In this document: positions 1-64,000 of the stretch, piece after piece
How positions within the stretch are numbered: the first letter of the stretch is position 1
How the letters are laid out: each line of letters begins with the position of its first letter
Assembly: GCF_028389875.1 (NCBI RefSeq)
Contig: NC_084675.1
Span: forward strand, 22,282,412-22,346,411
DNA: 64,000 nt
Direction: 5' to 3'
DNA from: Rhea pennata
Lineage: Eukaryota; Chordata; Aves; Rheiformes; Rheidae
The notes under the pieces: generated by a model
What the model saw: only the letters and a program-made list of their open reading frames with translations
Database searches by the model: none
What the model was told of the DNA's origin: nothing
Program-made: the position numbers and the translations under genes

Positions 1-1
1 A

Positions 2-3000
2 GGATGCCTTGACGGTCTCGAAGGGGAGCAGCCTCCTCCACCTTATTCCTCCCATCACCTGCTGGCCAACTCGCTCAGCAGTGCCAGCTTGGACCAACTG
101 GATGTGCTCCTGACCTGTAAGCAGTGTGACCAGAACTACAGTAACCTCTCCTCCTTCCTGGAGCACCGGCAGTTCTGCAGCTCACACGCCGCTTTCCAAG
201 GTGAGGCGAAAGACGCTTCCCGGTCAGCAGAGTGCAGGAAACCGCTCCCTCCGGAGCCCGCAAAGCACTCCCATGCTGGGCCCAACCTGGCACTTTCTCC
301 TGACCCCCAGGCGCATCTGCTGGCTCTGAACAAGAACGATGATTTCCTGCTCGAGGGGGAAAGCAAGAGTGATGTCAAGGAAGATGCTTTGAAAGGCAAC
401 CTCTTCAATGGCCTAACCACAAACTCCTTGCCACTTACTGCATCTGACTTGGAAATCGATGACGCCAAGCTGGACAGTTTGATCACAGAAGCCCTGAATG
501 GCCTAGAGTACCAGTCAGATAATCCAGAGATTGACAGCAGCTTTATAGATGTGTTTGCTGATGAGGAGCTTACGTCCGTGAAGGCTGCTGGCAACGGGCT
601 GTCTCACAAGGCAAAGGAAGCCTCCGAGAACAAATCGAAACACACAGGAACAGAGGAGAAGCCAGTAAACCAGCCAAAAGCCAGCTGTTATTGTGAGGAC
701 AGCCATCCTACAGGGGAGCAGGCTAAAAGAAGAACAGGAAAGCATCACATTCATAAGGGGAGAGCAGGACGGAGATTGGCAGGCCACAAGGCTGAGCAAC
801 AGGAGAAGCCCCGTACACTAGAGCCAGCTCAGAGCAAGTCTCCAGGTCAGGCAGGAGCTGGAGAAGAGGGACCTGACAAGGCAGCCAGGCTGAGGATAGG
901 GAGAAAGAACAGCAGTAGCAGCATTCCACCAGCAGCCGTAGCCAAGTCCACCTCAAACCAAAAGCAGCCCAGAAAGGTCAGCCAGGAGACTCACACAAAG
1001 AATGAGGTTGGGCCGGGTGTTGCCACCAAGAGCTCCAAGCCACCCCGGTTCTCCATGAAGGACATAAAGAAGCGGAAGCCAAGAAGTGGGACATGGAGCA
1101 AGGAGCTCATTCACAAAATTGTGCAGCAGAAGAACAAGTTTCACAAGCTGCACGTGAAGAGCAACAAGCACATGCAGTTCTCCTTGGTCACCGAGAGACT
1201 GATGCCAGCTGCCAAGGAGGGTAAATTTCAGGAGTATGACTACATTTCAGACTCAGATGACGAAGGGGCAGAGTGCACCAAACTCCATGGGAGGAAAAGG
1301 CGGGGAGCAGGATTTATTGGGAGGTCCAAATACAGTTTTAGCAAGAAACGCCCCGGAAGAAGTGAAAGAACCAAAGAGAAAGATCCAGCCTGGAGCTACA
1401 GCCAAAGAAGAGAGAGTCAAAAAAGAGAAACTCAGGAGCACAGGAGAGTTCCAAGTAAGGAGGCCACTAAAAAAGAGGATTGTGCAACCAGAGTCCGAAG
1501 ACGGAGCAGCCAGTCGTCTACTGGCAGCAATCACAGCGTTAGCATGTCCAGCGAAACTGGCCCCAGCCCCCCCTGCACTGAACGGGCTGATTCAGACAGT
1601 GAAAAGGGAAACATGCAGACGGGAAGGCACTCGGATAACTCAGAGCACACACCAAGGACTCCACTCAGCCTTCCTGAAGACAAGGCCCCAAGGAAGAGCC
1701 ATAAAAGCAAAGGGGACTTTTCAAGAGGAACCAGACAGTTTGGCTCAGCCAAATTTTTGCTGGCAGGCTCCAGGACGCATCCAAGTACTAAATCAGATGT
1801 TCCTCTGACACACTATACAAAGGAGGAGCACCTACCACAGACCCAGGAGAAGCAGCACCCCAGCACAGACACGTTTGGCAGGAGCCCCATTAGACTTCCC
1901 TCTAAGGAGGATGCAGAAGAGCCCAAAGGAGAGCTCAAAGGAGCAACAAGCCTTGCAGGTGAGACTGGAAAAACTAATTTGGAGGCTCGGGAGTCACCTG
2001 AGTTGACAGCGGTCAGCCACAGACATCAGTTTGCCCCTTACACTGACGATGCTCTGAAGTACCCTGCAGAAGAACTAATTGCTCCATCCCATGTCAGTAA
2101 CGAAGCTAGTCCTGGCAATGTGAGTGCTGCCTACTCAGAAGCCAGCATCAAATACTTGAAGGAACATGGGCTCTGTGACATTCGGAAGGACTATCCTGCT
2201 CCTGTTCCCCCGTACGAGGAGGATGCTGTTGGGATGATGCTTGCTGGCAAAGTGCCCGATCCGTACGTGAACAGTGACAACACGTTTTTCGATCATAAAG
2301 GCCTGTCTGGTCACTATGAGTCTGACCTCTTCTCAAAGCCCCCAGCCTTGGGTTCCTCACACACTGATGATATCTACTTATGTCAGGATGACATTAATAC
2401 CGATTCCTTCGAGCAGAAGCACGCCAATATCTCCTCCTATGCAGCAGAAAATCCACAGGCCAAAGTTTCCTCCCCTCTCAGCTTTGATTCCTCTTCAATA
2501 TTTGGAGAACTTCCTGTAACTGAGTTTGATCCGCCATTATATGAGAGTGTTTCTGCAAGCAAGGATAGTTATGTGACAACATTTGCCTGCCCTGGCAATC
2601 CACCCAGCAAGCCACTGCCGTTTGAGCAGCCATATCCACCGTTTATGCAGGAGAAAGACTGGACCCTCATGGAGGAGGTGGCTCCGATGTTGCCAGAAGA
2701 CATGACTCAGTTCCACAACCTTTCAGCGGAAAAGCCATTAGCCAAGAAATTCCCTGATGAAGGACCTGTCCCTCCCAACCAACTGTCTCTGCCTCTGACA
2801 GACAGGATAACAGATTATAACGTAACTTTTATGAACAATATATCAGATGATGAACTGGAGATCAAGCGATTAGTTACAGAACTGGAAAGTCAGCTGCAGA
2901 CTGGCAAAATGAATAATGAGGCACCTGTCGCTCTACAGAAACCTGAGCAACACGTTGCTGCACAGCTGCAAGAACAGGCGGCCGAGCAATTTCCACCTCT

Positions 3001-6000
3001 GCCTGTTGATCAAGAGGCTGGCCATGAAAAAGGACTGTTTTTGGCAGGTGACCTTGGGAGTACAAGCCTTCTAGCTACAAAAGCCTGTGTTGGTGAAAGG
3101 TTGGGGGGTGAGAAGCCAGGTGTTGCCAATGTACGTGGCAACTATGAGAGACCTAGAGAGCCCTGGCCCTGCCCTGTGGAGTTCAGCTCACTGGAAGCAG
3201 GGATGTGCACACCAGCGCCTGAAGACTCACTCTCTGTGGACCATTTCTGCTCCAAAGATGCTGATGATCAGTTCCAGGGAGCTGAAACTGCCAAGGAAAG
3301 TGACTCCAGAAAGAGGGAAAAGGAGTCCTCCTCCCAGGGTCTACCTGACTCGTGTACGCCAGACAAAGCAGAGGCTCCGATCTACACAGACCATATGATG
3401 AAAAACCCTCTTGTTGCCAATGATTCCTTGTTCCCTAAGACTCTAGAGGCAGCTGAACCAAACAAAGAAGATATTCTGCCATCCCTGCCACGTAAGCATG
3501 GTGCTGAGAGCTTCCCTGTAGCAGGGAAAACAGATAAAAGCTTTGATGATTCTGCAAAGCTGGAAAAGTTTGATACACATCTTCCAACCCTTAAACCTGA
3601 ATTTGGCTTTCAGCAGGGTCTGGCCCCAGCTTTAGATCTCACATTTTCGCCTCACATCAAAGAGGTCCCAGATACAGAGGAAAGACCTTTAAGCAAGTCC
3701 GAGTCACCTAGAATGGCGAAAAGCACAGTGCACTTCAAAGGGGATAGCAGTGGGTCTGTGTTACTGGAAGAAACAGAGGAGAGCAAGAGCACTGCAGCCT
3801 ACCAAGCCCCTGGGACCAGTGACAAAGCCAGCAAGCAAAAAGTATTGTTGCTTGATATGCTGAGTCTGCCCAAGGAGAGTGACTGCGGTTCCCAGAAGAG
3901 GCTGGCTTCCCAGGAGACTGCTGCAAACCCGCTGCAGCAGCTCCAGCTCTTCGTTGCCCGGACTGTGAAGAACAACGAAGACGAGCTGTTGATGCCATGC
4001 TTCCCCATGCTTCTTGCTCCCAGCCACCCACCTCCCAGTGCCAGGGTCCAGCCGGAGCAGAAAGAGGAGAGCAGCGGCAACTTGGAAAGTGAAAATCAGA
4101 CATGCTGCCCTGCCCGAGGGGAGGGGAATGTCCCCATTGGGGGCGAGGCAGGGAGCATAGCTACCCCAGCTAAACAGGCTGCACTCTTTTCAGGTGCATG
4201 CGAGCAGCTGGAATCATTCAGTGAAATGGACTCTTACAGTGCAAAACAATCCACATTTGTGAACCTGGAGCTGCAAAATAATGTAACAGAGCTGCAGCAC
4301 TTAGCAAATGAGCATGCAGAACAGAATGACATTAATATCTGTGCAGATGGTGTTTCCCAAGAGCATAATGACCTCTCACCACTTAACAGCACTGTGGTGA
4401 CCCCATTGCCAGGGCAGAGAAAGAAAGCTGATCAGCTTGTGGAAGAGCAGGAGCAAGATAAAAACAAAGCAACCTTGGCATTTAAAAAACATGAGCAATC
4501 TCTTTTAAGCCATAGTTCACTTGAGAAAGAAACATTGGGTAGTGCAGCAGCAGAGAGGCTGGAAACAAATGAGGCTGAATGTAGATCCCGGTGTGAGGGA
4601 TCTAACCAAGATGTACAGTCGTTAGGCTCCATAAAAACCAAACGGATAGGACGAAACAGTAATCAAGTAGGGCATGGGACACAGCCCCCGTGCAGTGCAT
4701 CTGTGAGTCCTGCCAGCCCGCTGGATCCCTCAGATGATCTTCACCAGGATCATCATTTGTCGCAGGGCACAAAAGCCTCTATAGTAAATGCTAAGGTTCC
4801 CGAAGAAGGAAATAGCAAGAAAAAGTCCCTCAATGGCTGCCACTACACAAACGATTCTCTGGCCAGCCTGCCCTTGCAGACAAACTTGTCTCATCCTAAA
4901 TACTTGCAAAGCAATGGCACTGAAGGAGGAGAGTTCCCCAGCTTCAGCACTCAGTTGTCAGAGGACAATAAATACAGTGCCTCCTTGCTTAGTGCAGAGA
5001 CTTCATCGAGTTCGTTTATCGTGAAGAGTTGCCCTCCCAGCACTGACAGTAGCCATATTTGCCACCCCACCCCAAGCCCATCAGAGCAAGTGAAGTGGAG
5101 AAGGGCATCCACCTTTCCCCTCGCCCTTCATCCCTGCAGTGCCAGCATTCCCGTGCCATTGGAGGCAACGGGAAGCAGTCACTGTCACCTTCCTGAAGGC
5201 ATCCTAAGTAACTATGGACCACCTGAAAGAGAAGAACTGGCAAGACCCTGTGCTCCTCTGTGTACTGATGACCTGATGGGCCCTGCTTTGGAGATAGAAG
5301 GCCCCCAGAAACTGCATGTGAAGGACTGCTCCCTTGCCTGCTTGCCACCTTTCAATCAACAGGAGGCTGGAAAAGGGGTGCCAGAAAGCCCCTGTGCCAT
5401 GCTATCAGGTCCTCATTTTAAAGAAAACAAAGCATGCACCATCACAGATACAATTATTAATTCCCAGTCCGTTCCTCCAGAAACCCAAGGTTACCCAAAC
5501 CAGTCCACAACAGATCTTCTGCTGATTAGAGAAGGAGAGGTAAACTTAAATCAGAAAGAGCTTGAGACCTGTTCTCAAGATGAAAGTAAACATCAAAACG
5601 AACCAGAGGCTTTGTCCAGTGGTTCTGTAGTTCAGCAGATACCACCTGCTGCCAACAGCAGTCCTAAAAGGATTGCAGACCTTGATCCTGCTAAGGTAAA
5701 TGCCCAGCATTTTTCAGAGGCAGCAGAGGTGAGTTCTGGTGATCCTTCCAAAGCTACAGAGAATGGGGGAAAGAATTTAAAAGAAGAGAAACCAAAAAGC
5801 CATGGAGCTGAGCATGGCAGAGAAGCTGGGAGTTGTGTGTTAAATAACGTGGGCCAAGGAGAGGACAACTCATTTACTAGTCTTCCAAACACTTCCCAAA
5901 ATGAACTGTCAAAAGAAAAGCCAAGTGGGCTCCAGGTCACCTGTGATATTTGTTCAGCCTCTTTCCGGTCCAAGCCTGGCCTGACCAGGCATAAAGCTGT

Positions 6001-9000
6001 CAAGCATCAGGTAAAGAGTAATAGTGTATCACAAGCAAGTAAGACTTCTAGGTCTGATTTAATTCCAATAGACAAAGCATCAAAAGCAGCCAAAAAAGTC
6101 CCTAGGAGGACCCTAAAGACTTCTGTCAAAGAGAAAATCTGCAGCTCACAAATGCCAACCACCACTGTTGAGCACGTCCCCAAGAAAATATGCACAGGCC
6201 TGGAGAAAGAACCCAATGCACGGATGCAAGAAGTGGTCAGCAGAGTCCTTAGTGACCTCAGCGTTATATCCTTTGAGATGTCCCAGGAGCTTCATCGCAC
6301 GGGCGTTCTGAACAGAGAGATGAAATCAAAGTATCAGCACTCGGAGTCAAGGGGAGTAGGTGAGGCAGTGGCTGAAAAGCTGGATCCTGGAAAGCAAGCC
6401 AGGAAGGGAGAAAAGGGTAGAAGGAACCAAAGCAAAGATCCTGGAGGAGTAAACAGCAATTCTGAAAAAAAACTAAACAGGAAAGTGAGACGAAGGAAAG
6501 CAAAGGTATTTCCCAACAGAAATGAGCCCAATGGTCCATCTGAGCTGGAGAATAATGTGAATTCAGGTCCTTCCCCTGCTGTCCCCAGCAGTGTCAGCTC
6601 CAATCTGTCCAACATGATCGAGGGCTTGCATGAACCACGCAGCTGCATCTCAGCAGCGGAAGAAAATCAGCCCAACTCAGCCCAACACTCTCAAAAAGCA
6701 GAACAGTGCCCTTGTGCTGTTGAGCACTCACAGGACCCGGGCAATAGGATGGAGTCTTCAAAGGAAATGGTTGGGAAGGAGTCAATAAAGGGCACAGTTG
6801 CCTGTCCTACAGAGGTGGAAGATCCAAGTCGAGTGGAAAACACAGAGTCTTGCAAGAAATGCGTTGGTAGGTTTGCAAAGCAAGTGGAAAAGGGATTGGG
6901 CAAGGTAGGCAAAGAGTGGCATCTTCATGGTGATGGCACAGATGAAATGAATATTGAGACGAAAGACAGTTCTGTGGGAAACAGCCGTGCTGGATATCAG
7001 AGCAGTGCCCCGCAAGGTCCCACAGGTTCTGTTGAGCAGGACCTGCCACTGGAAAACCATGATTTGGAAACCACCCCAAAGGCTCCTGTGCAAAGCACAC
7101 CGCAAAACACTTCTGATGCCAGCTCTCCCTTTGGAGAGCCTAAGCGCTGGGTGAAGGGAGACTTGCCGCAGAGCGAAGAGCACTGTGTGGACAGTGCAGC
7201 TGTCTCAGACCTCCAGAGCTTGTTTGATGATGACTCCACGTTCTCCCAGCTGTTTCCACGGGATGACCAGTTCATCCGGAGGAAGTGTACACGGGTGTAT
7301 GGGAAGCGCACCAAGAAACCCAAGCCTGTCACAGAGGTAAACATCCGGCCAGCGGGTGCCATCGACCTCTTTACTATCCGATTAGCTTCTGACCTCAGTG
7401 AAACCAGCTCTTTCTGTGTCACCAGGGAGGATCCTTGTGAATATGAAACCATTTCTATCGACGATGCCTTAATGCTAAACATGTGTCACAGTAGTAAGGC
7501 GAAGAGTGGAGATGCTGTTCCCGGTGGATCTAAAAATACTGCGCTGAGGTCAGACTGTGAGAAGAGCAACCAAGAGAAGGAGGCCATTGACCTAGAAGAT
7601 AACAACGTGCTAACCTTCCTGTGCCAAAACAGCCAAGTGGAAAATGTCCCCAGCTTGAACCCTTGGGGCTGTCTGGAGAAGGAGGGAGAAAGCGTCTCTG
7701 CCGAGGAAATGTTTGAGCCTCTGATGAGCCTTGAGAATGAACATTCGCTAGGAGAAACGAGCTCAGAACCTCCCGACCTGGCAGAGGAGCCCTATGATGG
7801 CAAGGTTAACGAAGATTCAGACTCTCCTAAATTTCACACAATTGACATTGAGATGCTGAATGCAAAGCTAAAAATGAGAGACGTGTGTTTCTTTGGCCCT
7901 TGCGAAGATCTTCCTGGCCGTACTGATGAAAATACTGTGAGTTTCAAGCAGAAACCAGGCCAGCATGGCAAACATAGCAGAAATAGGCTAGAAGACGGGA
8001 AGCTGGGGAAAAACCGCACTGACGTAAACATCAAGACCAAAGACAAGCAATATAAATGCAAAGTGTGCTTCCAGTGGTTCCTGACGTTAGGGGAACTGGA
8101 CTTCCACAAGCTCACCCATAACCCTTCCCCTCCTCCTACCTGTTACATGTGTGTCCAGCGCAAATTCAGCTCTCGGGAGCAGCTAAGGGACCATCTGAAA
8201 GAGAAGCATGCCAAAAACAAGGCTGGCCTGTGGGCTTGCGGGATGTGCCTGAAGGAGATTTCTGATGTCTGGATGTACAATGAGCACCTCCGAGAACATG
8301 CCACACAGTTTGCTCGGAAAGGACAAGCACAGAAGTCCGTGATGGGCCTGCCTGCCTGCTTTGGTGAGGACAGCGCCGCTGTCACCCACTTCCTCAACAC
8401 CATCATGTATCGGAGACCCAGCAAGTCCTCCAGGCAGGCTGACTCCAGCAACCAGCATCTGTTTAGCCGAGAGAACAAGAGCCCGAAAGAGCTGCTCCTT
8501 GAGCAAGAGGCCATGGCGATGAAAGACCCCTTAGAAAGCAACATCAAAGTCAAGCCATCTGCACCCAGCTCTTCCAAAGCATGCGCCAGTCCATCTCCAG
8601 ACCATATGGCAAAAAGTGAAAGCTCCCCCAAAACTGTCCCCATGCACCCAGACTGTAAGGATCCTTCCAGAGACTGTCATCACTGTGGGAAACAGTTTCC
8701 CAAACCCTTTAAGCTCCAGCGGCACTTAGTAGTGCACAGTTTACAGAAGATCTACTTGTGCCACAAGTGTCCGATGTTCTACCAGGAGACCAAAGAGCTT
8801 CGAAACCACCTCAGCCAGGAGCATGGGATACTGGAGGAGCAAGAGATCAAGCACACCACACTGTATGCATGCGAGCTCTGTGCAGACGTCATGCATGTTA
8901 TCAAGAAGTCCTTCATATGCAGCATGTGCAACTACACGTTTTCCAAGAAAGAGCAGTATGACCGGCACATGGAGAAGCACCTTGCAGGAAGCAACAAGAC

Positions 9001-10756
9001 CTTCAAATTCAGAGGGGTCATGAGGCCTGGCATCCCCTCCAGAGAGGGCAGGGAGAAAGCTAAAGATGAAGGCTCCCTCCAAGAGGGCATGCCACCGAAC
9101 AAGAAAAGGAAGGTTGTTCACCATGGCAGCTCACTCCCACGTAGCTCACCTGTGCACCTGGACCACGCTAGTGACCTGCAGCTGATACAGGTTGCAAGTC
9201 CTGGCCTGCAGGTTCCTAGTGAGTCTTTCCCTATAGCAGCTAGTGAGCCGGGAGCACCTCTACCCCAAACCTCTCTGAAAACAGAAGAGCTCGTGGGCGA
9301 CTTCTCTGATCTCCTTGCAGAAATGGAGAAATCTCAGTTTGATACCCTGCCTCCACCACCATGCCTCTCCCCATCTTTGCCAGCAGCTGCTGCAACCAAT
9401 ACAGAGCTCAGCCATATCACTACTCTATCCATTGAGCAACTGGAGAAAGGAGCTTTTGATGGGAAACCACTTCCTTTCTTGGACTCACCCGAGTTTACTA
9501 TTGACCTTGCTGGATTAGCCTGTAACGAGGTAGCAGATGAAAAACTGTCTTCTCCACACCTTACTGAGAAACGTGGCAATGCCAACACCCATAAAAGAAT
9601 AAACTTAGGCAACAAAGATGAATATATAGCAGGTGTCCTGGAAAATCCTGACATAGCCACCAACTCTGTGAATGAGGTCCCATTTCTCCAAATCTCCAAG
9701 AAGGTCCCGGAGCTTCCTTCACCGAGAGCAGAGGCTCTTCAGGCCAGAGAGACCAACAGAACACTGTGGAGCAACCCCAGTGTAAATGATGCGCCTTCTT
9801 GGGAAGGAGCATCTAAGGCCAGTTCTTCCGAGGCTGCCCAGCACCCCTTGCCCCTGAAGGACAAGACAACGTCGCCTGTGCTGAACAAGGCTGCCAAAGA
9901 GTCAGCCCCACAGAAGAAAACTGCAGGTAGCCAGGCCAGCAGCGACGCTTCTTCCAACGCAGCCAGCCCTGGAAGGAGCGCCGAGGAGGGTCCAAAACCC
10001 GGCTCGCTGAAGGAAAAAGCTGTGTCCGAGACAGGTGCCTGTGCCAAGGAGAGCAACGCTAACACCAGCAGCAAGGAGCAAAGTGCCAACCAAGGCAAAT
10101 CCACCAGCCACCAACTCAAAGGTGAGGCAGCCAGCAACGGCGTGAGACACGGGCACGTGGAGCTGAGCAAAGCCACGGAGAAGCCGGCTCTGAGTGTGCT
10201 GGGCAAGCTTCACCCAAAGAAGCGAAGAGAGCACAAGTCCTTGAGTCACAGAGGGAGCTCCGGCTCCCGGGAGAACATTGAGGGAGATGGGAAAAAGAAA
10301 AAAGCCCGGACGGCAGGTCCAGGCAGGAGTGAGAGCACTGGCGAGTTTAAACGCGCCGACTGGACCAACGCCGAAGCTTCTGCCCTCTCCCCCGGGAGGA
10401 GGGAAACGCACTGCAACAGACTGATTCCCAAACCCAGAATGGCAGGAGTTGGCAACCAGCTGAAGAAGATGGTCCTGGACACCTACAACCAGAAGAAGGT
10501 GGAGATCCGTCATGCCAACGGGGATGTGAAGCGCAAAAAGGCCATTCTGGGGAAGAGCCTCCACCAGGTGCTGGCCAAGGGGCCGGTCTCCTCCCTGCGC
10601 GGCTCCTTGCACAGGCCGCGAGCCGCGCGGGGCGCGAAGCCCGCCGAGCCGGCCAGCTTCCGCACCGCCGAGTCCCAGAACAATCTGCTAAGCCAACTCT
10701 TCGGGCAAAAATTAACTAGCTTTAAAATTCCTTTAAGAAGAGATACTTCAGAGTAA
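2..10756 (+). CDS. ZNF469: ZNF469, giant C2H2 zinc finger protein (5' truncated by window edge)
   Basis: The reading frame is open from base 2 to a TAA at 10754-10756, giving 3584 residues. No convincing start codon is present, so the N-terminus lies left of the window. Human ZNF469 is roughly 3.9 kb of codons, so most of the protein is here. Residue 39 on has a C2HC-type finger (CKQCDQ...EHRQFC). C2H2 fingers follow near residues 1980-2002 (VTCDICSASF), 2684-2706 (YKCKVCFQWF), 2713-2736, 2744-2766, 2891-2913 (DCHHCGKQF), 2918-2941 and 2971-2993. A basic cluster (PNKKRKV) near residue 3031 looks like a nuclear localisation signal. Most of the rest is low-complexity, Ser/Glu/Lys-rich and probably disordered. 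ZNF469 loss in people causes brittle cornea syndrome 1, and a role in collagen and matrix gene control is proposed. The recognition rests on finger order, size and ZFPM1 next door. Confidence 0.93.
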   Translation, partial: GCLDGLEGEQPPPPYSSHHLLANSLSSASLDQLDVLLTCKQCDQNYSNLSSFLEHRQFCSSHAAFQGEAKDASRSAECRKPLPPEPAKHSHAGPNLALSPDPQAHLLALNKNDDFLLEGESKSDVKEDALKGNLFNGLTTNSLPLTASDLEIDDAKLDSLITEALNGLEYQSDNPEIDSSFIDVFADEELTSVKAAGNGLSHKAKEASENKSKHTGTEEKPVNQPKASCYCEDSHPTGEQAKRRTGKHHIHKGRAGRRLAGHKAEQQEKPRTLEPAQSKSPGQAGAGEEGPDKAARLRIGRKNSSSSIPPAAVAKSTSNQKQPRKVSQETHTKNEVGPGVATKSSKPPRFSMKDIKKRKPRSGTWSKELIHKIVQQKNKFHKLHVKSNKHMQFSLVTERLMPAAKEGKFQEYDYISDSDDEGAECTKLHGRKRRGAGFIGRSKYSFSKKRPGRSERTKEKDPAWSYSQRRESQKRETQEHRRVPSKEATKKEDCATRVRRRSSQSSTGSNHSVSMSSETGPSPPCTERADSDSEKGNMQTGRHSDNSEHTPRTPLSLPEDKAPRKSHKSKGDFSRGTRQFGSAKFLLAGSRTHPSTKSDVPLTHYTKEEHLPQTQEKQHPSTDTFGRSPIRLPSKEDAEEPKGELKGATSLAGETGKTNLEARESPELTAVSHRHQFAPYTDDALKYPAEELIAPSHVSNEASPGNVSAAYSEASIKYLKEHGLCDIRKDYPAPVPPYEEDAVGMMLAGKVPDPYVNSDNTFFDHKGLSGHYESDLFSKPPALGSSHTDDIYLCQDDINTDSFEQKHANISSYAAENPQAKVSSPLSFDSSSIFGELPVTEFDPPLYESVSASKDSYVTTFACPGNPPSKPLPFEQPYPPFMQEKDWTLMEEVAPMLPEDMTQFHNLSAEKPLAKKFPDEGPVPPNQLSLPLTDRITDYNVTFMNNISDDELEIKRLVTELESQLQTGKMNNEAPVALQKPEQHVAAQLQEQAAEQFPPLPVDQEAGHEKGLFLAGDLGSTSLLATKACVGERLGGEKPGVANVRGNYERPREPWPCPVEFSSLEAGMCTPAPEDSLSVDHFCSKDADDQFQGAETAKESDSRKREKESSSQGLPDSCTPDKAEAPIYTDHMMKNPLVANDSLFPKTLEAAEPNKEDILPSLPRKHGAESFPVAGKTDKSFDDSAKLEKFDTHLPTLKPEFGFQQGLAPALDLTFSPHIKEVPDTEERPLSKSESPRMAKSTVHFKGDSSGSVLLEETEESKSTAAYQAPGTSDKASKQKVLLLDMLSLPKESDCGSQKRLASQETAANPLQQLQLFVARTVKNNEDELLMPCFPMLLAPSHPPPSARVQPEQKEESSGNLESENQTCCPARGEGNVPIGGEAGSIATPAKQAALFSGACEQLESFSEMDSYSAKQSTFVNLELQNNVTELQHLANEHAEQNDINICADGVSQEHNDLSPLNSTVVTPLPGQRKKADQLVEEQEQDKNKATLAFKKHEQSLLSHSSLEKETLGSAAAERLETNEAECRSRCEGSNQDVQSLGSIKTKRIGRNSNQVGHGTQPPCSASVSPASPLDPSDDLHQDHHLSQGTKASIVNAKVPEEGNSKKKSLNGCHYTNDSLASLPLQTNLSHPKYLQSNGTEGGEFPSFSTQLSEDNKYSASLLSAETSSSSFIVKSCPPSTDSSHICHPTPSPSEQVKWRRASTFPLALHPCSASIPVPLEATGSSHCHLPEGILSNYGPPEREELARPCAPLCTDDLMGPALEIEGPQKLHVKDCSLACLPPFNQQEAGKGVPESPCAMLSGPHFKENKACTITDTIINSQSVPPETQGYPNQSTTDLLLIREGEVNLNQKELETCSQDESKHQNEPEALSSGSVVQQIPPAANSSPKRIADLDPAKVNAQHFSEAAEVSSGDPSKATENGGKNLKEEKPKSHGAEHGREAGSCVLNNVGQGEDNSFTSLPNTSQNELSKEKPSGLQVTCDICSASFRSKPGLTRHKAVKHQVKSNSVSQASKTSRSDLIPIDKASKAAKKVPRRTLKTSVKEKICSSQMPTTTVEHVPKKICTGLEKEPNARMQEVVSRVLSDLSVISFEMSQELHRTGVLNREMKSKYQHSESRGVGEAVAEKLDPGKQARKGEKGRRNQSKDPGGVNSNSEKKLNRKVRRRKAKVFPNRNEPNGPSELENNVNSGPSPAVPSSVSSNLSNMIEGLHEPRSCISAAEENQPNSAQHSQKAEQCPCAVEHSQDPGNRMESSKEMVGKESIKGTVACPTEVEDPSRVENTESCKKCVGRFAKQVEKGLGKVGKEWHLHGDGTDEMNIETKDSSVGNSRAGYQSSAPQGPTGSVEQDLPLENHDLETTPKAPVQSTPQNTSDASSPFGEPKRWVKGDLPQSEEHCVDSAAVSDLQSLFDDDSTFSQLFPRDDQFIRRKCTRVYGKRTKKPKPVTEVNIRPAGAIDLFTIRLASDLSETSSFCVTREDPCEYETISIDDALMLNMCHSSKAKSGDAVPGGSKNTALRSDCEKSNQEKEAIDLEDNNVLTFLCQNSQVENVPSLNPWGCLEKEGESVSAEEMFEPLMSLENEHSLGETSSEPPDLAEEPYDGKVNEDSDSPKFHTIDIEMLNAKLKMRDVCFFGPCEDLPGRTDENTVSFKQKPGQHGKHSRNRLEDGKLGKNRTDVNIKTKDKQYKCKVCFQWFLTLGELDFHKLTHNPSPPPTCYMCVQRKFSSREQLRDHLKEKHAKNKAGLWACGMCLKEISDVWMYNEHLREHATQFARKGQAQKSVMGLPACFGEDSAAVTHFLNTIMYRRPSKSSRQADSSNQHLFSRENKSPKELLLEQEAMAMKDPLESNIKVKPSAPSSSKACASPSPDHMAKSESSPKTVPMHPDCKDPSRDCHHCGKQFPKPFKLQRHLVVHSLQKIYLCHKCPMFYQETKELRNHLSQEHGILEEQEIKHTTLYACELCADVMHVIKKSFICSMCNYTFSKKEQYDRHMEKHLAGSNKTFKFRGVMRPGIPSREGREKAKDEGSLQEGMPPNKKRKVVHHGSSLPRSSPVHLDHASDLQLIQVASPGLQVPSESFPIAASEPGAPLPQTSLKTEELVGDFSDLLAEMEKSQFDTLPPPPCLSPSLPAAAATNTELSHITTLSIEQLEKGAFDGKPLPFLDSPEFTIDLAGLACNEVADEKLSSPHLTEKRGNANTHKRINLGNKDEYIAGVLENPDIATNSVNEVPFLQISKKVPELPSPRAEALQARETNRTLWSNPSVNDAPSWEGASKASSSEAAQHPLPLKDKTTSPVLNKAAKESAPQKKTAGSQASSDASSNAASPGRSAEEGPKPGSLKEKAVSETGACAKESNANTSSKEQSANQGKSTSHQLKGEAASNGVRHGHVELSKATEKPALSVLGKLHPKKRREHKSLSHRGSSGSRENIEGDGKKKKARTAGPGRSESTGEFKRADWTNAEASALSPGRRETHCNRLIPKPRMAGVGNQLKKMVLDTYNQKKVEIRHANGDVKRKKAILGKSLHQVLAKGPVSSLRGSLHRPRAARGAKPAEPASFRTAESQNNLLSQLFGQKLTSFKIPLRRDTSE

Positions 10757-11723
10757 TTTATGAAAGTGACTTATGGTGATCCTCAGCTGCTTTCATGGGG
10801 TTTGCAAGGGAAAAATTATCAAAGCGTTAAATTCGTTTGTGTAGCATGATTTTTCTGTCTAGCTTAAATGAACTTGCACTGCAGCCTCTGTGAAATAGTT
10901 TGCTTTGTGTCTACTAATCTACTTTAATTCACCTGATTTATCATGCAAATGCTAGAACTTTGATGTTGCTGATGATTTTCATGAACTGAAATTGTAATCG
11001 CTTTGGGCAGACTGAATCGTCAAGAGCAATTGCTTTATTGCAGAAGTGCTGAGGTTATAAGGATACTTGCAAATCTCAGACCCTTTTGAGACTGTGTCTG
11101 TGTTATCTTTGTACAAAGTACTTGAAGAGATGAACTTCATTCCGTAGACGTCTTATTCATAAGGTGCAGTACACTGTAGAAAGCAAATTTTTTTTGAAGA
11201 TTTTGCACAAATAATCCCGTACAATTCATTTAATTGGGAGCCAGCCTAAGAGATGATACAATTAAAAAAATTAAATTAAGAATCGAGCGTCCCATATTTT
11301 GACAGCCATCCCTAAGAATTTGTTTCTACATTGTCAAGCGAATAATGAGCTAGCTTTCACGCTGCGTGGGCTGTTATAGCATTTCCGACGTTGCTGCCAT
11401 TCTTTGACCACTGTAGATGATGTAAATGGAGGAAAGCCAAGAACGCGAGCAAACTGCACCTTGACACTTGTGACAAACTCTTTTTGTAGGTTTTTTTTGT
11501 TTGTTTTGTTTTTGTTTTGTTTTGTTTGGGGTTTTTTTGCGCAATGACAAAACTGTGCCAATTTACCACACCGGAATGGTACTGTCCGAGTGCCCTCAAC
11601 GGTATAACTTCTAAACTATCTTACTGTATTGAGTTAGTGGCTATATAGGTATCCGCTTTTACTATGCAGTTACTGGTGCTATTTTTATTTTGTAATGTGA
11701 ATACAGACTTCCTTGATTGAAAA

Positions 11724-11729
11724 AATAAA
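11724..11729 (+). terminator. Proximal poly(A) signal of ZNF469
   Basis: AATAAA inside the 3'UTR, about 970 bases after the stop codon. It could yield a shorter mRNA form. Confidence 0.45.
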
Positions 11730-12244
11730 GGGAACCGTTAGGAAGTAGCAGTTACCTGTAAAAGAAAACAAAGCAGGAAAATCAAACTTTAAGGAAAATC
11801 CTGTATGCTGGTACTCCATAGTGTTGGAAAGGTTACGTCACGTTATACAAGCATGTTATACAACTGAACTTTTGAACCGGAAAGAAATCTCAGGTGCAAA
11901 CGAGGACATGGAAGATAACTAAATACTATTGAAATACTCCCAAGTCAAGGAGGTGAAGTAATGCACTGATGTGATATGAACAGTCAGAGTACTTTGCGTC
12001 TGTCCTGCAAATTTTTTTTTTTGTTTTAGATTTAAAAGGAAAAAAAAGAGGCTTTATTCTGTTAATATGTATCTTTACAATTCTTTGTATTGTATAAAAA
12101 TATTGTAGGTAATTTACCTTGGGTGCAATGTGTTATGTCAAAAGTTTTTATTTTGATATTTTGTCAGAGAAGCAGAGAGAGAGCAGGAAACGCCTTTTTA
12201 TGATGTTGTATGTGTGCTTTTAAAGTGCCTCTTTAATATTGTTA

Positions 12245-12250
12245 AATAAA
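12245..12250 (+). terminator. Distal poly(A) signal of ZNF469
   Basis: AATAAA about 1.49 kb after the stop. The AT-rich UTR-like composition ends within about 100 bases, so this is the more likely main end. Confidence 0.6.
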
Positions 12251-12339
12251 GTATGAGATGAAAATATGGGGCGGTACTGTAAAATCATACATGATTAATC
12301 TTTTCAAATATATTCCAATATTTTCACAGAACTTCCCCG

Positions 12340-12900
12340 CCTGTGTGACGTTTGTGGGCTGGGCTGGGTGGCGGCCGGCGTTGCCCCTCGTCTCCCTCGC
12401 GCCCCCCGGGCCGGGCGCCTGCTCCAGCCGCGCTGGGACCCCCCCTCCCCGCCCCCCAGCACCGCCCCGGATGCGGCTCCGGGAGGACGGAGGCGTCGCT
12501 GCCGCCAGGTTGCGATAATTTGCAAAACTGCGGCGCTTTGCTGCGGCGAAGGCGCTCCACGTGTCTCCCGGTCCCCCCCCCGTCTGGTGCCCGGCCGGAG
12601 CAGGACCTTCAGCTCCGTTTCGTGCTTTAAGCTCTGTTACTGCCCAAACCGTGCCAGCTTGTCCTGGATGCCCTCCGGAAAGGCCTGGCTGTTTAACCAG
12701 GGTTTCGGTGCTCTCTCCGCTGCCCGTCACTTCTCCGGCCCGGCTCCGTGCCGGACACGAGCTTGCGGCACGGCCCGGCCTTTGCGGGGCTCCTGCCCCC
12801 CGCCGGCGCGCGGGAAGCGGCCGCGGGGCGCCGGGGCCGGCAGGCTCTCAGCATCGCGGCAGGCAGCTCTGGTCCCCACCCGCTCTGCAAAAGCAATAAG
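12340..12900. other. CpG-rich intergenic block
   Basis: An abrupt change from AT-rich UTR to C/G-rich, CpG-dense sequence. Open frames exist on both strands, but none has a recognisable motif or splice context. It may be an unmethylated island or an uncharacterised promoter. No gene is supported. Confidence 0.5.
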
Positions 12901-12910
12901 CTAAACAAAG

Positions 12911-13059
12911 CAATGGCTAACCATTTTGGGGCGGGGGGGTTGGGAAGATCAGCAGACCTCAATGGTTAACCATTTTGGGGGGGTTTTTTGGAAAATCAGC
13001 AGACCTCAATGGTTAACCATTTTGGGTTTTTTTTTTTTTTTTGGAAAATCAGCAGACCT
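12911..13059. repeat. Three-copy tandem repeat (about 47-52 bp) carrying a 14-bp palindrome
   Basis: Three consecutive copies start at 12911, 12960 and 13007. Each has the palindrome, then a G/T run, then AAATCAGCAGACCT or a close variant. Copies 2 and 3 carry the perfect palindrome AATGGTTAACCATT; copy 1 has one mismatch (AATGGCTAACCATT). Copy length differs mainly in the G and T runs. Confidence 0.9.
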
Positions 13060-13366
13060 CGGTGGCGGCTGGTCGCTACACCAGCCACCCTCGCGGCAGG
13101 TTGGAACGGCTGGTGCCCACGGGTGGGTGCAGAGCTCAGCCGCGTTCCCACGAGGGAAAGGCCAGGCGAGAGACGGCAGAAGCCACGCGGGGCAGCGGGC
13201 TGCACCCTCCCAAACCACACCGCGCCGGAGGAGCGCGCCGCCGTCAACGCTGGCGTGTCTGGGCATCCATCCTGTTTGAGGTCGTCGAAGCTGGCGGCCG
13301 GGCTGTGCTGCTGTGGGGGAAGGAGAAGGGGCAGCACCGGTGCACGAGAGCCAGTGCTACCGGCCA

Positions 13367-13444
13367 CGCTGCGACGCAACGCAACGCGACTCAGTGCGAG
13401 ACGCTGCAACGCAACCCAATGCGATGCAACCCAACGCTGCAACG
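13367..13444. repeat. Degenerate GCAAC/GCGAC pentamer repeat
   Basis: Runs of GCAAC-like pentamers (ACGCAACGCAACGCGAC, later GCAACCCAATGCGATGCAAC). This is simple-sequence expansion in intergenic DNA. Confidence 0.75.
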
Positions 13445-13794
13445 GCCACCAAACGCAGGCACAGGCTGCGTGAATCCCGGGACCTGCTAGCCGTCTGGAG
13501 AGCTAACTGTGTCCTTTCAGGACTCGTCCCGCCATGCAGTGCCTCGTGCTGAGTCTGCAGCTCTGAGGTGGCCGGGAGACACCACCAATATTTTGCTTGG
13601 TTGCTACAAAGAGGCTCCACCGCATTTTGCGTGCAAGCAGCAAGGAAGGGAAGTAGCACAGGTCCAGTAGCTTGTCCAGGAGGGAAGGACCTGATGTGGC
13701 ACAGCTTGGGCATCACCGGTTTGTCCTCGAGGTGACCTCTGCAGGCCCAGCGCTGAGGTCTGAAGGTAGGAGGCTGACACGAAGCTGGGCATAT

Positions 13795-14120
13795 TATATT
13801 CTTTAATTACTGTTGCAATCACAACATTTAAACGCTGTCAATGAGAGATAGCTCATAACCGCAGGCTAGAATCCTTGCCACTTGGGGCTTGTAACTAAAA
13901 CTGCAGGATTAATTTGATTAATTGATAGAATTATTTTCCAAACTACTCTTTTGTTTATGGAGGCTTAAAATGCTTGCCGCCTGCACCCTCCTGGTGTGTT
14001 GCAGAGTGGAGATAAAGCGGCTGAAAATAATTAGTATGGCTTAATTTAGGGAAAAAAATAACCTCAAAAGAATTTTGCAGAAAATTTAAAGCAGCACATT
14101 TTACTTTGTTTTGGCAGGAA
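13795..14120. promoter_or_regulatory. AT-rich pocket with GATA and homeodomain-type motifs, candidate distal enhancer
   Basis: A sharply AT-rich island between GC-rich blocks. It has AGATAG at 13846-13851, TGATAG at 13923-13928, AGATAA at 14010-14015 and several TTAAT/ATTAAT cores around 13905-13930. It lies about 4 kb upstream of ZFPM1 exon 1. The function is inferred from motif content only. Confidence 0.35.
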
Positions 14121-14179
14121 ATATTATGGAGTTGGAAATGGGACTTTTATGTTTTGTCGCTACTATATTTCATGAGGGC

Positions 14180-16000
14180 TGCAAGCCTACCGCAGAGGGG
14201 CATATTTCATGCCTGTTTGTGACCGCGTTTTTCTTTCGCCTCCAGATTCGTTTCCAGGCAAGGCACCTGGAAAACCATCCCACGAGGAGGGACAGGTTCA
14301 GCTGCAGGGCATGGGACCACCGAGGACTTCTTGCCGCCGGCAGGCGAGGGGACACTTCTGCAGGCCCCGTCCATCCGTGGTCCCTCGCTCCACCGGCGCC
14401 CGCAGGGTGATCTCCAAAGCAGGGTCACACCTGGGCTGGACGGAGCTCGCCGAACCCACCGGGCGCCCGCTCCCGGGGCTTGGCCGCCGCCTCGCCCCGC
14501 TCCCTGCTGCTCTTCGAGCTGGAAGCTTTTTGGGAGGGGGGTTATCCCCCCCCCCTTTGCTTTCTTTCCACCTTCTCCTGCCCACTCCCAACCTGCCCGC
14601 CGCGCTGCTCCTGCGGGCTTTGCCAGCGAAGCGGCTTGCGCAGCGCCGGCGGCCCGGCAGGAGCCCCGCCGCCCCGGCGCGTGCGGCAGGAAAATCCGCC
14701 CGGTCCGTCAGCCCGGCTCAGCTCCCCGAAGCCCTCGCGTTTGCCGAGTCCCGCGTTATCGGCCGGCGTCTCCGCCGCGTTTGACGCGCCGGAGATCGCA
14801 GGGCCCCGGCGGCTCCTCGCAGCAGCGCCCGGGGGCTCGAGCCGGGGGCTCCCCGGCTTCCTGCTGCCGCCCTGAAAGGGCCAGCTTTCCTGCAGCAGCT
14901 GTTTGCACCCCAAAGGCCCCCGGTCCTGGTCTTAGCGAAGGTTAAGCTTTCTTTTTGTTTGAGGAGCCGAAACGCTCCTGAGTTAAACTTGGCCGTTCCT
15001 TGCTCAGCAGCGATTGAAGCGCCGGCTCCCACCTTGGCCGGTGGGGACCGCGCGGGCCGGCAGCCTCTGGCATCACCCATGCGGGGAGGAGATGCGTGAA
15101 GTGATGCATGGAGCCTCAATCCCTCCCTCTTGCGAAAAAAAAAATACCCAAAGCAAATTAAATAAAAAACCACTAATGCCACTTTTCGCAGCTTAAAATC
15201 TTCATTTTTTTGCAGCTCCGGGCAGAGCCACAGCAGCGTGACGCTTGCTGTCCCTGCACCAGCCCGCAAGCTGTGCCCCGGGGATGCTGGTCCCTGCGGG
15301 CGCCCGAACCCTCCCCGGGCGCTCAGCTCGGCACCCAGCGCCGCCTTCTCCCGCGCCCTCACCCGTGAAATGCAGCCGAGGCGCTGCCTTAGTTTTTCCC
15401 ATTTGCATTCCTCCGCCGACGTACCCTCTCCCTGCGTCTCCAATAATACCGCCACGGATTAATTGGCGCTAATACGACCGTTCGCAGCTCCATAAGAAGC
15501 TGTCACCTCGCGCACAATGGGCGAAGCGGCTGCTCGGGCGTTACCTCCGCTCCGCGGGGAAGCGCGCTCCAGCCCGCTCCCGCCCGCGCCCCTCTGCGCC
15601 CCGGCCCGCGAGCCGGGAGCCGCCGGCGCCGCGAGCCGGGCGCCGCGGGAGCTCGTGCCGGGCGAGGTGCTCCCGAGGAGCGGGCCGGCCCCGGCTCTGC
15701 CTCTCCCCACCGGCGAGCGTCTCCAGGCTCCTCGGATTCTTCCCGGCCGGAGCTGCGCCGGTCGCATCCTCTCCTTGCAGTGCAGCACCGAAAAATGGTC
15801 ACCAGAGCCCGGGCAGAGCCCCCCCAGCCCGCGGGAAGCGGCGGGAGATGCTAAACCCGGCGACGTGAACGCACGAGCAGGGCGCGCGGGCGGCACGACG
15901 GAACCGCGGGAAGGGAAAGTCCTCCCGAATCCGCAGCCCCGCGCGCTCCGCAGAGCGTTTTGGGGGCCAAATGGCCAAGTGAAGGACGAGCAAAGCGTTT
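14180..16000. other. CpG-rich upstream block, no supported gene
   Basis: About 1.8 kb of high-GC, CpG-dense sequence on both sides of an AT-rich stretch (15130-15190), ending at a pyrimidine tract near 16025-16062. Several open frames overlap on both strands, as expected where stop codons are rare. None resembles a known protein. It could host an alternative upstream promoter of ZFPM1. Confidence 0.4.
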
Positions 16001-16829
16001 TTCATGGCAACATCTCCCTCCCGCTTTCTCTCTCTCTCTCTCTTTTTTTTTTTTTTCCCCCTGGAACTCTTCTTAATTCCTGACTTAATTTCTTTTGACA
16101 TCCTCATTGCCAGCTTGACCTCTTTACTGGAATCATGTGGCGCTTAAAACTCATTATTCCACCGTTGCAACAGGAAGTTAATTAAAAACCCTTAAAAAAA
16201 AAAAAAAGATGAAAAAAATAAAAAGCCAGCGCGTTGATGGGCGGCAGCCGTGGCGCCGACCGCGGGCCGCGATGCCGCGGGGCAGGCGAAGCCGCCGCGG
16301 ATGCGCCTGGGCGTCGGTTGAGTTATTTATTTATTTTGCTCCGTTGCACGTGAATCCAGCCCGGTCATAAGAGCCGTCGGCGGGGCCGTGGTGCAGCCAG
16401 GCGGGGAAAGCGGGGAAACGAGGGCGGAAGGGCCGCGCGAGGCCCCGCCGGAGAGCGTCGCGCCGGCGGCGGGAAGCCGACGGAGCCGGGGAGCCAGCAG
16501 CTCCGGGGCGGCGGTGCCGTACGCTTGGGCCCGGCGGGTGCCGCCGCCGCGAGGGCTCGCGGCCCCCCACGGCTCCCACGTGCTCCAGAGCCTGGATGAT
16601 GCAGGATAGCGCTGTGTTCCCGCCCCCCCCCCCAAAAAACAAGCGCGGAAGCAGGGTGGGGGGGCATGGGATGCGGGGCCTTTTCCCGCGCCTCGGTTTC
16701 CCCAGCCCTATAAAGCTCTGCCAGCCCCCCACCCCCACCCCCTCCCCGTGACCCCCGCCAGCCCCCCGCTGCAACCCACCCGCTCTTGGACCAGCAGCCA
16801 TCCCCCAGCCCAAATGTCCCCCGGGGGGC

Positions 16830-17600
16830 AGGGGGATGGGGGTCCCCTTGGCTAGCACCCGCGCTGGCCTGTTCCCAGTGTGGGGGGGAGCTGGGGACGG
16901 CGCTGTGCCCACAGGGGGACTGGGGTCCTGGGGGGGGGGGTGCAGTCCCTCGGGGGGCTTGGGGGTGCCAAAGGAGATGTCCTGAAGGGGGACGTTGGGG
17001 GCTCCAAAGCAGGGGAGGCAGGGTGAGGCCCCACAGGAAGGTTTGGGAGGTCCTTAGGGGGAGATCGGGAGCCTCGCAGAGGGGGCTGGACCCTTTGGGG
17101 GGGGGGGCTGAGCACCCAAAGGAGGGGCTGGGACCCCAAAGGAGGTGTTTGGGGGATCTACAGGAGATGCTTGAGGACCCCAAGGAGGGGGCAAAAGGAA
17201 GTGAATGAGGGTCCCAGTGGGGGGGATTGGAGACCTCATGGGGGGGGGGATTGGAGACCCCAAAGGAAGGGTCTAAGGGAAGGGCAGGAAGGCCTGGGAA
17301 CCCCAACGGGGCGGGGGGGCTGCAGACCTCATGGGGGCATTGGGACCCCAAAGGAGGGAGTTTGGGGGAACCACAGCAGGGCTTGGGCACCCCAAAAGGG
17401 CGGGGGATTGAGGGCCTTTCAGGGGGGTTGGGACCCTCCAGGGGGTTGGGACCCCCAAAAGAGGGGGTGGGACCCCACAGGAGGCGCTCGGGTGACCCCC
17501 AAAGAAGGGGGGAGGAGGTTTCAGACCCCCTCCCCCCCCCCCCAAAGCGGGGAATTGGTGGACCCCAAAGAGGGGGCTGGGACATCACGGCGGGACGGAG
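16830..17600. repeat. Degenerate G-rich repeat array upstream of ZFPM1
   Basis: Many diverged copies of a roughly 20-40 base unit built from GGACCCCAAAGGAGGG and TTTGGGG. G-runs of 3-9 on the + strand make G-quadruplex formation plausible. The minus strand is open and reads as Pro/Ser/Gly repeats, which I attribute to the repeat and not to a gene. Confidence 0.7.
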
Positions 17601-17639
17601 GGGGGGGGGGAGGGCTCGTGGGCTCCCCCCACCCCCCGC

Positions 17640-17931
17640 GGAACCACCGCCCCCTCCCAATGCCCCTCCCAGCCCGGCTGCGCGCCGCCCCCCGGCCCCG
17701 CCCCCGCCGCGGCCCCGCCCCGCCCCGCTCCGCCCCGCCCCGCCCCGCCCCGCGCGCGCGCGCGCCCCGCGGCCACGCCATCCGGTGGGCGTGGCCGGCG
17801 GTGGGAGGGGAGCGGGGGGCGGCGGCCTATGGGCGGCCGCGCGCGGCGCGCGGCGGGGGCCGGCCCCGCCCCCGTGGAACGTTCCGCGGGGTTGATACAT
17901 TGCGGGGCCCCATTGAGAAAAAAGAGAAGGG

Positions 17932-17963
<32 letters not shown>

Positions 17964-18151
17964 CGGCGGCGGCGGAGCGCGGCGGCGGCGGCGGCTCCCG
18001 CTCCCGCGCCCGCAGCCGGCCCCGGCCCCGGCCTCGCCCCGGGCAGCGCCGGGCCGGCGGGCATGCGAGCAGCCGGGGGCCCGCACGCCGCCACCCACCT
18101 GCCGTCGCGGGCGCCGCCAGCCGGGGCGCCGTGCTCGCCCTTCGCCGAGCG
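17640..18151 (+). promoter_or_regulatory. ZFPM1: ZFPM1 CpG-island promoter and 5' leader
   Basis: A dense run of CCGCCCC/CCCCGCCCC boxes (Sp1/KLF type) lies at 17695-17770, next to a CG alternation at 17752-17764. A CCTATGGGCGG element follows, then the leader to the ATG at 18152. No TATA box is evident, as is usual for CpG-island promoters. The exact start site is unknown. Confidence 0.6.
17932..17962 (+). repeat. 31-base poly(A) tract near the ZFPM1 start
   Basis: An uninterrupted A31 run lies 189 bases before the ATG, flanked by (GCG)n. It is likely length-variable. Depending on the start site it is in the promoter or in the 5'UTR. Confidence 0.9.
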
Positions 18152-18191
18152 ATGTCCAGGAGGAAACAGAGCAACCCCCGGCAGATCAAGC
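18152..18191 (+). CDS. ZFPM1: ZFPM1 coding exon 1
   Basis: Encodes [13 protein letters not shown] plus the first base of Arg14. Donor C|GTGAGT. G at -3 gives a fair Kozak context. Confidence 0.95.
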
Positions 18192-21100
18192 GTGAGTGCG
18201 TCCCCCGCCCGCGGCCCCGGCGCCCCGGGGCAGCCCGCCGGCCCGGCCTGCTTTGTCCGCTCCGCCTCGCCTCCCCTCTCCGTCCGGCTCCGGGGCTGCG
18301 CCTCCTCCTTCCCCCCCTTCCTCCCTTTGCCTCGCTTCTCAGCGCTCACCGCCTTCCCCCCGCGGTTCGTAACAAGCCGCCCAAGCCCCCGGGGAGCCGA
18401 GCCGGGCTCCCTGCCCGCCGTGCCCCGGCGGCCCGGCGCCGCCCCCGGGTCCGGCTGCGCGGCCGCGGCTCGCCCGCTCCTCGCTGCCGCCCTCCCGCCC
18501 TTCTCCTTCCCCTCTCTCCTTCCAGCGAGATGTTTCCGATACCGGCGCTCCCGATGAGGGCGCGGATAAAGCTCTGAAATATTCCACTCTGCAAGCCCCG
18601 TCCTGATAAGATCGCTCTGTCGGGACGGCCTGAAATTGTGATCTTATCTCCGGCCGCCTCCCGTCCCTCGCGCGGGGCTGCGGCGCGCCGGGGGCCGCCG
18701 CCGGCCTTGGCATCGGCGTCGGCGTCGGCATCGCCTCGCCGCCGGCCTGCGCGGCCTCCGCCGGGCCCCCGCCGCCGGGCGCCGCCCGCCCCGCACCTGG
18801 GGGGGCGGCGGCCGGGGGCCCGGCCGGCCGGGGCGTCGCGGGGTGCCGGCGCCGGGGCTCCCCGGCCGATGCTGCCGCCTCCGGATTATCGCTCTCCCAG
18901 GGATCCGGGCTGATCAGCCGGGGAGGATCTGATTTCAGGGCTGGCGGAGATGAGGCGATTGCTCTTGCATATTCCGAGAAATTCTGTAAAGTGCTGGAAC
19001 TTTTTCAGCGGCGGGCTCGGCTTGCTTGCTAGCTTTCCCCCCTTTGCGCAGATTGAAGCTGGCGATAGCACTGAGATGGGAGGATAGGGAAGGCTGGCCA
19101 CCATGTGATAATATAGCTTTATCTCTCTCTTGAAATAATTGCAAGGCTGAGTTGCACCTACCTGTTTCCCTGCCTGGGGTGATTGTTCTGGTGATAAAGC
19201 TCAGCTAGACTTTTACCTGGTTAGAGTTAAAAATAGTCCCAGGTGCCTCCTTTTTTTTTTTTTCTTTTTTTCTTGATTTTTTTTGTTTAGTTTTATCCAA
19301 CTCCTGTAGCTTTCTATTTTTTTCCCCCTCCCTGCAGTTAAGAGGTGAAGTCTGACTAGGAGATTAATCCTTTCTCAGCGACATCTAAGCACACGGGCCG
19401 CATCCCTCCATAAGGCACCCGTTTTAATTAGCCCAAGTTAGCACCGAAGCGAGCGGCAGCGTCACTGCTGCGGACGCTCAGCCGCCGGCGTGGCGGTGCT
19501 GATGGGCGCAGCGATAGCACGGGCGATACGCGGGCCCTTCACAACAGGAACCCGGCGCCTGGGGCCGCGGGAGCCCCCCAAGGCCGCGGGAGCCGCCGTC
19601 CCCGCGGGACCTCCGCGCGGGAGAAGGTGCCGGGCAGCGCTCGCCAGCGCGCTGCCCGCACCGAAGGCGGCTCGTATCTCCTTCCTCCGCTGTTTTCTTC
19701 AGCGATGTGAAGAAATGATAAAGTGGGAGGCTGATCTCAAGCCGCCAGCGATGGCCAAAACTGATTAAAAGCTGAAAGCTTGGAACCTTTCCTGTATGTG
19801 TCAACATGAAAACAGTCATTAGAAACGTAGCGCGCTGCGAGCGCGTTTCTGCCGCCTGTTCCTGCTCTCTCCTGAGGAGAGAAAAGTATGCATGAATCAG
19901 GGCTCCGGTAACCAGACTCCTCTACCGTACAGACCGGACCTGTTTCCACAAAGTCTATCCTTTTTATCATCTCGGCTGAAGCATTAAAACCTCCTCCAGA
20001 TTCGTATCTCCTTATTTTATTTTCCTCAGTGACGCTATGTTCCCTCTCCTTCTTCATCTTTTTTTTTTCTTTTTTTTTTTTTTTTTTTGTCTTGATGTGA
20101 GATGCAGATAGCTCAACGGGGAGATTGTGGGGAGAGCGTGTGATTGCCAAGAGCGATAAGACAAAGCTCAGATACTGGACTATATTTAACCAGCTAGTTT
20201 AACCTTTTCTTTTTTCCCCTTTTCCACGCTTTCCGATTCAGCAAGCTGCTTAAAAAGCCAGAGCCGCTTTTCTGCTGCCCCCTGCACACACACACGCGCG
20301 CGTGCACCGCGCTGGGAGGTGCCCGGAGGGGCTGGAGGGCGGTGGGGGCCGGGGGCGCCGCGGGGTGTCCCTGCGGCCGTGCCGGAAGGCGGGCGCTCCG
20401 CCGAGCATCCCCGCTCTGCTTTAAACTTAGACGGCGTGCGGCATCGCCGGCGGCGGGGAGGGCTGCGCCTCGGCCCCCCGCGCCCGCCAGCCGCTCTCGG
20501 AGGCTGCGACAGCGCGGCAACCTCCGTGCAGCTGCTGCTGCTTTTTTTTTTTTTTTTTATTCTTTTTTTTTTCTGTCTTTTGTTCTGCTGGTAGATAGAT
20601 GCGAGGGGCTGATAGAGAGCAGGAGCTGATCTCCACCCCAGATAGCCTGTTATATTTATTAACTTCAAACATGGGAGTGCGGGCACACGTATGATGAGTG
20701 AGGCTCCTGGCAGCTGCGTGTGCATGCAGTTGCAGCGCCGGCCCTCTAGATTAGGGAAGCTGATAAGCAGGAGATTGATCTCATGTTGCTGATGTGCCTC
20801 TGTGCATGTTGGGGTTTTTTTTAATACATATATATTTTTCTTCCTAAATTAACTGGAAGTGAACGTTTTTTTTTGTAACAGTTGCAGGGCCTGCCTGTGG
20901 GTGTTGTTTTTTTTTTCTTTTTCCCTTTCTATTCTGCTTTCAGCTAGAGGAGATGTGAACCTCGATAAGCGCCGAGGCCCGATCTCCATACTGATACAGA
21001 TTGCCAAGTGCGATAAGAGCTACTTATCTCTCCCGACCAGACTGGAGCAGGATTCGCTACAATAACAAACACTGAAAAAAGGGGCAAAAGGGCTCCAACA

Positions 21101-24100
21101 ATTTGTTCCATTGCAAATGTGATTAATGCAGGCACTTTAATTATCTGGTGGGGAGGAGGGGGGACTGCCTATATATTTTTACTTCTTAGGGTGTTTTTCC
21201 CCTCCCTCGCATGCACGCTCTCTGTGACACGAGCTTCGTTTAGAAGACGAGCTCTCCTCAGCGCCTTTTATCAGCTACAGATGTTGCATTAGTTTGGAGG
21301 AGGCTGACTTTCTTTTTTGATCGCTATCTCTCATTCTGCTAAGTGTAGCAAATACATTGGGGGGGGGCGTGTGAAAGCGAAGTGATATTTTCGTGTGTGA
21401 ATATTCTTTAATTGCTATTAGATGGTGTCAGATAGCAAGCGCGATCTACGCTGTTATCTTCACGATTGGGGTTTTTTGTTTTGTTTTGTCGCTCAGCCGG
21501 GGTCCGTGCCGCTCCGGGGGGACGCGGCCGGCCCCGCTGCCTCGGCGTCACCCGGCGCCCCTTGCCGCGAGCCGTGCCGCGAAGCCGAAGCGAATTGCTT
21601 GTAAAGATTACAGTAGCCGGCCCGGAGTCTATTTTTAGCGCCGGCGCGGGAAGCCGGTGTCTTCGGAGCCTCCCGGCACGCCTCCTGCCCTCTCCTCTCC
21701 TCCCGTGTTTGCTCCCCGTCCGCGCCGGCCCTTCACTTTCGGGAGCGCACGGGTATCGGGCTCCTGCCGCGTCCCCTGCTCCGGCGAAGCGCCGCTGCTC
21801 CGTGCCTCAGTTTCCCCCCAACGCGTTATTCCGGGCGGCTCCGCAGGGCTGGGAGTCTCCGCTGCCTCGGCCGGGACCCGGGGATACGCGCCGGCGGTGC
21901 CTCCCCGCGTGGCTCCGGCTGCGGGAACGGGTATTTTCTGAGGTCTGCTGGCTGCCGCGGCATCGCCCGCAGCCCACCAAAAAGAGCCTTTCCCGGCCAC
22001 GATGGCCCGGGAGCTCGGCAGCGCCGCGGGAAAGCCGCCGCTCCGGGCGGGACGAGGGGCTCGGCGGGCCGGGATGCAGCCGGCCGCCGGTGGGGCTGGG
22101 CCGTGTCTCTCTTTCCCATCGGTTTTCCAGCCGGAAAACGGCAGCGGTGACCTGTCCGGCATCCGCGGGCGGAGTGGCCCGCAGAGGGCTCGCTGCGCTC
22201 CCGGGCCGGGAGTGGAAGGGCAGAGTTTGCCTCCGGCTCCCTCCGGAGCAGGACACGGGTTTGGGGCGACGGGAGCGCTGCCGCTGCCCGGCCGTGCCGT
22301 GCCGGGCCGGGAGCCCACGTCGGCCAGGATGGCTCTGGCGTTTCCGCCTGCCTGACGACGTGCCTGGCTGGAGAGGAAGCACGCTGCTCCTCCTCCTCCT
22401 CCTCCTCCTCCGGGGGCAAAAGGCAGGTGGGAAAGCGGCGGGGCACCCCGCTCCGCGGTGGGGCAGAGAGGCACTGGGGGTTGTTTGCTTTGTGTCCGAT
22501 GCCGCTCTTTCTCCTCCTCCTCCTCCTCTTTCTCCTCCCGCCGGTGCCCGGCGGTGTTGCCAAGGGCCGGGCGGCACCACGGCGGGGATGTTCCCGCGCC
22601 GGGCAGCCACCTCCAGCGGGCACGGAGACCTCTGGCCGCACGCTGGGGTGGCTGGGCAAGGTCGTATCCTCCTCCGAGAGCCGGGAGGTGCCGAGCCGGG
22701 CGCCGGTTCCCACAGGCGATGGGCGTCCCCGGGAGAGGGGCAGCGCCCGGCGCCGTGGGGACCCGAGCCACCCGCTTCTCGCGCGTGCCGGTGCTCCCGA
22801 GGCGCCCGGCCCTCGCAGCGCCGCCGGGATGCGCGCGGCGCGGGGCGAGCAAACAGCCCCCGGCGGAAGCGGCAGCGGCCGAGAGGCCCGGTGGCTTTCC
22901 CAAATTTCCCCTTTCCTTTCACTTCTTTGGCTTTTAATAAAGCCGAGCGGGACATTGCTGTTGGAGGAGCCCAGCTCTGCTCCGGGATTCCCGCCGTTTC
23001 GCCCGTGACCTCGTTTTTCCTATGCAGGATGGGGGGATAAAAGGATATTTCAGGCCGCCTCTTTGCGCGCAGAGTGTGAATGAAACCTGTGGGCCGTGTG
23101 TTTCCCCCCTCTTTTTTTCTGCAGCATGTCCCATGACCATTTTTTGTTGCCTGACTCAGGAGTTTTGACCGCATCAGCTTGGCAAAGCCGATGTCCTGCT
23201 TCGGATTTTATCAGGAAAGTTCAAGTGCTTCGGGGTAATAAAGTTCCCTCTTCCGATTGCCACGGCGCTAAAGGCTCCTCATTGTTCCTGTAGCAACGTG
23301 TTTTTTGGGAAGGGACGAAATGCCGAAAGGAATGCAACCGCTGACCTTGGGCTGCAGCGGGGTTAAGGAGTGTGTGCGCGTGAGTCACTGCAGATAAGAG
23401 CCTTCCACGGCTCGCTTTTTTTTATTTTTTTTATATTTTTTTTCCTCCAAAATAATTCTTTATCTCCTCTTTCTCACATCAACATATTTTCTTGACATCT
23501 CCCATTCAAGAGCGCATGGAGGAAAAGCGCGTCTCTAGTTTGGTAATCTGATGAAGCATGCATGCACATATATATATATATATATATATGCACATATGTG
23601 TATATATATATATGTGCATATGCATGCGTAGATGTATGTGCATATACAAATATATATACATACGTGTATATCCACCCATATATCTGCGTGTGGGGGGACG
23701 GGAGGCTGGTCCCGCGGCCGTCGCCTCCTCCCGCCCTGCCGCCTTCCCCTTCCCGCGCCGTTCCGGAGGGGAAGCTCAGGCGCTCGCTCGCTTCCCCGTC
23801 TCCCGGCCGAGGCCTCTCGCGCTCGTCGCGGCTCCGATGATAATGCGGAAAGTTGAACTGGCCCCATTACCGCGCCGCGATGGTGGCCGCGATAAGGCGC
23901 CGATAATGGCAGCGATAGCGGCGGCTCGGTAGCCAATGGCTCCGCCGCTCCTCCCATTAACATTCCCCACCACGGATCGGCTCGGAGCTGCCTATCTGCT
24001 CTCCATTTCCACTCCTCCGCTAGATAAGAATGGAAATACTGACTTCATAGCTCACTGATTAAAGTGTCTGGATTTCTTGATAATACACAGATAAATTATG

Positions 24101-27100
24101 TTTTTCAAAAAGAAGGTAGGGAAGGGAGTGCGAGGGGAGGGAAAAACCGCCAGCCCTGTTCCTTTTTTCTTTTCTCTTTTTTTTTTCCTCCCACCCCCCT
24201 CTCTTTTTCCCTCTTTCTCACCATGCCCCGTGCGTTTTTGGCCGGGAAATGCCCTTCCCGGTGCCGGCGGTCACGCGGAGCAGGGAACGGCTGCGTCCGG
24301 GGCCGTTCGCCGCCCCGCCGCGAGCGACGGGGACCTTTGCTTCCCGCTTCCCCGCGAGGCTCCCGCTCGGAGGCGGAGGTCGCCGGCTCGTCCGCGGCAT
24401 CTGCTCCGGGCTCGAGGACGCCCAGGCGCGGCCGTCGGGGCGGCCGGGCTCGCTCGGCGCGTGCCGACCCAAGCCGTCCCGCGCCACGCCGGCGCCGCCC
24501 GGAAATCGCGTTTCCAACGGGGGCTTTTCTTTTTTTTCCCCCCTAATTTTATATTAATTTAGATTGCTAAGCTGTTGCTGGCGGAGGAAACGGGGCTTCC
24601 ACACTTTTAGGTTCCTTGTGCTAGGAAAAGGTACTGACCGCAAAAATCTAAGTTTGTTTCATCTAAATATAAAACTAAAGAGCAAACAGTATAAAGTTCA
24701 TTTTTTAATGTGTTGCCCCATTCCAGTTGGGCTGTTCTCTTTATTTTTTTTAAAAGGAACTGTGATAAAAAGCAGCGATAAAGCCAGGACTGTTTTGTGT
24801 AGGAGTCGGTATCTGTGTTATCTATCTCCCTTTTTCACTCTCCGAGCAGCTCTGTTGTTTTTTACTCTTATCTCGCTCCACCAAAATGCCAAGAACAGGA
24901 AAAAAAGAAAAGAAAAAAAAAAAAAAGAAAAGCCCAGGCGCGCGCAATTGCGCAGACCCAAACTCGGCCTCCGCGGAGCCGGGGCAGAAAGCGCGGCCGC
25001 CGCTTCGGGAGCGGGGAAAGGAGAGGCCGGGGGGGGTCCCGGCGCCGTCCCCTGCCCTCGCCCCCTCCTCTCGCCCCTGCAACGAGCTGCGCCCGGCGGA
25101 GGGGCGCCCACGGCGCCAGCCCCGAGCCAAGCATCCCGCCGGGACGCGGGGAGCGTTTCGGCACCGGGACGGGACCGGCCGCGTACCCCGGACGGAGCTG
25201 CCCTACTGCAATTTCTTTCTTTTTTTTAGGGGGGAAAAAGCAGCAGGACGGGGGGGGGGGTTGCAGCCCCCGTGCCGCTCGCCCCCGGCCTGTGCACCCC
25301 ATCCCCTTACGCCGCGTTCGCTCGCGCCGCCGCCGGCATTGGGGTTCGCCCCCGCGGCGGAGCGAGCGGTTTGCAGCCGCTTCCCCCCCCGGCCCGGCAC
25401 CTCGCGGGGTCGCCTCTCCTCGCCCGGCGAAGCGCCCGCAGCTGGGGCCGCAGCCGGCTCCCTCCCCATCTCTCCTCTCCTAAAAACCTATCGGCGCCGT
25501 ATCGGCCCCATCGGAAACGCGGAGGCGCTTCGGCGTCGCCGCTGCCGCGCTCTCCCTGCCCGGCTCGCCCCGGCTCCCGCGCGCGCTATTAGTGGTAGCG
25601 ATCGCGTCGCCCCCAGCGCGCCGATCTCCTGTAATCTATCAGCGGTTTATCGGGACTATCTGAGAGCCGGGAACGGCCGGGCTCGGCGATGGCGCCGCGC
25701 TCGGGCGCTGATAAAGTTACAGAGTTCAGCCGGTGATGAATGTTAAGTAACTACGCCCCGCGCAGATAGGATACGGACTTGGCAGGGCGAGCAGCTCCGG
25801 CTGAAACCAATCTCCCCGATAGCAGCAGGGCTGCTTTTTCTCAGGCTCTGCCTCTCCTCGGCTTTTCTGCCCTCCCTCCCCTGCCCGGTTTCGGGGGCGC
25901 CGGCGGCACCCGGCTGCCCCAGCGTTTCGCCCCCGGCGTTGGGGGGCCGCCGAGCCGCGGGAAAAGCCGCGGCGGGTTTATCTCGGCGCGGCCCGGCCCC
26001 GGCGTTATCGACCCCTCGCACCGGGGCGATATTAAAAACGCCGATAGCGGGGGCAGCCCGGCGCCCGGGATGCCGCTGCGGAGCTGCGGCCCGGCTGATA
26101 GCAGCGGGGGCTTTGCTGCCGGGCGCATCCCGGAGCGCCGGCCGGCGTCGCCCGCTCCTCGCCGTTCGGCGCGCTTTGCAGCCCCTTTCCCGCCCGGTTG
26201 CCCTGCCCCGGCTGCGGGCGCCCGGCGCCCGTTTCGGAGCGGGTGAGCGTCACCGGGTGCCCGGGCTGAGCCCTTTTCGCCCGTCCCCGGCGGCTTGCCC
26301 CCTTCTTGCAGCGCGGGGACCGGCGCCGTGCCGCAGCCGCTTGGATGCTGCGGCGTTTCCCGCCCCCTCCGTCCTCTGCAGAGCCGCGGCAGCTGCGGGA
26401 TAAGGTGACCTTTGGGGACCCCGCGCCGTTTCGGGAACCCGAAGCCTCGTTCGCCCTCGGCCGCGCCGTCGGCGTCCGTGCTCCTCGGCTGCCCGGAGGC
26501 GCCGCGGGGTCGGGGGCATCCGAGGCCGCCCGGAGCATCGGCGCTGCTCGGAGTCAAACCCTAATAGCCAGCGCGGCGGAAGGAGAAGCTGGGCGAGGGG
26601 CGCAGGCGCCCCGCGGACCCGGTGGGAAGCCTCAGCTGGCTCGCTTGCCGTTTTTCTTTTTCTTTTTTTTTTTTTTTTTGAATTGAAGACGAACTCAGGG
26701 TCAGCATCGGGATAAGGAGGAGCTGGAAGGACGCAGCGGGCAGGAAGAGAGGAGGCGTCGGGGGCTCTGCCGGGGCCGGCGCGCGGCCCCCCGTGCCCGG
26801 GCGCCCTGGGAGCGCGCCGGACCGCGAGCTTCCCACTGGTTTTCGGGGCGGCCTGGGGGCGGTGGGGGCTCTCCCGGCCCGCCGCCGCCGCCGCCCCGCG
26901 CGGGCTCCTCCTCCCGCTCGCCAAGCCGGTGGGAAAGTCTGAATCTGTTGCTATTTTCTATCTGTTATCGAGGCCTGTTATCGCTTTGCTCTTGTCTGCG
27001 TGCCTGCTTTCGGGTAGCCCAGGGTCTCTCTCTTGGCAGCCTGGAATAAAACCCCTTTTATCCCCCCCCCTTTTATTTAATTTACCAAATACGTGCAAGG

Positions 27101-30100
27101 AGTGGAGGAGCCGTTCATTGGTCCCGGGCCGGGAGGACCTTGATTCGAGTGAAACGCTCCGCTCTCGTTACCTGGCTAACGAGGTCCCGGGTTTCGGGGA
27201 CGGCCCTGGACGCAGGGCGCCGGCGTGTCCCCCCCCCCCCCCCGCTCTGCAGGGGGCCGGGGCTCGGGGCGCGGAGCCGGGGGCCGGGCGCGCGCGGCCC
27301 CTTTGCAGCGGCGCGCGGGCTGCGGGCTCGGCCGGGCGCTGCCTCCGCGCGTGGTGGCGGCGACGACGACGACCCCCCGCGACTTAGTTTTCCTCGTGCC
27401 CGCGCAACCGAGAAGTAACCCCAAAGCCCTGTGCGGCAGGCGCGGAAAGCTGCTCCGGGCGCGTGCGGAGGGCGCGAGCCCGTCCCGGCGGCGGGGTGGC
27501 CGGTCGGGCCGGGAGCGCCGCCGGCTCGGGCTCCGGAGGAGCCCCCGTGCCGTCCGGCGGAGCCGCGGTGCCGGCCGGTCCCTGCTGCTGCCGCGAAGCG
27601 CCGCGCCCGGGAGCCGGCGTCCGCCCGCGTCTGCGGCCAGCCGGCGCCTGGCGAACCCGGGCACATCGTTGCACATTATTGTAAGTTTTTACAATCGCTA
27701 TAATTTAAAAAAAGAAATCCTTCCTTGTTATCAAAAAAAAAAAAAAAAAGGAGAGAGAGAAGGAAGGCGGGAGGGAGAAGAGTTAATCGTCTAAGCGGAG
27801 TATCTTGGAAGGGAGCATTTTTTGGCTCTTCCCCTCTCTGTAAAGCCAGCCTCAGTAATTCAGTTTTAAAGCATGAAAAAAGGGAGTTGATGAAATTCCA
27901 CTATCAGCACTGAACCAATATGCAAAATATCTCGCCGAGAATCAAATAGCTATTATGTTTTCATTTCCATTTCAGCGTATTTGCTTAATGAAGAATAGAC
28001 AGATCAGGCAAGCTGAGGGAGGCTGTGAGAGGTGATAACTGCGCGAGGCTTCCAGCAATCCCGGAGAAATGACGCTCCGCTCCCTGCTCCGGCTCGCGCT
28101 CCCTCTCTCTTTTTTCTCTTTCCTTTTTTCCCCCCCCCCTTTTTTTAAAGCTCTTTGGCGGCTCGCTCACCCCGCGCGGCGGCCGCCGGTGCTTCGCAGC
28201 CCGGGCACGTTCCCGGGGCCGAGGCCGCGGCGTCGGCGGGCTGGCACGCGGCGCGCGGGGCCGGCAGCGCTCTCGCCCGTCCCCGCGCCGAACCGGCCGC
28301 CCGCTCCCGGGAGGGCGGCGAGCGCCGGGGAGGAGGCGACAGTCGGGTTAACTTTATCGGGAGCCCGAGAGCCGTGAAGGCGTGAAGGGAAAAATTAGCC
28401 TAACAATGTTTCATTTGCAGCGAGAGAAACGATTTGTTAGCCGGCGATTGTTTCTGAATATTATCAGAGCCGTTTTAATTGTGCTGGAACTGAAATTAGC
28501 AGAATTAGAATAAATTGCCTTCCCTTCCTCGGCAGCCTCTTTATTCACGCTCATTGTTGTCTGCTTTGTATAGATTATGGGGCCTTTGTTCTGCCGGTGT
28601 AAATATACACGCCTGGAGTCACGGCGAGCGGCGGCCCTGCGCCGCGGCGCCGCGCCGGGGCCCCGCGCTGCAACGCTGCACCACGGCGCTGCAACGGTGC
28701 GCCGCGGCGCTGCGCCGGGGCCTTGCACTGCAACGGTGCACTGCAGTGGTGTGCCGGGGCCCCGCGCTGCAACGGTGCACTGCAACACTGTGCCGGGGCA
28801 CCGTGCTGCAATGCTGCGCTGCAGTGGTGCACCATAGACCCGCACTACAGTGCTGCACTGCAATACTGCGTCGGGGCCCCCCACTGCAACACTGCACTGC
28901 AACACTGCACCGGGGCCCCACGCTGCAACAGTGCACTGCAATGGTGCACCATGGCCCCGCACTGCAACGGTGCGCTGCAACGATGCGCCGGGGCCACACA
29001 CTGCAACGTTGCACTGCAATGGTGCACCGTGGCCCCGCACTGCAATGCTGCACCACAATGCTGCGCTGGGGCACTGCACTGTGGCCCTGCACTGCAATGG
29101 GGCACTGCAACGCTGCATCATGGCCCTGCACCGCAGCCCTGCTCCGCTCGCTCTGCCCAGCCGGTCCCCTTGCAGCAGCCTGGGATGGAGCGCGGGGGCG
29201 ACGGCTCTGGCCGGGGAAGCATTTGCCAACGCCTCTCCCAAGCGCCAGGAACTGAGCACCCCTGCGTGCCCTGAGCATCCCTGCGTGTCGCTCGGAGCCG
29301 GCTGCGTTTTTATGTATTTCTTTTCTATTAGTATTATTTATTTATTTAAAGTGCTCGCGGTCTGCTCCTCAGTGGGATGCTGTGTTGCTGGAGACGGCAG
29401 CGCCGGCACATTTTGGGGACCATGCCGCGGCGGCGGGGGCGGCCGTCCCCCTGCCCGTGCAGCCCCACGGCGCGACCCTGCGCCGTGCGCAGGCACCGCG
29501 GCTTTCGCCCCCCGAGACGTCTCCCTCAAGGACGCACAAATAGGGCCGCCGCGCAAGTTTGTAAAACCAGCAGTAAAATCTGCATTCGCACCCCAAAACC
29601 TTTCCCTCGGCGATGCTCAGGTCGAGCCCCCAGCAGCCGCGGGGCGCAAGGGGGGACGGGGTGAGCCGGGGGGCCGAGCCCATCCGCGGCGAGCGGGACG
29701 AACCTAACTTCAGCCGGAGCTTTGGGGCGGTTTTCCTCGGAGAAGGAAGGGCAGGGACCCTCCGGAGAGGAAAGGCCCCGTCACCCACCCCGCGCACCCT
29801 CGTGTTTCGGCAGGTTCCTTGGGAGAGATGGAGGACGGCGAGGACGCCGCGGCGGGGGACGCCAGCCCCTTGGCCGGGGAGGGGGCCGCCTCGGACCGCG
29901 AGGGCTCCGCCGAGCGCGACGCCCCGAGCCCCGACGGCGAGCTTCGCCGCGACCTGCCCGGTAAGCGAGCCCCCGGCGCGCTCCGTCTGCCCAGCGTGCA
30001 AATAGCCCGGGGGCAACGGTGGGGGGCTCGGGCCGGCCGGGCGCCGCTCTTGCCGCGGTCTGGGCGGTTCGGGGCAGCGATCTTGGCTTGCACGGGCGCA

Positions 30101-33100
30101 GCCGGGATGGCGCGAGCCGGGACGCGGCTCGCTCAGCTGCCTTCGCCTGCCCTGGTGCATCCTGGTGGAGGGATGTGCCAAGCGAGCCGCGGCGGCCGGG
30201 GAGAGGAGGCGGCTCCGCGCGGCGCGGCGCGGCCGGGTTGCCGCCTGCCTGCTGCCGGCGGCCGGCCGCGCGCCCCACCCCAGAGGTGGCTGCGTTTCAG
30301 GGCCGGGCCGAGCCAGTTCCTAGATATCCTCCCGGTTCCTTCCTGGGGAGGTGGGGGCGAATCCTAATCGGTTAATGTTTGCAGCGCCCTTTGCGATAAA
30401 CGGCGGCGGGGCAAGGCTGCGCGGCGCTAATGGAGCCGCTCGGGCCCCGGCGCCGGAGAGGTGGCTCCGGCGAAGCGCCGGCTTCCTTCCTCCGCCGGGC
30501 ACCGCCGGCGCGGCCCCCCGCAGCCCGAGGCTTCCCGTGAGCCCCCGGCAGCCCCCGGGCCGGGAGGGGGGACCCCAGCCACGGGAAAGCCCCGAGCTCC
30601 CCGGGGAGAGGCGGCCCCGGAGCAGCGCGGCGGGCGGCCCCGCTCCCGCGCGGAGGAAGCGGGTGGCTCCTATCTGATCTGGGTGCGGGGCTGGGGGCGA
30701 GGGAGCTGGGAGCCCAGGCGGAGAGCTGCACCTGGCACTAGCCTGTTTTGATAAAAAGGTGATAGCAGAGATAACGCCGAGCAGCAATAACGGCCACTAA
30801 AGCTTTCAGCGCGATGGATAAAAATCAATATGCCAGGCACTTTGATTTATAGCCAAAAATAATAGGACTTTTATACCCGGTGATTGATTTATTTGATGTT
30901 AATCATTCCGCTTATCACCTGTATTAATAATCTCCGATGCCGGTGACGTCACCCCTGGGTGTTCTCTATGGCGCCTATCGATTGGGCTCTGCTCCGGTTA
31001 TCCGCCCTGGACGCGAAGGCAAACATGTACTTTGGGCGCTAATCTTCCGCACTGTCATATGCAGATACGCCGTATCTGCTGCATCTCTAACAGCGGCTAA
31101 TGGAGAAAATAATTGTTATCAAGTTGCTATGAATACGCCGCAAACAGAGCCGCGACAGGAGCGGGGCTGCGCCGGGCGCTTCGACGGGGGGTCCGGGGTG
31201 GGACGGCGGCGGGGGGCCGGGGGCGCCAGGATGCGCGGGAACGAGCCCCGAGCAGCGGGGGAGCTGCCCGTGCCGGGATTTGGGCTCCGGGGTTCGGCCC
31301 CCAGCGCGCATCTCGGGGAGGGCGCTCCGCCTGGCCGGTGGTCCCGGCTCCGGCGGGACGCCGTATCCGAAGCTCCCCGAGCGTGACGCTGTGTCTTCCC
31401 ACTCTTGCTGTAGAGGCTAAAGACGCCCCGGAAAGTCCGAAGGAGCCAGAGAAACAGGATCCCGGAGAAAACCCTCCGGAGCCGAACTCCTGGAGCGGGC
31501 CAGGTGAGTGCCGCGCGCTCCCCGACGCGCCTCCGCTCGCCCGGGCCGGCCCCGGAGGCTGCCGAGGACTTTGCCGCCTGGGTTTTTTCCCGGCTGCTTC
31601 CCGGCTCTCGACCCGCCGGCGGGGAGGTGAGGAAGTGCAACGGGAGGGGCCCGGGCGCTCTTTCCCGAGCGCGGCGGATCCTGCCCCGGCGGAGCGCCGC
31701 CCGCGGCGAGGGGGGGTTTGCAGCCGCCGGCTTGCGTTTGCGCGCGCTGGCGAGGGCGCTTTGATAACGTCGGGGGCGACCGCAAGAAGAAAGCTGGAGC
31801 GGTTTCGCGATGGTTATCAAAACCCCAAGTAGCGAATGCAGCCGTCTATCACCGTCTCGCCATCTCCGTGCCGAGCCCCGGCCGCCGGCGGGGCCGCGGC
31901 ACGGCCGGAGGCGCCCCCAGGCTCCGGCTCGTGCTCGGGGCTCCGGCTCGCGCTCGGGGCTCCGGCTGCCGCCGCGCTATCCCGGGAGGTGTTTTTCCAG
32001 CAGCCCTGCGGAGCAGCGCGCTTCCTCCCGCCGCAAAGGACGGGAAGGGGCGACCTCGGGGCCGGATAGCCGTCGGCCTCCGGGAGACGCGCGGCCGGGA
32101 GGCGGCGCGGGGGGCTGCGCCGTCCCCGGCTCCGTGCCCACTGCGGCTCCGGCCCCGTGCGCCTCCCGCTGCCGAGATGCCCGGTGCCGGGGCAAGGAGG
32201 GGATGCCGCGGTGCAGCTCCACGCGGCCGGCCCGGGGAGGAAAGGCAGAGCCGGAGGGCGGCACAGCGCCGGCCCTCCCCCCACCCCCCCGGCGCTCCGG
32301 CCTTCCGGGATGCTGCGGCAGGAAGGAGCTGCGGGGCCGGGGCCGTCGCCTCTTCGCCCGCTCCGCGGCCGCCGGGCTCCCGCGTGCCCCGGCACATCCT
32401 GCGCCGCGCAGCCCGCCGCCTGCCCCGGGCCGGCCGAACCCGCCGCTCGCGCCTGCCTCCCCTTCCCCCTGCCTGCGCCGCAGTTAGTTATTTGCATTCT
32501 TTATGTAAAAGAGATTTTATTATCGCCTTCTCCCAGCCCATCGCTATTCTGGTAATTGGAGTGGTATTAATTTCTGTGTGGCGGGGAGTTGATGGCGGTC
32601 CGGCGATGCTGCGGCGATAGGGTGTTCCTCTCGCGCTAACCGCCGCGATAGCCCGTCTATCAGGCGCTCTGCAGGCTCGGCACTTATCAGGGATGGAACG
32701 GGCAAAAAGGGAAACTCTGAGCAGCCTGAATTTTCTTTTTATCTGGCAGGATCCGCCGTATGTCAGCAATGGCAGCGGCGGAGATGCGGCGGCGGGGGGG
32801 CGGCGAGGGGGCGGCGCGGCCGCGGCTCCTGGGCACCGTGCTCTGCTCCTCGCCGCCCTTCCCGGGCGGCTGCGGCCCCACCGAGCCCTGCGCCGGCGCC
32901 GCGTGCGCCCTCGGGCTCGGCCGGCCCGGCCGGGCGCGCTGGACCCTCCCCGCGAGCTGCCGGCCCGCGGAAAGGCTCGCGCGAAGCCCGCGCGGAAGGC
33001 GAGGGAGCAGGAGTGGTTTTTTTATCTTTGAAATGACCTTGTTCGCTGGAGGGGGCTGGCTGCTTGAAATTCTGATATGCAAATAGCTGATAGCTATAAT

Positions 33101-36100
33101 CTATAATCCTCAACTTGGGAGCGTTTGCAGATGTACCGTGCCATTTCACTTGCCTCCCGTTCGCTCGGCTGGCTGTGCCGCCCGGCTGGCAAGCCGGGGC
33201 CGGGGCCGGCCGTGCCGCCGGGCAGGGGGCGGCCGGAGGGCCGTGCCCGCCGCGCTGCTCTGCCCTCCCGGGGGCTCCGGTTGCTCCGTCCCGGTGCCGG
33301 CCCCTCTCAGCTTTCGGGAGAGAGCCCGCCGTGCTGAAGGTGGTGCACGTGCCCGAGGGCGCGTTCGGGGCCGGGCGTCGCGCCCGCTTGGAGAGGGGAG
33401 TTTGCATCCTACGGGATCCCCCCAGAGCCTCCCCTGTTCCCCCAGGGCCGGCTCGGTGCTCCGGCTCCCCGCCGGCTCGGAGGCGTTCGGGCGCTCCCGC
33501 TCCGGCCCCCCGGCCCGGCGGGCTTCGCGCCTGCAGGACGGGCGCGGAGGGGATCGACCGCGGCGCTGGCCTGGCGGGTGCAGATCCGTCGGAAACCAGG
33601 CCCGGCGGCTCCGTCTGCGGGGCGATTCCCTTTCCGCGAGGGACAAGGTGGGATGAAGCAAAGAGGTTTCTGCCTCGGTCCCTTGGCGCTGGCGGTCCGC
33701 GCCCGCGCCCCGGCGGGGGATGCTCCTCGCGGGAGCTGCCCCGCGCCGCCCTGCTCCGCATCCCTGCGCCGAGGGATGGAGCAGCCCGGCCAAGCGGCCC
33801 CGGCGGTCCCCGGACGCCCGGGGCACAGCTCCCGCCGGGGCGCGCTAACCCAATTTTGCTTTCTCGGCTGTTTATTCCGGGGCAAGCCAGGGCGCCGGCT
33901 CTCGGCTCCCAGGGCTTTGCTCTTCCCCGGCATGGCACGATGCCGCTGCCCGGGCGCCAGCCCCGAATCCGGCCTCGCTGCAAACGCTCCGTGCGGCGCG
34001 CGGGGCAGGGCTGGGGCGCGAGCATCCCCGCGGGCGCACGTGTCGAGCCGGCGGGGTCCGCGGGTCGGGGTCCCCCGGGGTAAAGCGGAGCGGCGCGGGC
34101 TCCGTGCCGCCTTGGCATCGGCCTCACCCCTCCGCCGTGGAAAGCTCCCTGCACGTGCCAAGGATGGGGAACTTTTCTCTGGTTTTCTGTTTTTCTTTTT
34201 TTTTTTTTGCACGCGTCGAAGTGAAAACTGCAAACTTTTTTCCTTTCCTCCCCGCCTCCCCCCTTCCCGTTCGCCTCCCTCTCTTGTTCGGTTGTGTTTA
34301 TCTGCACTGTGACTCCTGTCTGAATAATCTCTCGCCGCCTGGAGTTTGTGTGCAAACCTCAAGGTTTATTATCGGGCCGAGCAGGGCACGGCGAGGAGGG
34401 ACAGCCCGTCCTGACGGCCAGGCCCGCGCGAGATCTCCCCGATTGCGCCGGGCCCTGTGCGCGCGCCCGCCTGCCTCGCGCTCCTAGTTTCCCCTTTTCC
34501 CTCCGCTTTGGTATGTGTGGGCGGGAAAAATTATTCCAGCTATTTCTCTTTATCGCTCTGAGCTGTGCCGAGCCGCAGATAGATGTATTTGTTTTAGATT
34601 GCCGGGCTTCTGGGTGAAGGGAGCATGCGAGAAGTTGGGGTTTGGGGCAGTGGCCCCCCCAAATTGAGGGGTCCATGCGGGCCCTGGTCCCCCCTGTCCT
34701 GCGCCGCAGCTTGGGGCAAGCACAGTGCAGGCAAAAGCTCAGCGCCCGCACCGAGGGCAGCGGCCGGGCCGGGGATGCTGCCGGGCCGGAGGGACGTGGG
34801 GTGGGTTTGGGGACACTGCCAGGACGGAGGGATGCCGGGCAGGTTTGGGGACGCTGGTGGGATGGAGGGATGTGGGGCAGGTTTGGGGATGCTGCCGAGA
34901 TGGAGGGATGTGGGGCGGGTTTGGGGACGCTGCCGGGACGGAGGGATGTGGGGTGGGTTTGGGGACGTTGCCGGGACGGAGGGATGCCGAGGGGATTTGG
35001 GGACGCTGCTGGGACGGAGGGATGTGGGGTGGGTTTGGGGACACTGCCGGGACGGAGGGATGCCAAGGGGATTTGGGGATGCTGCTGGGATGGAGGGATG
35101 TGGGGCGGGTTTGGGGACACTGCCGGGATGGAGGGATGTGGGGTGGGTTTGGGGACGTTGCCGGGACGGAGGGATGCCGAGGGGATTTGGGGACACTGCC
35201 GGGACGGAGGGATGTGGGGTGGGTTTGGGGACGCTGCCGGGACGGAGGGATGCCAAGGGGATTTGGGGATGCTGCTGGGATGGAGGGATGTGGGGCGGGT
35301 TTGGGGACACTGCCGGGATGGAGGGATGTGGGGTGGGTTTGGGGACGTTGCCGGGACGGAGGGATGCTGAGGGGATTTGGGGACACTGCCGGGACGGAGG
35401 GATGTGGGGCGGGTTTGGGGATGCTGTCGGGATGGAGGGATGCCGAGAGGATTTGGGGACACTGCTGGGACGGAGGGATGTGGGGCGGGTTTGGGGACAC
35501 TGCTGGGATGGAGGGATGTGGGGCAGGTTTGAGGACGCTGCTGGGATAGAGGGATGTGGGGCGGGTTTGGGGATGCTGTCGGGATGGAGGGATGCCGAGG
35601 GGATTTGGGGACACTGCTGGGACGGAGGGATGTGGGGCGGGTTTGGGGACACTGCTGGGATGGAGGGATGTGGGGCAGGTTTGAGGACGCTGCTGGGATA
35701 GAGGGATGTGGGGCGGGTTTGGGGATGCTGTCGGGATGGAGGGATGCCGAGGGGATTTGGGGACACTGCTGGGACGGAGGGATGTGGGGCGGGTTTGGGG
35801 ACACTGCCGGGATGGAGGGATGTGGGGCAGGTTTGAGGACGCTGCTGGGATAGAGGGATGTGGGGCGGGTTTGGGGATGCTGCTGGGATGGAGGGATGCC
35901 GAGGGGATTTGGGGACGCTGTCGGGACGGAGGGATGCCGGGTGGGTTTGGTGATGCTGCCAGGACGGAGGGATGTGGGGCGGGTTTGGGGATGCTGCCAG
36001 GGTGGAGGGTCCACGTTGACTGACGGCTGCCAGTCAGGGCCACCCTCCCGCTCAGCTCCTGGCCCGTCCCTGGCTCCCGGGCGTTTCCAGGCTCGTGCCC

Positions 36101-39100
36101 ACTCTCCCGGCACGGCGCCGGGGCTGGGCGAGCACCGGCCCGCGGCTCCCCTGCCCGGCCGCAGGCTGGCCGTGCCGCGGCCCCGGGCGGCCCAGGGCTG
36201 CTGGCCGCCACCGCGGTTTCCGCCTCCCCCTTTCCGGGCCGGGATATCTCTCCGCCTCATCGTATCGGGGCCGTGACTCCGGCCTCTTAACTCCGCTTCC
36301 TCCTCCCGCCTCGGCTTCCTGCGCGGCCCCGCTCCCCGCCGGGCGCCGGAGCCCGCGGCCGGGCGCCAGCCCCGGCGCCTGCCGTCCCGGGCACCCCGGT
36401 GGCTCTCGCCGCCGCGAGGAGCCTGGACGTTTTCTGCCTTCCTGTCCTCCCTGAGCGCTTGCTAATCCGACTCCCGGTGATGAGTCCTTGCCCCCCTCGC
36501 GGCGGCTGGCCCCGGTGCCCCGATGGCAGCGCCCGGTGCGACCGAGAGCCCCGGGGCTGCAGGGGCCGGTCGCATCCTGGCCCGCAGGGCGCACAGGCAG
36601 CGCCGCGGGAGCCGCGATAGCGTCTCACGCCAGGGCAGCGCTTGCTGTCTGCGGTGATGAGGGTGGGCTCCGCTCTTCCTCTCCCACCCCCCTTCCCGCT
36701 CCCCTCCTCCTCCTCCTCCCTCGGCCCTTTCCTCCTCCTTGCAGCGGGCGTTTGTGTTGCTTGTGGCCGGCTGCTCGCCGGGCCGTGCCGGGACGCGGGA
36801 TGCCCCTGCGCCGCGGGAGAGCCGGGGAGAGGCGAGCGGGTTTGCAGGAGGCGGCAACGTCCCGGGAGCCGGCGGCTTACCGGGCCGCGTCCCGCGCGGG
36901 CACGGCACGGCACAGCACAGCACAGCACGGGGCGCTTGCGTCGCGGGCGGGGAGGACGGGCGCCTCTCCCGGCGGCCGCCGGCTCGGGCACCGCTTTGCC
37001 CCCCAGGCCGGGCTGCCCCGGCGAGGCCGGGAAGCGCCCGCATCACTGTCCGGGGTGGGTAACGTTCAGCTCCTCCATTAGCCAGGGTCAGGGTTCAGCG
37101 CGATAAAGATTTGCTGTTGTACTGAGTCAAAAAAATCAATAACTTGCAAGCGATGGCTGGGAGCGATAAGGGCAGCGAGCTCCCCGCGGCGCCCGGCCCG
37201 CCGTGCCCGCGGCGCCCGTGCAGACCCTCCGCCTGCCGGCGCCGCCGGGGCGGGATCCCGCTCGGAGCGTGGCCGGGCTCAGAGCCGCGGCGCTGCGGGA
37301 CGCTGCGGGACGGCGCCAGGGGTTTCTCCGGGAGCTGCTCGGTCCCACCGGCCCACCTGGAGCCGCGGTTGCACCCTCGCTTTGCCTTCCCGCTCTCCAG
37401 CAGCCTCCTCGCCGCCTCCGGAGCGGGGACGGAGCCGGCCCAGGCGCTGCCGCTCTTTCCGGGAGGATGCTCCAGCGCCCGGGCCCTGCTGCGTCGCATC
37501 CCGGGATCCTGCCCAGCCCTCGGCGCCCGCCGGCGCCCGCTCCGGGTCCGGGCCGGCTCCTCTGTCGGTCCCGAGGTGGCTCTGATTGCTCGAGCAGCCG
37601 GCGCGGCAAAGCCGGGATAATCTGCTTAGCCCCTTTGGAGAGATTTCCCTTTGTGAGCGGAGGTGAAGAGTGGAGATGCTGCGTGTTTGCAGCTTAAGAC
37701 TCTTCCCAATCGGCTCCCTCCATCTTATCGGAGCGGTGCCATCACATCATTTCGCTAGTTGAGTTGTCAGGATTTATTCCTTCCGCCTCGCGTTAGCAGC
37801 TGCTAAAAACAGAAGCTGCGGTGCAGGGGCCCCGCTGCCGGCATCGGCCCGGGCGCTCGCGGGGGGCGCGGGGCCGCCAGTGCTCGCGGGGCTGCCGCCG
37901 CTGGCACGGGGCTGACCCGCTCCCGGGAGCTGCCGCCTGATTCGGTTTTCGTTGCTTTTTTTCCGCCCTTTTTGCTTTGCTGCTTTCGCCCGGTTTTCGC
38001 ACGCCGCGGCGGGGAGGCTCGCGCCCACGTCCAGTCCTCCTGGCACCGGGCGTCCGCTGGCACCAGAGGAAAACCGCGGGGCGCCGGGTGCCGCCGGACG
38101 GACAGCCGGACCGTCCGCCGGCAGCGCGCTGCGGGGTCCCCGCGCGGCGGGCACGGCCCCGCGCCCCCTGCCCGCTCCTGCCGGGGGGCCCGAGGCCTCC
38201 CCCCGCGCCGGGGCCGGGGCCGGGGCGGCAAGCACGGTATTAATAGGACGAAGGCGCAGGGCGCTCGCGCTGCGAAGCGGTCTCATGACTCCCTGATAGC
38301 AGTATTTATCCAGATAGTATCCAGGGAGCTGCAAACACCCCGGAGCCTCGAATCGGAGATCCTTTCGGAAGGGCAGATCTGATTCCTCAGCCCCCATTTG
38401 ACTGAAGTCTCGGGAGTACGTTCGGGGGAGCGGAGGGGAGCCCTGGGAGCGAGGAGCCGTTCGGGAAGGGCTCGGCGGAGGGCCGGGAGGCGGCCCGGGC
38501 TCACCGTGGCGGCGGCGCGAGCCCGGGCGGCCCCTGCCCCTCCCGCTGCCTTGGCGCCCGCGTGTTTCGAGGCTGCGCTGCGCTCCCAGGGGAGAAGCTC
38601 GTGTGTGTGCACACATGCATGCACGCACATGCGTGTGGATGTGTGTGCACGTGCGTGCGTAGGTGTGCACCTGCGTATGGACCCCCGGAGCAGGCAGGAG
38701 CAAACCTGGGACGCCGGAGCCGGGCAGCGCGTCCTCCCCCACCTCCTTTACGCCATTTTTCCGTGGCCGGTTTGGGTCGTTTGTGGCTGGGTTTGTGCAG
38801 ACGCATGTTCTAGCCGCGGGCGAGGGCCTGGTGCTGGGCTGAGCCCGTGGCGGCCCGCGAGCGACGGGGCGCCGCGCGAGCCGCTGCCCGCCCTCCTGGC
38901 CAGCGGTGCCTTGCGGCGCGGTGCGTCCTTCCCGGCACCGAGCAGTAAGCAGGGATTTACGCGGGAGGTTTAATTCCTCCTCGCACACCTCTTCAGCGCG
39001 AGAGCCCCGGCCCCCCTGCTCGTCCCGGCCGCCCCAGCCCGCCCGGGCTTTCCAGGAGGGAGCTCAGATGGCAGCCGAGCTTTTCCTCTTGCATTTATCA

Positions 39101-42100
39101 GCCGATAAACGGCAGCGGTGCGATGACAGGATTAATCTTTGCTCTCCAGCATAGCTCAGGCTATTTCTTTGAAATCTCTCGATGAGGAGATAAGCACAAA
39201 GCGCTGCGCCTAGGTGAGCGAGCGCAGTTGTCCCACGGGCGAAAATCAGGGTGCGGGGAAGCAGCGCTGGCGCTGGGCTGCTCCGGGGAGAGCCGGGCGG
39301 CCCCGTGCCTCCGAGGGCCCCGTGCCTCCGAGGGCCCCGTGCCTGCGAGGGCCCCGTGCCTCCGAGGGCTCCCTGCCTCCGAGGGCCCCCTGCCTCCGAG
39401 GGCCCCGTGCCTCCGACGGGCGCGCGCGTGCCCCGAGGCGCCTGCGCCCCGGGCTCTCCGGCCCCGGCGGCGCCGCTCCGGGAAGCTCAGCCCGCCTCTT
39501 CGCAAGCCCCCAGACCCTTCCCTGCGGATGTTCCCAAGCTCCCCGAGATGCCCGGGCTGGGGTGGGTTTTTTCCGTCTTGCCACGCGGTGCGGCGCTGCC
39601 GAGGGCTCGCGGGGCGGGCGCGAGCAGCCGGTGCGCGCTGCCGCCCGGCGCAGGTGCGCCCGGCGCGGCCGAGCCTCCCGGAGCCGACCGCTGTGTTTTT
39701 TTCCCTCCTTCCTTTCTTTTCGCTGCTTTTCTTTGCAATCCAAAGCAAACAGCCCGATCCGTGCCCAATTTGGTTAATGATCTCGGAGATAGGAATTCCT
39801 GCGATAACTCCAGGGCCGGAGCCAATGGGGAGCCGCCTCGCCGGGAGCCGATGGGGAGATTAGATAGGCGGGGGTTGCGTTAACCCGCGGCGCGGTGGAA
39901 CGGCCCGGCCCGGCACGGCACGGCCGGCGGCGCAGCCGCTGCGAGGAGGGCGGCCGTGGAGGAGGGCGGCCGTGGAGGCGGCGCGGCGCGCACGGACTTC
40001 GCTCCCCTGCTCCCGTCCGCTGGGACGTGGCTGCGAGCGAGCTCCGGCACCGCACGCCTCGGTGCACGGCGCTGCATCGCTGTGCATTTATTTCGGAAAT
40101 CGCCGTTTTTCCGCCGCTCGCCGGGTCGGTGCATCGAGGCGAGCGGCTCGTCCCGAGGGCCGCTGCCACCCGCGCACGCCGCTCCCGGGCGAAGCCACCC
40201 CGGCAGCGCGCCGGGGCCGGAGCATCCCGCGGAGGCGCTGGGCGGCGGGGCCGGCGGCGGCGGCGGCACTATTTTTGTCCCGCTGTCTGGAACGGTTTTC
40301 TCTTTATCAGCGCCTGTGTGTTTTCTCTGCTGGGGATTGATACACAGAAGATGAAGTGCTCTGACATGGGAAGTGTCAGGCGAACGCTCTTATCTCGGAG
40401 ACATGGTCTCCTGACCCACACGCAGCTGATTACCAGCGAGACGTGGGGAAGGGGGGCAGAAAGGGGGGGCAAGGGGAGAGGAGGCGGCAGTTGGGCTCCG
40501 ATGGGGATGGGTTCCCGAAGAGCGGCCCGTTCCCTCCGGCAGCGCCGGCACCAGCGCTCCACGGGCGGCTCGAATGAGCCCAGCACCCCAGGCTGGGCCG
40601 CCCGGCGCCAGCGGCTCTCGGGCCGCTGCGGGGCCCGGCTCACTCGGGCAAGGCACCGAGGGGTCGGCGCTGGCGCTTTGGGAATCGGGTGCAAGACACT
40701 CGTGCAAGACACGGGCTCAGCCCCGCACCCCGACCGCCGACTGCATCGCATGCAGGGTCCCGGCCGCGTCCTGAGCCGGGGTGGCTGTCGTTAGCCGCGG
40801 GGTCCCCGGGAGCGGTGGCCGCGGCGCGGGTGCCTCTGCTGTCGCCCTTCCCCTGCTGCAAGGAAGAGCCACTCGCCCCGGCGGCCAGCGCCGCCGAGGT
40901 CCCGTCCTCCGATCCGGCTGCCAGCGGATGGTGCTTTCCTCCGAGGGGCCCCGTCTCCGCCGGGATGCGCGTGGAGCCGGCGCGTTCCCGGGGCGCGGGA
41001 GGCTTCGCCCCGCCGCGGACGGGGGGAGCCCGGGGCGGCAGCGCCGGCGGTGCCGCCGCGCCACGCTCGACGCCCAGCGCTTCCCGGCGCTCACCTTAAA
41101 TAACCCCGGCGCAGAGAGGATCCAGATGTCAGCCCGGCTAATAAACACATCAGATTTCAATCTCTGCAGCCATGGGATCGTTTTATCCTCCCTGCGTTCC
41201 TACTTCTGAAAGCAATTTGCCTTCAAACACGCGGAGCCTCCTGCCCGCCCACCGCATCCGGGTCCCGGCTGCGCCACGGCCGCCGCGCTCGGACGGGCCC
41301 GGGCAGATCGGCCCGCTGCTTGCTCCGTTACGGAGCCGTTTCCGACGGGGAGAGGCGGGCGTGCGCGCGCAGGGGCAGCAGCGACGGGTGCGCGTGGCCG
41401 TCCGGGGCCGGCGCGGTGCGGCGCGGCGGGCAGCGGCGAAGCTCGCCGGGCAGCTCGGGTGTCCGTGCGTCCGGCCGTCTCCTTGCGGGGGCCGCGGCAC
41501 GGGGCGCGCGGAGCAGCCGGCGCGCGTGCATCCGAGTATTGGTTACCTGCCATGTTATCTGCGCTCCGAAAGACAAAGGCGCAGTTAAAACATTTTAGAG
41601 CAGCCTTCGCAGCGTATTAACATGTTATCTCGCCCATTAAACCAGGGGCTTATCTCATCATCGGAGCCATTAAGCCCTGAAGCCGCTGCGACTTTGGGCG
41701 CTGGGACGGGAAGCGCTCCTTCCGCTGCGCCGCGGCGGCGTGCCGAGACCCCCCGGGAAGCGCCGGGGCCGCCGGCGCCCTCACGCTCTGCCCGTCTCTC
41801 CGCAGATGAGCTGGAGCTGGCCGTGCTGGAGGGGCAGAGCCGCGTGCGGGCCCGGCGGAGCCTCCCCCAGGGCTTCTCCTGGGGCCCCTTCCAGGGCAGC
41901 GTCCACAGCGAGCCGGCGTCTCCGGGGCAGAACGAGACGGTAAGGAGCACCGCGGCGCGGCACCGGCAGCGGTGGGTCCAGGAGCCGGGCGCCCACCCCG
42001 AGCGGGAAGCTCCCACCACGAACAAGAGCCGGGGGGGCAGCGAGCGGGTTGCGGAGGAGCTTTCCACGCTGAGCGCGCTGGGCCCCGGCTGCCCCGCACC

Positions 42101-45100
42101 GATCGACTGTGCTGCCGAAGCGGCTCCGGCACGCCGCATTCGGCGCCCGCCCGCCGGAGCCTCCTGCTCCCTCGACCTCGTTAACGGCAGTCACGGCGGG
42201 GCTGGATCACCGCCCCGCGCCCTGCCCCAGGCTCCCCGCGCCGGCAGCGGGCTGCCGGACACCGGGGACGGGTGAGCGGCGCCTCGGCGGCGTTGCCACC
42301 GCCCCGCGCATGGTGCAGCCGGGGATGCTTGGACAAACGCGCCGCCTTGCAAAGCAGATCGGGATCCGGGTTTCCCACCCCGAGTTGGCGCCACCGCGAC
42401 TCCGGCTGTGCGCCCGCCGGCGCTGTGCCTGGAAAGCACCAGGCTCTGCCGCCGGCTGCAGAGGAGCAGGAGAGGAGGCAGCGCGGTGCGGGCGGCGGCT
42501 GCGCCCGGTGCCAGCGGCCGCCGCAGCCTTTCGGGCCGTGGGGAATGACAGGAGCGACGTGGCAGGGCGAGAGGATGGGAGCGATTCCCGTGGGTTTTGC
42601 ATCGTTTTTGTTGGAGCAGGGACGTGCTGCGGCGCGGCAGGAGCGCCCTGGGCCCGGCGCACTGCTGCCTCGGGGCACGGCTGTCGGTGTGCTGCAGCCT
42701 GGGTCCGGCCCGGCACGGCACGGCCCGGCACGGCACAGCACAGCGGTGCAGCTCCGTCTGGCCAAGGCAGCAGGCAGCGCGGCCTCGGGCGGGTTTGGGA
42801 GAGCGCGGCGCTTGGGCGGGAGACGGGCGCTGCTGCGGCGGCGGAGCGCGCGTGCGGGCGTCCGTGTGCTTGCACGCGCATCTGTGCCCGGGCGTGCGCA
42901 CGCGCGTGTTGGCAGGATGGCCGCGAGCCTCGCGGCCCGCCCGGGGGGTGCCGGCACGCTTCCCGGCCGGTTCGGCGGCTCCTGGCAGGGCTCCGGGATC
43001 GGCCCCGTCCTGCCTGCGCGTCCCCGAGCTCGCAGAGTCCCCTCCCGGGGCCGCCCCAAGACGGGGGAGCCCCAGCCGGGGGTCTCCGAGGCTGGCGGAT
43101 CTCGCAGGAAGTCTTGGCTCCATCCCCACCTCCTCCCTTTTTCTTTCTCTCTCTCTTATTTTTTTTTTTTTTAGCTCAGGCCCGTTTATCTTTGCCGAAT
43201 TAAATCCTTGATTAACCCTTATCTGCCCAGTTTGGCTCCCTATCTCCCGGTTGGCGCCGTGTGTCCAGACACCCGGTACAGGATGATTGATTTCTTAAAG
43301 ATATGCGCGGCTTTTTTTCTGATACTTCATTTATTGTCTAAATATTTTTGCTCCCATTTCAGCAGCTCCCTTATCGAGCCGGGCTGATGATTCCCAGCCC
43401 TGCTTTCCTCCGGTGCTCGCCTCCCGCCCTATCTCTGCTTGGGGAACCGAGGAAGGAATCGCAGCTCCATCCCTGATACGGGCTGTCGCCCTTGGGTCCC
43501 TTCGCCTTTGCTGTTGGCGCTGGCGGGGGAGGCGGAGGAGGTCGCCCCCGAACGCCTGGCCGAGCCGCCGGGGCCGCTCGGCTCTCCGTCGCGGGCCGCA
43601 GCCTCGGGGCCGTGCGTCCCCTCGGATTCGGCTCGCGAGCCGAGCCCCCCCCCCCGTCGCGGGGGGCGGCCCGGGCTGCCCTTCCGCCGGCGGCATCGCT
43701 CCGCGCGCCGGCGTGCCCGCGGGCGGCGGGACGGGCTCGGGGGCCGCCGGGCACCCGCGGAGCTCGGGGCTCCGCTCCCCGCGCCGGGGGCCGGGCACCG
43801 CGGGCTCGCCGCCGCCCCGGATAACGGCGGCCCGGGCGGATGCGGCGCAGATAGGGTTTCCGATGGTTATCGGGGCCGGTTCAGAGCGGAGACACTGACC
43901 TCTTTGTTCCAGGGAAAACAAGGGAGGCTTCTCAGCGCGGGCTGGGGGCCGCCGGAGGGAAGCGCGGCCGGGCAGCGGAGCGGGGCGCGCTGCGGCACCG
44001 AGGGCGTCCGCCGGCCGGACGGGGCTCGCGGGCTCCGCAGGGAGCCGCCTCCGCCCGCCGGCACCGCCAGCTGCGCCGCGCACGCGGCGAAGCTGCGAAA
44101 CCTCTGCGGAGCGGCCAAACCCGCCTGCCCGCCCCGCGGCCGGGGGGCAGCACACAGCCAGGCCGGCGTGGCGTCCCCCGTGGCACCGCGGCGTGGCACC
44201 GCGGCGTGGCGTCCCGCGTGGCACCGCGGCGATGGTGCGGGCGGGTTTCTGCGCCGTCGGCAGCGGCATGCGCGCGTCCGCGGGCGCTTTATCACGCTGC
44301 GAGCGCTCGGCTCCTTGCGGTGATAAGGCCTAAACCGGCTGAGACTGTCAGTCTGAGTTTGAGGGTTTAGAAATATTGGGACGAATAATTAGATTTCATA
44401 TCGTTACCGCGGCAGCCATCGGAGGATCAGGCAGATTAATTTCCCCCCCCCTTCCTTTGCTCATCAGTATTCATTAGCGATGCAGGGAGGCAGCGCCGGG
44501 CCCAGGCTGGCACGGGCTGAGCGGCGAGGGCTGCGAGCCCCGCGCGCCTCCCGCCGCGGTGCTGACTCGGCGCCGCCGCGCCGCCCCCGGCGCTCACCCG
44601 TCCCTGCCTTCTGGCTGTCGGCAGAGCCCGCCCGTGACGCTGGTGCTGGGAGACGAGAGCTGCTGGCTGTCCAGGCTGCCCCTCGTGCCCGCAGAGCCCG
44701 ACGCCAACGCCGTCGTCTACAGCAAGGGTTGGTATCTGCAGCGCGCCGCACCGCCGACGAAAGGGTCCCGCGAGCCGGGCGCCGGGGCCGGCTGCAGACG
44801 ATGTACCGGTGCCCGGGGAAGCTGGAGCCCCGGCGCCCCGGTCAGCGACGCAGCGGCGGCACCCTCCTCTCCGGGCTCTGCGCCCGGGGAGCCGCGCCTG
44901 CGCCCGGCAGCAGCCCCCGCTGCCCACCCGGGCGAGTCCTGGTGGCCCCCTGCGCCCCGCCAGCGCAGCGTCCCCCCCCCCCCCCGTCTCGCTCCCCCTT
45001 TGCTGGGAGTCCCCTGGGCTTTCCCGGCGTCCCAGCCTTCCTGGGCTCTCCCCTCCCCGGCTCCCCTTGCAGACGGGGCCTGGGGATATGAGGCAGGAGC

Positions 45101-48100
45101 ATCAACACGCAGCAGCTGGTGCAAACCTTACCGCCAGCGCTGGTGCAAAATTGGGTGCAAACGCTGGTGCAAAGTTTGATGCGAGCGTCGGTGCCAGCGT
45201 CGCTGCAAAATTCAGCGCGAGCATCGCCGCAAGCGCCCGGCCGTGCCAGGCGGCGCGGCTCCGGCGCGGGCTGACACTGCCATCTCCAGGCAAGCCCGAG
45301 CTTAGCCGGAGCCGCGCCGGCAGCGGGGCTCCGCGGGCAGTCCGGCGCGCGCGGGGGCCGCCGCCGACGGCTCTGCCCTTGCCGCCCGCCAGGCGAAGCC
45401 CTGTGGTGCAGGACGACGCGGGCCGTGCGGGAGGACGAGGCGGTGCGCGCCTTCGTCGTGGCCGAGCCCCGGGCCGTCCCCGAGCAGGCGGCGAAAGCGG
45501 AGCCCGGCGACTCGCCCTACCCGGCCGCGCTGCGCGCCGACATCCAGCTGCTGCCGCAGCAGGCCGGCATGGCGGCCATCCTGGCCACGGCGGTGGTTAA
45601 CAGTGAGTGCGGCGGCGGGGCCGGGCCGGGGCCGCCCGCGTTCCCGCGGCGCTGCCCCCCGCCCGCCGGCCCACGCCGCCCGCCCCTCCTCCCGCTTTCC
45701 GCAGAGGACGTCTTCCCTTGCAAGGACTGCGGGATCTGGTACCGGAGCGAGCGCAACCTGCAAGCGCACCTGATGTACTACTGCGCGAGCCGCCAGAGCG
45801 CCGCCTCGCCCGCCGCCGCCGCCGCCGACGAGAAGCCCAAGGAGACCTACCCCAACGAGCGCGTCTGCCCCTTCCCGCAGTGCAAGAAGAGCTGCCCCAG
45901 CGCCAGCTCCCTCGAGATCCACATGCGCAGCCACAGCGGTACGGTGCCGGTGCCCGCGCGCCCCGCGCCCCGCGGCCCCGCCGCCCGCCCGGCGCCCATG
46001 CGCGTCCGCCTGTCCCGTCTTGCAGGGGAGAGGCCGTTCGTCTGCCTGATCTGCCTGTCCGCCTTCACCACCAAGGCCAACTGCGAGCGTCACCTCAAGG
46101 TGCACACGGACACGCTGAACGGTGAGCGAGCGCTGGCCGGCGGCCCCGCGGGCGCCGCGCGCCTGCGCCGCGGGGGCCGCCCGCTGACGCCCGCGCCGCG
46201 GCGCTCCTCCCCGCCGCGCGCCCCTCCCGCAGGCGTCTGCCACAGCTGCGGCTTCATCTCCACCACGCGGGACATCCTCTACAGCCACCTGGTCACCAAC
46301 CACATGATCTGCCAGCCGGGCTCCAAGGGCGAGGTGTACTCGCCGGGGCCGCCGAGCCTGCCCGCCGGCAAGCCCCTCGCCCCGGGTGAGTGCGGGGGGC
46401 GCGGGGCACGCCGCCGCGCCGCCGCCGCCGTGCGAGGTGCCCCCGGCGGTGACGCCGCTGCCCCTCTTCCTCCCGCTCCGCCGGCAGGGCTGAGCCAGCC
46501 GAACAACCCGCCGGCGCTCAAGTGCAGCCTGACGGGCTTCCTGGGCGAGGGGCTGCCGGCGCTGGCGCCCCACGGGGCGCTGCGGGGCCCGCCGGCCCCC
46601 GCGCCGCCCGCCTCGCCGCCCGCCCCGCCGCCCGCCGCCGACGGGCCTTCCTCCGCCGCCTCCTCCTCCTCGTCCTCCTCCTCCTCCTCGGCGTCCTCTG
46701 AGCCCCCGCCGCCCGTCCGCGTCAAGGAGGAGCCCGGCCGGAGCCCGGCCGGCGAAGCGGAGGCGCCCAAAAGCGGCGCCCGAGCGGAGCCGGCCGGCAG
46801 CCCCGTCTCGGAGCCGGACGCCGGCTCGCGGACCTCTTCTCCCCGCAGCCCGCGCTCGGGCAAGGTGAAGTCGGAGCTGGCCAGCCCCACGCCGGGCTCC
46901 AGCCCGGTGCCCAGCGAGCCGGGCGCGGGCACGGCCGGCGGCACCGTCTTCCTGCCCCACTACCTGTTCGGGCACGAGGCGGCGGTGGTGCCGCAAGCCT
47001 CGGAGATCCTGGCCAAGATGTCGGAGCTGGTGCACAGCCGGCTGAAGCAGGGCCCCGGCGCGGGGCCGCCCGGGCTCTACGCCGGCGCCCCGGCACCCAA
47101 AGGCGCCACGTGCTTCGAGTGCGAGATCACCTTCAACAACATCAACAACTACTACGTGCACAAGCGGCTCTACTGCTCCAGCCGCCGCGTGGCCGAGGAC
47201 GGGCCGCCCGGCGCCCGCAAGCCCAAGGCGCCCGCCGGGGCGGCCCCGGGCGAGGGGCCGGCCGACGGCGAGGGTGGCCGCGCCGGCACGCCGCCGGAGC
47301 CCAAGGCGGAGGAGGGCCGTGCCAAAGCGGGCTCGCCGGCGGCGTCGGAAGGGGCGGCGGGGCGCTGCAGCGAGGACAGCCAGAGCCCCGGCAGCTCGGT
47401 GGACGAGGGGGACGAGGATCCCAGCAAGACGCTGTGCCGGGCTTGCAACATCCGCTTCAGCCGCCACGAGACCTACGCGGTGCACAAGCGCTTCTACTGC
47501 GCCTCGCGCCACGACCCGCCGCTCCGCCGCCCCGGCGCCGCCAAGCCGCCCCTGCCGCCCCAGCCCCTCCGCACCCGCAAGCGCCGCAAGCTCTACGAGC
47601 TCCACGGGGCGCCCGGCCCCGCGCGCCGCCTGCCCGAGCTCCCGGCCCCCGCGGCGGTGGCAGCGGGCGCCGCGCGCGCCGAGCCGCCGGCGGCCAAGGC
47701 GCCGGCGCCGGCCCCGTCGCCCAGCTCCAGCCCGGACGCCGACGGCCCCATCGACCTGAGCAAGAAGCCGCGGCTGCAGCAAGGCGACGCGGCGGCGCCG
47801 CTGCTGCCGCTGGCCGACTACCACGAGTGCACCGCGTGCCGCGTGAGCTTCCACAGCCTCGACGGCTACCTGGCGCACAAGAAGTACTACTGCCCCGCCA
47901 CGCCGCTGCAGCCCGGCGCCCTGCAGCGCCTGCAGAAGATCAAGGGCGCCGTGCTGCAGGGCCGCCGCAGCCCCGCCGGCGAGGACGCCAAAGCGGAGGC
48001 GGCGCAGCCGCCGGCGAGCCCGGGGCTGCCCGCCGGCAAGGCGCTGGCGCTGCCGCCCGCCTACGCCTGCGCCGCCGGCGGGGACGGCCCGCCGCGGTAC

Positions 48101-48562
48101 CCGCCCGGCGCCAAGGGGCCCCTCTCCGTCTGCCCCTACTGCCCGCTCAACGGGGCCGTCCGCGGCGACCTCGCCGAGCACCTGCGCAGCGCCCACGGGC
48201 TCCTGGTGGCCGTGCCGCCGGCGGCCCCCGAGGCGCCGGCGCCCGGCAGGACGCCCGAGCCCCCGCCGCCCGCCCGCCTCCGCCAGGACAGCCTCAACGG
48301 CCGGGAGGCCAAGGAGGCGGCGGGCGGCGGCAGCCCGCGGCCCCCCGCCTCGCCGCGGCCCCCCGCCTCGCCGGCCGCCCCCGAGGCGCCCCGCACGGAC
48401 AAGGGCGTGCAGACGCCGCCGGGCAAAGCCGCGCCGGGCGCCGTGCCCAACGGCAACCCGCGGTACTGCCGCCTCTGCAACATCAAGTTCAGCAGCCTCT
48501 CCACCTTCATCGCCCACAAGAAGTATTACTGCTCCTCGCACGCCGCCGAGCACGTCAAATAA
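18152..48562 (+). CDS. ZFPM1: ZFPM1 (Friend of GATA 1, FOG1), ten coding exons joined
   Basis: Nuclear cofactor that binds the N-terminal finger of GATA-1/2/3 and recruits NuRD and CtBP. Exons: 18152-18191, 29814-29960, 31414-31503, 41806-41939, 44625-44727, 45393-45602, 45705-45938, 46026-46121, 46233-46385, 46488-48562. All introns are GT-AG with compatible phases, and the 3282 nt give 1093 residues (human about 1006). Residues 1-14 are the NuRD-recruiting N-terminus [14 protein letters not shown]. Nine fingers lie near residues 247-268 (C2HC), 293-318, 321-346, 353-375, 611-633 (C2HC), 719-741 (C2HC), 850-871 (C2HC), 951-972 and 1063-1084 (C2HC). The CtBP-type motif PIDLSKK is at 823-829. 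The C-terminus ends HAAEHVK as in mammals. The upstream frame stays open, so the ATG was chosen by conservation of the NuRD motif. Pro/Ala/Ser-rich linkers in the last exon are longer than in mammals. Confidence 0.95.
18600..19200. promoter_or_regulatory. Intron-1 proximal GATA cluster
   Basis: WGATAR sites at 18604-18609, 18644-18649 (reverse), 19106-19111, 19119-19124 (reverse) and 19192-19197, within 600 bases of the promoter. The last two thirds are AT-richer than the flanks. Candidate GATA-factor-bound promoter-proximal enhancer; motif evidence only. Confidence 0.45.
23381..23397 (+). promoter_or_regulatory. AP-1/NF-E2 plus GATA composite site in intron 1
   Basis: TGAGTCA at 23381-23387 is followed four bases later by AGATAA at 23392-23397 (AGATAAG). 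This pairing is typical of erythroid and megakaryocytic enhancers, and FOG1 is expressed in those lineages. Confidence 0.5.
23565..23680. repeat. TA/TG-rich microsatellite
   Basis: Two (TA)n blocks separated by TGCACATATGTG-like sequence, then ATGCATATGCATGCG-type alternation. Likely length-variable. Confidence 0.85.
28637..29135. repeat. 39-bp GC-rich minisatellite (about 12 copies) in ZFPM1 intron 1
   Basis: A unit of 39 bases begins GCCGGGGCCCCG and continues with CTGCAA-NNN-TGCACTGCAA. There is an internal 12-15 base subrepeat around CTGCAA. Because 39 is a multiple of three, frames on both strands stay open for more than 240 codons and read as Cys/Ala/Gly/Pro-rich repeats. I treat these frames as artefacts of the array. 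Confidence 0.9.
29814..29960 (+). CDS. ZFPM1: ZFPM1 coding exon 2
   Basis: Acceptor TTTCGGCAG, donor G|GTAAGC, phase 1 at both ends. It begins [11 protein letters not shown], matching mammalian RSLGDME, and is acidic throughout. Confidence 0.9.
29961..31413 (+). other. ZFPM1: ZFPM1 intron 2
   Basis: 1.45 kb intron. The first half is CpG-rich and featureless. The second half (30735-31140) is an AT-rich motif cluster, listed separately. Confidence 0.85.
30735..31140. promoter_or_regulatory. Intron-2 enhancer candidate: GATA triplet, E-box/GATA, CRE
   Basis: Three WGATAR sites lie within 26 bases (TGATAA 30749-30754, TGATAG 30760-30765, AGATAA 30769-30774). TTATCA at 30912-30917 overlaps the E-box CACCTG at 30916-30921. 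A perfect CRE, TGACGTCA, is at 30944-30951. More GATA cores follow near 30980, 31000, 31065 and 31117. The AT-rich composition stands out from the CpG-rich surroundings. Confidence 0.5.
31414..31503 (+). CDS. ZFPM1: ZFPM1 coding exon 3
   Basis: Acceptor CTTGCTGTAG, donor G|GTGAGT, phase 1 at both ends. Encodes a Glu/Pro/Lys-rich segment ending NSWSGP, like the SPWSGP of the human protein. Confidence 0.88.
31921..31970. repeat. 19-bp tandem repeat, 2.7 copies
   Basis: CTCCGGCTCG-NGCTCGGGG is repeated with starts at 31922, 31941 and 31960. Confidence 0.7.
32486..32692. promoter_or_regulatory. Octamer/GATA-rich pocket in intron 3
   Basis: An octamer ATTTGCAT (32490-32497) opens an AT-rich stretch. 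Several GATA cores follow (TTATCG near 32519, GCGATAG near 32613 and 32646, TTATCA 32684-32689). Candidate regulatory element by motif content. Confidence 0.35.
33071..33112. promoter_or_regulatory. Perfect octamer beside paired GATA cores
   Basis: ATGCAAAT at 33077-33084 (POU/OCT site) is followed at once by CTGATAGCTATAATC-type sequence, including TGATAG. It is a short AT-rich pocket in GC-rich DNA. Confidence 0.35.
34786..36010. repeat. 38-bp minisatellite, about 32 copies, ZFPM1 intron 3
   Basis: A unit of 38 bases, near GGGACGGAGGGATG then TGGGGYGGGTTTGGGGACRCTGC, repeats over about 1.2 kb. Two main variants differ at the middle (ATGTGGGGCGGG versus ATGCCGAGGGGA). There are no stops on either strand in at least one frame, giving illusory frames of several hundred codons. 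It is G-rich on the + strand. Confidence 0.95.
36897..36930. repeat. GGCAC/AGCAC pentamer microsatellite
   Basis: CACGGCACGGCACAGCACAG and continuation; pure 5-base periodicity. Similar pentamer runs occur at 39901-39925 and 42706-42744 in the same gene. Confidence 0.85.
39304..39422. repeat. 17-bp tandem repeat, seven copies
   Basis: CGTGCCTCCGAGGGCCC is repeated with single-base changes (CCTGCC, TGCGAG, GGGCTC), in ZFPM1 intron 3. Confidence 0.9.
41806..41939 (+). CDS. ZFPM1: ZFPM1 coding exon 4
   Basis: Acceptor TCTCTCCGCAG, donor ACG|GTAAGG, starts in phase 1 and ends in phase 0. Encodes [11 protein letters not shown] and [15 protein letters not shown], which match the conserved FOG1 block before the fingers. 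Confidence 0.93.
41940..44624 (+). other. ZFPM1: ZFPM1 intron 4 (2.7 kb)
   Basis: CpG-rich for most of its length. AT-richer pockets carry TTATCT at 43186-43191 and 43219-43224, TTATCG near 43371, and near the 3' end TTATCA 44289-44294 and TGATAA 44321-44326. A pyrimidine tract lies at 43135-43172. No coding exon was seen. Confidence 0.8.
42706..42744. repeat. GGCAC/GGCCC pentamer microsatellite in intron 4
   Basis: CCGGCACGGCACGGCCCGGC and continuation into CAGCACAGC, with 5-base periodicity like the run at 36897-36930. Confidence 0.8.
44625..44727 (+). CDS. ZFPM1: ZFPM1 coding exon 5
   Basis: Acceptor CTGTCGGCAG. Encodes [20 protein letters not shown], aligned to the DEACWLRTLP block of human FOG1. 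The donor is G|GTTGGT, weaker than consensus; phase and homology require this position. Confidence 0.85.
44728..45392 (+). other. ZFPM1: ZFPM1 intron 5 with a short GGTGCAAA repeat
   Basis: Intron with a weak GTTGGT donor. Its second half, about 45112-45240, holds a degenerate 15-21 base repeat (GCTGGTGCAAA, GTCGGTGCCAGC, ATCGCCGCAAGC). The repeat reads as an Ala/Phe/Ala pattern on the minus strand, which I regard as an artefact. Confidence 0.75.
45393..45602 (+). CDS. ZFPM1: ZFPM1 coding exon 6
   Basis: Acceptor CCGCCCGCCAG, donor A|GTGAGT. Encodes [10 protein letters not shown] through [20 protein letters not shown], which is nearly identical to mammals. Confidence 0.93.
45705..45938 (+). 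CDS. ZFPM1: ZFPM1 coding exon 7 (fingers 1 and 2)
   Basis: Acceptor TTTCCGCAG, donor G|GTACGG. Finger 1 is C2HC ([15 protein letters not shown]...YYC), the type that contacts the GATA N-finger. Finger 2 is C2H2 ([11 protein letters not shown]...HMRSH). Confidence 0.95.
46026..46121 (+). CDS. ZFPM1: ZFPM1 coding exon 8 (finger 3)
   Basis: Acceptor CGTCTTGCAG, donor G|GTGAGC. Encodes [19 protein letters not shown]... with a C2H2 finger and the linker HTDTLNG. Confidence 0.95.
46233..46385 (+). CDS. ZFPM1: ZFPM1 coding exon 9 (finger 4)
   Basis: Acceptor CCCTCCCGCAG, donor G|GTGAGT. Encodes [18 protein letters not shown] (C2H2), then [13 protein letters not shown], matching human [13 protein letters not shown]. 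Confidence 0.95.
46488..48562 (+). CDS. ZFPM1: ZFPM1 coding exon 10 (fingers 5-9, CtBP motif, stop)
   Basis: A single 2075-base terminal coding exon with stop TAA at 48560-48562. It has a Ser run (about 46661-46697), five fingers and PIDLSKK (47747-47767). The end is [16 protein letters not shown] content is extreme and third positions are almost all G or C. Confidence 0.96.
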
Positions 48563-49085
48563 CCCCCCCCCCCCCCCGCCGCCGCCGCCGCCGGCGCGGT
48601 GCAGCCGGCCGGCGGGCAGAGCCCGGCGCCCGGCCCCGCTGGTTGCGTATTTATAGAGGAACCGCGGCCGCGCGGGTTTGCAGCGACGGCGGCCCCCGCG
48701 CAGCCCCCCCCATCTCCCCCCCCCCCCGCCCCGGCCCCTCCGACGGCGCCGCTCTCCGCACCGTGGGGCAGCTGGCGTGGGGGACCCGAGGCACGGCACG
48801 GCCCCTTGGCACCCCACGTCTCCTGCTGCCGCGGTTGGTGGGGCGGGGGGGGCCACATAGACACTACAGGGCCGGGGGGGGGGATTGGGGGCGCCCCGGG
48901 AAGCGCGTGCCTGTCCCTGCACCCTCTCCCCACCCCCAGGCGGTCCCATGGGTCGGAGCACCCGGCCGTGGGCCGGGCCCTGGAACGAGAGAGCACTGAA
49001 GCCGCGAGCGAAGCTGCCCCGGGCGTTGTGTGTATAAGCGTGTACAGAAATAAATATGTCTAATAAAGCTGGGCTGGCGCGTGGG
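48563..49085 (+). other. ZFPM1: ZFPM1 3' untranslated region
   Basis: Starts with a C-run and CCG repeats after the stop and ends just after two closely spaced AATAAA signals. Short (about 0.5 kb) and very GC-rich until the last 60 bases. Confidence 0.8.
49049..49067 (+). terminator. ZFPM1: Paired poly(A) signals of ZFPM1
   Basis: AATAAA at 49049-49054 and again at 49062-49067. A G/T-rich stretch from 49078 on is suitable as a downstream element. Confidence 0.85.
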
Positions 49086-49289
49086 TGCGCGGGGGGGGGG
49101 GGTGCAGGGGGGACCCGGCCCCCGCAGGGCCACGCTGCGCCGCGGGCCCTGCCCGGGGACGTTGCGCTGCGCTGGGCACGGGGGTGCCGGAGCCGTGTGC
49201 TTGGCGTAGGTGACCGCGCGGTGGCGGGGACAGCCTGCACGCAGCGGGGCCAGCGCAGCGTCCCTGCCGCCCCGCTGCCACGTATGCGG

Positions 49290-50060
49290 GCCCTGCACCT
49301 CTGCCACCCTCCCTGCCGCCCTGGGCATGCCGGGCATGTCACCCTCCCTGTCACTGTGTGTGCAGTGCGTGTCACCCTCCCTGTCCCCCATGCACGCCTT
49401 GCACCTCTGCCACCTTCCCTGCCACCCTGGGCATGCCGGGCATGTCACCCTCCCTGCCACCCTGAGTGTGCTGTGCACGTCACCCTCCCTGTCCCCCGTG
49501 CACACCCTGCACCTCTGCTGCCCTCCCTGCCACCCTGTGTATGCTGTGCATGTCACCCTCCCTGCCACCCTGAGTGTGCTGTGCACGTCACCCTCCCTGT
49601 CCCCCGTGCACACCCTGCACCTCTGCTGCCCTCCCTGCCACCCTGTGTATGCTGTGCATGTCACCCTCCCTGTCCCCCGTGCACACCCTGCACCTGTCAC
49701 CCTGTGTGTGCAGTGCATGTCACCCTCCCTGTCCTCCGTGCACACCCTGCACCTCTGCCGCCCTCCCTGCCACCCTGAGTGTGCTGTGCATGTCACCCTC
49801 CCTGTCCTCCGTGCACACCCTGCACCTCTGCCGCCCTCCCTGCCACCCTGTGTATGCTGTGCATGTCACCCTCCCTGTCCCCCATGCACACCGTGCACCT
49901 GTCACCCTGTGTGTGCTGTGCATGTCACCCTCCCTGTCCCCCATGCGTGCTGTGCATCTGTGCCACCCTGTCACCTACGTCTGCCGCATGTCTGTGCCAG
50001 CCTGTCCCCCATGTGTGCCGTGCATCTGCGCCACCCTCCCTGTCCCCTTTACACACCACG
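49290..50060. repeat. Minisatellite with about 36-bp unit and 72/108-bp higher order
   Basis: Alternating half-units, CCCTCCCTGYCCCCCGTGCACACCCTGCACCTCTG-like and CCCTCCCTGCCACCCTGTGTATGCTGTGCATGTCA-like. Matching blocks recur about 73 or 108 bases apart (for example CACCTCTG at 49510, 49618, 49750 and 49823). The array lies just beyond the ZFPM1 poly(A) site. Confidence 0.9.
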
Positions 50061-51730
50061 TCTCTCTGTCACCCAGCACGGCTGGGGCACGCGGCAAATG
50101 CTGCCTGCTGCCGTGGGCTGCACGGGGCCTACGACAGCCACCTGCCCCCAACCTCCCCCCCCCCCACCCCCGCAGCAGGTGCTGGGACCGGTGCTGATGA
50201 CTCCTTAATTATCTGGCTAATGAGGAGCCCGGGCTGAGATGAGGCACAGCTGGGCTGCATCGCCCAGCAGCGGCTCGGGTCCCGGCGGCGAGAGGGCTCC
50301 TGTGCTGGCGGGCAGCCCGGGATGCCCAGCTGGGAGCACCAGCGGGGGGGGCTGCGAGCCCTGCCGAGGAGCGGCGGAGGGGCCGCAGCCCGGCTAGCGG
50401 GGCTAGTGCAGGGGGGGGGGGTGGCTCCTGCGCCGCGCTCGGCGGGGAGGGCGCCCGGGGCCCCGGGCTAGCGGCCACGTTTTTAGGGCTGTTTTCTGGC
50501 TGTAACCACCAGCTGCAGCCAGCGAGCTCTGGGAGCGCCAGCGCGGGTTGGGTGCCCCAGCACCCCTTGAGCATCCCCTGCGGGTGCTGCCGGCGGGGGG
50601 GCAGCTGCAAAAAAAAAAAAAAAAAAAGGCTCCTGCCCAGAGGCAGGTCTTGCTCCAGCCTGCTTCCCTAGTGCAGATTCCCTGCGCCCGGTGCAGCCTT
50701 GCATTTCCAGGACACCAGATGGGCTCAGAGCCTCCCTCCCCCCGCCGTGACCCTGTGCCAGGTCGCTTGGGGCAGGCCCAGCCGTGTCCCCTCCACCCGC
50801 CGGGTCATCATAAGCCCTTAACTAACCCCCGCGCTGGTTCCCTTCCGCGGTCGGTAGCCTTGGGGCCGCGGGGGTGTTTGTTTCCCGCGGTCCCGCGCGG
50901 CGGCCGCCCCCGCCGCGTTGCATCGCATCGCATCGCGGGCGGCGTGCCAGGGGCCGCGCGGCGCGCCTGGGGGCGGCACCAGCTGCCGGAACGGGGTTGT
51001 GCAAGGCCAGCGTGCCAGCGAGGGTGCTTTCCTCCCTGCAGTCCCTGCTCCCGGCGCCAAAGCGGGACCAAGGCAGCAGTTGAGGCCTTGCAGCTGTGCT
51101 GACTCCTGCAGGTACCACCGAGCCGGGCGGCAGGGCTGCCGCCCGCGCAGAAACCCCTCCCCGCAAAGCTGCGGCACGCGAGTGCGCCGTACCTACGGCA
51201 CCAGGTGCCCCACGGGCGGGGACAGGTCTGGGCACAGGGGAGCCGCTTTGCACCCTTCCCCGGGGAAGGCGGTGGCAGGGCACCCAGCACCCTCTCTGGC
51301 TGGCGGTGCTGGTGGGGAGGGCTCAGCCCCCCCGCCCTGCAGCAGCCCCTGTTTATCCCCCCCGCAGCAGCTGGGATTGCAGGGAGACGGGCAGAGGCAC
51401 CAGCTCCCCGGGTGCCTCTTGCGACAGGCTCCCTGGCGCGAGCACTCTTGCGACACAGCCCAGCCCGGCCCGGCGCCGAGCGGGAGCTGCGCAGAGTGGG
51501 GCAGTGCCTCGGCGTGCGAGCGGGAGCTGCGCAGAGCCCCGGCACAGGAGCGGGGCAGGACACCGAGGAGGTCGAGTCACCCACCCGCCCGGGAAGGGGC
51601 CGGTGCTGCCAGCAGCCCTCCCGCAGCAAGGCGGGCGGCGGAGCCCAGCTCGGCAGGAGGGAGCATCAGCGCCGCTGCGGGCGAGGGGACACAGACCACG
51701 GGGACGGCGCTGGCTGGAGTATATAGAGCT
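50060..51730. other. Intergenic region between convergent ZFPM1 and the CIDE gene
   Basis: GC-rich sequence with a 19-base A-run at 50609-50627. Open frames of 80-360 codons exist on both strands, but they lack family motifs and splice logic. No gene is supported. Confidence 0.6.
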
Positions 51731-51734
51731 TTAC

Positions 51735-51965
51735 TTAAATAAATATATTTACAGAGTAGCAGACACCACAGAAGACCTGGCCATGTTCAGCCAGCAACGT
51801 GCAAGGGAGAAGCGTCCAGGCAGATTCCAGCCGCCCTGGTTGCGCCAAGCCGAAGAGGTGCGTGGGGAGGGAAACGGGTGCAGGTGCCAGAGCGGGGTGC
51901 AGGCAGCCTCCCCCCGTGCAGTGACCTCGGAGGGACGAGAGGCGCATCCCTGGAGCGCCGAGCCC
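51735..51965 (-). other. CIDEC: Probable 3'UTR of the CIDE gene
   Basis: About 230 bases after the stop, ending in an AU-rich patch (51730-51760) with an ATATTTATTTA core on the minus strand. There is no perfect AATAAA on the minus strand here; a variant AATATA is present. The end point is a guess. Confidence 0.4.
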
Positions 51966-52158
51966 TCATCGCAGGGTCTTCCTGCAGGGCAGGGGCGGGA
52001 GGCTGCGGGGCAGGAGGCTCTGCAGGGCCGGGGCTCTCTCCGCGTGCTCCTCCTTGGGCTCCTCCGTGGCATCCAGGAGCTGCTGCATGTAGCAGGAGGT
52101 GCCCAGCAGCACGTGGCCCGTGGCCTGCATGGTGAAGAGCGTCCAGCGCAGAGCTTCC
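51966..52158 (-). CDS. CIDEC: CIDE gene coding exon 5 with stop
   Basis: Acceptor CCCGCACAG; completes Lys176 and continues EALRWTLFTMQATG. The stop TGA is at 51968-51966. Confidence 0.9.
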
Positions 52159-53220
52159 CTGTGCGGGGACAAGGAAGGTGAGCACCCCGCGTTGCACCCA
52201 CGGGCCGCCCCGCAAAGGGGGTCTTGCGGCCCCTGCCAGGGCACCCCGGCCCCCCAGCGCTCACTTCATGAGCCGCTTGGCCCCGTAGCAGCGCAGGTCG
52301 TAGGACATGCTGTAGGTGCCGTAGAGGGTGGCTTTGACGTTGAGGCAGCCCAGGTCCTTGGGGCTGGTCTTGTAGAGGTCGAAGGTGATGCAAGCCACGT
52401 CGATCCTGCGGCGCGGCTTGTGGGACAGGCTCAGCTGGTAGCCCGGTGTCTAGGGTAGAGCAGTCTGAGTTATGGGGCAGTGTTGCCTCTTCCTAGAGCA
52501 TCTCCAGCCTCCCCGGTACCTCCCAGCCGGCATCACAACAGCACCCTGCTGTTCCCAGGGCAGGATGCAACCCCAGTACCCAGGGCTCCAGCCCACCCCA
52601 GGACCCTGTCCGGCAGCCGGGCGCTCACCTTGGAGGCGCACCACGTCTGCCCCTTGCTCAGGGCCATGAACACCGTGCCCTCCTCCAGCGTCTGGAAGAA
52701 AGCCTCCGTCTCCACAGCCGTGCCGTCCTCATCCAGGACCAGCGAGACGGGCCCCGGCGCGAGCAGGGCGCTCTGAACCTGCAAGGGGCGATGGCAAGGG
52801 GAGGCCAGGCCAGACAGACAGCCCACCCGCCCTGCCAGACGGCCGGCGCCGGGCTCACCTCGCGCAGCAGCTCGTCGAGGCTCCGTGCCATGACGCCCTT
52901 GCGCAGGCTGCGGTCCCAGTTGCAGACGCGGTAGGGCCGGGGCCGCGGCGCTGGGCTCGACAGCAGCTGCTGGGTCATGGAGGCGCTTGCGGAGACGCAC
53001 CTGGGGAGGGCCAGAAGGATCAGGGGGTCTCCCAAGCCCACCACCAGCCCCGGGGAGCACCGCCCAACCCGTCACCGGTCACCAAGCACATCCAGTCCGG
53101 GGGCCAGGAGGCACCAAAGCAGGGAGGGCTCCGACACCCACCACGGCCAGGGCCACCCCACGGCGCTTACCTGGAGATGGGGTCAGCTAGGCGCAGACTC
53201 AGGGACTTGGCGTAATCCAT
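51966..53220 (-). CDS. CIDEC: CIDE-family lipid droplet protein, closest to CIDEC/FSP27; five coding exons joined
   Basis: CIDE proteins sit at lipid droplet contact sites and promote lipid transfer and droplet growth. Minus-strand exons: 53171-53220, 52859-53000, 52629-52778, 52265-52449, 51966-52158. Phases agree, and the 720 nt encode 239 residues plus stop (human CIDEC has 238). The start MDYAKSLSLR resembles CIDEC MEYAMKSLSL. The CIDE-N domain spans about residues 36-110 (RSLRKGVMARSLDELL, LDEDGTAVETEAFFQTLEEG, VFMALSKGQ). The CIDE-C domain spans about 120-215 (SLSHKPRRRIDVA, DLGCLNVKATLYGTYSMSYD, ALRWTLFTMQATGHVLLGTS, QQLLDATEE). The C-terminal tail is Pro/Leu-rich and diverges. CIDEA and CIDEB fit less well from memory. 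Human CIDEC is on another chromosome, so this could be a sauropsid CIDEC-like paralogue and not the strict orthologue. Confidence 0.88.
52265..52449 (-). CDS. CIDEC: CIDE gene coding exon 4
   Basis: Acceptor CTACCCTAG, donor AA|GTGAGC. Encodes the first part of CIDE-C (TPGYQLSLSHKP through LRCYGAKRLM). Confidence 0.9.
52629..52778 (-). CDS. CIDEC: CIDE gene coding exon 3
   Basis: Acceptor CCCCTTGCAG, donor AAG|GTGAGC, phase 0. Encodes the second half of CIDE-N (VQSALLAPGPVSLVLDEDG through GQTWCASK). Confidence 0.9.
52859..53000 (-). CDS. CIDEC: CIDE gene coding exon 2
   Basis: Acceptor CCCCAG, donor GAG|GTGAGC. Encodes CVSASASMTQQLLSSPAP, then the start of the CIDE-N domain to DELLRE. Confidence 0.88.
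53171..53220 (-). CDS. CIDEC: CIDE gene coding exon 1
   Basis: ATG at 53220-53218. Encodes MDYAKSLSLRLADPIS and two bases of Arg17. Donor AG|GTAAGC. The exon itself begins at 53243, after acceptor TCCCGGCAG, with 23 untranslated bases. Confidence 0.87.
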
Positions 53221-53675
53221 CCCAGCGAGGAGCGCGGCCGAGCCTGCCGGGAGGGAAGGATTCAGCCCGGGGCAGCAGCGTCCTCCGGCCTCCCGCCGCC
53301 TCCAAGGAGAGCCCTTCGCACCGGCCCTGCGGCTCCGGCGCGGCGGTGAGCCAGCGCCCCGGCACGGCCGCCTTTACGCGAGGGCCGCGCCTGCCCTTTG
53401 GCCGGGGCCGGGCCGGAGGCGGCGGTGACGGGCTCTGCCAGCCGGGCTCTTGCGCAAAGCGGCACGCGGGCCCCTGAGTCAGCGCTGGAGCAAAGGTGAG
53501 GAGCAGACACGGGGCAGCACCTTTGCCCGGGACCCCCCCCACCCGGGGTGGGGGGAGCAATGGGGTCAGGGGTGCCCAGGGGGGCCCCGAGCCTGAGCCC
53601 GGTCCCGCCCTTGGGGCGCCCGCCAGCAGCCTCCACGCTCCCACCCCTTGCTCCCACCCCCTGCTCCCCACTCAC

Positions 53676-53697
53676 CTCCCACAGACACCAAGCTCTG
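53676..53697 (-). other. CIDEC: Probable 5' non-coding exon of the CIDE gene
   Basis: On the minus strand a segment ends GTCTGTGGGAG|GTGAGTGG, a near-consensus donor. It would splice to the acceptor before 53243. It lies about 30 bases downstream of a TATA box, which places transcription start near 53697. Confidence 0.6.
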
Positions 53698-53722
53698 CAC
53701 CAGCTGCCCCCGCCCAGCCCCT

Positions 53723-53728
53723 CTTATA
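53723..53728 (-). promoter_or_regulatory. CIDEC: TATA box of the CIDE gene
   Basis: TATAAG in CTCTATAAGAGG on the minus strand, spaced about 30 bases from the inferred start. An inverted CCAAT (53766-53770 on the + strand) and GC-rich boxes lie just upstream. TATA plus CCAAT fits a tissue-regulated gene. Confidence 0.6.
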
Positions 53729-53879
53729 GAGCTGCCACCCGCTGGCCCCGCCCCTGCCGCCCGAGCCAATCCCCTCCCGGCCAGCTGGCACGGGGGGGAG
53801 GAGCCAGAGAAGGGGGCGTGGCCAGCCTGGCACTCCTGCCCCACTGCGAGGGGCGGTGAGCCAGGACCCTCCCCGGCTG

Positions 53880-54640
53880 CCCCCCAAGCGAGCATCTCCT
53901 GGTGCCCTGAGCAAGCACCCTCCAGCTCACCGCAAGCAAGCGTCCTCCGGGCTGCCCCATGGGCACGTCCTCCACGTGCCCCATGGGCGCATCCTCTAGG
54001 TGCCCCGTGGCAGCATCCTCCTGGACTGCCCCATGGCAGCATCCTCCAGGTGCCCCATGGGTGCATCCTCCTGGACTGCCCTGTGCAAACATCCTCCTGG
54101 GCTGCCCTCACTGGAGCATCCTCGTAGGCTGCCGCATGGCAGCATCTTCCAGGTGCCTCATGGCAGCATCCTCCTGGACTGCCCCATTGGAGCATCTTCC
54201 AGGTGCCTCATGGCAGCATCCTCCTGGACTGCCCCATTGGAGCATCTTCCAGGTGCCTCATGGCAGCATCCTCCTGGACTGCCCCATTGGAGCATCTTCC
54301 AGGTGCCCTATATGAGCATCCTCCTGGACTGCCCCATTGGAGCATCTTCCAGGTGCCCTATATAAGCATCCTCCTGGGCTGCCCCATTGGAGCATCCTCC
54401 AGGTGCCTCATGGGAGCATCCTCCTGGGCTGCCCCATGGCAGCATCCTCCAGGTGCCCTATATGAGCATCCTCCTGGGCTGCCCCATTGGAGCATCCTCC
54501 AGGTAGCCCAGGAGAGCATCCTTCCCATGCCGCAAACGAGCATCCTCCAACCTGATCCAAGCAAGCACCCTGCGGGCTGCCCCGAGCAAGCACCCTCCGA
54601 GTACCCGGCAGGCCTGCCCCACGGACACGCTCTCCTGGGC
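53880..54640. repeat. 50-bp minisatellite (25-bp half units) upstream of the CIDE gene
   Basis: In the regular core, AGCATCTTCC recurs at 54191, 54241, 54291 and 54341, exactly 50 bases apart. Half-units share GCATCCTCC or GCATCTTCC, then CTGGACTGCCCCATTG or AGGTGCCTCATGG. The edges are more diverged (GCAAGCACCCTCC). Confidence 0.93.
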
Positions 54641-55520
54641 TACCTCGAGCGAGCCCGCGCCCGGTGCAGTGCGGCGAGCAAGCCTGCGGGGGCCCGGAGC
54701 AACGCCCCGCCTCGCGGGCGTCCTCCGAGACGAGGCTGGCGGCACGCAGCCCGGCGTCGGCGCTCGTGCCGTTCGGGGAGGCGCGGTTCAGGGCTGGTGG
54801 TGCAGGAGAGTGGGGAGGGAGCGCCGGAGGGGCAGGCTGGCCCGGCCGCTCGCGCGCTGCCGGCCCCGCAGAGCCTCGCTTCCCGGCACGCTCACCTCGG
54901 TGGATTCTCCGCTGGCTGCTAGTGCGGTTGGGCTCCGTCTCCGGGCCCTCCGCCCTGGGCCGCCCGACCCGGCTGGGCTCAGCCGTCTGTTGCGACAGCC
55001 GGCTCCCTCGGGAAGGGCGACGGGATTGCTAACGCGCGGTCAGACCGGGGGCCAGCCGGAGGGGAAGGAGGGCGGCGGGTGCAGGAGGCGAGAAGCCACC
55101 GGCCGTGGTCTCGCACGGCGAGGCCGGGCTGGCGGGAGCGGAGCCGTGCCCGTGCACCGAGACCCCGCCGAGCCGGCCCCGTCGCGGGCTGCCCCCCCCC
55201 CCCCAGCGCGGCAGCGCCCAGGACCGGGACAGGCACTGCACAGGGGCCCACGTGCAAAACTGCTGGGCGCCGGCGCGACCCTTTCGCTGGTGCAATCGGA
55301 GGGAAGCTCCTCGGGCCCACAGGATGAGCCAGGCGCCCTAACGAAGGGCTCGTTAACACGCTGGTCCCAGCGCAGAGGGCCTGGCTGCTCCCGGGCTGGG
55401 GGCTGCTCCCGGGCTGGGGGCTGCCGCGTCCCTGCAGGCGCACGGCCCGGGACGCGATCCCGCACGGGCTGCTTCCGTACGGGAGCTGCTCCTGGGCTGA
55501 GCGGCTCTGCCGTGAGCCGT
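54640..55520. other. CpG-rich intergenic block
   Basis: GC-rich DNA with overlapping open frames on both strands and a short duplication (GCTGCTCCCGGGCTGGGG, twice near 55384-55420). Nothing recognisable as coding. Confidence 0.5.
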
Positions 55521-56290
55521 CACCTCCAGCATGTATGCACACGTGCACATCTGCTGGCACACTTCTGCACACGTGTGTATCCTCCACGTGCATTTGTGCA
55601 CACACGTGTACAGCTCCACGCGTGCATCAGTGTCTTTGTGTTTATACATGTCCAGTTTTACGTACGTTTATGTCTCCGTGTGTGCACACATTTAGGTATG
55701 CCCAAATGTGCCCGCATATGCGTGTATCTAAATTTGCAATATAGGTATATGTAGTATCAGTATACCTAAATGCCTAAATGCGCACGCGTGTGCATATGCA
55801 CGTGTGCACACACGTCTGTGCATCTCTGCGTGCATGCGCGTGTTCAGGGCCATGTTCACACGTGCATGCACACGTAGCTCCGTGTGTGCAGGCACACGTG
55901 TTCACGCGCCGCGCTGTGCGAACACGCCCACCCCCGCGCGCGTGCCCGAATGCCTCTCTCCACGTGTCCATCCGCGTCCACACGCACCTCCCCACGCGCG
56001 CCCGGTGCGCGCCCCTCCCTGCGTGCCCGCCGCACGCGGGTACCCCTAATGCGCGCCTAACCCCACGGGGCACACCTCTGCACGCTCCGCAGCTGCGCAC
56101 GTGCGCGCCCCCCCACGCGTGCACGTGTGCTCCTCCCCTCCACGCATGTGCCTCCACGCGTGTGCGCGCCTGCAGGTGCACCCGCCTAGACAGGCGCGTA
56201 TCCCCCGTGTGCCTGCCGCGCGCGCGCCCCGCCCCCCGCGCGTGCCCGTGTGTATCCCGCCCCCCCGCGCGCACGCTCCCCACGCGGGGC
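55520..56290. repeat. Long alternating purine-pyrimidine (CA/TG/CG) region
   Basis: About 750 bases enriched in CACGTGTG, GCACACGTG, TGCATGCGCG and CGCGCGTGC runs, becoming more CG-rich toward 56290. There is no strict tandem unit. Such alternation favours Z-DNA. Open frames here read as His/Thr/Cys/Arg-rich and are considered artefacts. Confidence 0.7.
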
Positions 56291-56450
56291 CGCGGCCGCA
56301 CGTGGCCCCTTTAAGGAGCAGGCGGGGCGGCGGCGCGCGCGCGCGCGCAGGAGGAGTGCGCCCGCCGCCCCCTCCCCCCGGCGCGGAGGCCGTCGCGCCC
56401 GGATGACGTCACGCCATGGCCGCCCTGCGCCGCCGCGAGTAGAGGCCCCG
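56290..56450 (+). promoter_or_regulatory. CpG-island promoter with perfect CRE
   Basis: CG-rich tract with a (GC)n run (56333-56348) and TGACGTCA at 56404-56411. GCCATGGCCGCC, which resembles a YY1-type site around a start region, follows directly. No TATA box. It probably drives the + strand unit whose exons follow. Confidence 0.5.
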
Positions 56451-56567
56451 GCCCGTCCCGGCCCGTCCCGCGCTGCGCGCCGGAGCCGCTTCCTCGCCGC
56501 CGCCCCGGCCCCGACCCCCGCCCCGGCCTCGGCCCCGGCCCCGGCCCCGGCCCGCCCGCCCGCCCAG
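56430..56567 (+). other. Probable 5' exon 1 of the next + strand gene (candidate ZC3H18)
   Basis: CpG-rich leader ending in the donor CCCAG|GTGAGC at 56568. A short frame, 56416-56442 (ATG GCC GCC ... GAG TAG, eight codons), could act as an upstream ORF if transcription starts before it. The ZC3H18 assignment rests only on the human order ZFPM1-ZC3H18. The 5' boundary is approximate. Confidence 0.45.
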
Positions 56568-57054
56568 GTGAGCCGCTGCCCGCGCGGCCGCGCTCCGCGG
56601 GCGCCGGCCGCGGCCTAGCGCCGGGAGGGGGGGGCGGGCCCGGGCGCCGGGGAAGCGGGGGAGGGAGCGGCCGCGGGTGCGCCGGGGACGGGGCGGCCCC
56701 GGGCGCGGGGAGCTGGGGGGCGGCCCGGGGGGGGGGGTCTGGGCAGGGGGCAGCCCCCTCGGGGGCGGCGCTGGGCAGGGGGGGGCGGCCCCGGGGGGAG
56801 GGTGCTTGGGAGGGCCGCAGCCTCCGTGGGGGGGTGGAGGGGACCCCGAGAAGGAGGGGGCAGCCCCAGGGGGAGTGGACTTGGGGGGGGGGCAGTGCGA
56901 GTTGGGAGGGGTCCTGAGATGGGGGGGCGGCCCAGGTTGGAAGGGCCTTCGGGGGGAAGCCTGTGGGTGGGTCCTGGGAAAGGAGGGGCAGCCCAAGTGG
57001 GGTTTGTTTGAGGGGGGCAGCCCCGGTGAGAGTGCTCGAGGGGGCAGTAGCAGC

Positions 57055-57240
57055 TGGGCAGGTGATGGGGGACAGCACCAGTTCTGGGCGATTGCTGGGG
57101 CCGTGATAGGGGTGGGCCTGAGTTTGGGGGGCTTGCTGGGTGGGTGATGGGGGGGCAGCCCCAGTTTGGGGGGCTTGCTGGGCAGGTGATGGGGGGCAGC
57201 CCCTGTTTTGGGGGGATTGCTGGAGAGGGTGCTGCAGGGG
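57055..57240. repeat. G-rich tandem repeat, about 42-bp unit, about four copies
   Basis: TTTGGGGGGCTTGCTGGG, then GGTGATGGGGGGCAGCCCC, repeated with changes. G-quadruplex-prone, within the presumed first intron. Confidence 0.75.
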
Positions 57241-57422
57241 GGGCGGCCTTAGTTTGCAGCAGAACTGGGGGGGAGGTGAGGGGGTGCAGCCTCGGTTGGG
57301 GAGGTTTTAGGAAGCGGAGCAGACTCAGCTGGGAGAGGGGTGCAGCTTGGCCTCAGGAAGGTAGCAAGGGGGCAGCCTGGCCCCCAGGGGTACCCGCAGG
57401 GCTGACCGTCTCCCCTCTGCAG

Positions 57423-57505
57423 GCAGCTGAGAGCAGGGAGAGCTCCAGGAGCCGTGTCCCGGGGCTGCAGCAGAAGGACCTCAGCCTGGCCGGAGGCCCT
57501 GTGAG
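57423..57505 (+). other. Probable internal 5' exon 2 of the same gene
   Basis: 83 bases bounded by a strong acceptor (CCGTCTCCCCTCTGCAG) and a consensus donor (GAG|GTAAGG). It contains no ATG, so it is probably untranslated. Confidence 0.45.
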
Positions 57506-60500
57506 GTAAGGGAGGCCCTGGGGTGGAGGAGGAGGAGGGCTGGGGCGCCGCAGTGGCACCTGCGTTCAGGCGCCTCCTGTGACGGTCTCGTAGATCAGGA
57601 GCCTCCTCGCTGGGTGCTGCGGGACGGGGAGGTTGCGCGGCCCGGTCCTCTGAGCCGGCATGGTCTGGGCACTGCGCGTCCGTCTAACGCCACTTGTGCT
57701 CGCCTGTGCAGCGAAGCAGCAGCCGTAAAGCGCGCTCTGCTCAGAGCTCTGGTCACTTTTGCAAGTGTTACAAAATGCTGCTGCAGGTGATTTAAATTCT
57801 TTGAGTCTTCAACAGTAGTCTCTCTTCTTCAGAGCTGTGCTTTGGGATACACGCTAACAATTTTTCCTTTTGCTGCCATCAGTAATTCAGCTTTTTTGAC
57901 ACAACCGTTAACAGTGCTGTTTTGGCCACAGCAAGAGCAGCATCTGCAAGGTGTGAATTCTTTCTCCTGATCTTCTTAAGGTTTGTCTAGATTAAATAAA
58001 GAGGTCAAGGTCTCTTTCTAATCAAGTCAACTCCTTGCAAGCCATCTCGTGCAATGTTCTGAGTGGAGTTAGACTCCTGAGTGTGATTATTTATGTATCC
58101 TACAGAATATAGGAGCAATTGTACTTATTTTTTGTCACGGGACTGAGGCTCCAGTAATTCAAAATTAATGTTCAAGCTGCAGAAAGAGTGATGCATGTCC
58201 TAGTAACAGGAAAATCCATTACACTGTGAAAACAAACTTCAACTATTTACAGCATTTCTATTTGAGTTTCAATCTTAAAGTCTGCCTGACACAAAGTAGT
58301 GTGGTGTTTGGTGTTAACATTCTGGATCAGAGCTCTGTAAGCTCTTTTTTAAATAAGAAATAAATAAGTAAACTTACTGAAAATGGCTGTTACCAATTAG
58401 TTCTCTTGAATTAGTCCTGAAAAGCAGCTTAGTTTTCTGCATTAAAAGCTTTCCTGACAGCTGCTAGATAATTGAAGTTTGCTATGCATCTTCAAAGTCA
58501 GTGCTTCTCTAAGAGTGTCAGATAGGTATGTATTTTATTTTAATTAACCCTGTTACCAATCCTAGTTTCATTCAGAACAAAGAACTGGGTGCTCTGCTTT
58601 TGTTCTACACCTCTTTTTGTTTTTACACGATGCTTCTTCTGTAGATCATGATACATTTTTATTTCCTTCTCTTCTGGTGGTTGCTGCTCTTCCATATTTT
58701 CCCGTCTAATTTCCTCCATTCATTTCTGTTTTGCTTTTTTGTTTTTTACTTCTCTGTCCCACAAATGTTTTTTTGCTGTGTTTCTTTTTTTAGCCTGCCC
58801 TGTCAACCCTATCTCCCATTCTTTCTCCTCAAACCCACTCATCATTCTTCACCCATTCTTGTGACTTGACTTAGGCCATGCTCTAGAACTTCTTTCTCTT
58901 CTGCATAAATCTCTATCCTTTATGCCTCTCATTAATTATAAATGTTTTGATCTTGCATTGAACCATATTTGGCTATTAGAAAGAACGCTTTCTACAACCC
59001 CTAAGAACTCTGCCTGAAACAAAGAGGCCTCCTTTCTATCTTGGCAGCAGCTTTGAAAAGGCGCTGCTGTTTCCTTGCTGCTTTCCTGGTGTCTGTCCTG
59101 CGACCCGCTGTGGAGCTCTGAGCTCTCTGCTCTGGGGAGGTATGGCACTTGGCTGTGGGCTTTGTTCTTGCCATCTGACTGACAATTTGTAGAATTTCAA
59201 GGTTGAAGCTGACAGCTCTGTCAAGCTCCAGGTTTCTATAGTACTTGGTACTTTCCTGCTGCCAGAGGTGCTGGAGTTGTCCAAGATGTTGGTTTCCACA
59301 CTACCACATCCAAGGTGCATCCTTTGTTTGGATTTTATTTTTCCACCATGAAGGCTCAACCTTGGAGGGAGGAATTGAATTTAGTGAATGGAAATAATGC
59401 TTGCCAAAATTATTTTTCCTTGGTGGCTGTGTGTTTCCAATCCTATCTTAACTGATAGCTTTATTCTATAGATGGCATGATAGGTTAGTGTAAGGCACCT
59501 TCTGGAGGTTAGATGGCAGCAAGCTAGTCTTTTCAGTAGTAGTTCCAGATAATCTGCTGCCAAAAGCCTCGCTTCAGCAGCAAGTCAATTAGATGTAGAC
59601 AAAGCTTAACTTTGTTGGCTTAATTAAAGACACTGCCTAAACTTTTAATGAGTTCTAATTGAAAACAGCACAGCGCAGAGGAAGAGGAAACAGAACTTGA
59701 GCATCCTGCCAGTAACAGGCACTGTCAAGAACCACAGATCCATATGCAAGTCAGTGAAACACTGCGCTGAGTTAGAGCAGCATATGAGGTACATGCATGA
59801 TCACAGATTCAAACTTAATTGGCACTTCTTCCTTCCAGTGCTACATCTTTTGATATGGTTAAATTAACAGAGAGTGGAAGTTGGACTTGGTCTTGAAAAT
59901 AGACCTGAAGCGAAGAATTCCAGCACTCTGACTTGTCTACCTCTTGCCTTGGGCAAATCACCTAATAAAAGTATAAGGTTAGAAATACTACTTAAAATGC
60001 TTTACCTAGCAACGTTTGAGGTGAATTTTAAAAAGCAGCTTACCTAACAAAGTTTTTTTTTTTTTTCTTACTGCAAGGCTTCTTGGACTTAGTACTGTAT
60101 TTTAAGTTAAAAGAAGCCTTGGATATTGTTAAACTTTGGAAAAAGTATATTATAGTGTGGCTGAAGCTGATAAATTTACATTCTCCTAAGATCTTGTCAA
60201 CACACAACACCCTTTTACCTGTCTGTAAGGTGCAGATGGGGGAAATCTGTGTGATTTTTAAATGTCTTCAGTAGTATTGTGAGACATATGCAGAAACAGA
60301 AGGACAGTTCTGCTTTGTTGTTGCATCCGATTCCTTGCAAGTGAAGACAGCCACGTGAACTGCTAACTTAGAAGGAGCATTTTTTTGTCCGCCATATACG
60401 AACCATGAAACACTGACAAATTTAAGGATTAGTTAATGTTTCATTCTCTAATTCAAAAAATGTCAGAACTAAGGTGGTCTGTGAAACTTCATTGTTGCCT

Positions 60501-63500
60501 CGTGTTGCATATATGTTTTGTAACTAAAAGCCTTTCTTTTTCCACAGGCCCTAACTGTGTGTGTGTGGAAATGGGTCTGCCCTAGAGATAACCAGGGCCG
60601 GGTGTTGAGTGAGGGTGCTGTTTGCTGACTGAGTGAGGATGTTGCTGCTGGACGTGTGCATCTTTCCCAAAAGTTTGCATATAAGGAATGAGGCAAGGGA
60701 CTGCCAAAAGAAAAGCCTGTTTTGTGACTAAGAAAGCTGCAGACTATGACAGCTGAATGTCATATGAATGGATGCTAGACTGTACCTGTCTTTTCCATTC
60801 TGTTCCTAGATAATGCTAGGCATGTTTCTTTCTGTCCTTTCTCAATACCGGTGAAGAGAGGGCTGAATTTAGGTTTGCAAAAACCGCCACATGTTCTTGG
60901 TTGTAGCTGATTACAGTGGGATTCTGCTTAAGTTGCTGAGCATGATACAAAAGTCTTAAAATTGAAAAACAAGTTTAAAAGTTCAGGGCCTCTTGCTTTT
61001 GTGGTTTTTTTTTTTTTTTTTTTTGCTTTGCCTGACTATATCCTTTTATTTATGCTGGACTGTTTAATACTGCTAGATCACAGCACCGGCAGGGACATCG
61101 CAAGCCAGCAGAGACTGAGTGGGGGCAGAAGGAACAACTGAACGGAAAGTCCTGCTCAACCTATGGGATATCTGTGGGGGCAGCAAGTGCAGCCTGGTTC
61201 ACCCTTGGCATCTGAGAGAATAGCATGTGCTTACTGCACGTGGAATGGCTGGAAAGTTTAGCTGCCAAATCCTCAATTCTCTACTGAGAATACATGAACT
61301 GCTTTTAAGGGGCTTTCAGCTTGATGAGACACACACAAGTGCTTTTAGATACGGTTAGAGAAACAATATTAGCTGAAAGCAAACTCCACTGATATATTTG
61401 CTCCAAAGACTCTTAATGAAAAGGCTGTAGCAACTTGTTTAGCCTGGCAGAGTGAGTGTGTTGTAAGCTACATCTGAAATGCTTTAGTGACCTACTCTAA
61501 ACTGGTCTATTTCAGACACATGAAAAATTAAAATTTGATTCTCTTCGACAATGGAAGTGAGTTTTATAATAATGATTGTCAGGCAGCTTTGATCAAAGTT
61601 GATTGTGCTTGAACTACCTGTAATTTTAAAGATACTTTTGAAGAAAAAATGCTGCTACTGAGAATTATTATTATATAACTGGTTAACTGCCCCATCATTT
61701 TAAGTGGCAAGACAAATACTCTTATTTATAAATTAGTAGTTACTTTTGTTTTTATAACTGGTTTTGGAAACAAATTAGTAGGAAATTAGCTTGGCTTTAT
61801 AGCACCAAAATTCCACACTTTTGCTGAGTTTTTATGCTGCAGATTTCTGCTCTACTTCTGAACTTGGTATTAATCAATTTAAAATAGTTCCATGCAGTCT
61901 TTTTCCTTAGCTGCTTCTAGTATTCGTCTGTATAGGTGACTGTGTGTAAAGAAGGGTGGAAAGCAATAAACCTGCTGGGATTCCAGAGATATGGGATCAA
62001 CAGTGTTTTGCAGATGATTCTGAGACAGAGCTTGGGTGTTAAAAGTTGAAGCTAAACTTACTGCCTTGGAAAGAACAAAATCTGCTGGAGCTCCCAAGGA
62101 AGCTCTCGTGACTATAGCTAGCTGTCTGGCATTTCATAAGGTTCTTAGTATACTGTTCTTGGCTTTCAGAAAACTTAGTTATTTCTTTTTTTCATAAATG
62201 AGTAACTACAAGTAATACCGATTAGGTCAGTGACGAGGCATTCTCCAGTTGTGCTTCTGCGATGTTACTGTTGGATGCAGGCTTGTCGTGTGGCATTACA
62301 GCTTCGCTCGCTTTCCCTATGGGCTCCTAGCCTGCACGGGGGCTGCACAGAACTAAGGAATAGTTGGAGGGCATGTTACTGTGTTTACCTCCTCCATTAC
62401 AGGAGGGGTTGCTGTGATAGTGAATTAATGAGAGTCTAGGCAAAACTTTGGATCACTGCTAGAGTAGTATCTTGTCTTCATGAAGCAGAAACTGTATCTG
62501 CTCCTGTTACATGATTAGTTTGATAGTTTTCTTTTAATTTTCATTTTACTTTATTATTATTATTATTATTATTCCTACTTCTAATTTTACTTTTGCATGT
62601 GGTGTGCCTGCTTTGGGGCATTTCCGTGCTATCGCAAATGTGAAGACTGAAGCAAAGTTCTGATTCTTCGGTCTTGGAGAAGGTTTCCTTGCATGCTAGT
62701 GAACTTGGAGCCATGGCTTTGGAGACTGGCTGAACTGCAGTTCTTCAGCGAAGTCCTGCGGTGTAGGAAGCTGTAGCATAAGCACCTTCTGTGCGTTGCT
62801 CTAGGGACTGCAGAGATAGAAGCAGCAGGGGAGAATGTAACACCCTTTGCCAAAGGGAAGTTTACTGTTACTTCTGAATCTAGGGAAGTAAGCACCACAA
62901 ATGGACTGCCTGAATTTTGGGAACTTTTTTCAATTGCACTGTCGTTTATTGCATTTCTTATTTGTGCTGATAGAAATTAATAGAAAATAACTGACCAACA
63001 ATCTGGATTTTTGTAATAGCTTTAATAGCTACTGATGGAGGTGAATGTTTTATGCTTACCAACTTAGCTGGTGATGATGAAAATGCATTCATATTCATTT
63101 TCCCCCATCCTTTTCAGGGGCATTCTGTCAGCTACAGAAAGAGATCTAGTTTACTTAAAAGCTTTTGCTTTGGTGCTGCTTATTTGTAAGAAATCAGAAA
63201 ACAAATTTCCTGAACACATCTGTACATGACAGCTTTTATATTTCTACTGACCTCTTAAGGCTGACCTTTCGGATGTAATATGCTAAGTTGTTGTAGTTGC
63301 ACTCAAAGTGCAACTTCTCAGGCACTTGGACAATTAAAATTGCTGTCATAAAATTGTGCTTACAGTCAGTAACAATTTGTGCCGGCATTTCTGGACTCAG
63401 CATTAACTGTTATGTGCTTTATAAGAATACAATTTGTTTCAGATTACATCCTGTTTAACTACCCAGAGCTGCTATCACCAAGAGGCAACTGCAGTCTTTT

Positions 63501-64000
63501 TATTTGGCTTTTAATTTCTCAGCAATATTCACAACTCTGGTTGCAGAGCCAGCCTGCTCAGATGTACTAAGAAAACAAAAGTAGCCATCAGGAAACTCAA
63601 AAAGTGGCCTTTCTAATCCTGAGGGCTCTGTGATGTGTTTAGATCCTCCTCACGCTTATTAATTAGCTAATATTTGTGCAGTGTTTTGAAGTAGAGCAGA
63701 ATTATTGGGTGTCACTATTTACATATACTTGTACTGCTTCTGGGAATGTTTTTCATTTTTGAGAAATGTTCTTAGTTCCTTTTCTGCAAACTGTCTGTAG
63801 TATAACGAGCAGCATTTCCTTTAGTGACTTTCATCTTGAGAGTCTGCTACAAATGCTAACTAATAATGTCTTTGCTATGGTGAAGGCAAGAGATGTTATC
63901 TCAGTGATGACAGTACATCTGGCAAAGCACAAGACATCAGTACGACAGTCTCAGTCCTGGGAAGTTCATACAACAGATGAGTAGCATGGATAATAAAGTT
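57506..64000 (+). other. Presumed long intron, AT-richer, no coding exon found
   Basis: Composition changes to ordinary AT-richer DNA. The only open frames are short (up to about 107 codons, minus strand 59036-59359), without motifs or splice context. Simple repeats: a T-run at 61005-61024 and (ATT)n at 62551-62573. I saw no LINE, LTR or tRNA signature. Interpreted as intron of the unit starting near 56430. Confidence 0.5.
62551..62573. repeat. (ATT)n microsatellite
   Basis: TTATTATTATTATTATTATT continues for 23 bases. Likely length-variable. Confidence 0.9.

Follow-up and report, generated by a model that had tools for sequence, protein, structure and literature searches.

Homotypic clusters, in which many sites for one transcription factor are gathered into enhancer-sized clusters, are a familiar form of regulatory DNA. 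For the gene encoding FOG1, the closest described system is mouse Zfpm1, which is reported to contain 'multiple internal enhancers' that are co-bound by GATA1 and TAL1 in erythroblasts (PMC6972633), in line with the earlier note on this DNA, which called intronic GATA-bound enhancers of mammalian Zfpm1 known; its enhancer-like states are bound by GATA1 and TAL1, and many raise reporter expression. A second precedent concerns the CGATA core, since GATA-1 is reported to repress mouse c-Kit via an intronic CGATA, and mouse GATA-1 peaks comprise 38,799 AGATA, 24,126 TGATA and 2,708 CGATA (about 4% CGATA; PMC7244756). For birds, we found no ZFPM1 enhancer map among the titles and abstracts listed in our searches of open papers, and the main text of a chicken erythroid ATAC paper, which used public maps of HD3 cells, mentions neither ZFPM1 nor FOG1 (PMC11066237). 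Another paper counts ZFPM1 with the erythropoiesis genes that are differentially expressed, and not disrupted, in HD3 (PMC9906895).

Here, ZFPM1 lies on the forward strand of a 64-kb window (the whole stretch of DNA that was analysed). The coding part of exon 1 (13 residues; 18152..18191) ends at a GTGAGT donor at 18192, and intron 1 (18192..29813) carries 41 WGATAR sites where 11.0 are expected, together with 18 CGATAR (5.7 expected). Exon 2 (29814..29960) and intron 2 (29961..31413; 6 WGATAR against 1.4 expected, 2 CGATAR against 0.9) precede a probable exon 3 (...NSWSGP; 31414..31503), called from splice signals, phase and acidic content. Intron 3 (31504..41803) contains 21 WGATAR (3.9 expected) and 11 CGATAR (3.5 expected), and a further exon (41804..41939) separates it from intron 4 (41940..44623), with 7 WGATAR (1.4 expected) and 2 CGATAR (0.8 expected). 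The last exons (45393..48562), which have small introns between them and encode the zinc fingers and PIDLS, contain no WGATAR. The zinc-finger exons find their best PDB match in 1srk (ZFPM1; E 3.2e-13) and match Pfam CCHC_ZFPM2 (E 6e-35), and the N-terminal 13-residue motif and PIDLS that mark FOG1 are both present. The four large introns described previously are borne out by this gene model, in which the call of exon 3 is probable; per-intron counts use the model with exon 3, and the tests of word specificity, GC class, clustering and spacing use the model without it. Rfam returned no matches in the window at the gathering threshold.

Where the earlier note had claimed several dozen GATA cores and more than 20 strict WGATAR sites, we counted 159 and 75, respectively, on both strands of 18540..44340, a stronger signal than was first seen. 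Dinucleotide shuffles of the whole region predict 12.5 ± 3.4 WGATAR, and shuffles that preserve the AT pockets by staying within 200-bp blocks predict 16.9 ± 4.1; none of 200 shuffles reached 75, the maximum being 32. The excess also appears under 100- and 500-bp block shuffles, and all four introns exceed their 200-bp-block expectation, the observed count being reached by 1 of 1000 shuffles for intron 2 and by none of 1000 for each of introns 1, 3, and 4. Among 1988 canonical hexamers, TGATAA ranks second and GATAAA third by score, with poly-A above both. Intronic GATA sites in this FOG1 gene are thus several times more numerous than chance allows. Elsewhere in the window there is no such excess against whole-region shuffles, either in ZNF469 (1..10756, identity as given by the earlier note; 7 WGATAR, 12.5 expected), in 44341..57500 (2, 2.8 expected), or in 57501..64000 (17, 15.8 expected), and the upstream region (10757..18539), with 8 sites against 4.6 (whole-region) or 6.6 (blocks), was counted as showing none. 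The last ZFPM1 exons and the 3' flank likewise show no WGATAR excess, and within the 64-kb window it is confined to the ZFPM1 introns.

The letters that are enriched in these introns follow GATA-factor specificity, in that the excess depends on the outer H and R. WGATAR (75 against 17.1 expected, 4.4-fold) and CGATAR (33 against 11.1, 3.0-fold) were each matched by none of 200 shuffles, whereas GGATAR (19 against 12.9, 1.5-fold) and NGATAY (34 against 29.4, 1.2-fold) rise little, and CGATAY is not raised (7 against 7.9). Flanking the 108 HGATAR sites, A stands at -1 in 6 and T at +6 in 12. Palindromic GATA was rejected as a design, since a loose search matches it 4 times in the introns and 3 times in the remaining window. 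Of nine control patterns in 18540..44340, the eight letter permutations are flat (0.71-1.14 of whole-region and 0.55-1.07 of block expectation), and the reversed RATAGW is raised 1.6-2.1-fold (22 sites against 10.6 for whole-region and 14.1 for block shuffles). Outside that region, the permutation WATAGR is raised in 44341..57500 (7 against 1.9).

The rise in RATAGW would suit a non-regulatory origin, in which base composition, repeats or a local bias of mutation produce the excess incidentally, as would the fact that all comparison regions come from this same window, and the distribution of the sites, which are commonest in AT-rich parts: 45 of the 75 WGATAR fall in the 22% of the stretch where 151-bp GC is below 0.55, and mean GC climbs from 0.52 adjoining sites to 0.68 at 300 bp. 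Across all five GC classes, WGATAR enrichment nonetheless runs from 2.6- to 6.9-fold, and because the excess is present at every GC level, the AT-rich pockets are not its cause; pocket composition as the source of the sites is ruled out by these classes together with the block shuffles. Tandem arrays, repeat families and copied elements were also sought as a source and none was seen, the 15 matches between different clusters being short (15-41 bp only). With the dependence on outer letters and the flat control patterns also against it, we regard a non-regulatory origin as scarcely credible, even though clustering stands near the level that composition gives.

That level was estimated by random placement according to local composition, which yields 21.6 ± 2.4 clusters of HGATAR where 26 are observed, 7.5 ± 1.5 clusters with at least five sites where there are 8, and 96.3 ± 3.1 sites inside clusters where there are 103 of 108. 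As random placement yields nearly as many clusters, the pockets mostly reflect composition, and clustering beyond composition is weak. The proposal that GATA motifs concentrate in AT-rich pockets therefore describes the sites correctly, but base composition already accounts for most of that pattern. The larger clusters lie in intron 1 at 18886..19197 (5 sites), 20963..21459 (8), 23838..24094 (8), 24763..24873 (5) and 25488..26101 (11, the largest, in DNA of 0.68 GC); in intron 2 at 30670..31121 (7); in intron 3 at 32520..32744 (6); and in intron 4 at 43186..43434 (5). Neighbouring sites lean weakly towards a shared strand: of 62 pairs no more than 60 bp apart, 42 agree in orientation, against a fraction of 0.54 in shuffles (P 0.03), a bias too slight to build on.

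A dinucleotide TG starting at -11 to -8 of HGATAR occurs 45 times where 23.4 are expected, in a range chosen after inspection of the profile, and 42 times against 22.4 if TG within another TGATA is left out. The 53 other, non-consensus GATA cores show no such excess (11 against 12.7), and WGATAR alone gives 13 against 8.3 for TG at -10/-9 (P 0.08). As the published distance from GATA to E-box is 8-10 bp (PMC5823854), the upstream TG may mark a TAL1 half E-box partner. CTG has no spacing signal at the sites (10 against 9.8), and in the ZFPM1 introns neither the full E-boxes CAGCTG (9 against 9.2) and CAGATG (6 against 7.0), nor TGTGGT (1 against 4.0), GGAAGT (4 against 7.1) or CCACACCC (0 against 1.1) are enriched, such that full E-box, CTG, ETS, RUNX, and CACCC words were rejected as partners; TGACTCA is slightly raised (3 against 0.8). 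With E-boxes and other partner words unenriched, there is no general blood-enhancer signature.

The flat RUNX-, ETS- and CACCC-type words leave some room for a different readership, namely non-blood GATA factors (GATA4/5/6 in heart, gut, and gonad; GATA2/3 in nerve and T cells) or several tissues, for which the introns would hold an enhancer set that is not mainly erythroid. All GATA factors read nearly identical letters, and AGATTA is also raised in these introns (14 against 4.5). In mouse CD4 T cells, GATA3 is reported at the Zfpm1 TSS, but the internal enhancers of that gene are described as erythroid, and in T cells as being for the most part in a quiescent or simply transcribed state (PMC6972633). 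Given that the TG spacing would also suit a TAL1 partner, we consider a mainly non-erythroid readership unlikely.

We therefore favor, with good though not full confidence, the view that the four large ZFPM1 introns form an array of dispersed enhancers that GATA factors read, most likely GATA-1 and GATA-2 with TAL1-type partners, in precursors of red cells and thrombocytes. GATA factors would bind the intronic HGATAR sites to form active enhancers, a TAL1-type partner may sit beside them via the upstream TG, and the FOG1 gene would be switched on by the very factors that its protein serves; binding, enhancer activity, cell type and this feed-forward logic are the parts that we infer. A multi-enhancer locus under GATA factors, as first proposed, is accordingly still the best reading, predicted from the GATA-specific excess, the TAL1-like spacing and the mouse parallel, and owing little to concentration in pockets. 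The same sites could conceivably act mainly as a brake, with GATA-1, FOG1, and NuRD holding FOG1 output down in negative feedback. The N-terminal motif present in this FOG1 is known to bind NuRD. Repression of c-Kit through an intronic CGATA offers a model for such a brake, but GATA-1 is reported to activate mouse Zfpm1 (PMC7244756), and the reporter gains from many predicted mouse Zfpm1 enhancers likewise point to activation, so that a predominant brake appears very unlikely.

Within the favored enhancer array, CGATAR accounts for 33 of the 108 HGATAR sites (31%), its excess being carried by introns 1 and 3; the 2 sites in each of introns 2 and 4 are not significant. The observed/expected CpG ratio of the sequence indicates that CpG is hardly depleted in the ZFPM1 gene body, which suggests that germ-line methylation is low here. 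Mouse GATA-1 is reported to bind CGATA only if unmethylated, and GATA-2 to bind it weakly; Zfpm1 is listed among genes in which GATA-1-bound CGATA changes methylation during blood development, and the authors consider that CGATA sites are perhaps under-appreciated, CpG being rare in mammals (PMC7244756). By analogy, methylation should make the CGATAR sites, about a third of the array, unreadable. A bolder possibility, which we hold tentatively and judge unlikely, is that the FOG1 introns of this lineage constitute a domain left unmethylated in the germ line, where CGATA serves as an ordinary letter of the GATA code; if the CGATAR third then answered mainly to GATA-1, the change from GATA-2 to GATA-1 would raise FOG1, and methylation could lock it. 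With 33 candidates in one gene, this locus is a natural place for testing methylation-sensitive CGATA sites.

More broadly, the circuit that places the gene for a GATA cofactor under GATA factors themselves is probably densely written here, and as GATA sites are conspicuous in CpG-rich, GC-rich DNA, similar loci might be readable without chromatin data. The principle is already known from mice, and it is the make-up of the array in this gene that looks unusual. Like homotypic clusters, it combines many one-factor sites in enhancer-sized clusters, but these spread over four introns and ~26 kb, and are little denser than local composition predicts. With the methylation-sensitive element in intron 2 of mouse c-Kit it shares an intronic CGATA core, although one site was studied there (PMC7244756) and this ZFPM1 holds 33 CGATAR. 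It is most akin to the erythroid enhancers of mouse Zfpm1 (PMC6972633), in gene, gene-body position, GATA as the main motif and a possible sign of a TAL1 partner, and differs from both mouse systems in being known from sequence alone.

The gene at this locus is ZFPM1 (FOG1) on the plus strand. Exon 1 starts at 18152 and carries an N-terminal protein motif; the zinc-finger exons run to a stop codon at 48562, with a PIDLS motif at 47747, and the zinc-finger part matches Pfam CCHC_ZFPM2 (E = 6e-35) and, as its top PDB match, 1srk (ZFPM1; E = 3.2e-13). With a human N-terminal sequence as an approximate guide, we placed further exons at 29814-29960, 41804-41939, ~44625 and 45393, and a probable exon at 31414-31503. 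This placement bears out the four large introns of the earlier note and sizes them at 11.6, 1.5, 10.3 and 2.7 kb, with one bounding exon only probable.

Across 18540-44340 there are 75 WGATAR sites and 159 GATA cores, compared with 12.5 and 65.2 expected from whole-region dinucleotide shuffles and 16.9 and 67.1 from shuffles in 200-bp blocks; neither observed count was matched in 200 shuffles, and the WGATAR excess was insensitive to block size (100, 200 or 500 bp). Each large intron exceeds its shuffled expectation: 41 versus 11.0 in intron 1, 21 versus 3.9 in intron 3 and 7 versus 1.4 in intron 4 (each reached by 0 of 1000 shuffles), and 6 versus 1.4 in intron 2 (1 of 1000). By contrast, WGATAR is not raised over shuffles in putative ZNF469 (1-10756; 7 versus 12.5) or in 57501-64000 (17 versus 15.8), where the DNA suddenly becomes AT-rich (GC 0.40) and CpG-poor (observed/expected 0.28). 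Nor is it raised in 10757-18151 upstream (8 versus 6.7), 45393-48562 (0 versus 0.3) or 48563-57500 (2 versus 2.4).

The intron excess tracks the letters read by GATA factors. In an intron set that contained the small exon 3, WGATAR (75 versus 17.1) and CGATAR (33 versus 11.1) were followed by GGATAR (19 versus 12.9) and NGATAY (34 versus 29.4). Among single hexamers, TGATAA (25 versus 3.8), AGATAA (23 versus 4.8), CGATAA (23 versus 4.9), AGATAG (18 versus 4.7), TGATAG (9 versus 3.8), CGATAG (10 versus 6.3), GGATAA (12 versus 5.9) and AGATAC (7 versus 2.5) exceeded expectation, and AGATTA was likewise elevated (14 versus 4.5). Only poly-A outscored TGATAA and GATAAA among 1988 canonical hexamers, with GGAGGA, CTCCTC and several GC-rich words closely behind. 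Eight letter-permuted control patterns were flat in the introns; a ninth control, the reversed RATAGW, reached 22 versus 10.6 (whole-region shuffles) or 14.1 (block shuffles). Flanking the 108 HGATAR (WGATAR plus CGATAR) sites, A is scarce at -1 (6/108) and T at +6 (12/108). These statistics, drawn from the sequence of one window of one genome with all control regions inside it, indicate that the sites exist for GATA-like reasons, as putative binding sites implying no one GATA factor, tissue or activity.

The proposed concentration in AT-rich pockets held in part. DNA with 151-bp GC below 0.55, 22% of the stretch, contains 45 of 75 WGATAR sites, and GC climbs from 0.52 adjoining sites to 0.68 at 300 bp; clustering, however, is near the expectation from composition, with 26 clusters holding 103 of 108 HGATAR sites against 21.6 +- 2.4 clusters and 96.3 +- 3.1 sites under random placement by local composition. 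The excess is present in all five GC classes (2.6-, 4.9-, 5.3-, 4.6- and 6.9-fold), and the largest cluster, 11 HGATAR sites at 25488-26101, lies in DNA of 0.68 GC. The pockets are places able to hold such sites, and form no additional layer. Minisatellites occupy 28608-29160 in intron 1 (39-bp unit), 34648-36060 in intron 3 (38-bp unit, 1.4 kb), and 49291-50037 and 53939-54522 downstream of the gene. CACGTG occurs 15 times versus 4.5 expected in 44624-57500, its copies perhaps inside the minisatellites.

CpG observed/expected is 0.74-1.11 per kb across 18-49 kb and 0.49 at 49001-50000, locating the 3' fall between the ZFPM1 stop codon and 50 kb; it is 0.34 in putative ZNF469, and 0.65 overall in 48563-57500, with 0.95 and 0.85 at 55-57 kb. 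Over the gene body (18001-50000), CpG is thus weakly depleted for ~30 kb, in a domain that ends abruptly on its 3' side and fades out gradually on its 5' side, upstream of ZFPM1; since values at 10-18 kb are 0.61-1.03, its 5' boundary does not coincide with the ZFPM1 start. TpG+CpA is 0.93-0.99 in the introns, 0.89 at 14-18 kb and 1.12-1.39 in the remaining four stretches. From the CpG and TpG+CpA figures we infer that methylation of the gene body is low in the germline, a state that, if true, would permit CGATAR, 33 of the 108 HGATAR sites, to persist. AT-rich intron parts (201-bp GC below 0.5) may be partly methylated, because CpG observed/expected there is 0.63. Within 100 bp of a WGATAR lie 23/33 CGATAR, 3/7 CGATAY, 9/28 GGATAN, 21/47 CGATG, 6/15 CGAAT, 3/7 CGAAAA and 0/5 CGTAA, along with 15/18 WGATAY, which sits in AT-richer DNA.

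As to partner motifs, TG starts at -11 to -8 from HGATAR, a range selected after inspection of the profile, 45 times where the other offsets would predict 23.4 (P = 5e-5); with TG inside another TGATA removed, the count is 42 versus 22.4 (P = 1.4e-4) and tops ~100 four-offset runs. The 53 GATA cores without consensus have no TG excess at -11 to -8 (11 versus 12.7) and show a run of 21 versus ~12.7 at a different offset; given this run and the post hoc range, noise in the spacing is not small. At -10/-9, TG numbers 10 versus 3.4 for CGATAR alone (P = 0.003) and 13 versus 8.3 for WGATAR alone (P = 0.08). The published distance between GATA site and E-box is 8-10 bp (PMC5823854). CTG and full E-boxes gave no signal, and ETS-, RUNX- and CACCC-type words showed no excess. 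Separately, CTGCAAAC/GTTTGCAG occurs nine times between 25370 and 38335 versus 0.5 expected in introns outside three large arrays, and each of the 12 CTGCAAA words in the introns is no more than 324 bp away from an HGATAR site.

Mouse Zfpm1 contains several internal enhancers at which GATA1 and TAL1 bind together in erythroblasts (PMC6972633). In mouse work (PMC7244756), GATA-1 binding to CGATA requires that the site be unmethylated, GATA-2 binds CGATA weakly, and Zfpm1 is among the listed genes having GATA-1-bound CGATA with changing methylation. The kind is thus already known from mouse, and rhea ZFPM1 would be a further case; the mouse results consulted describe no array with CGATA as one third of its sites, the share that it has in the rhea.
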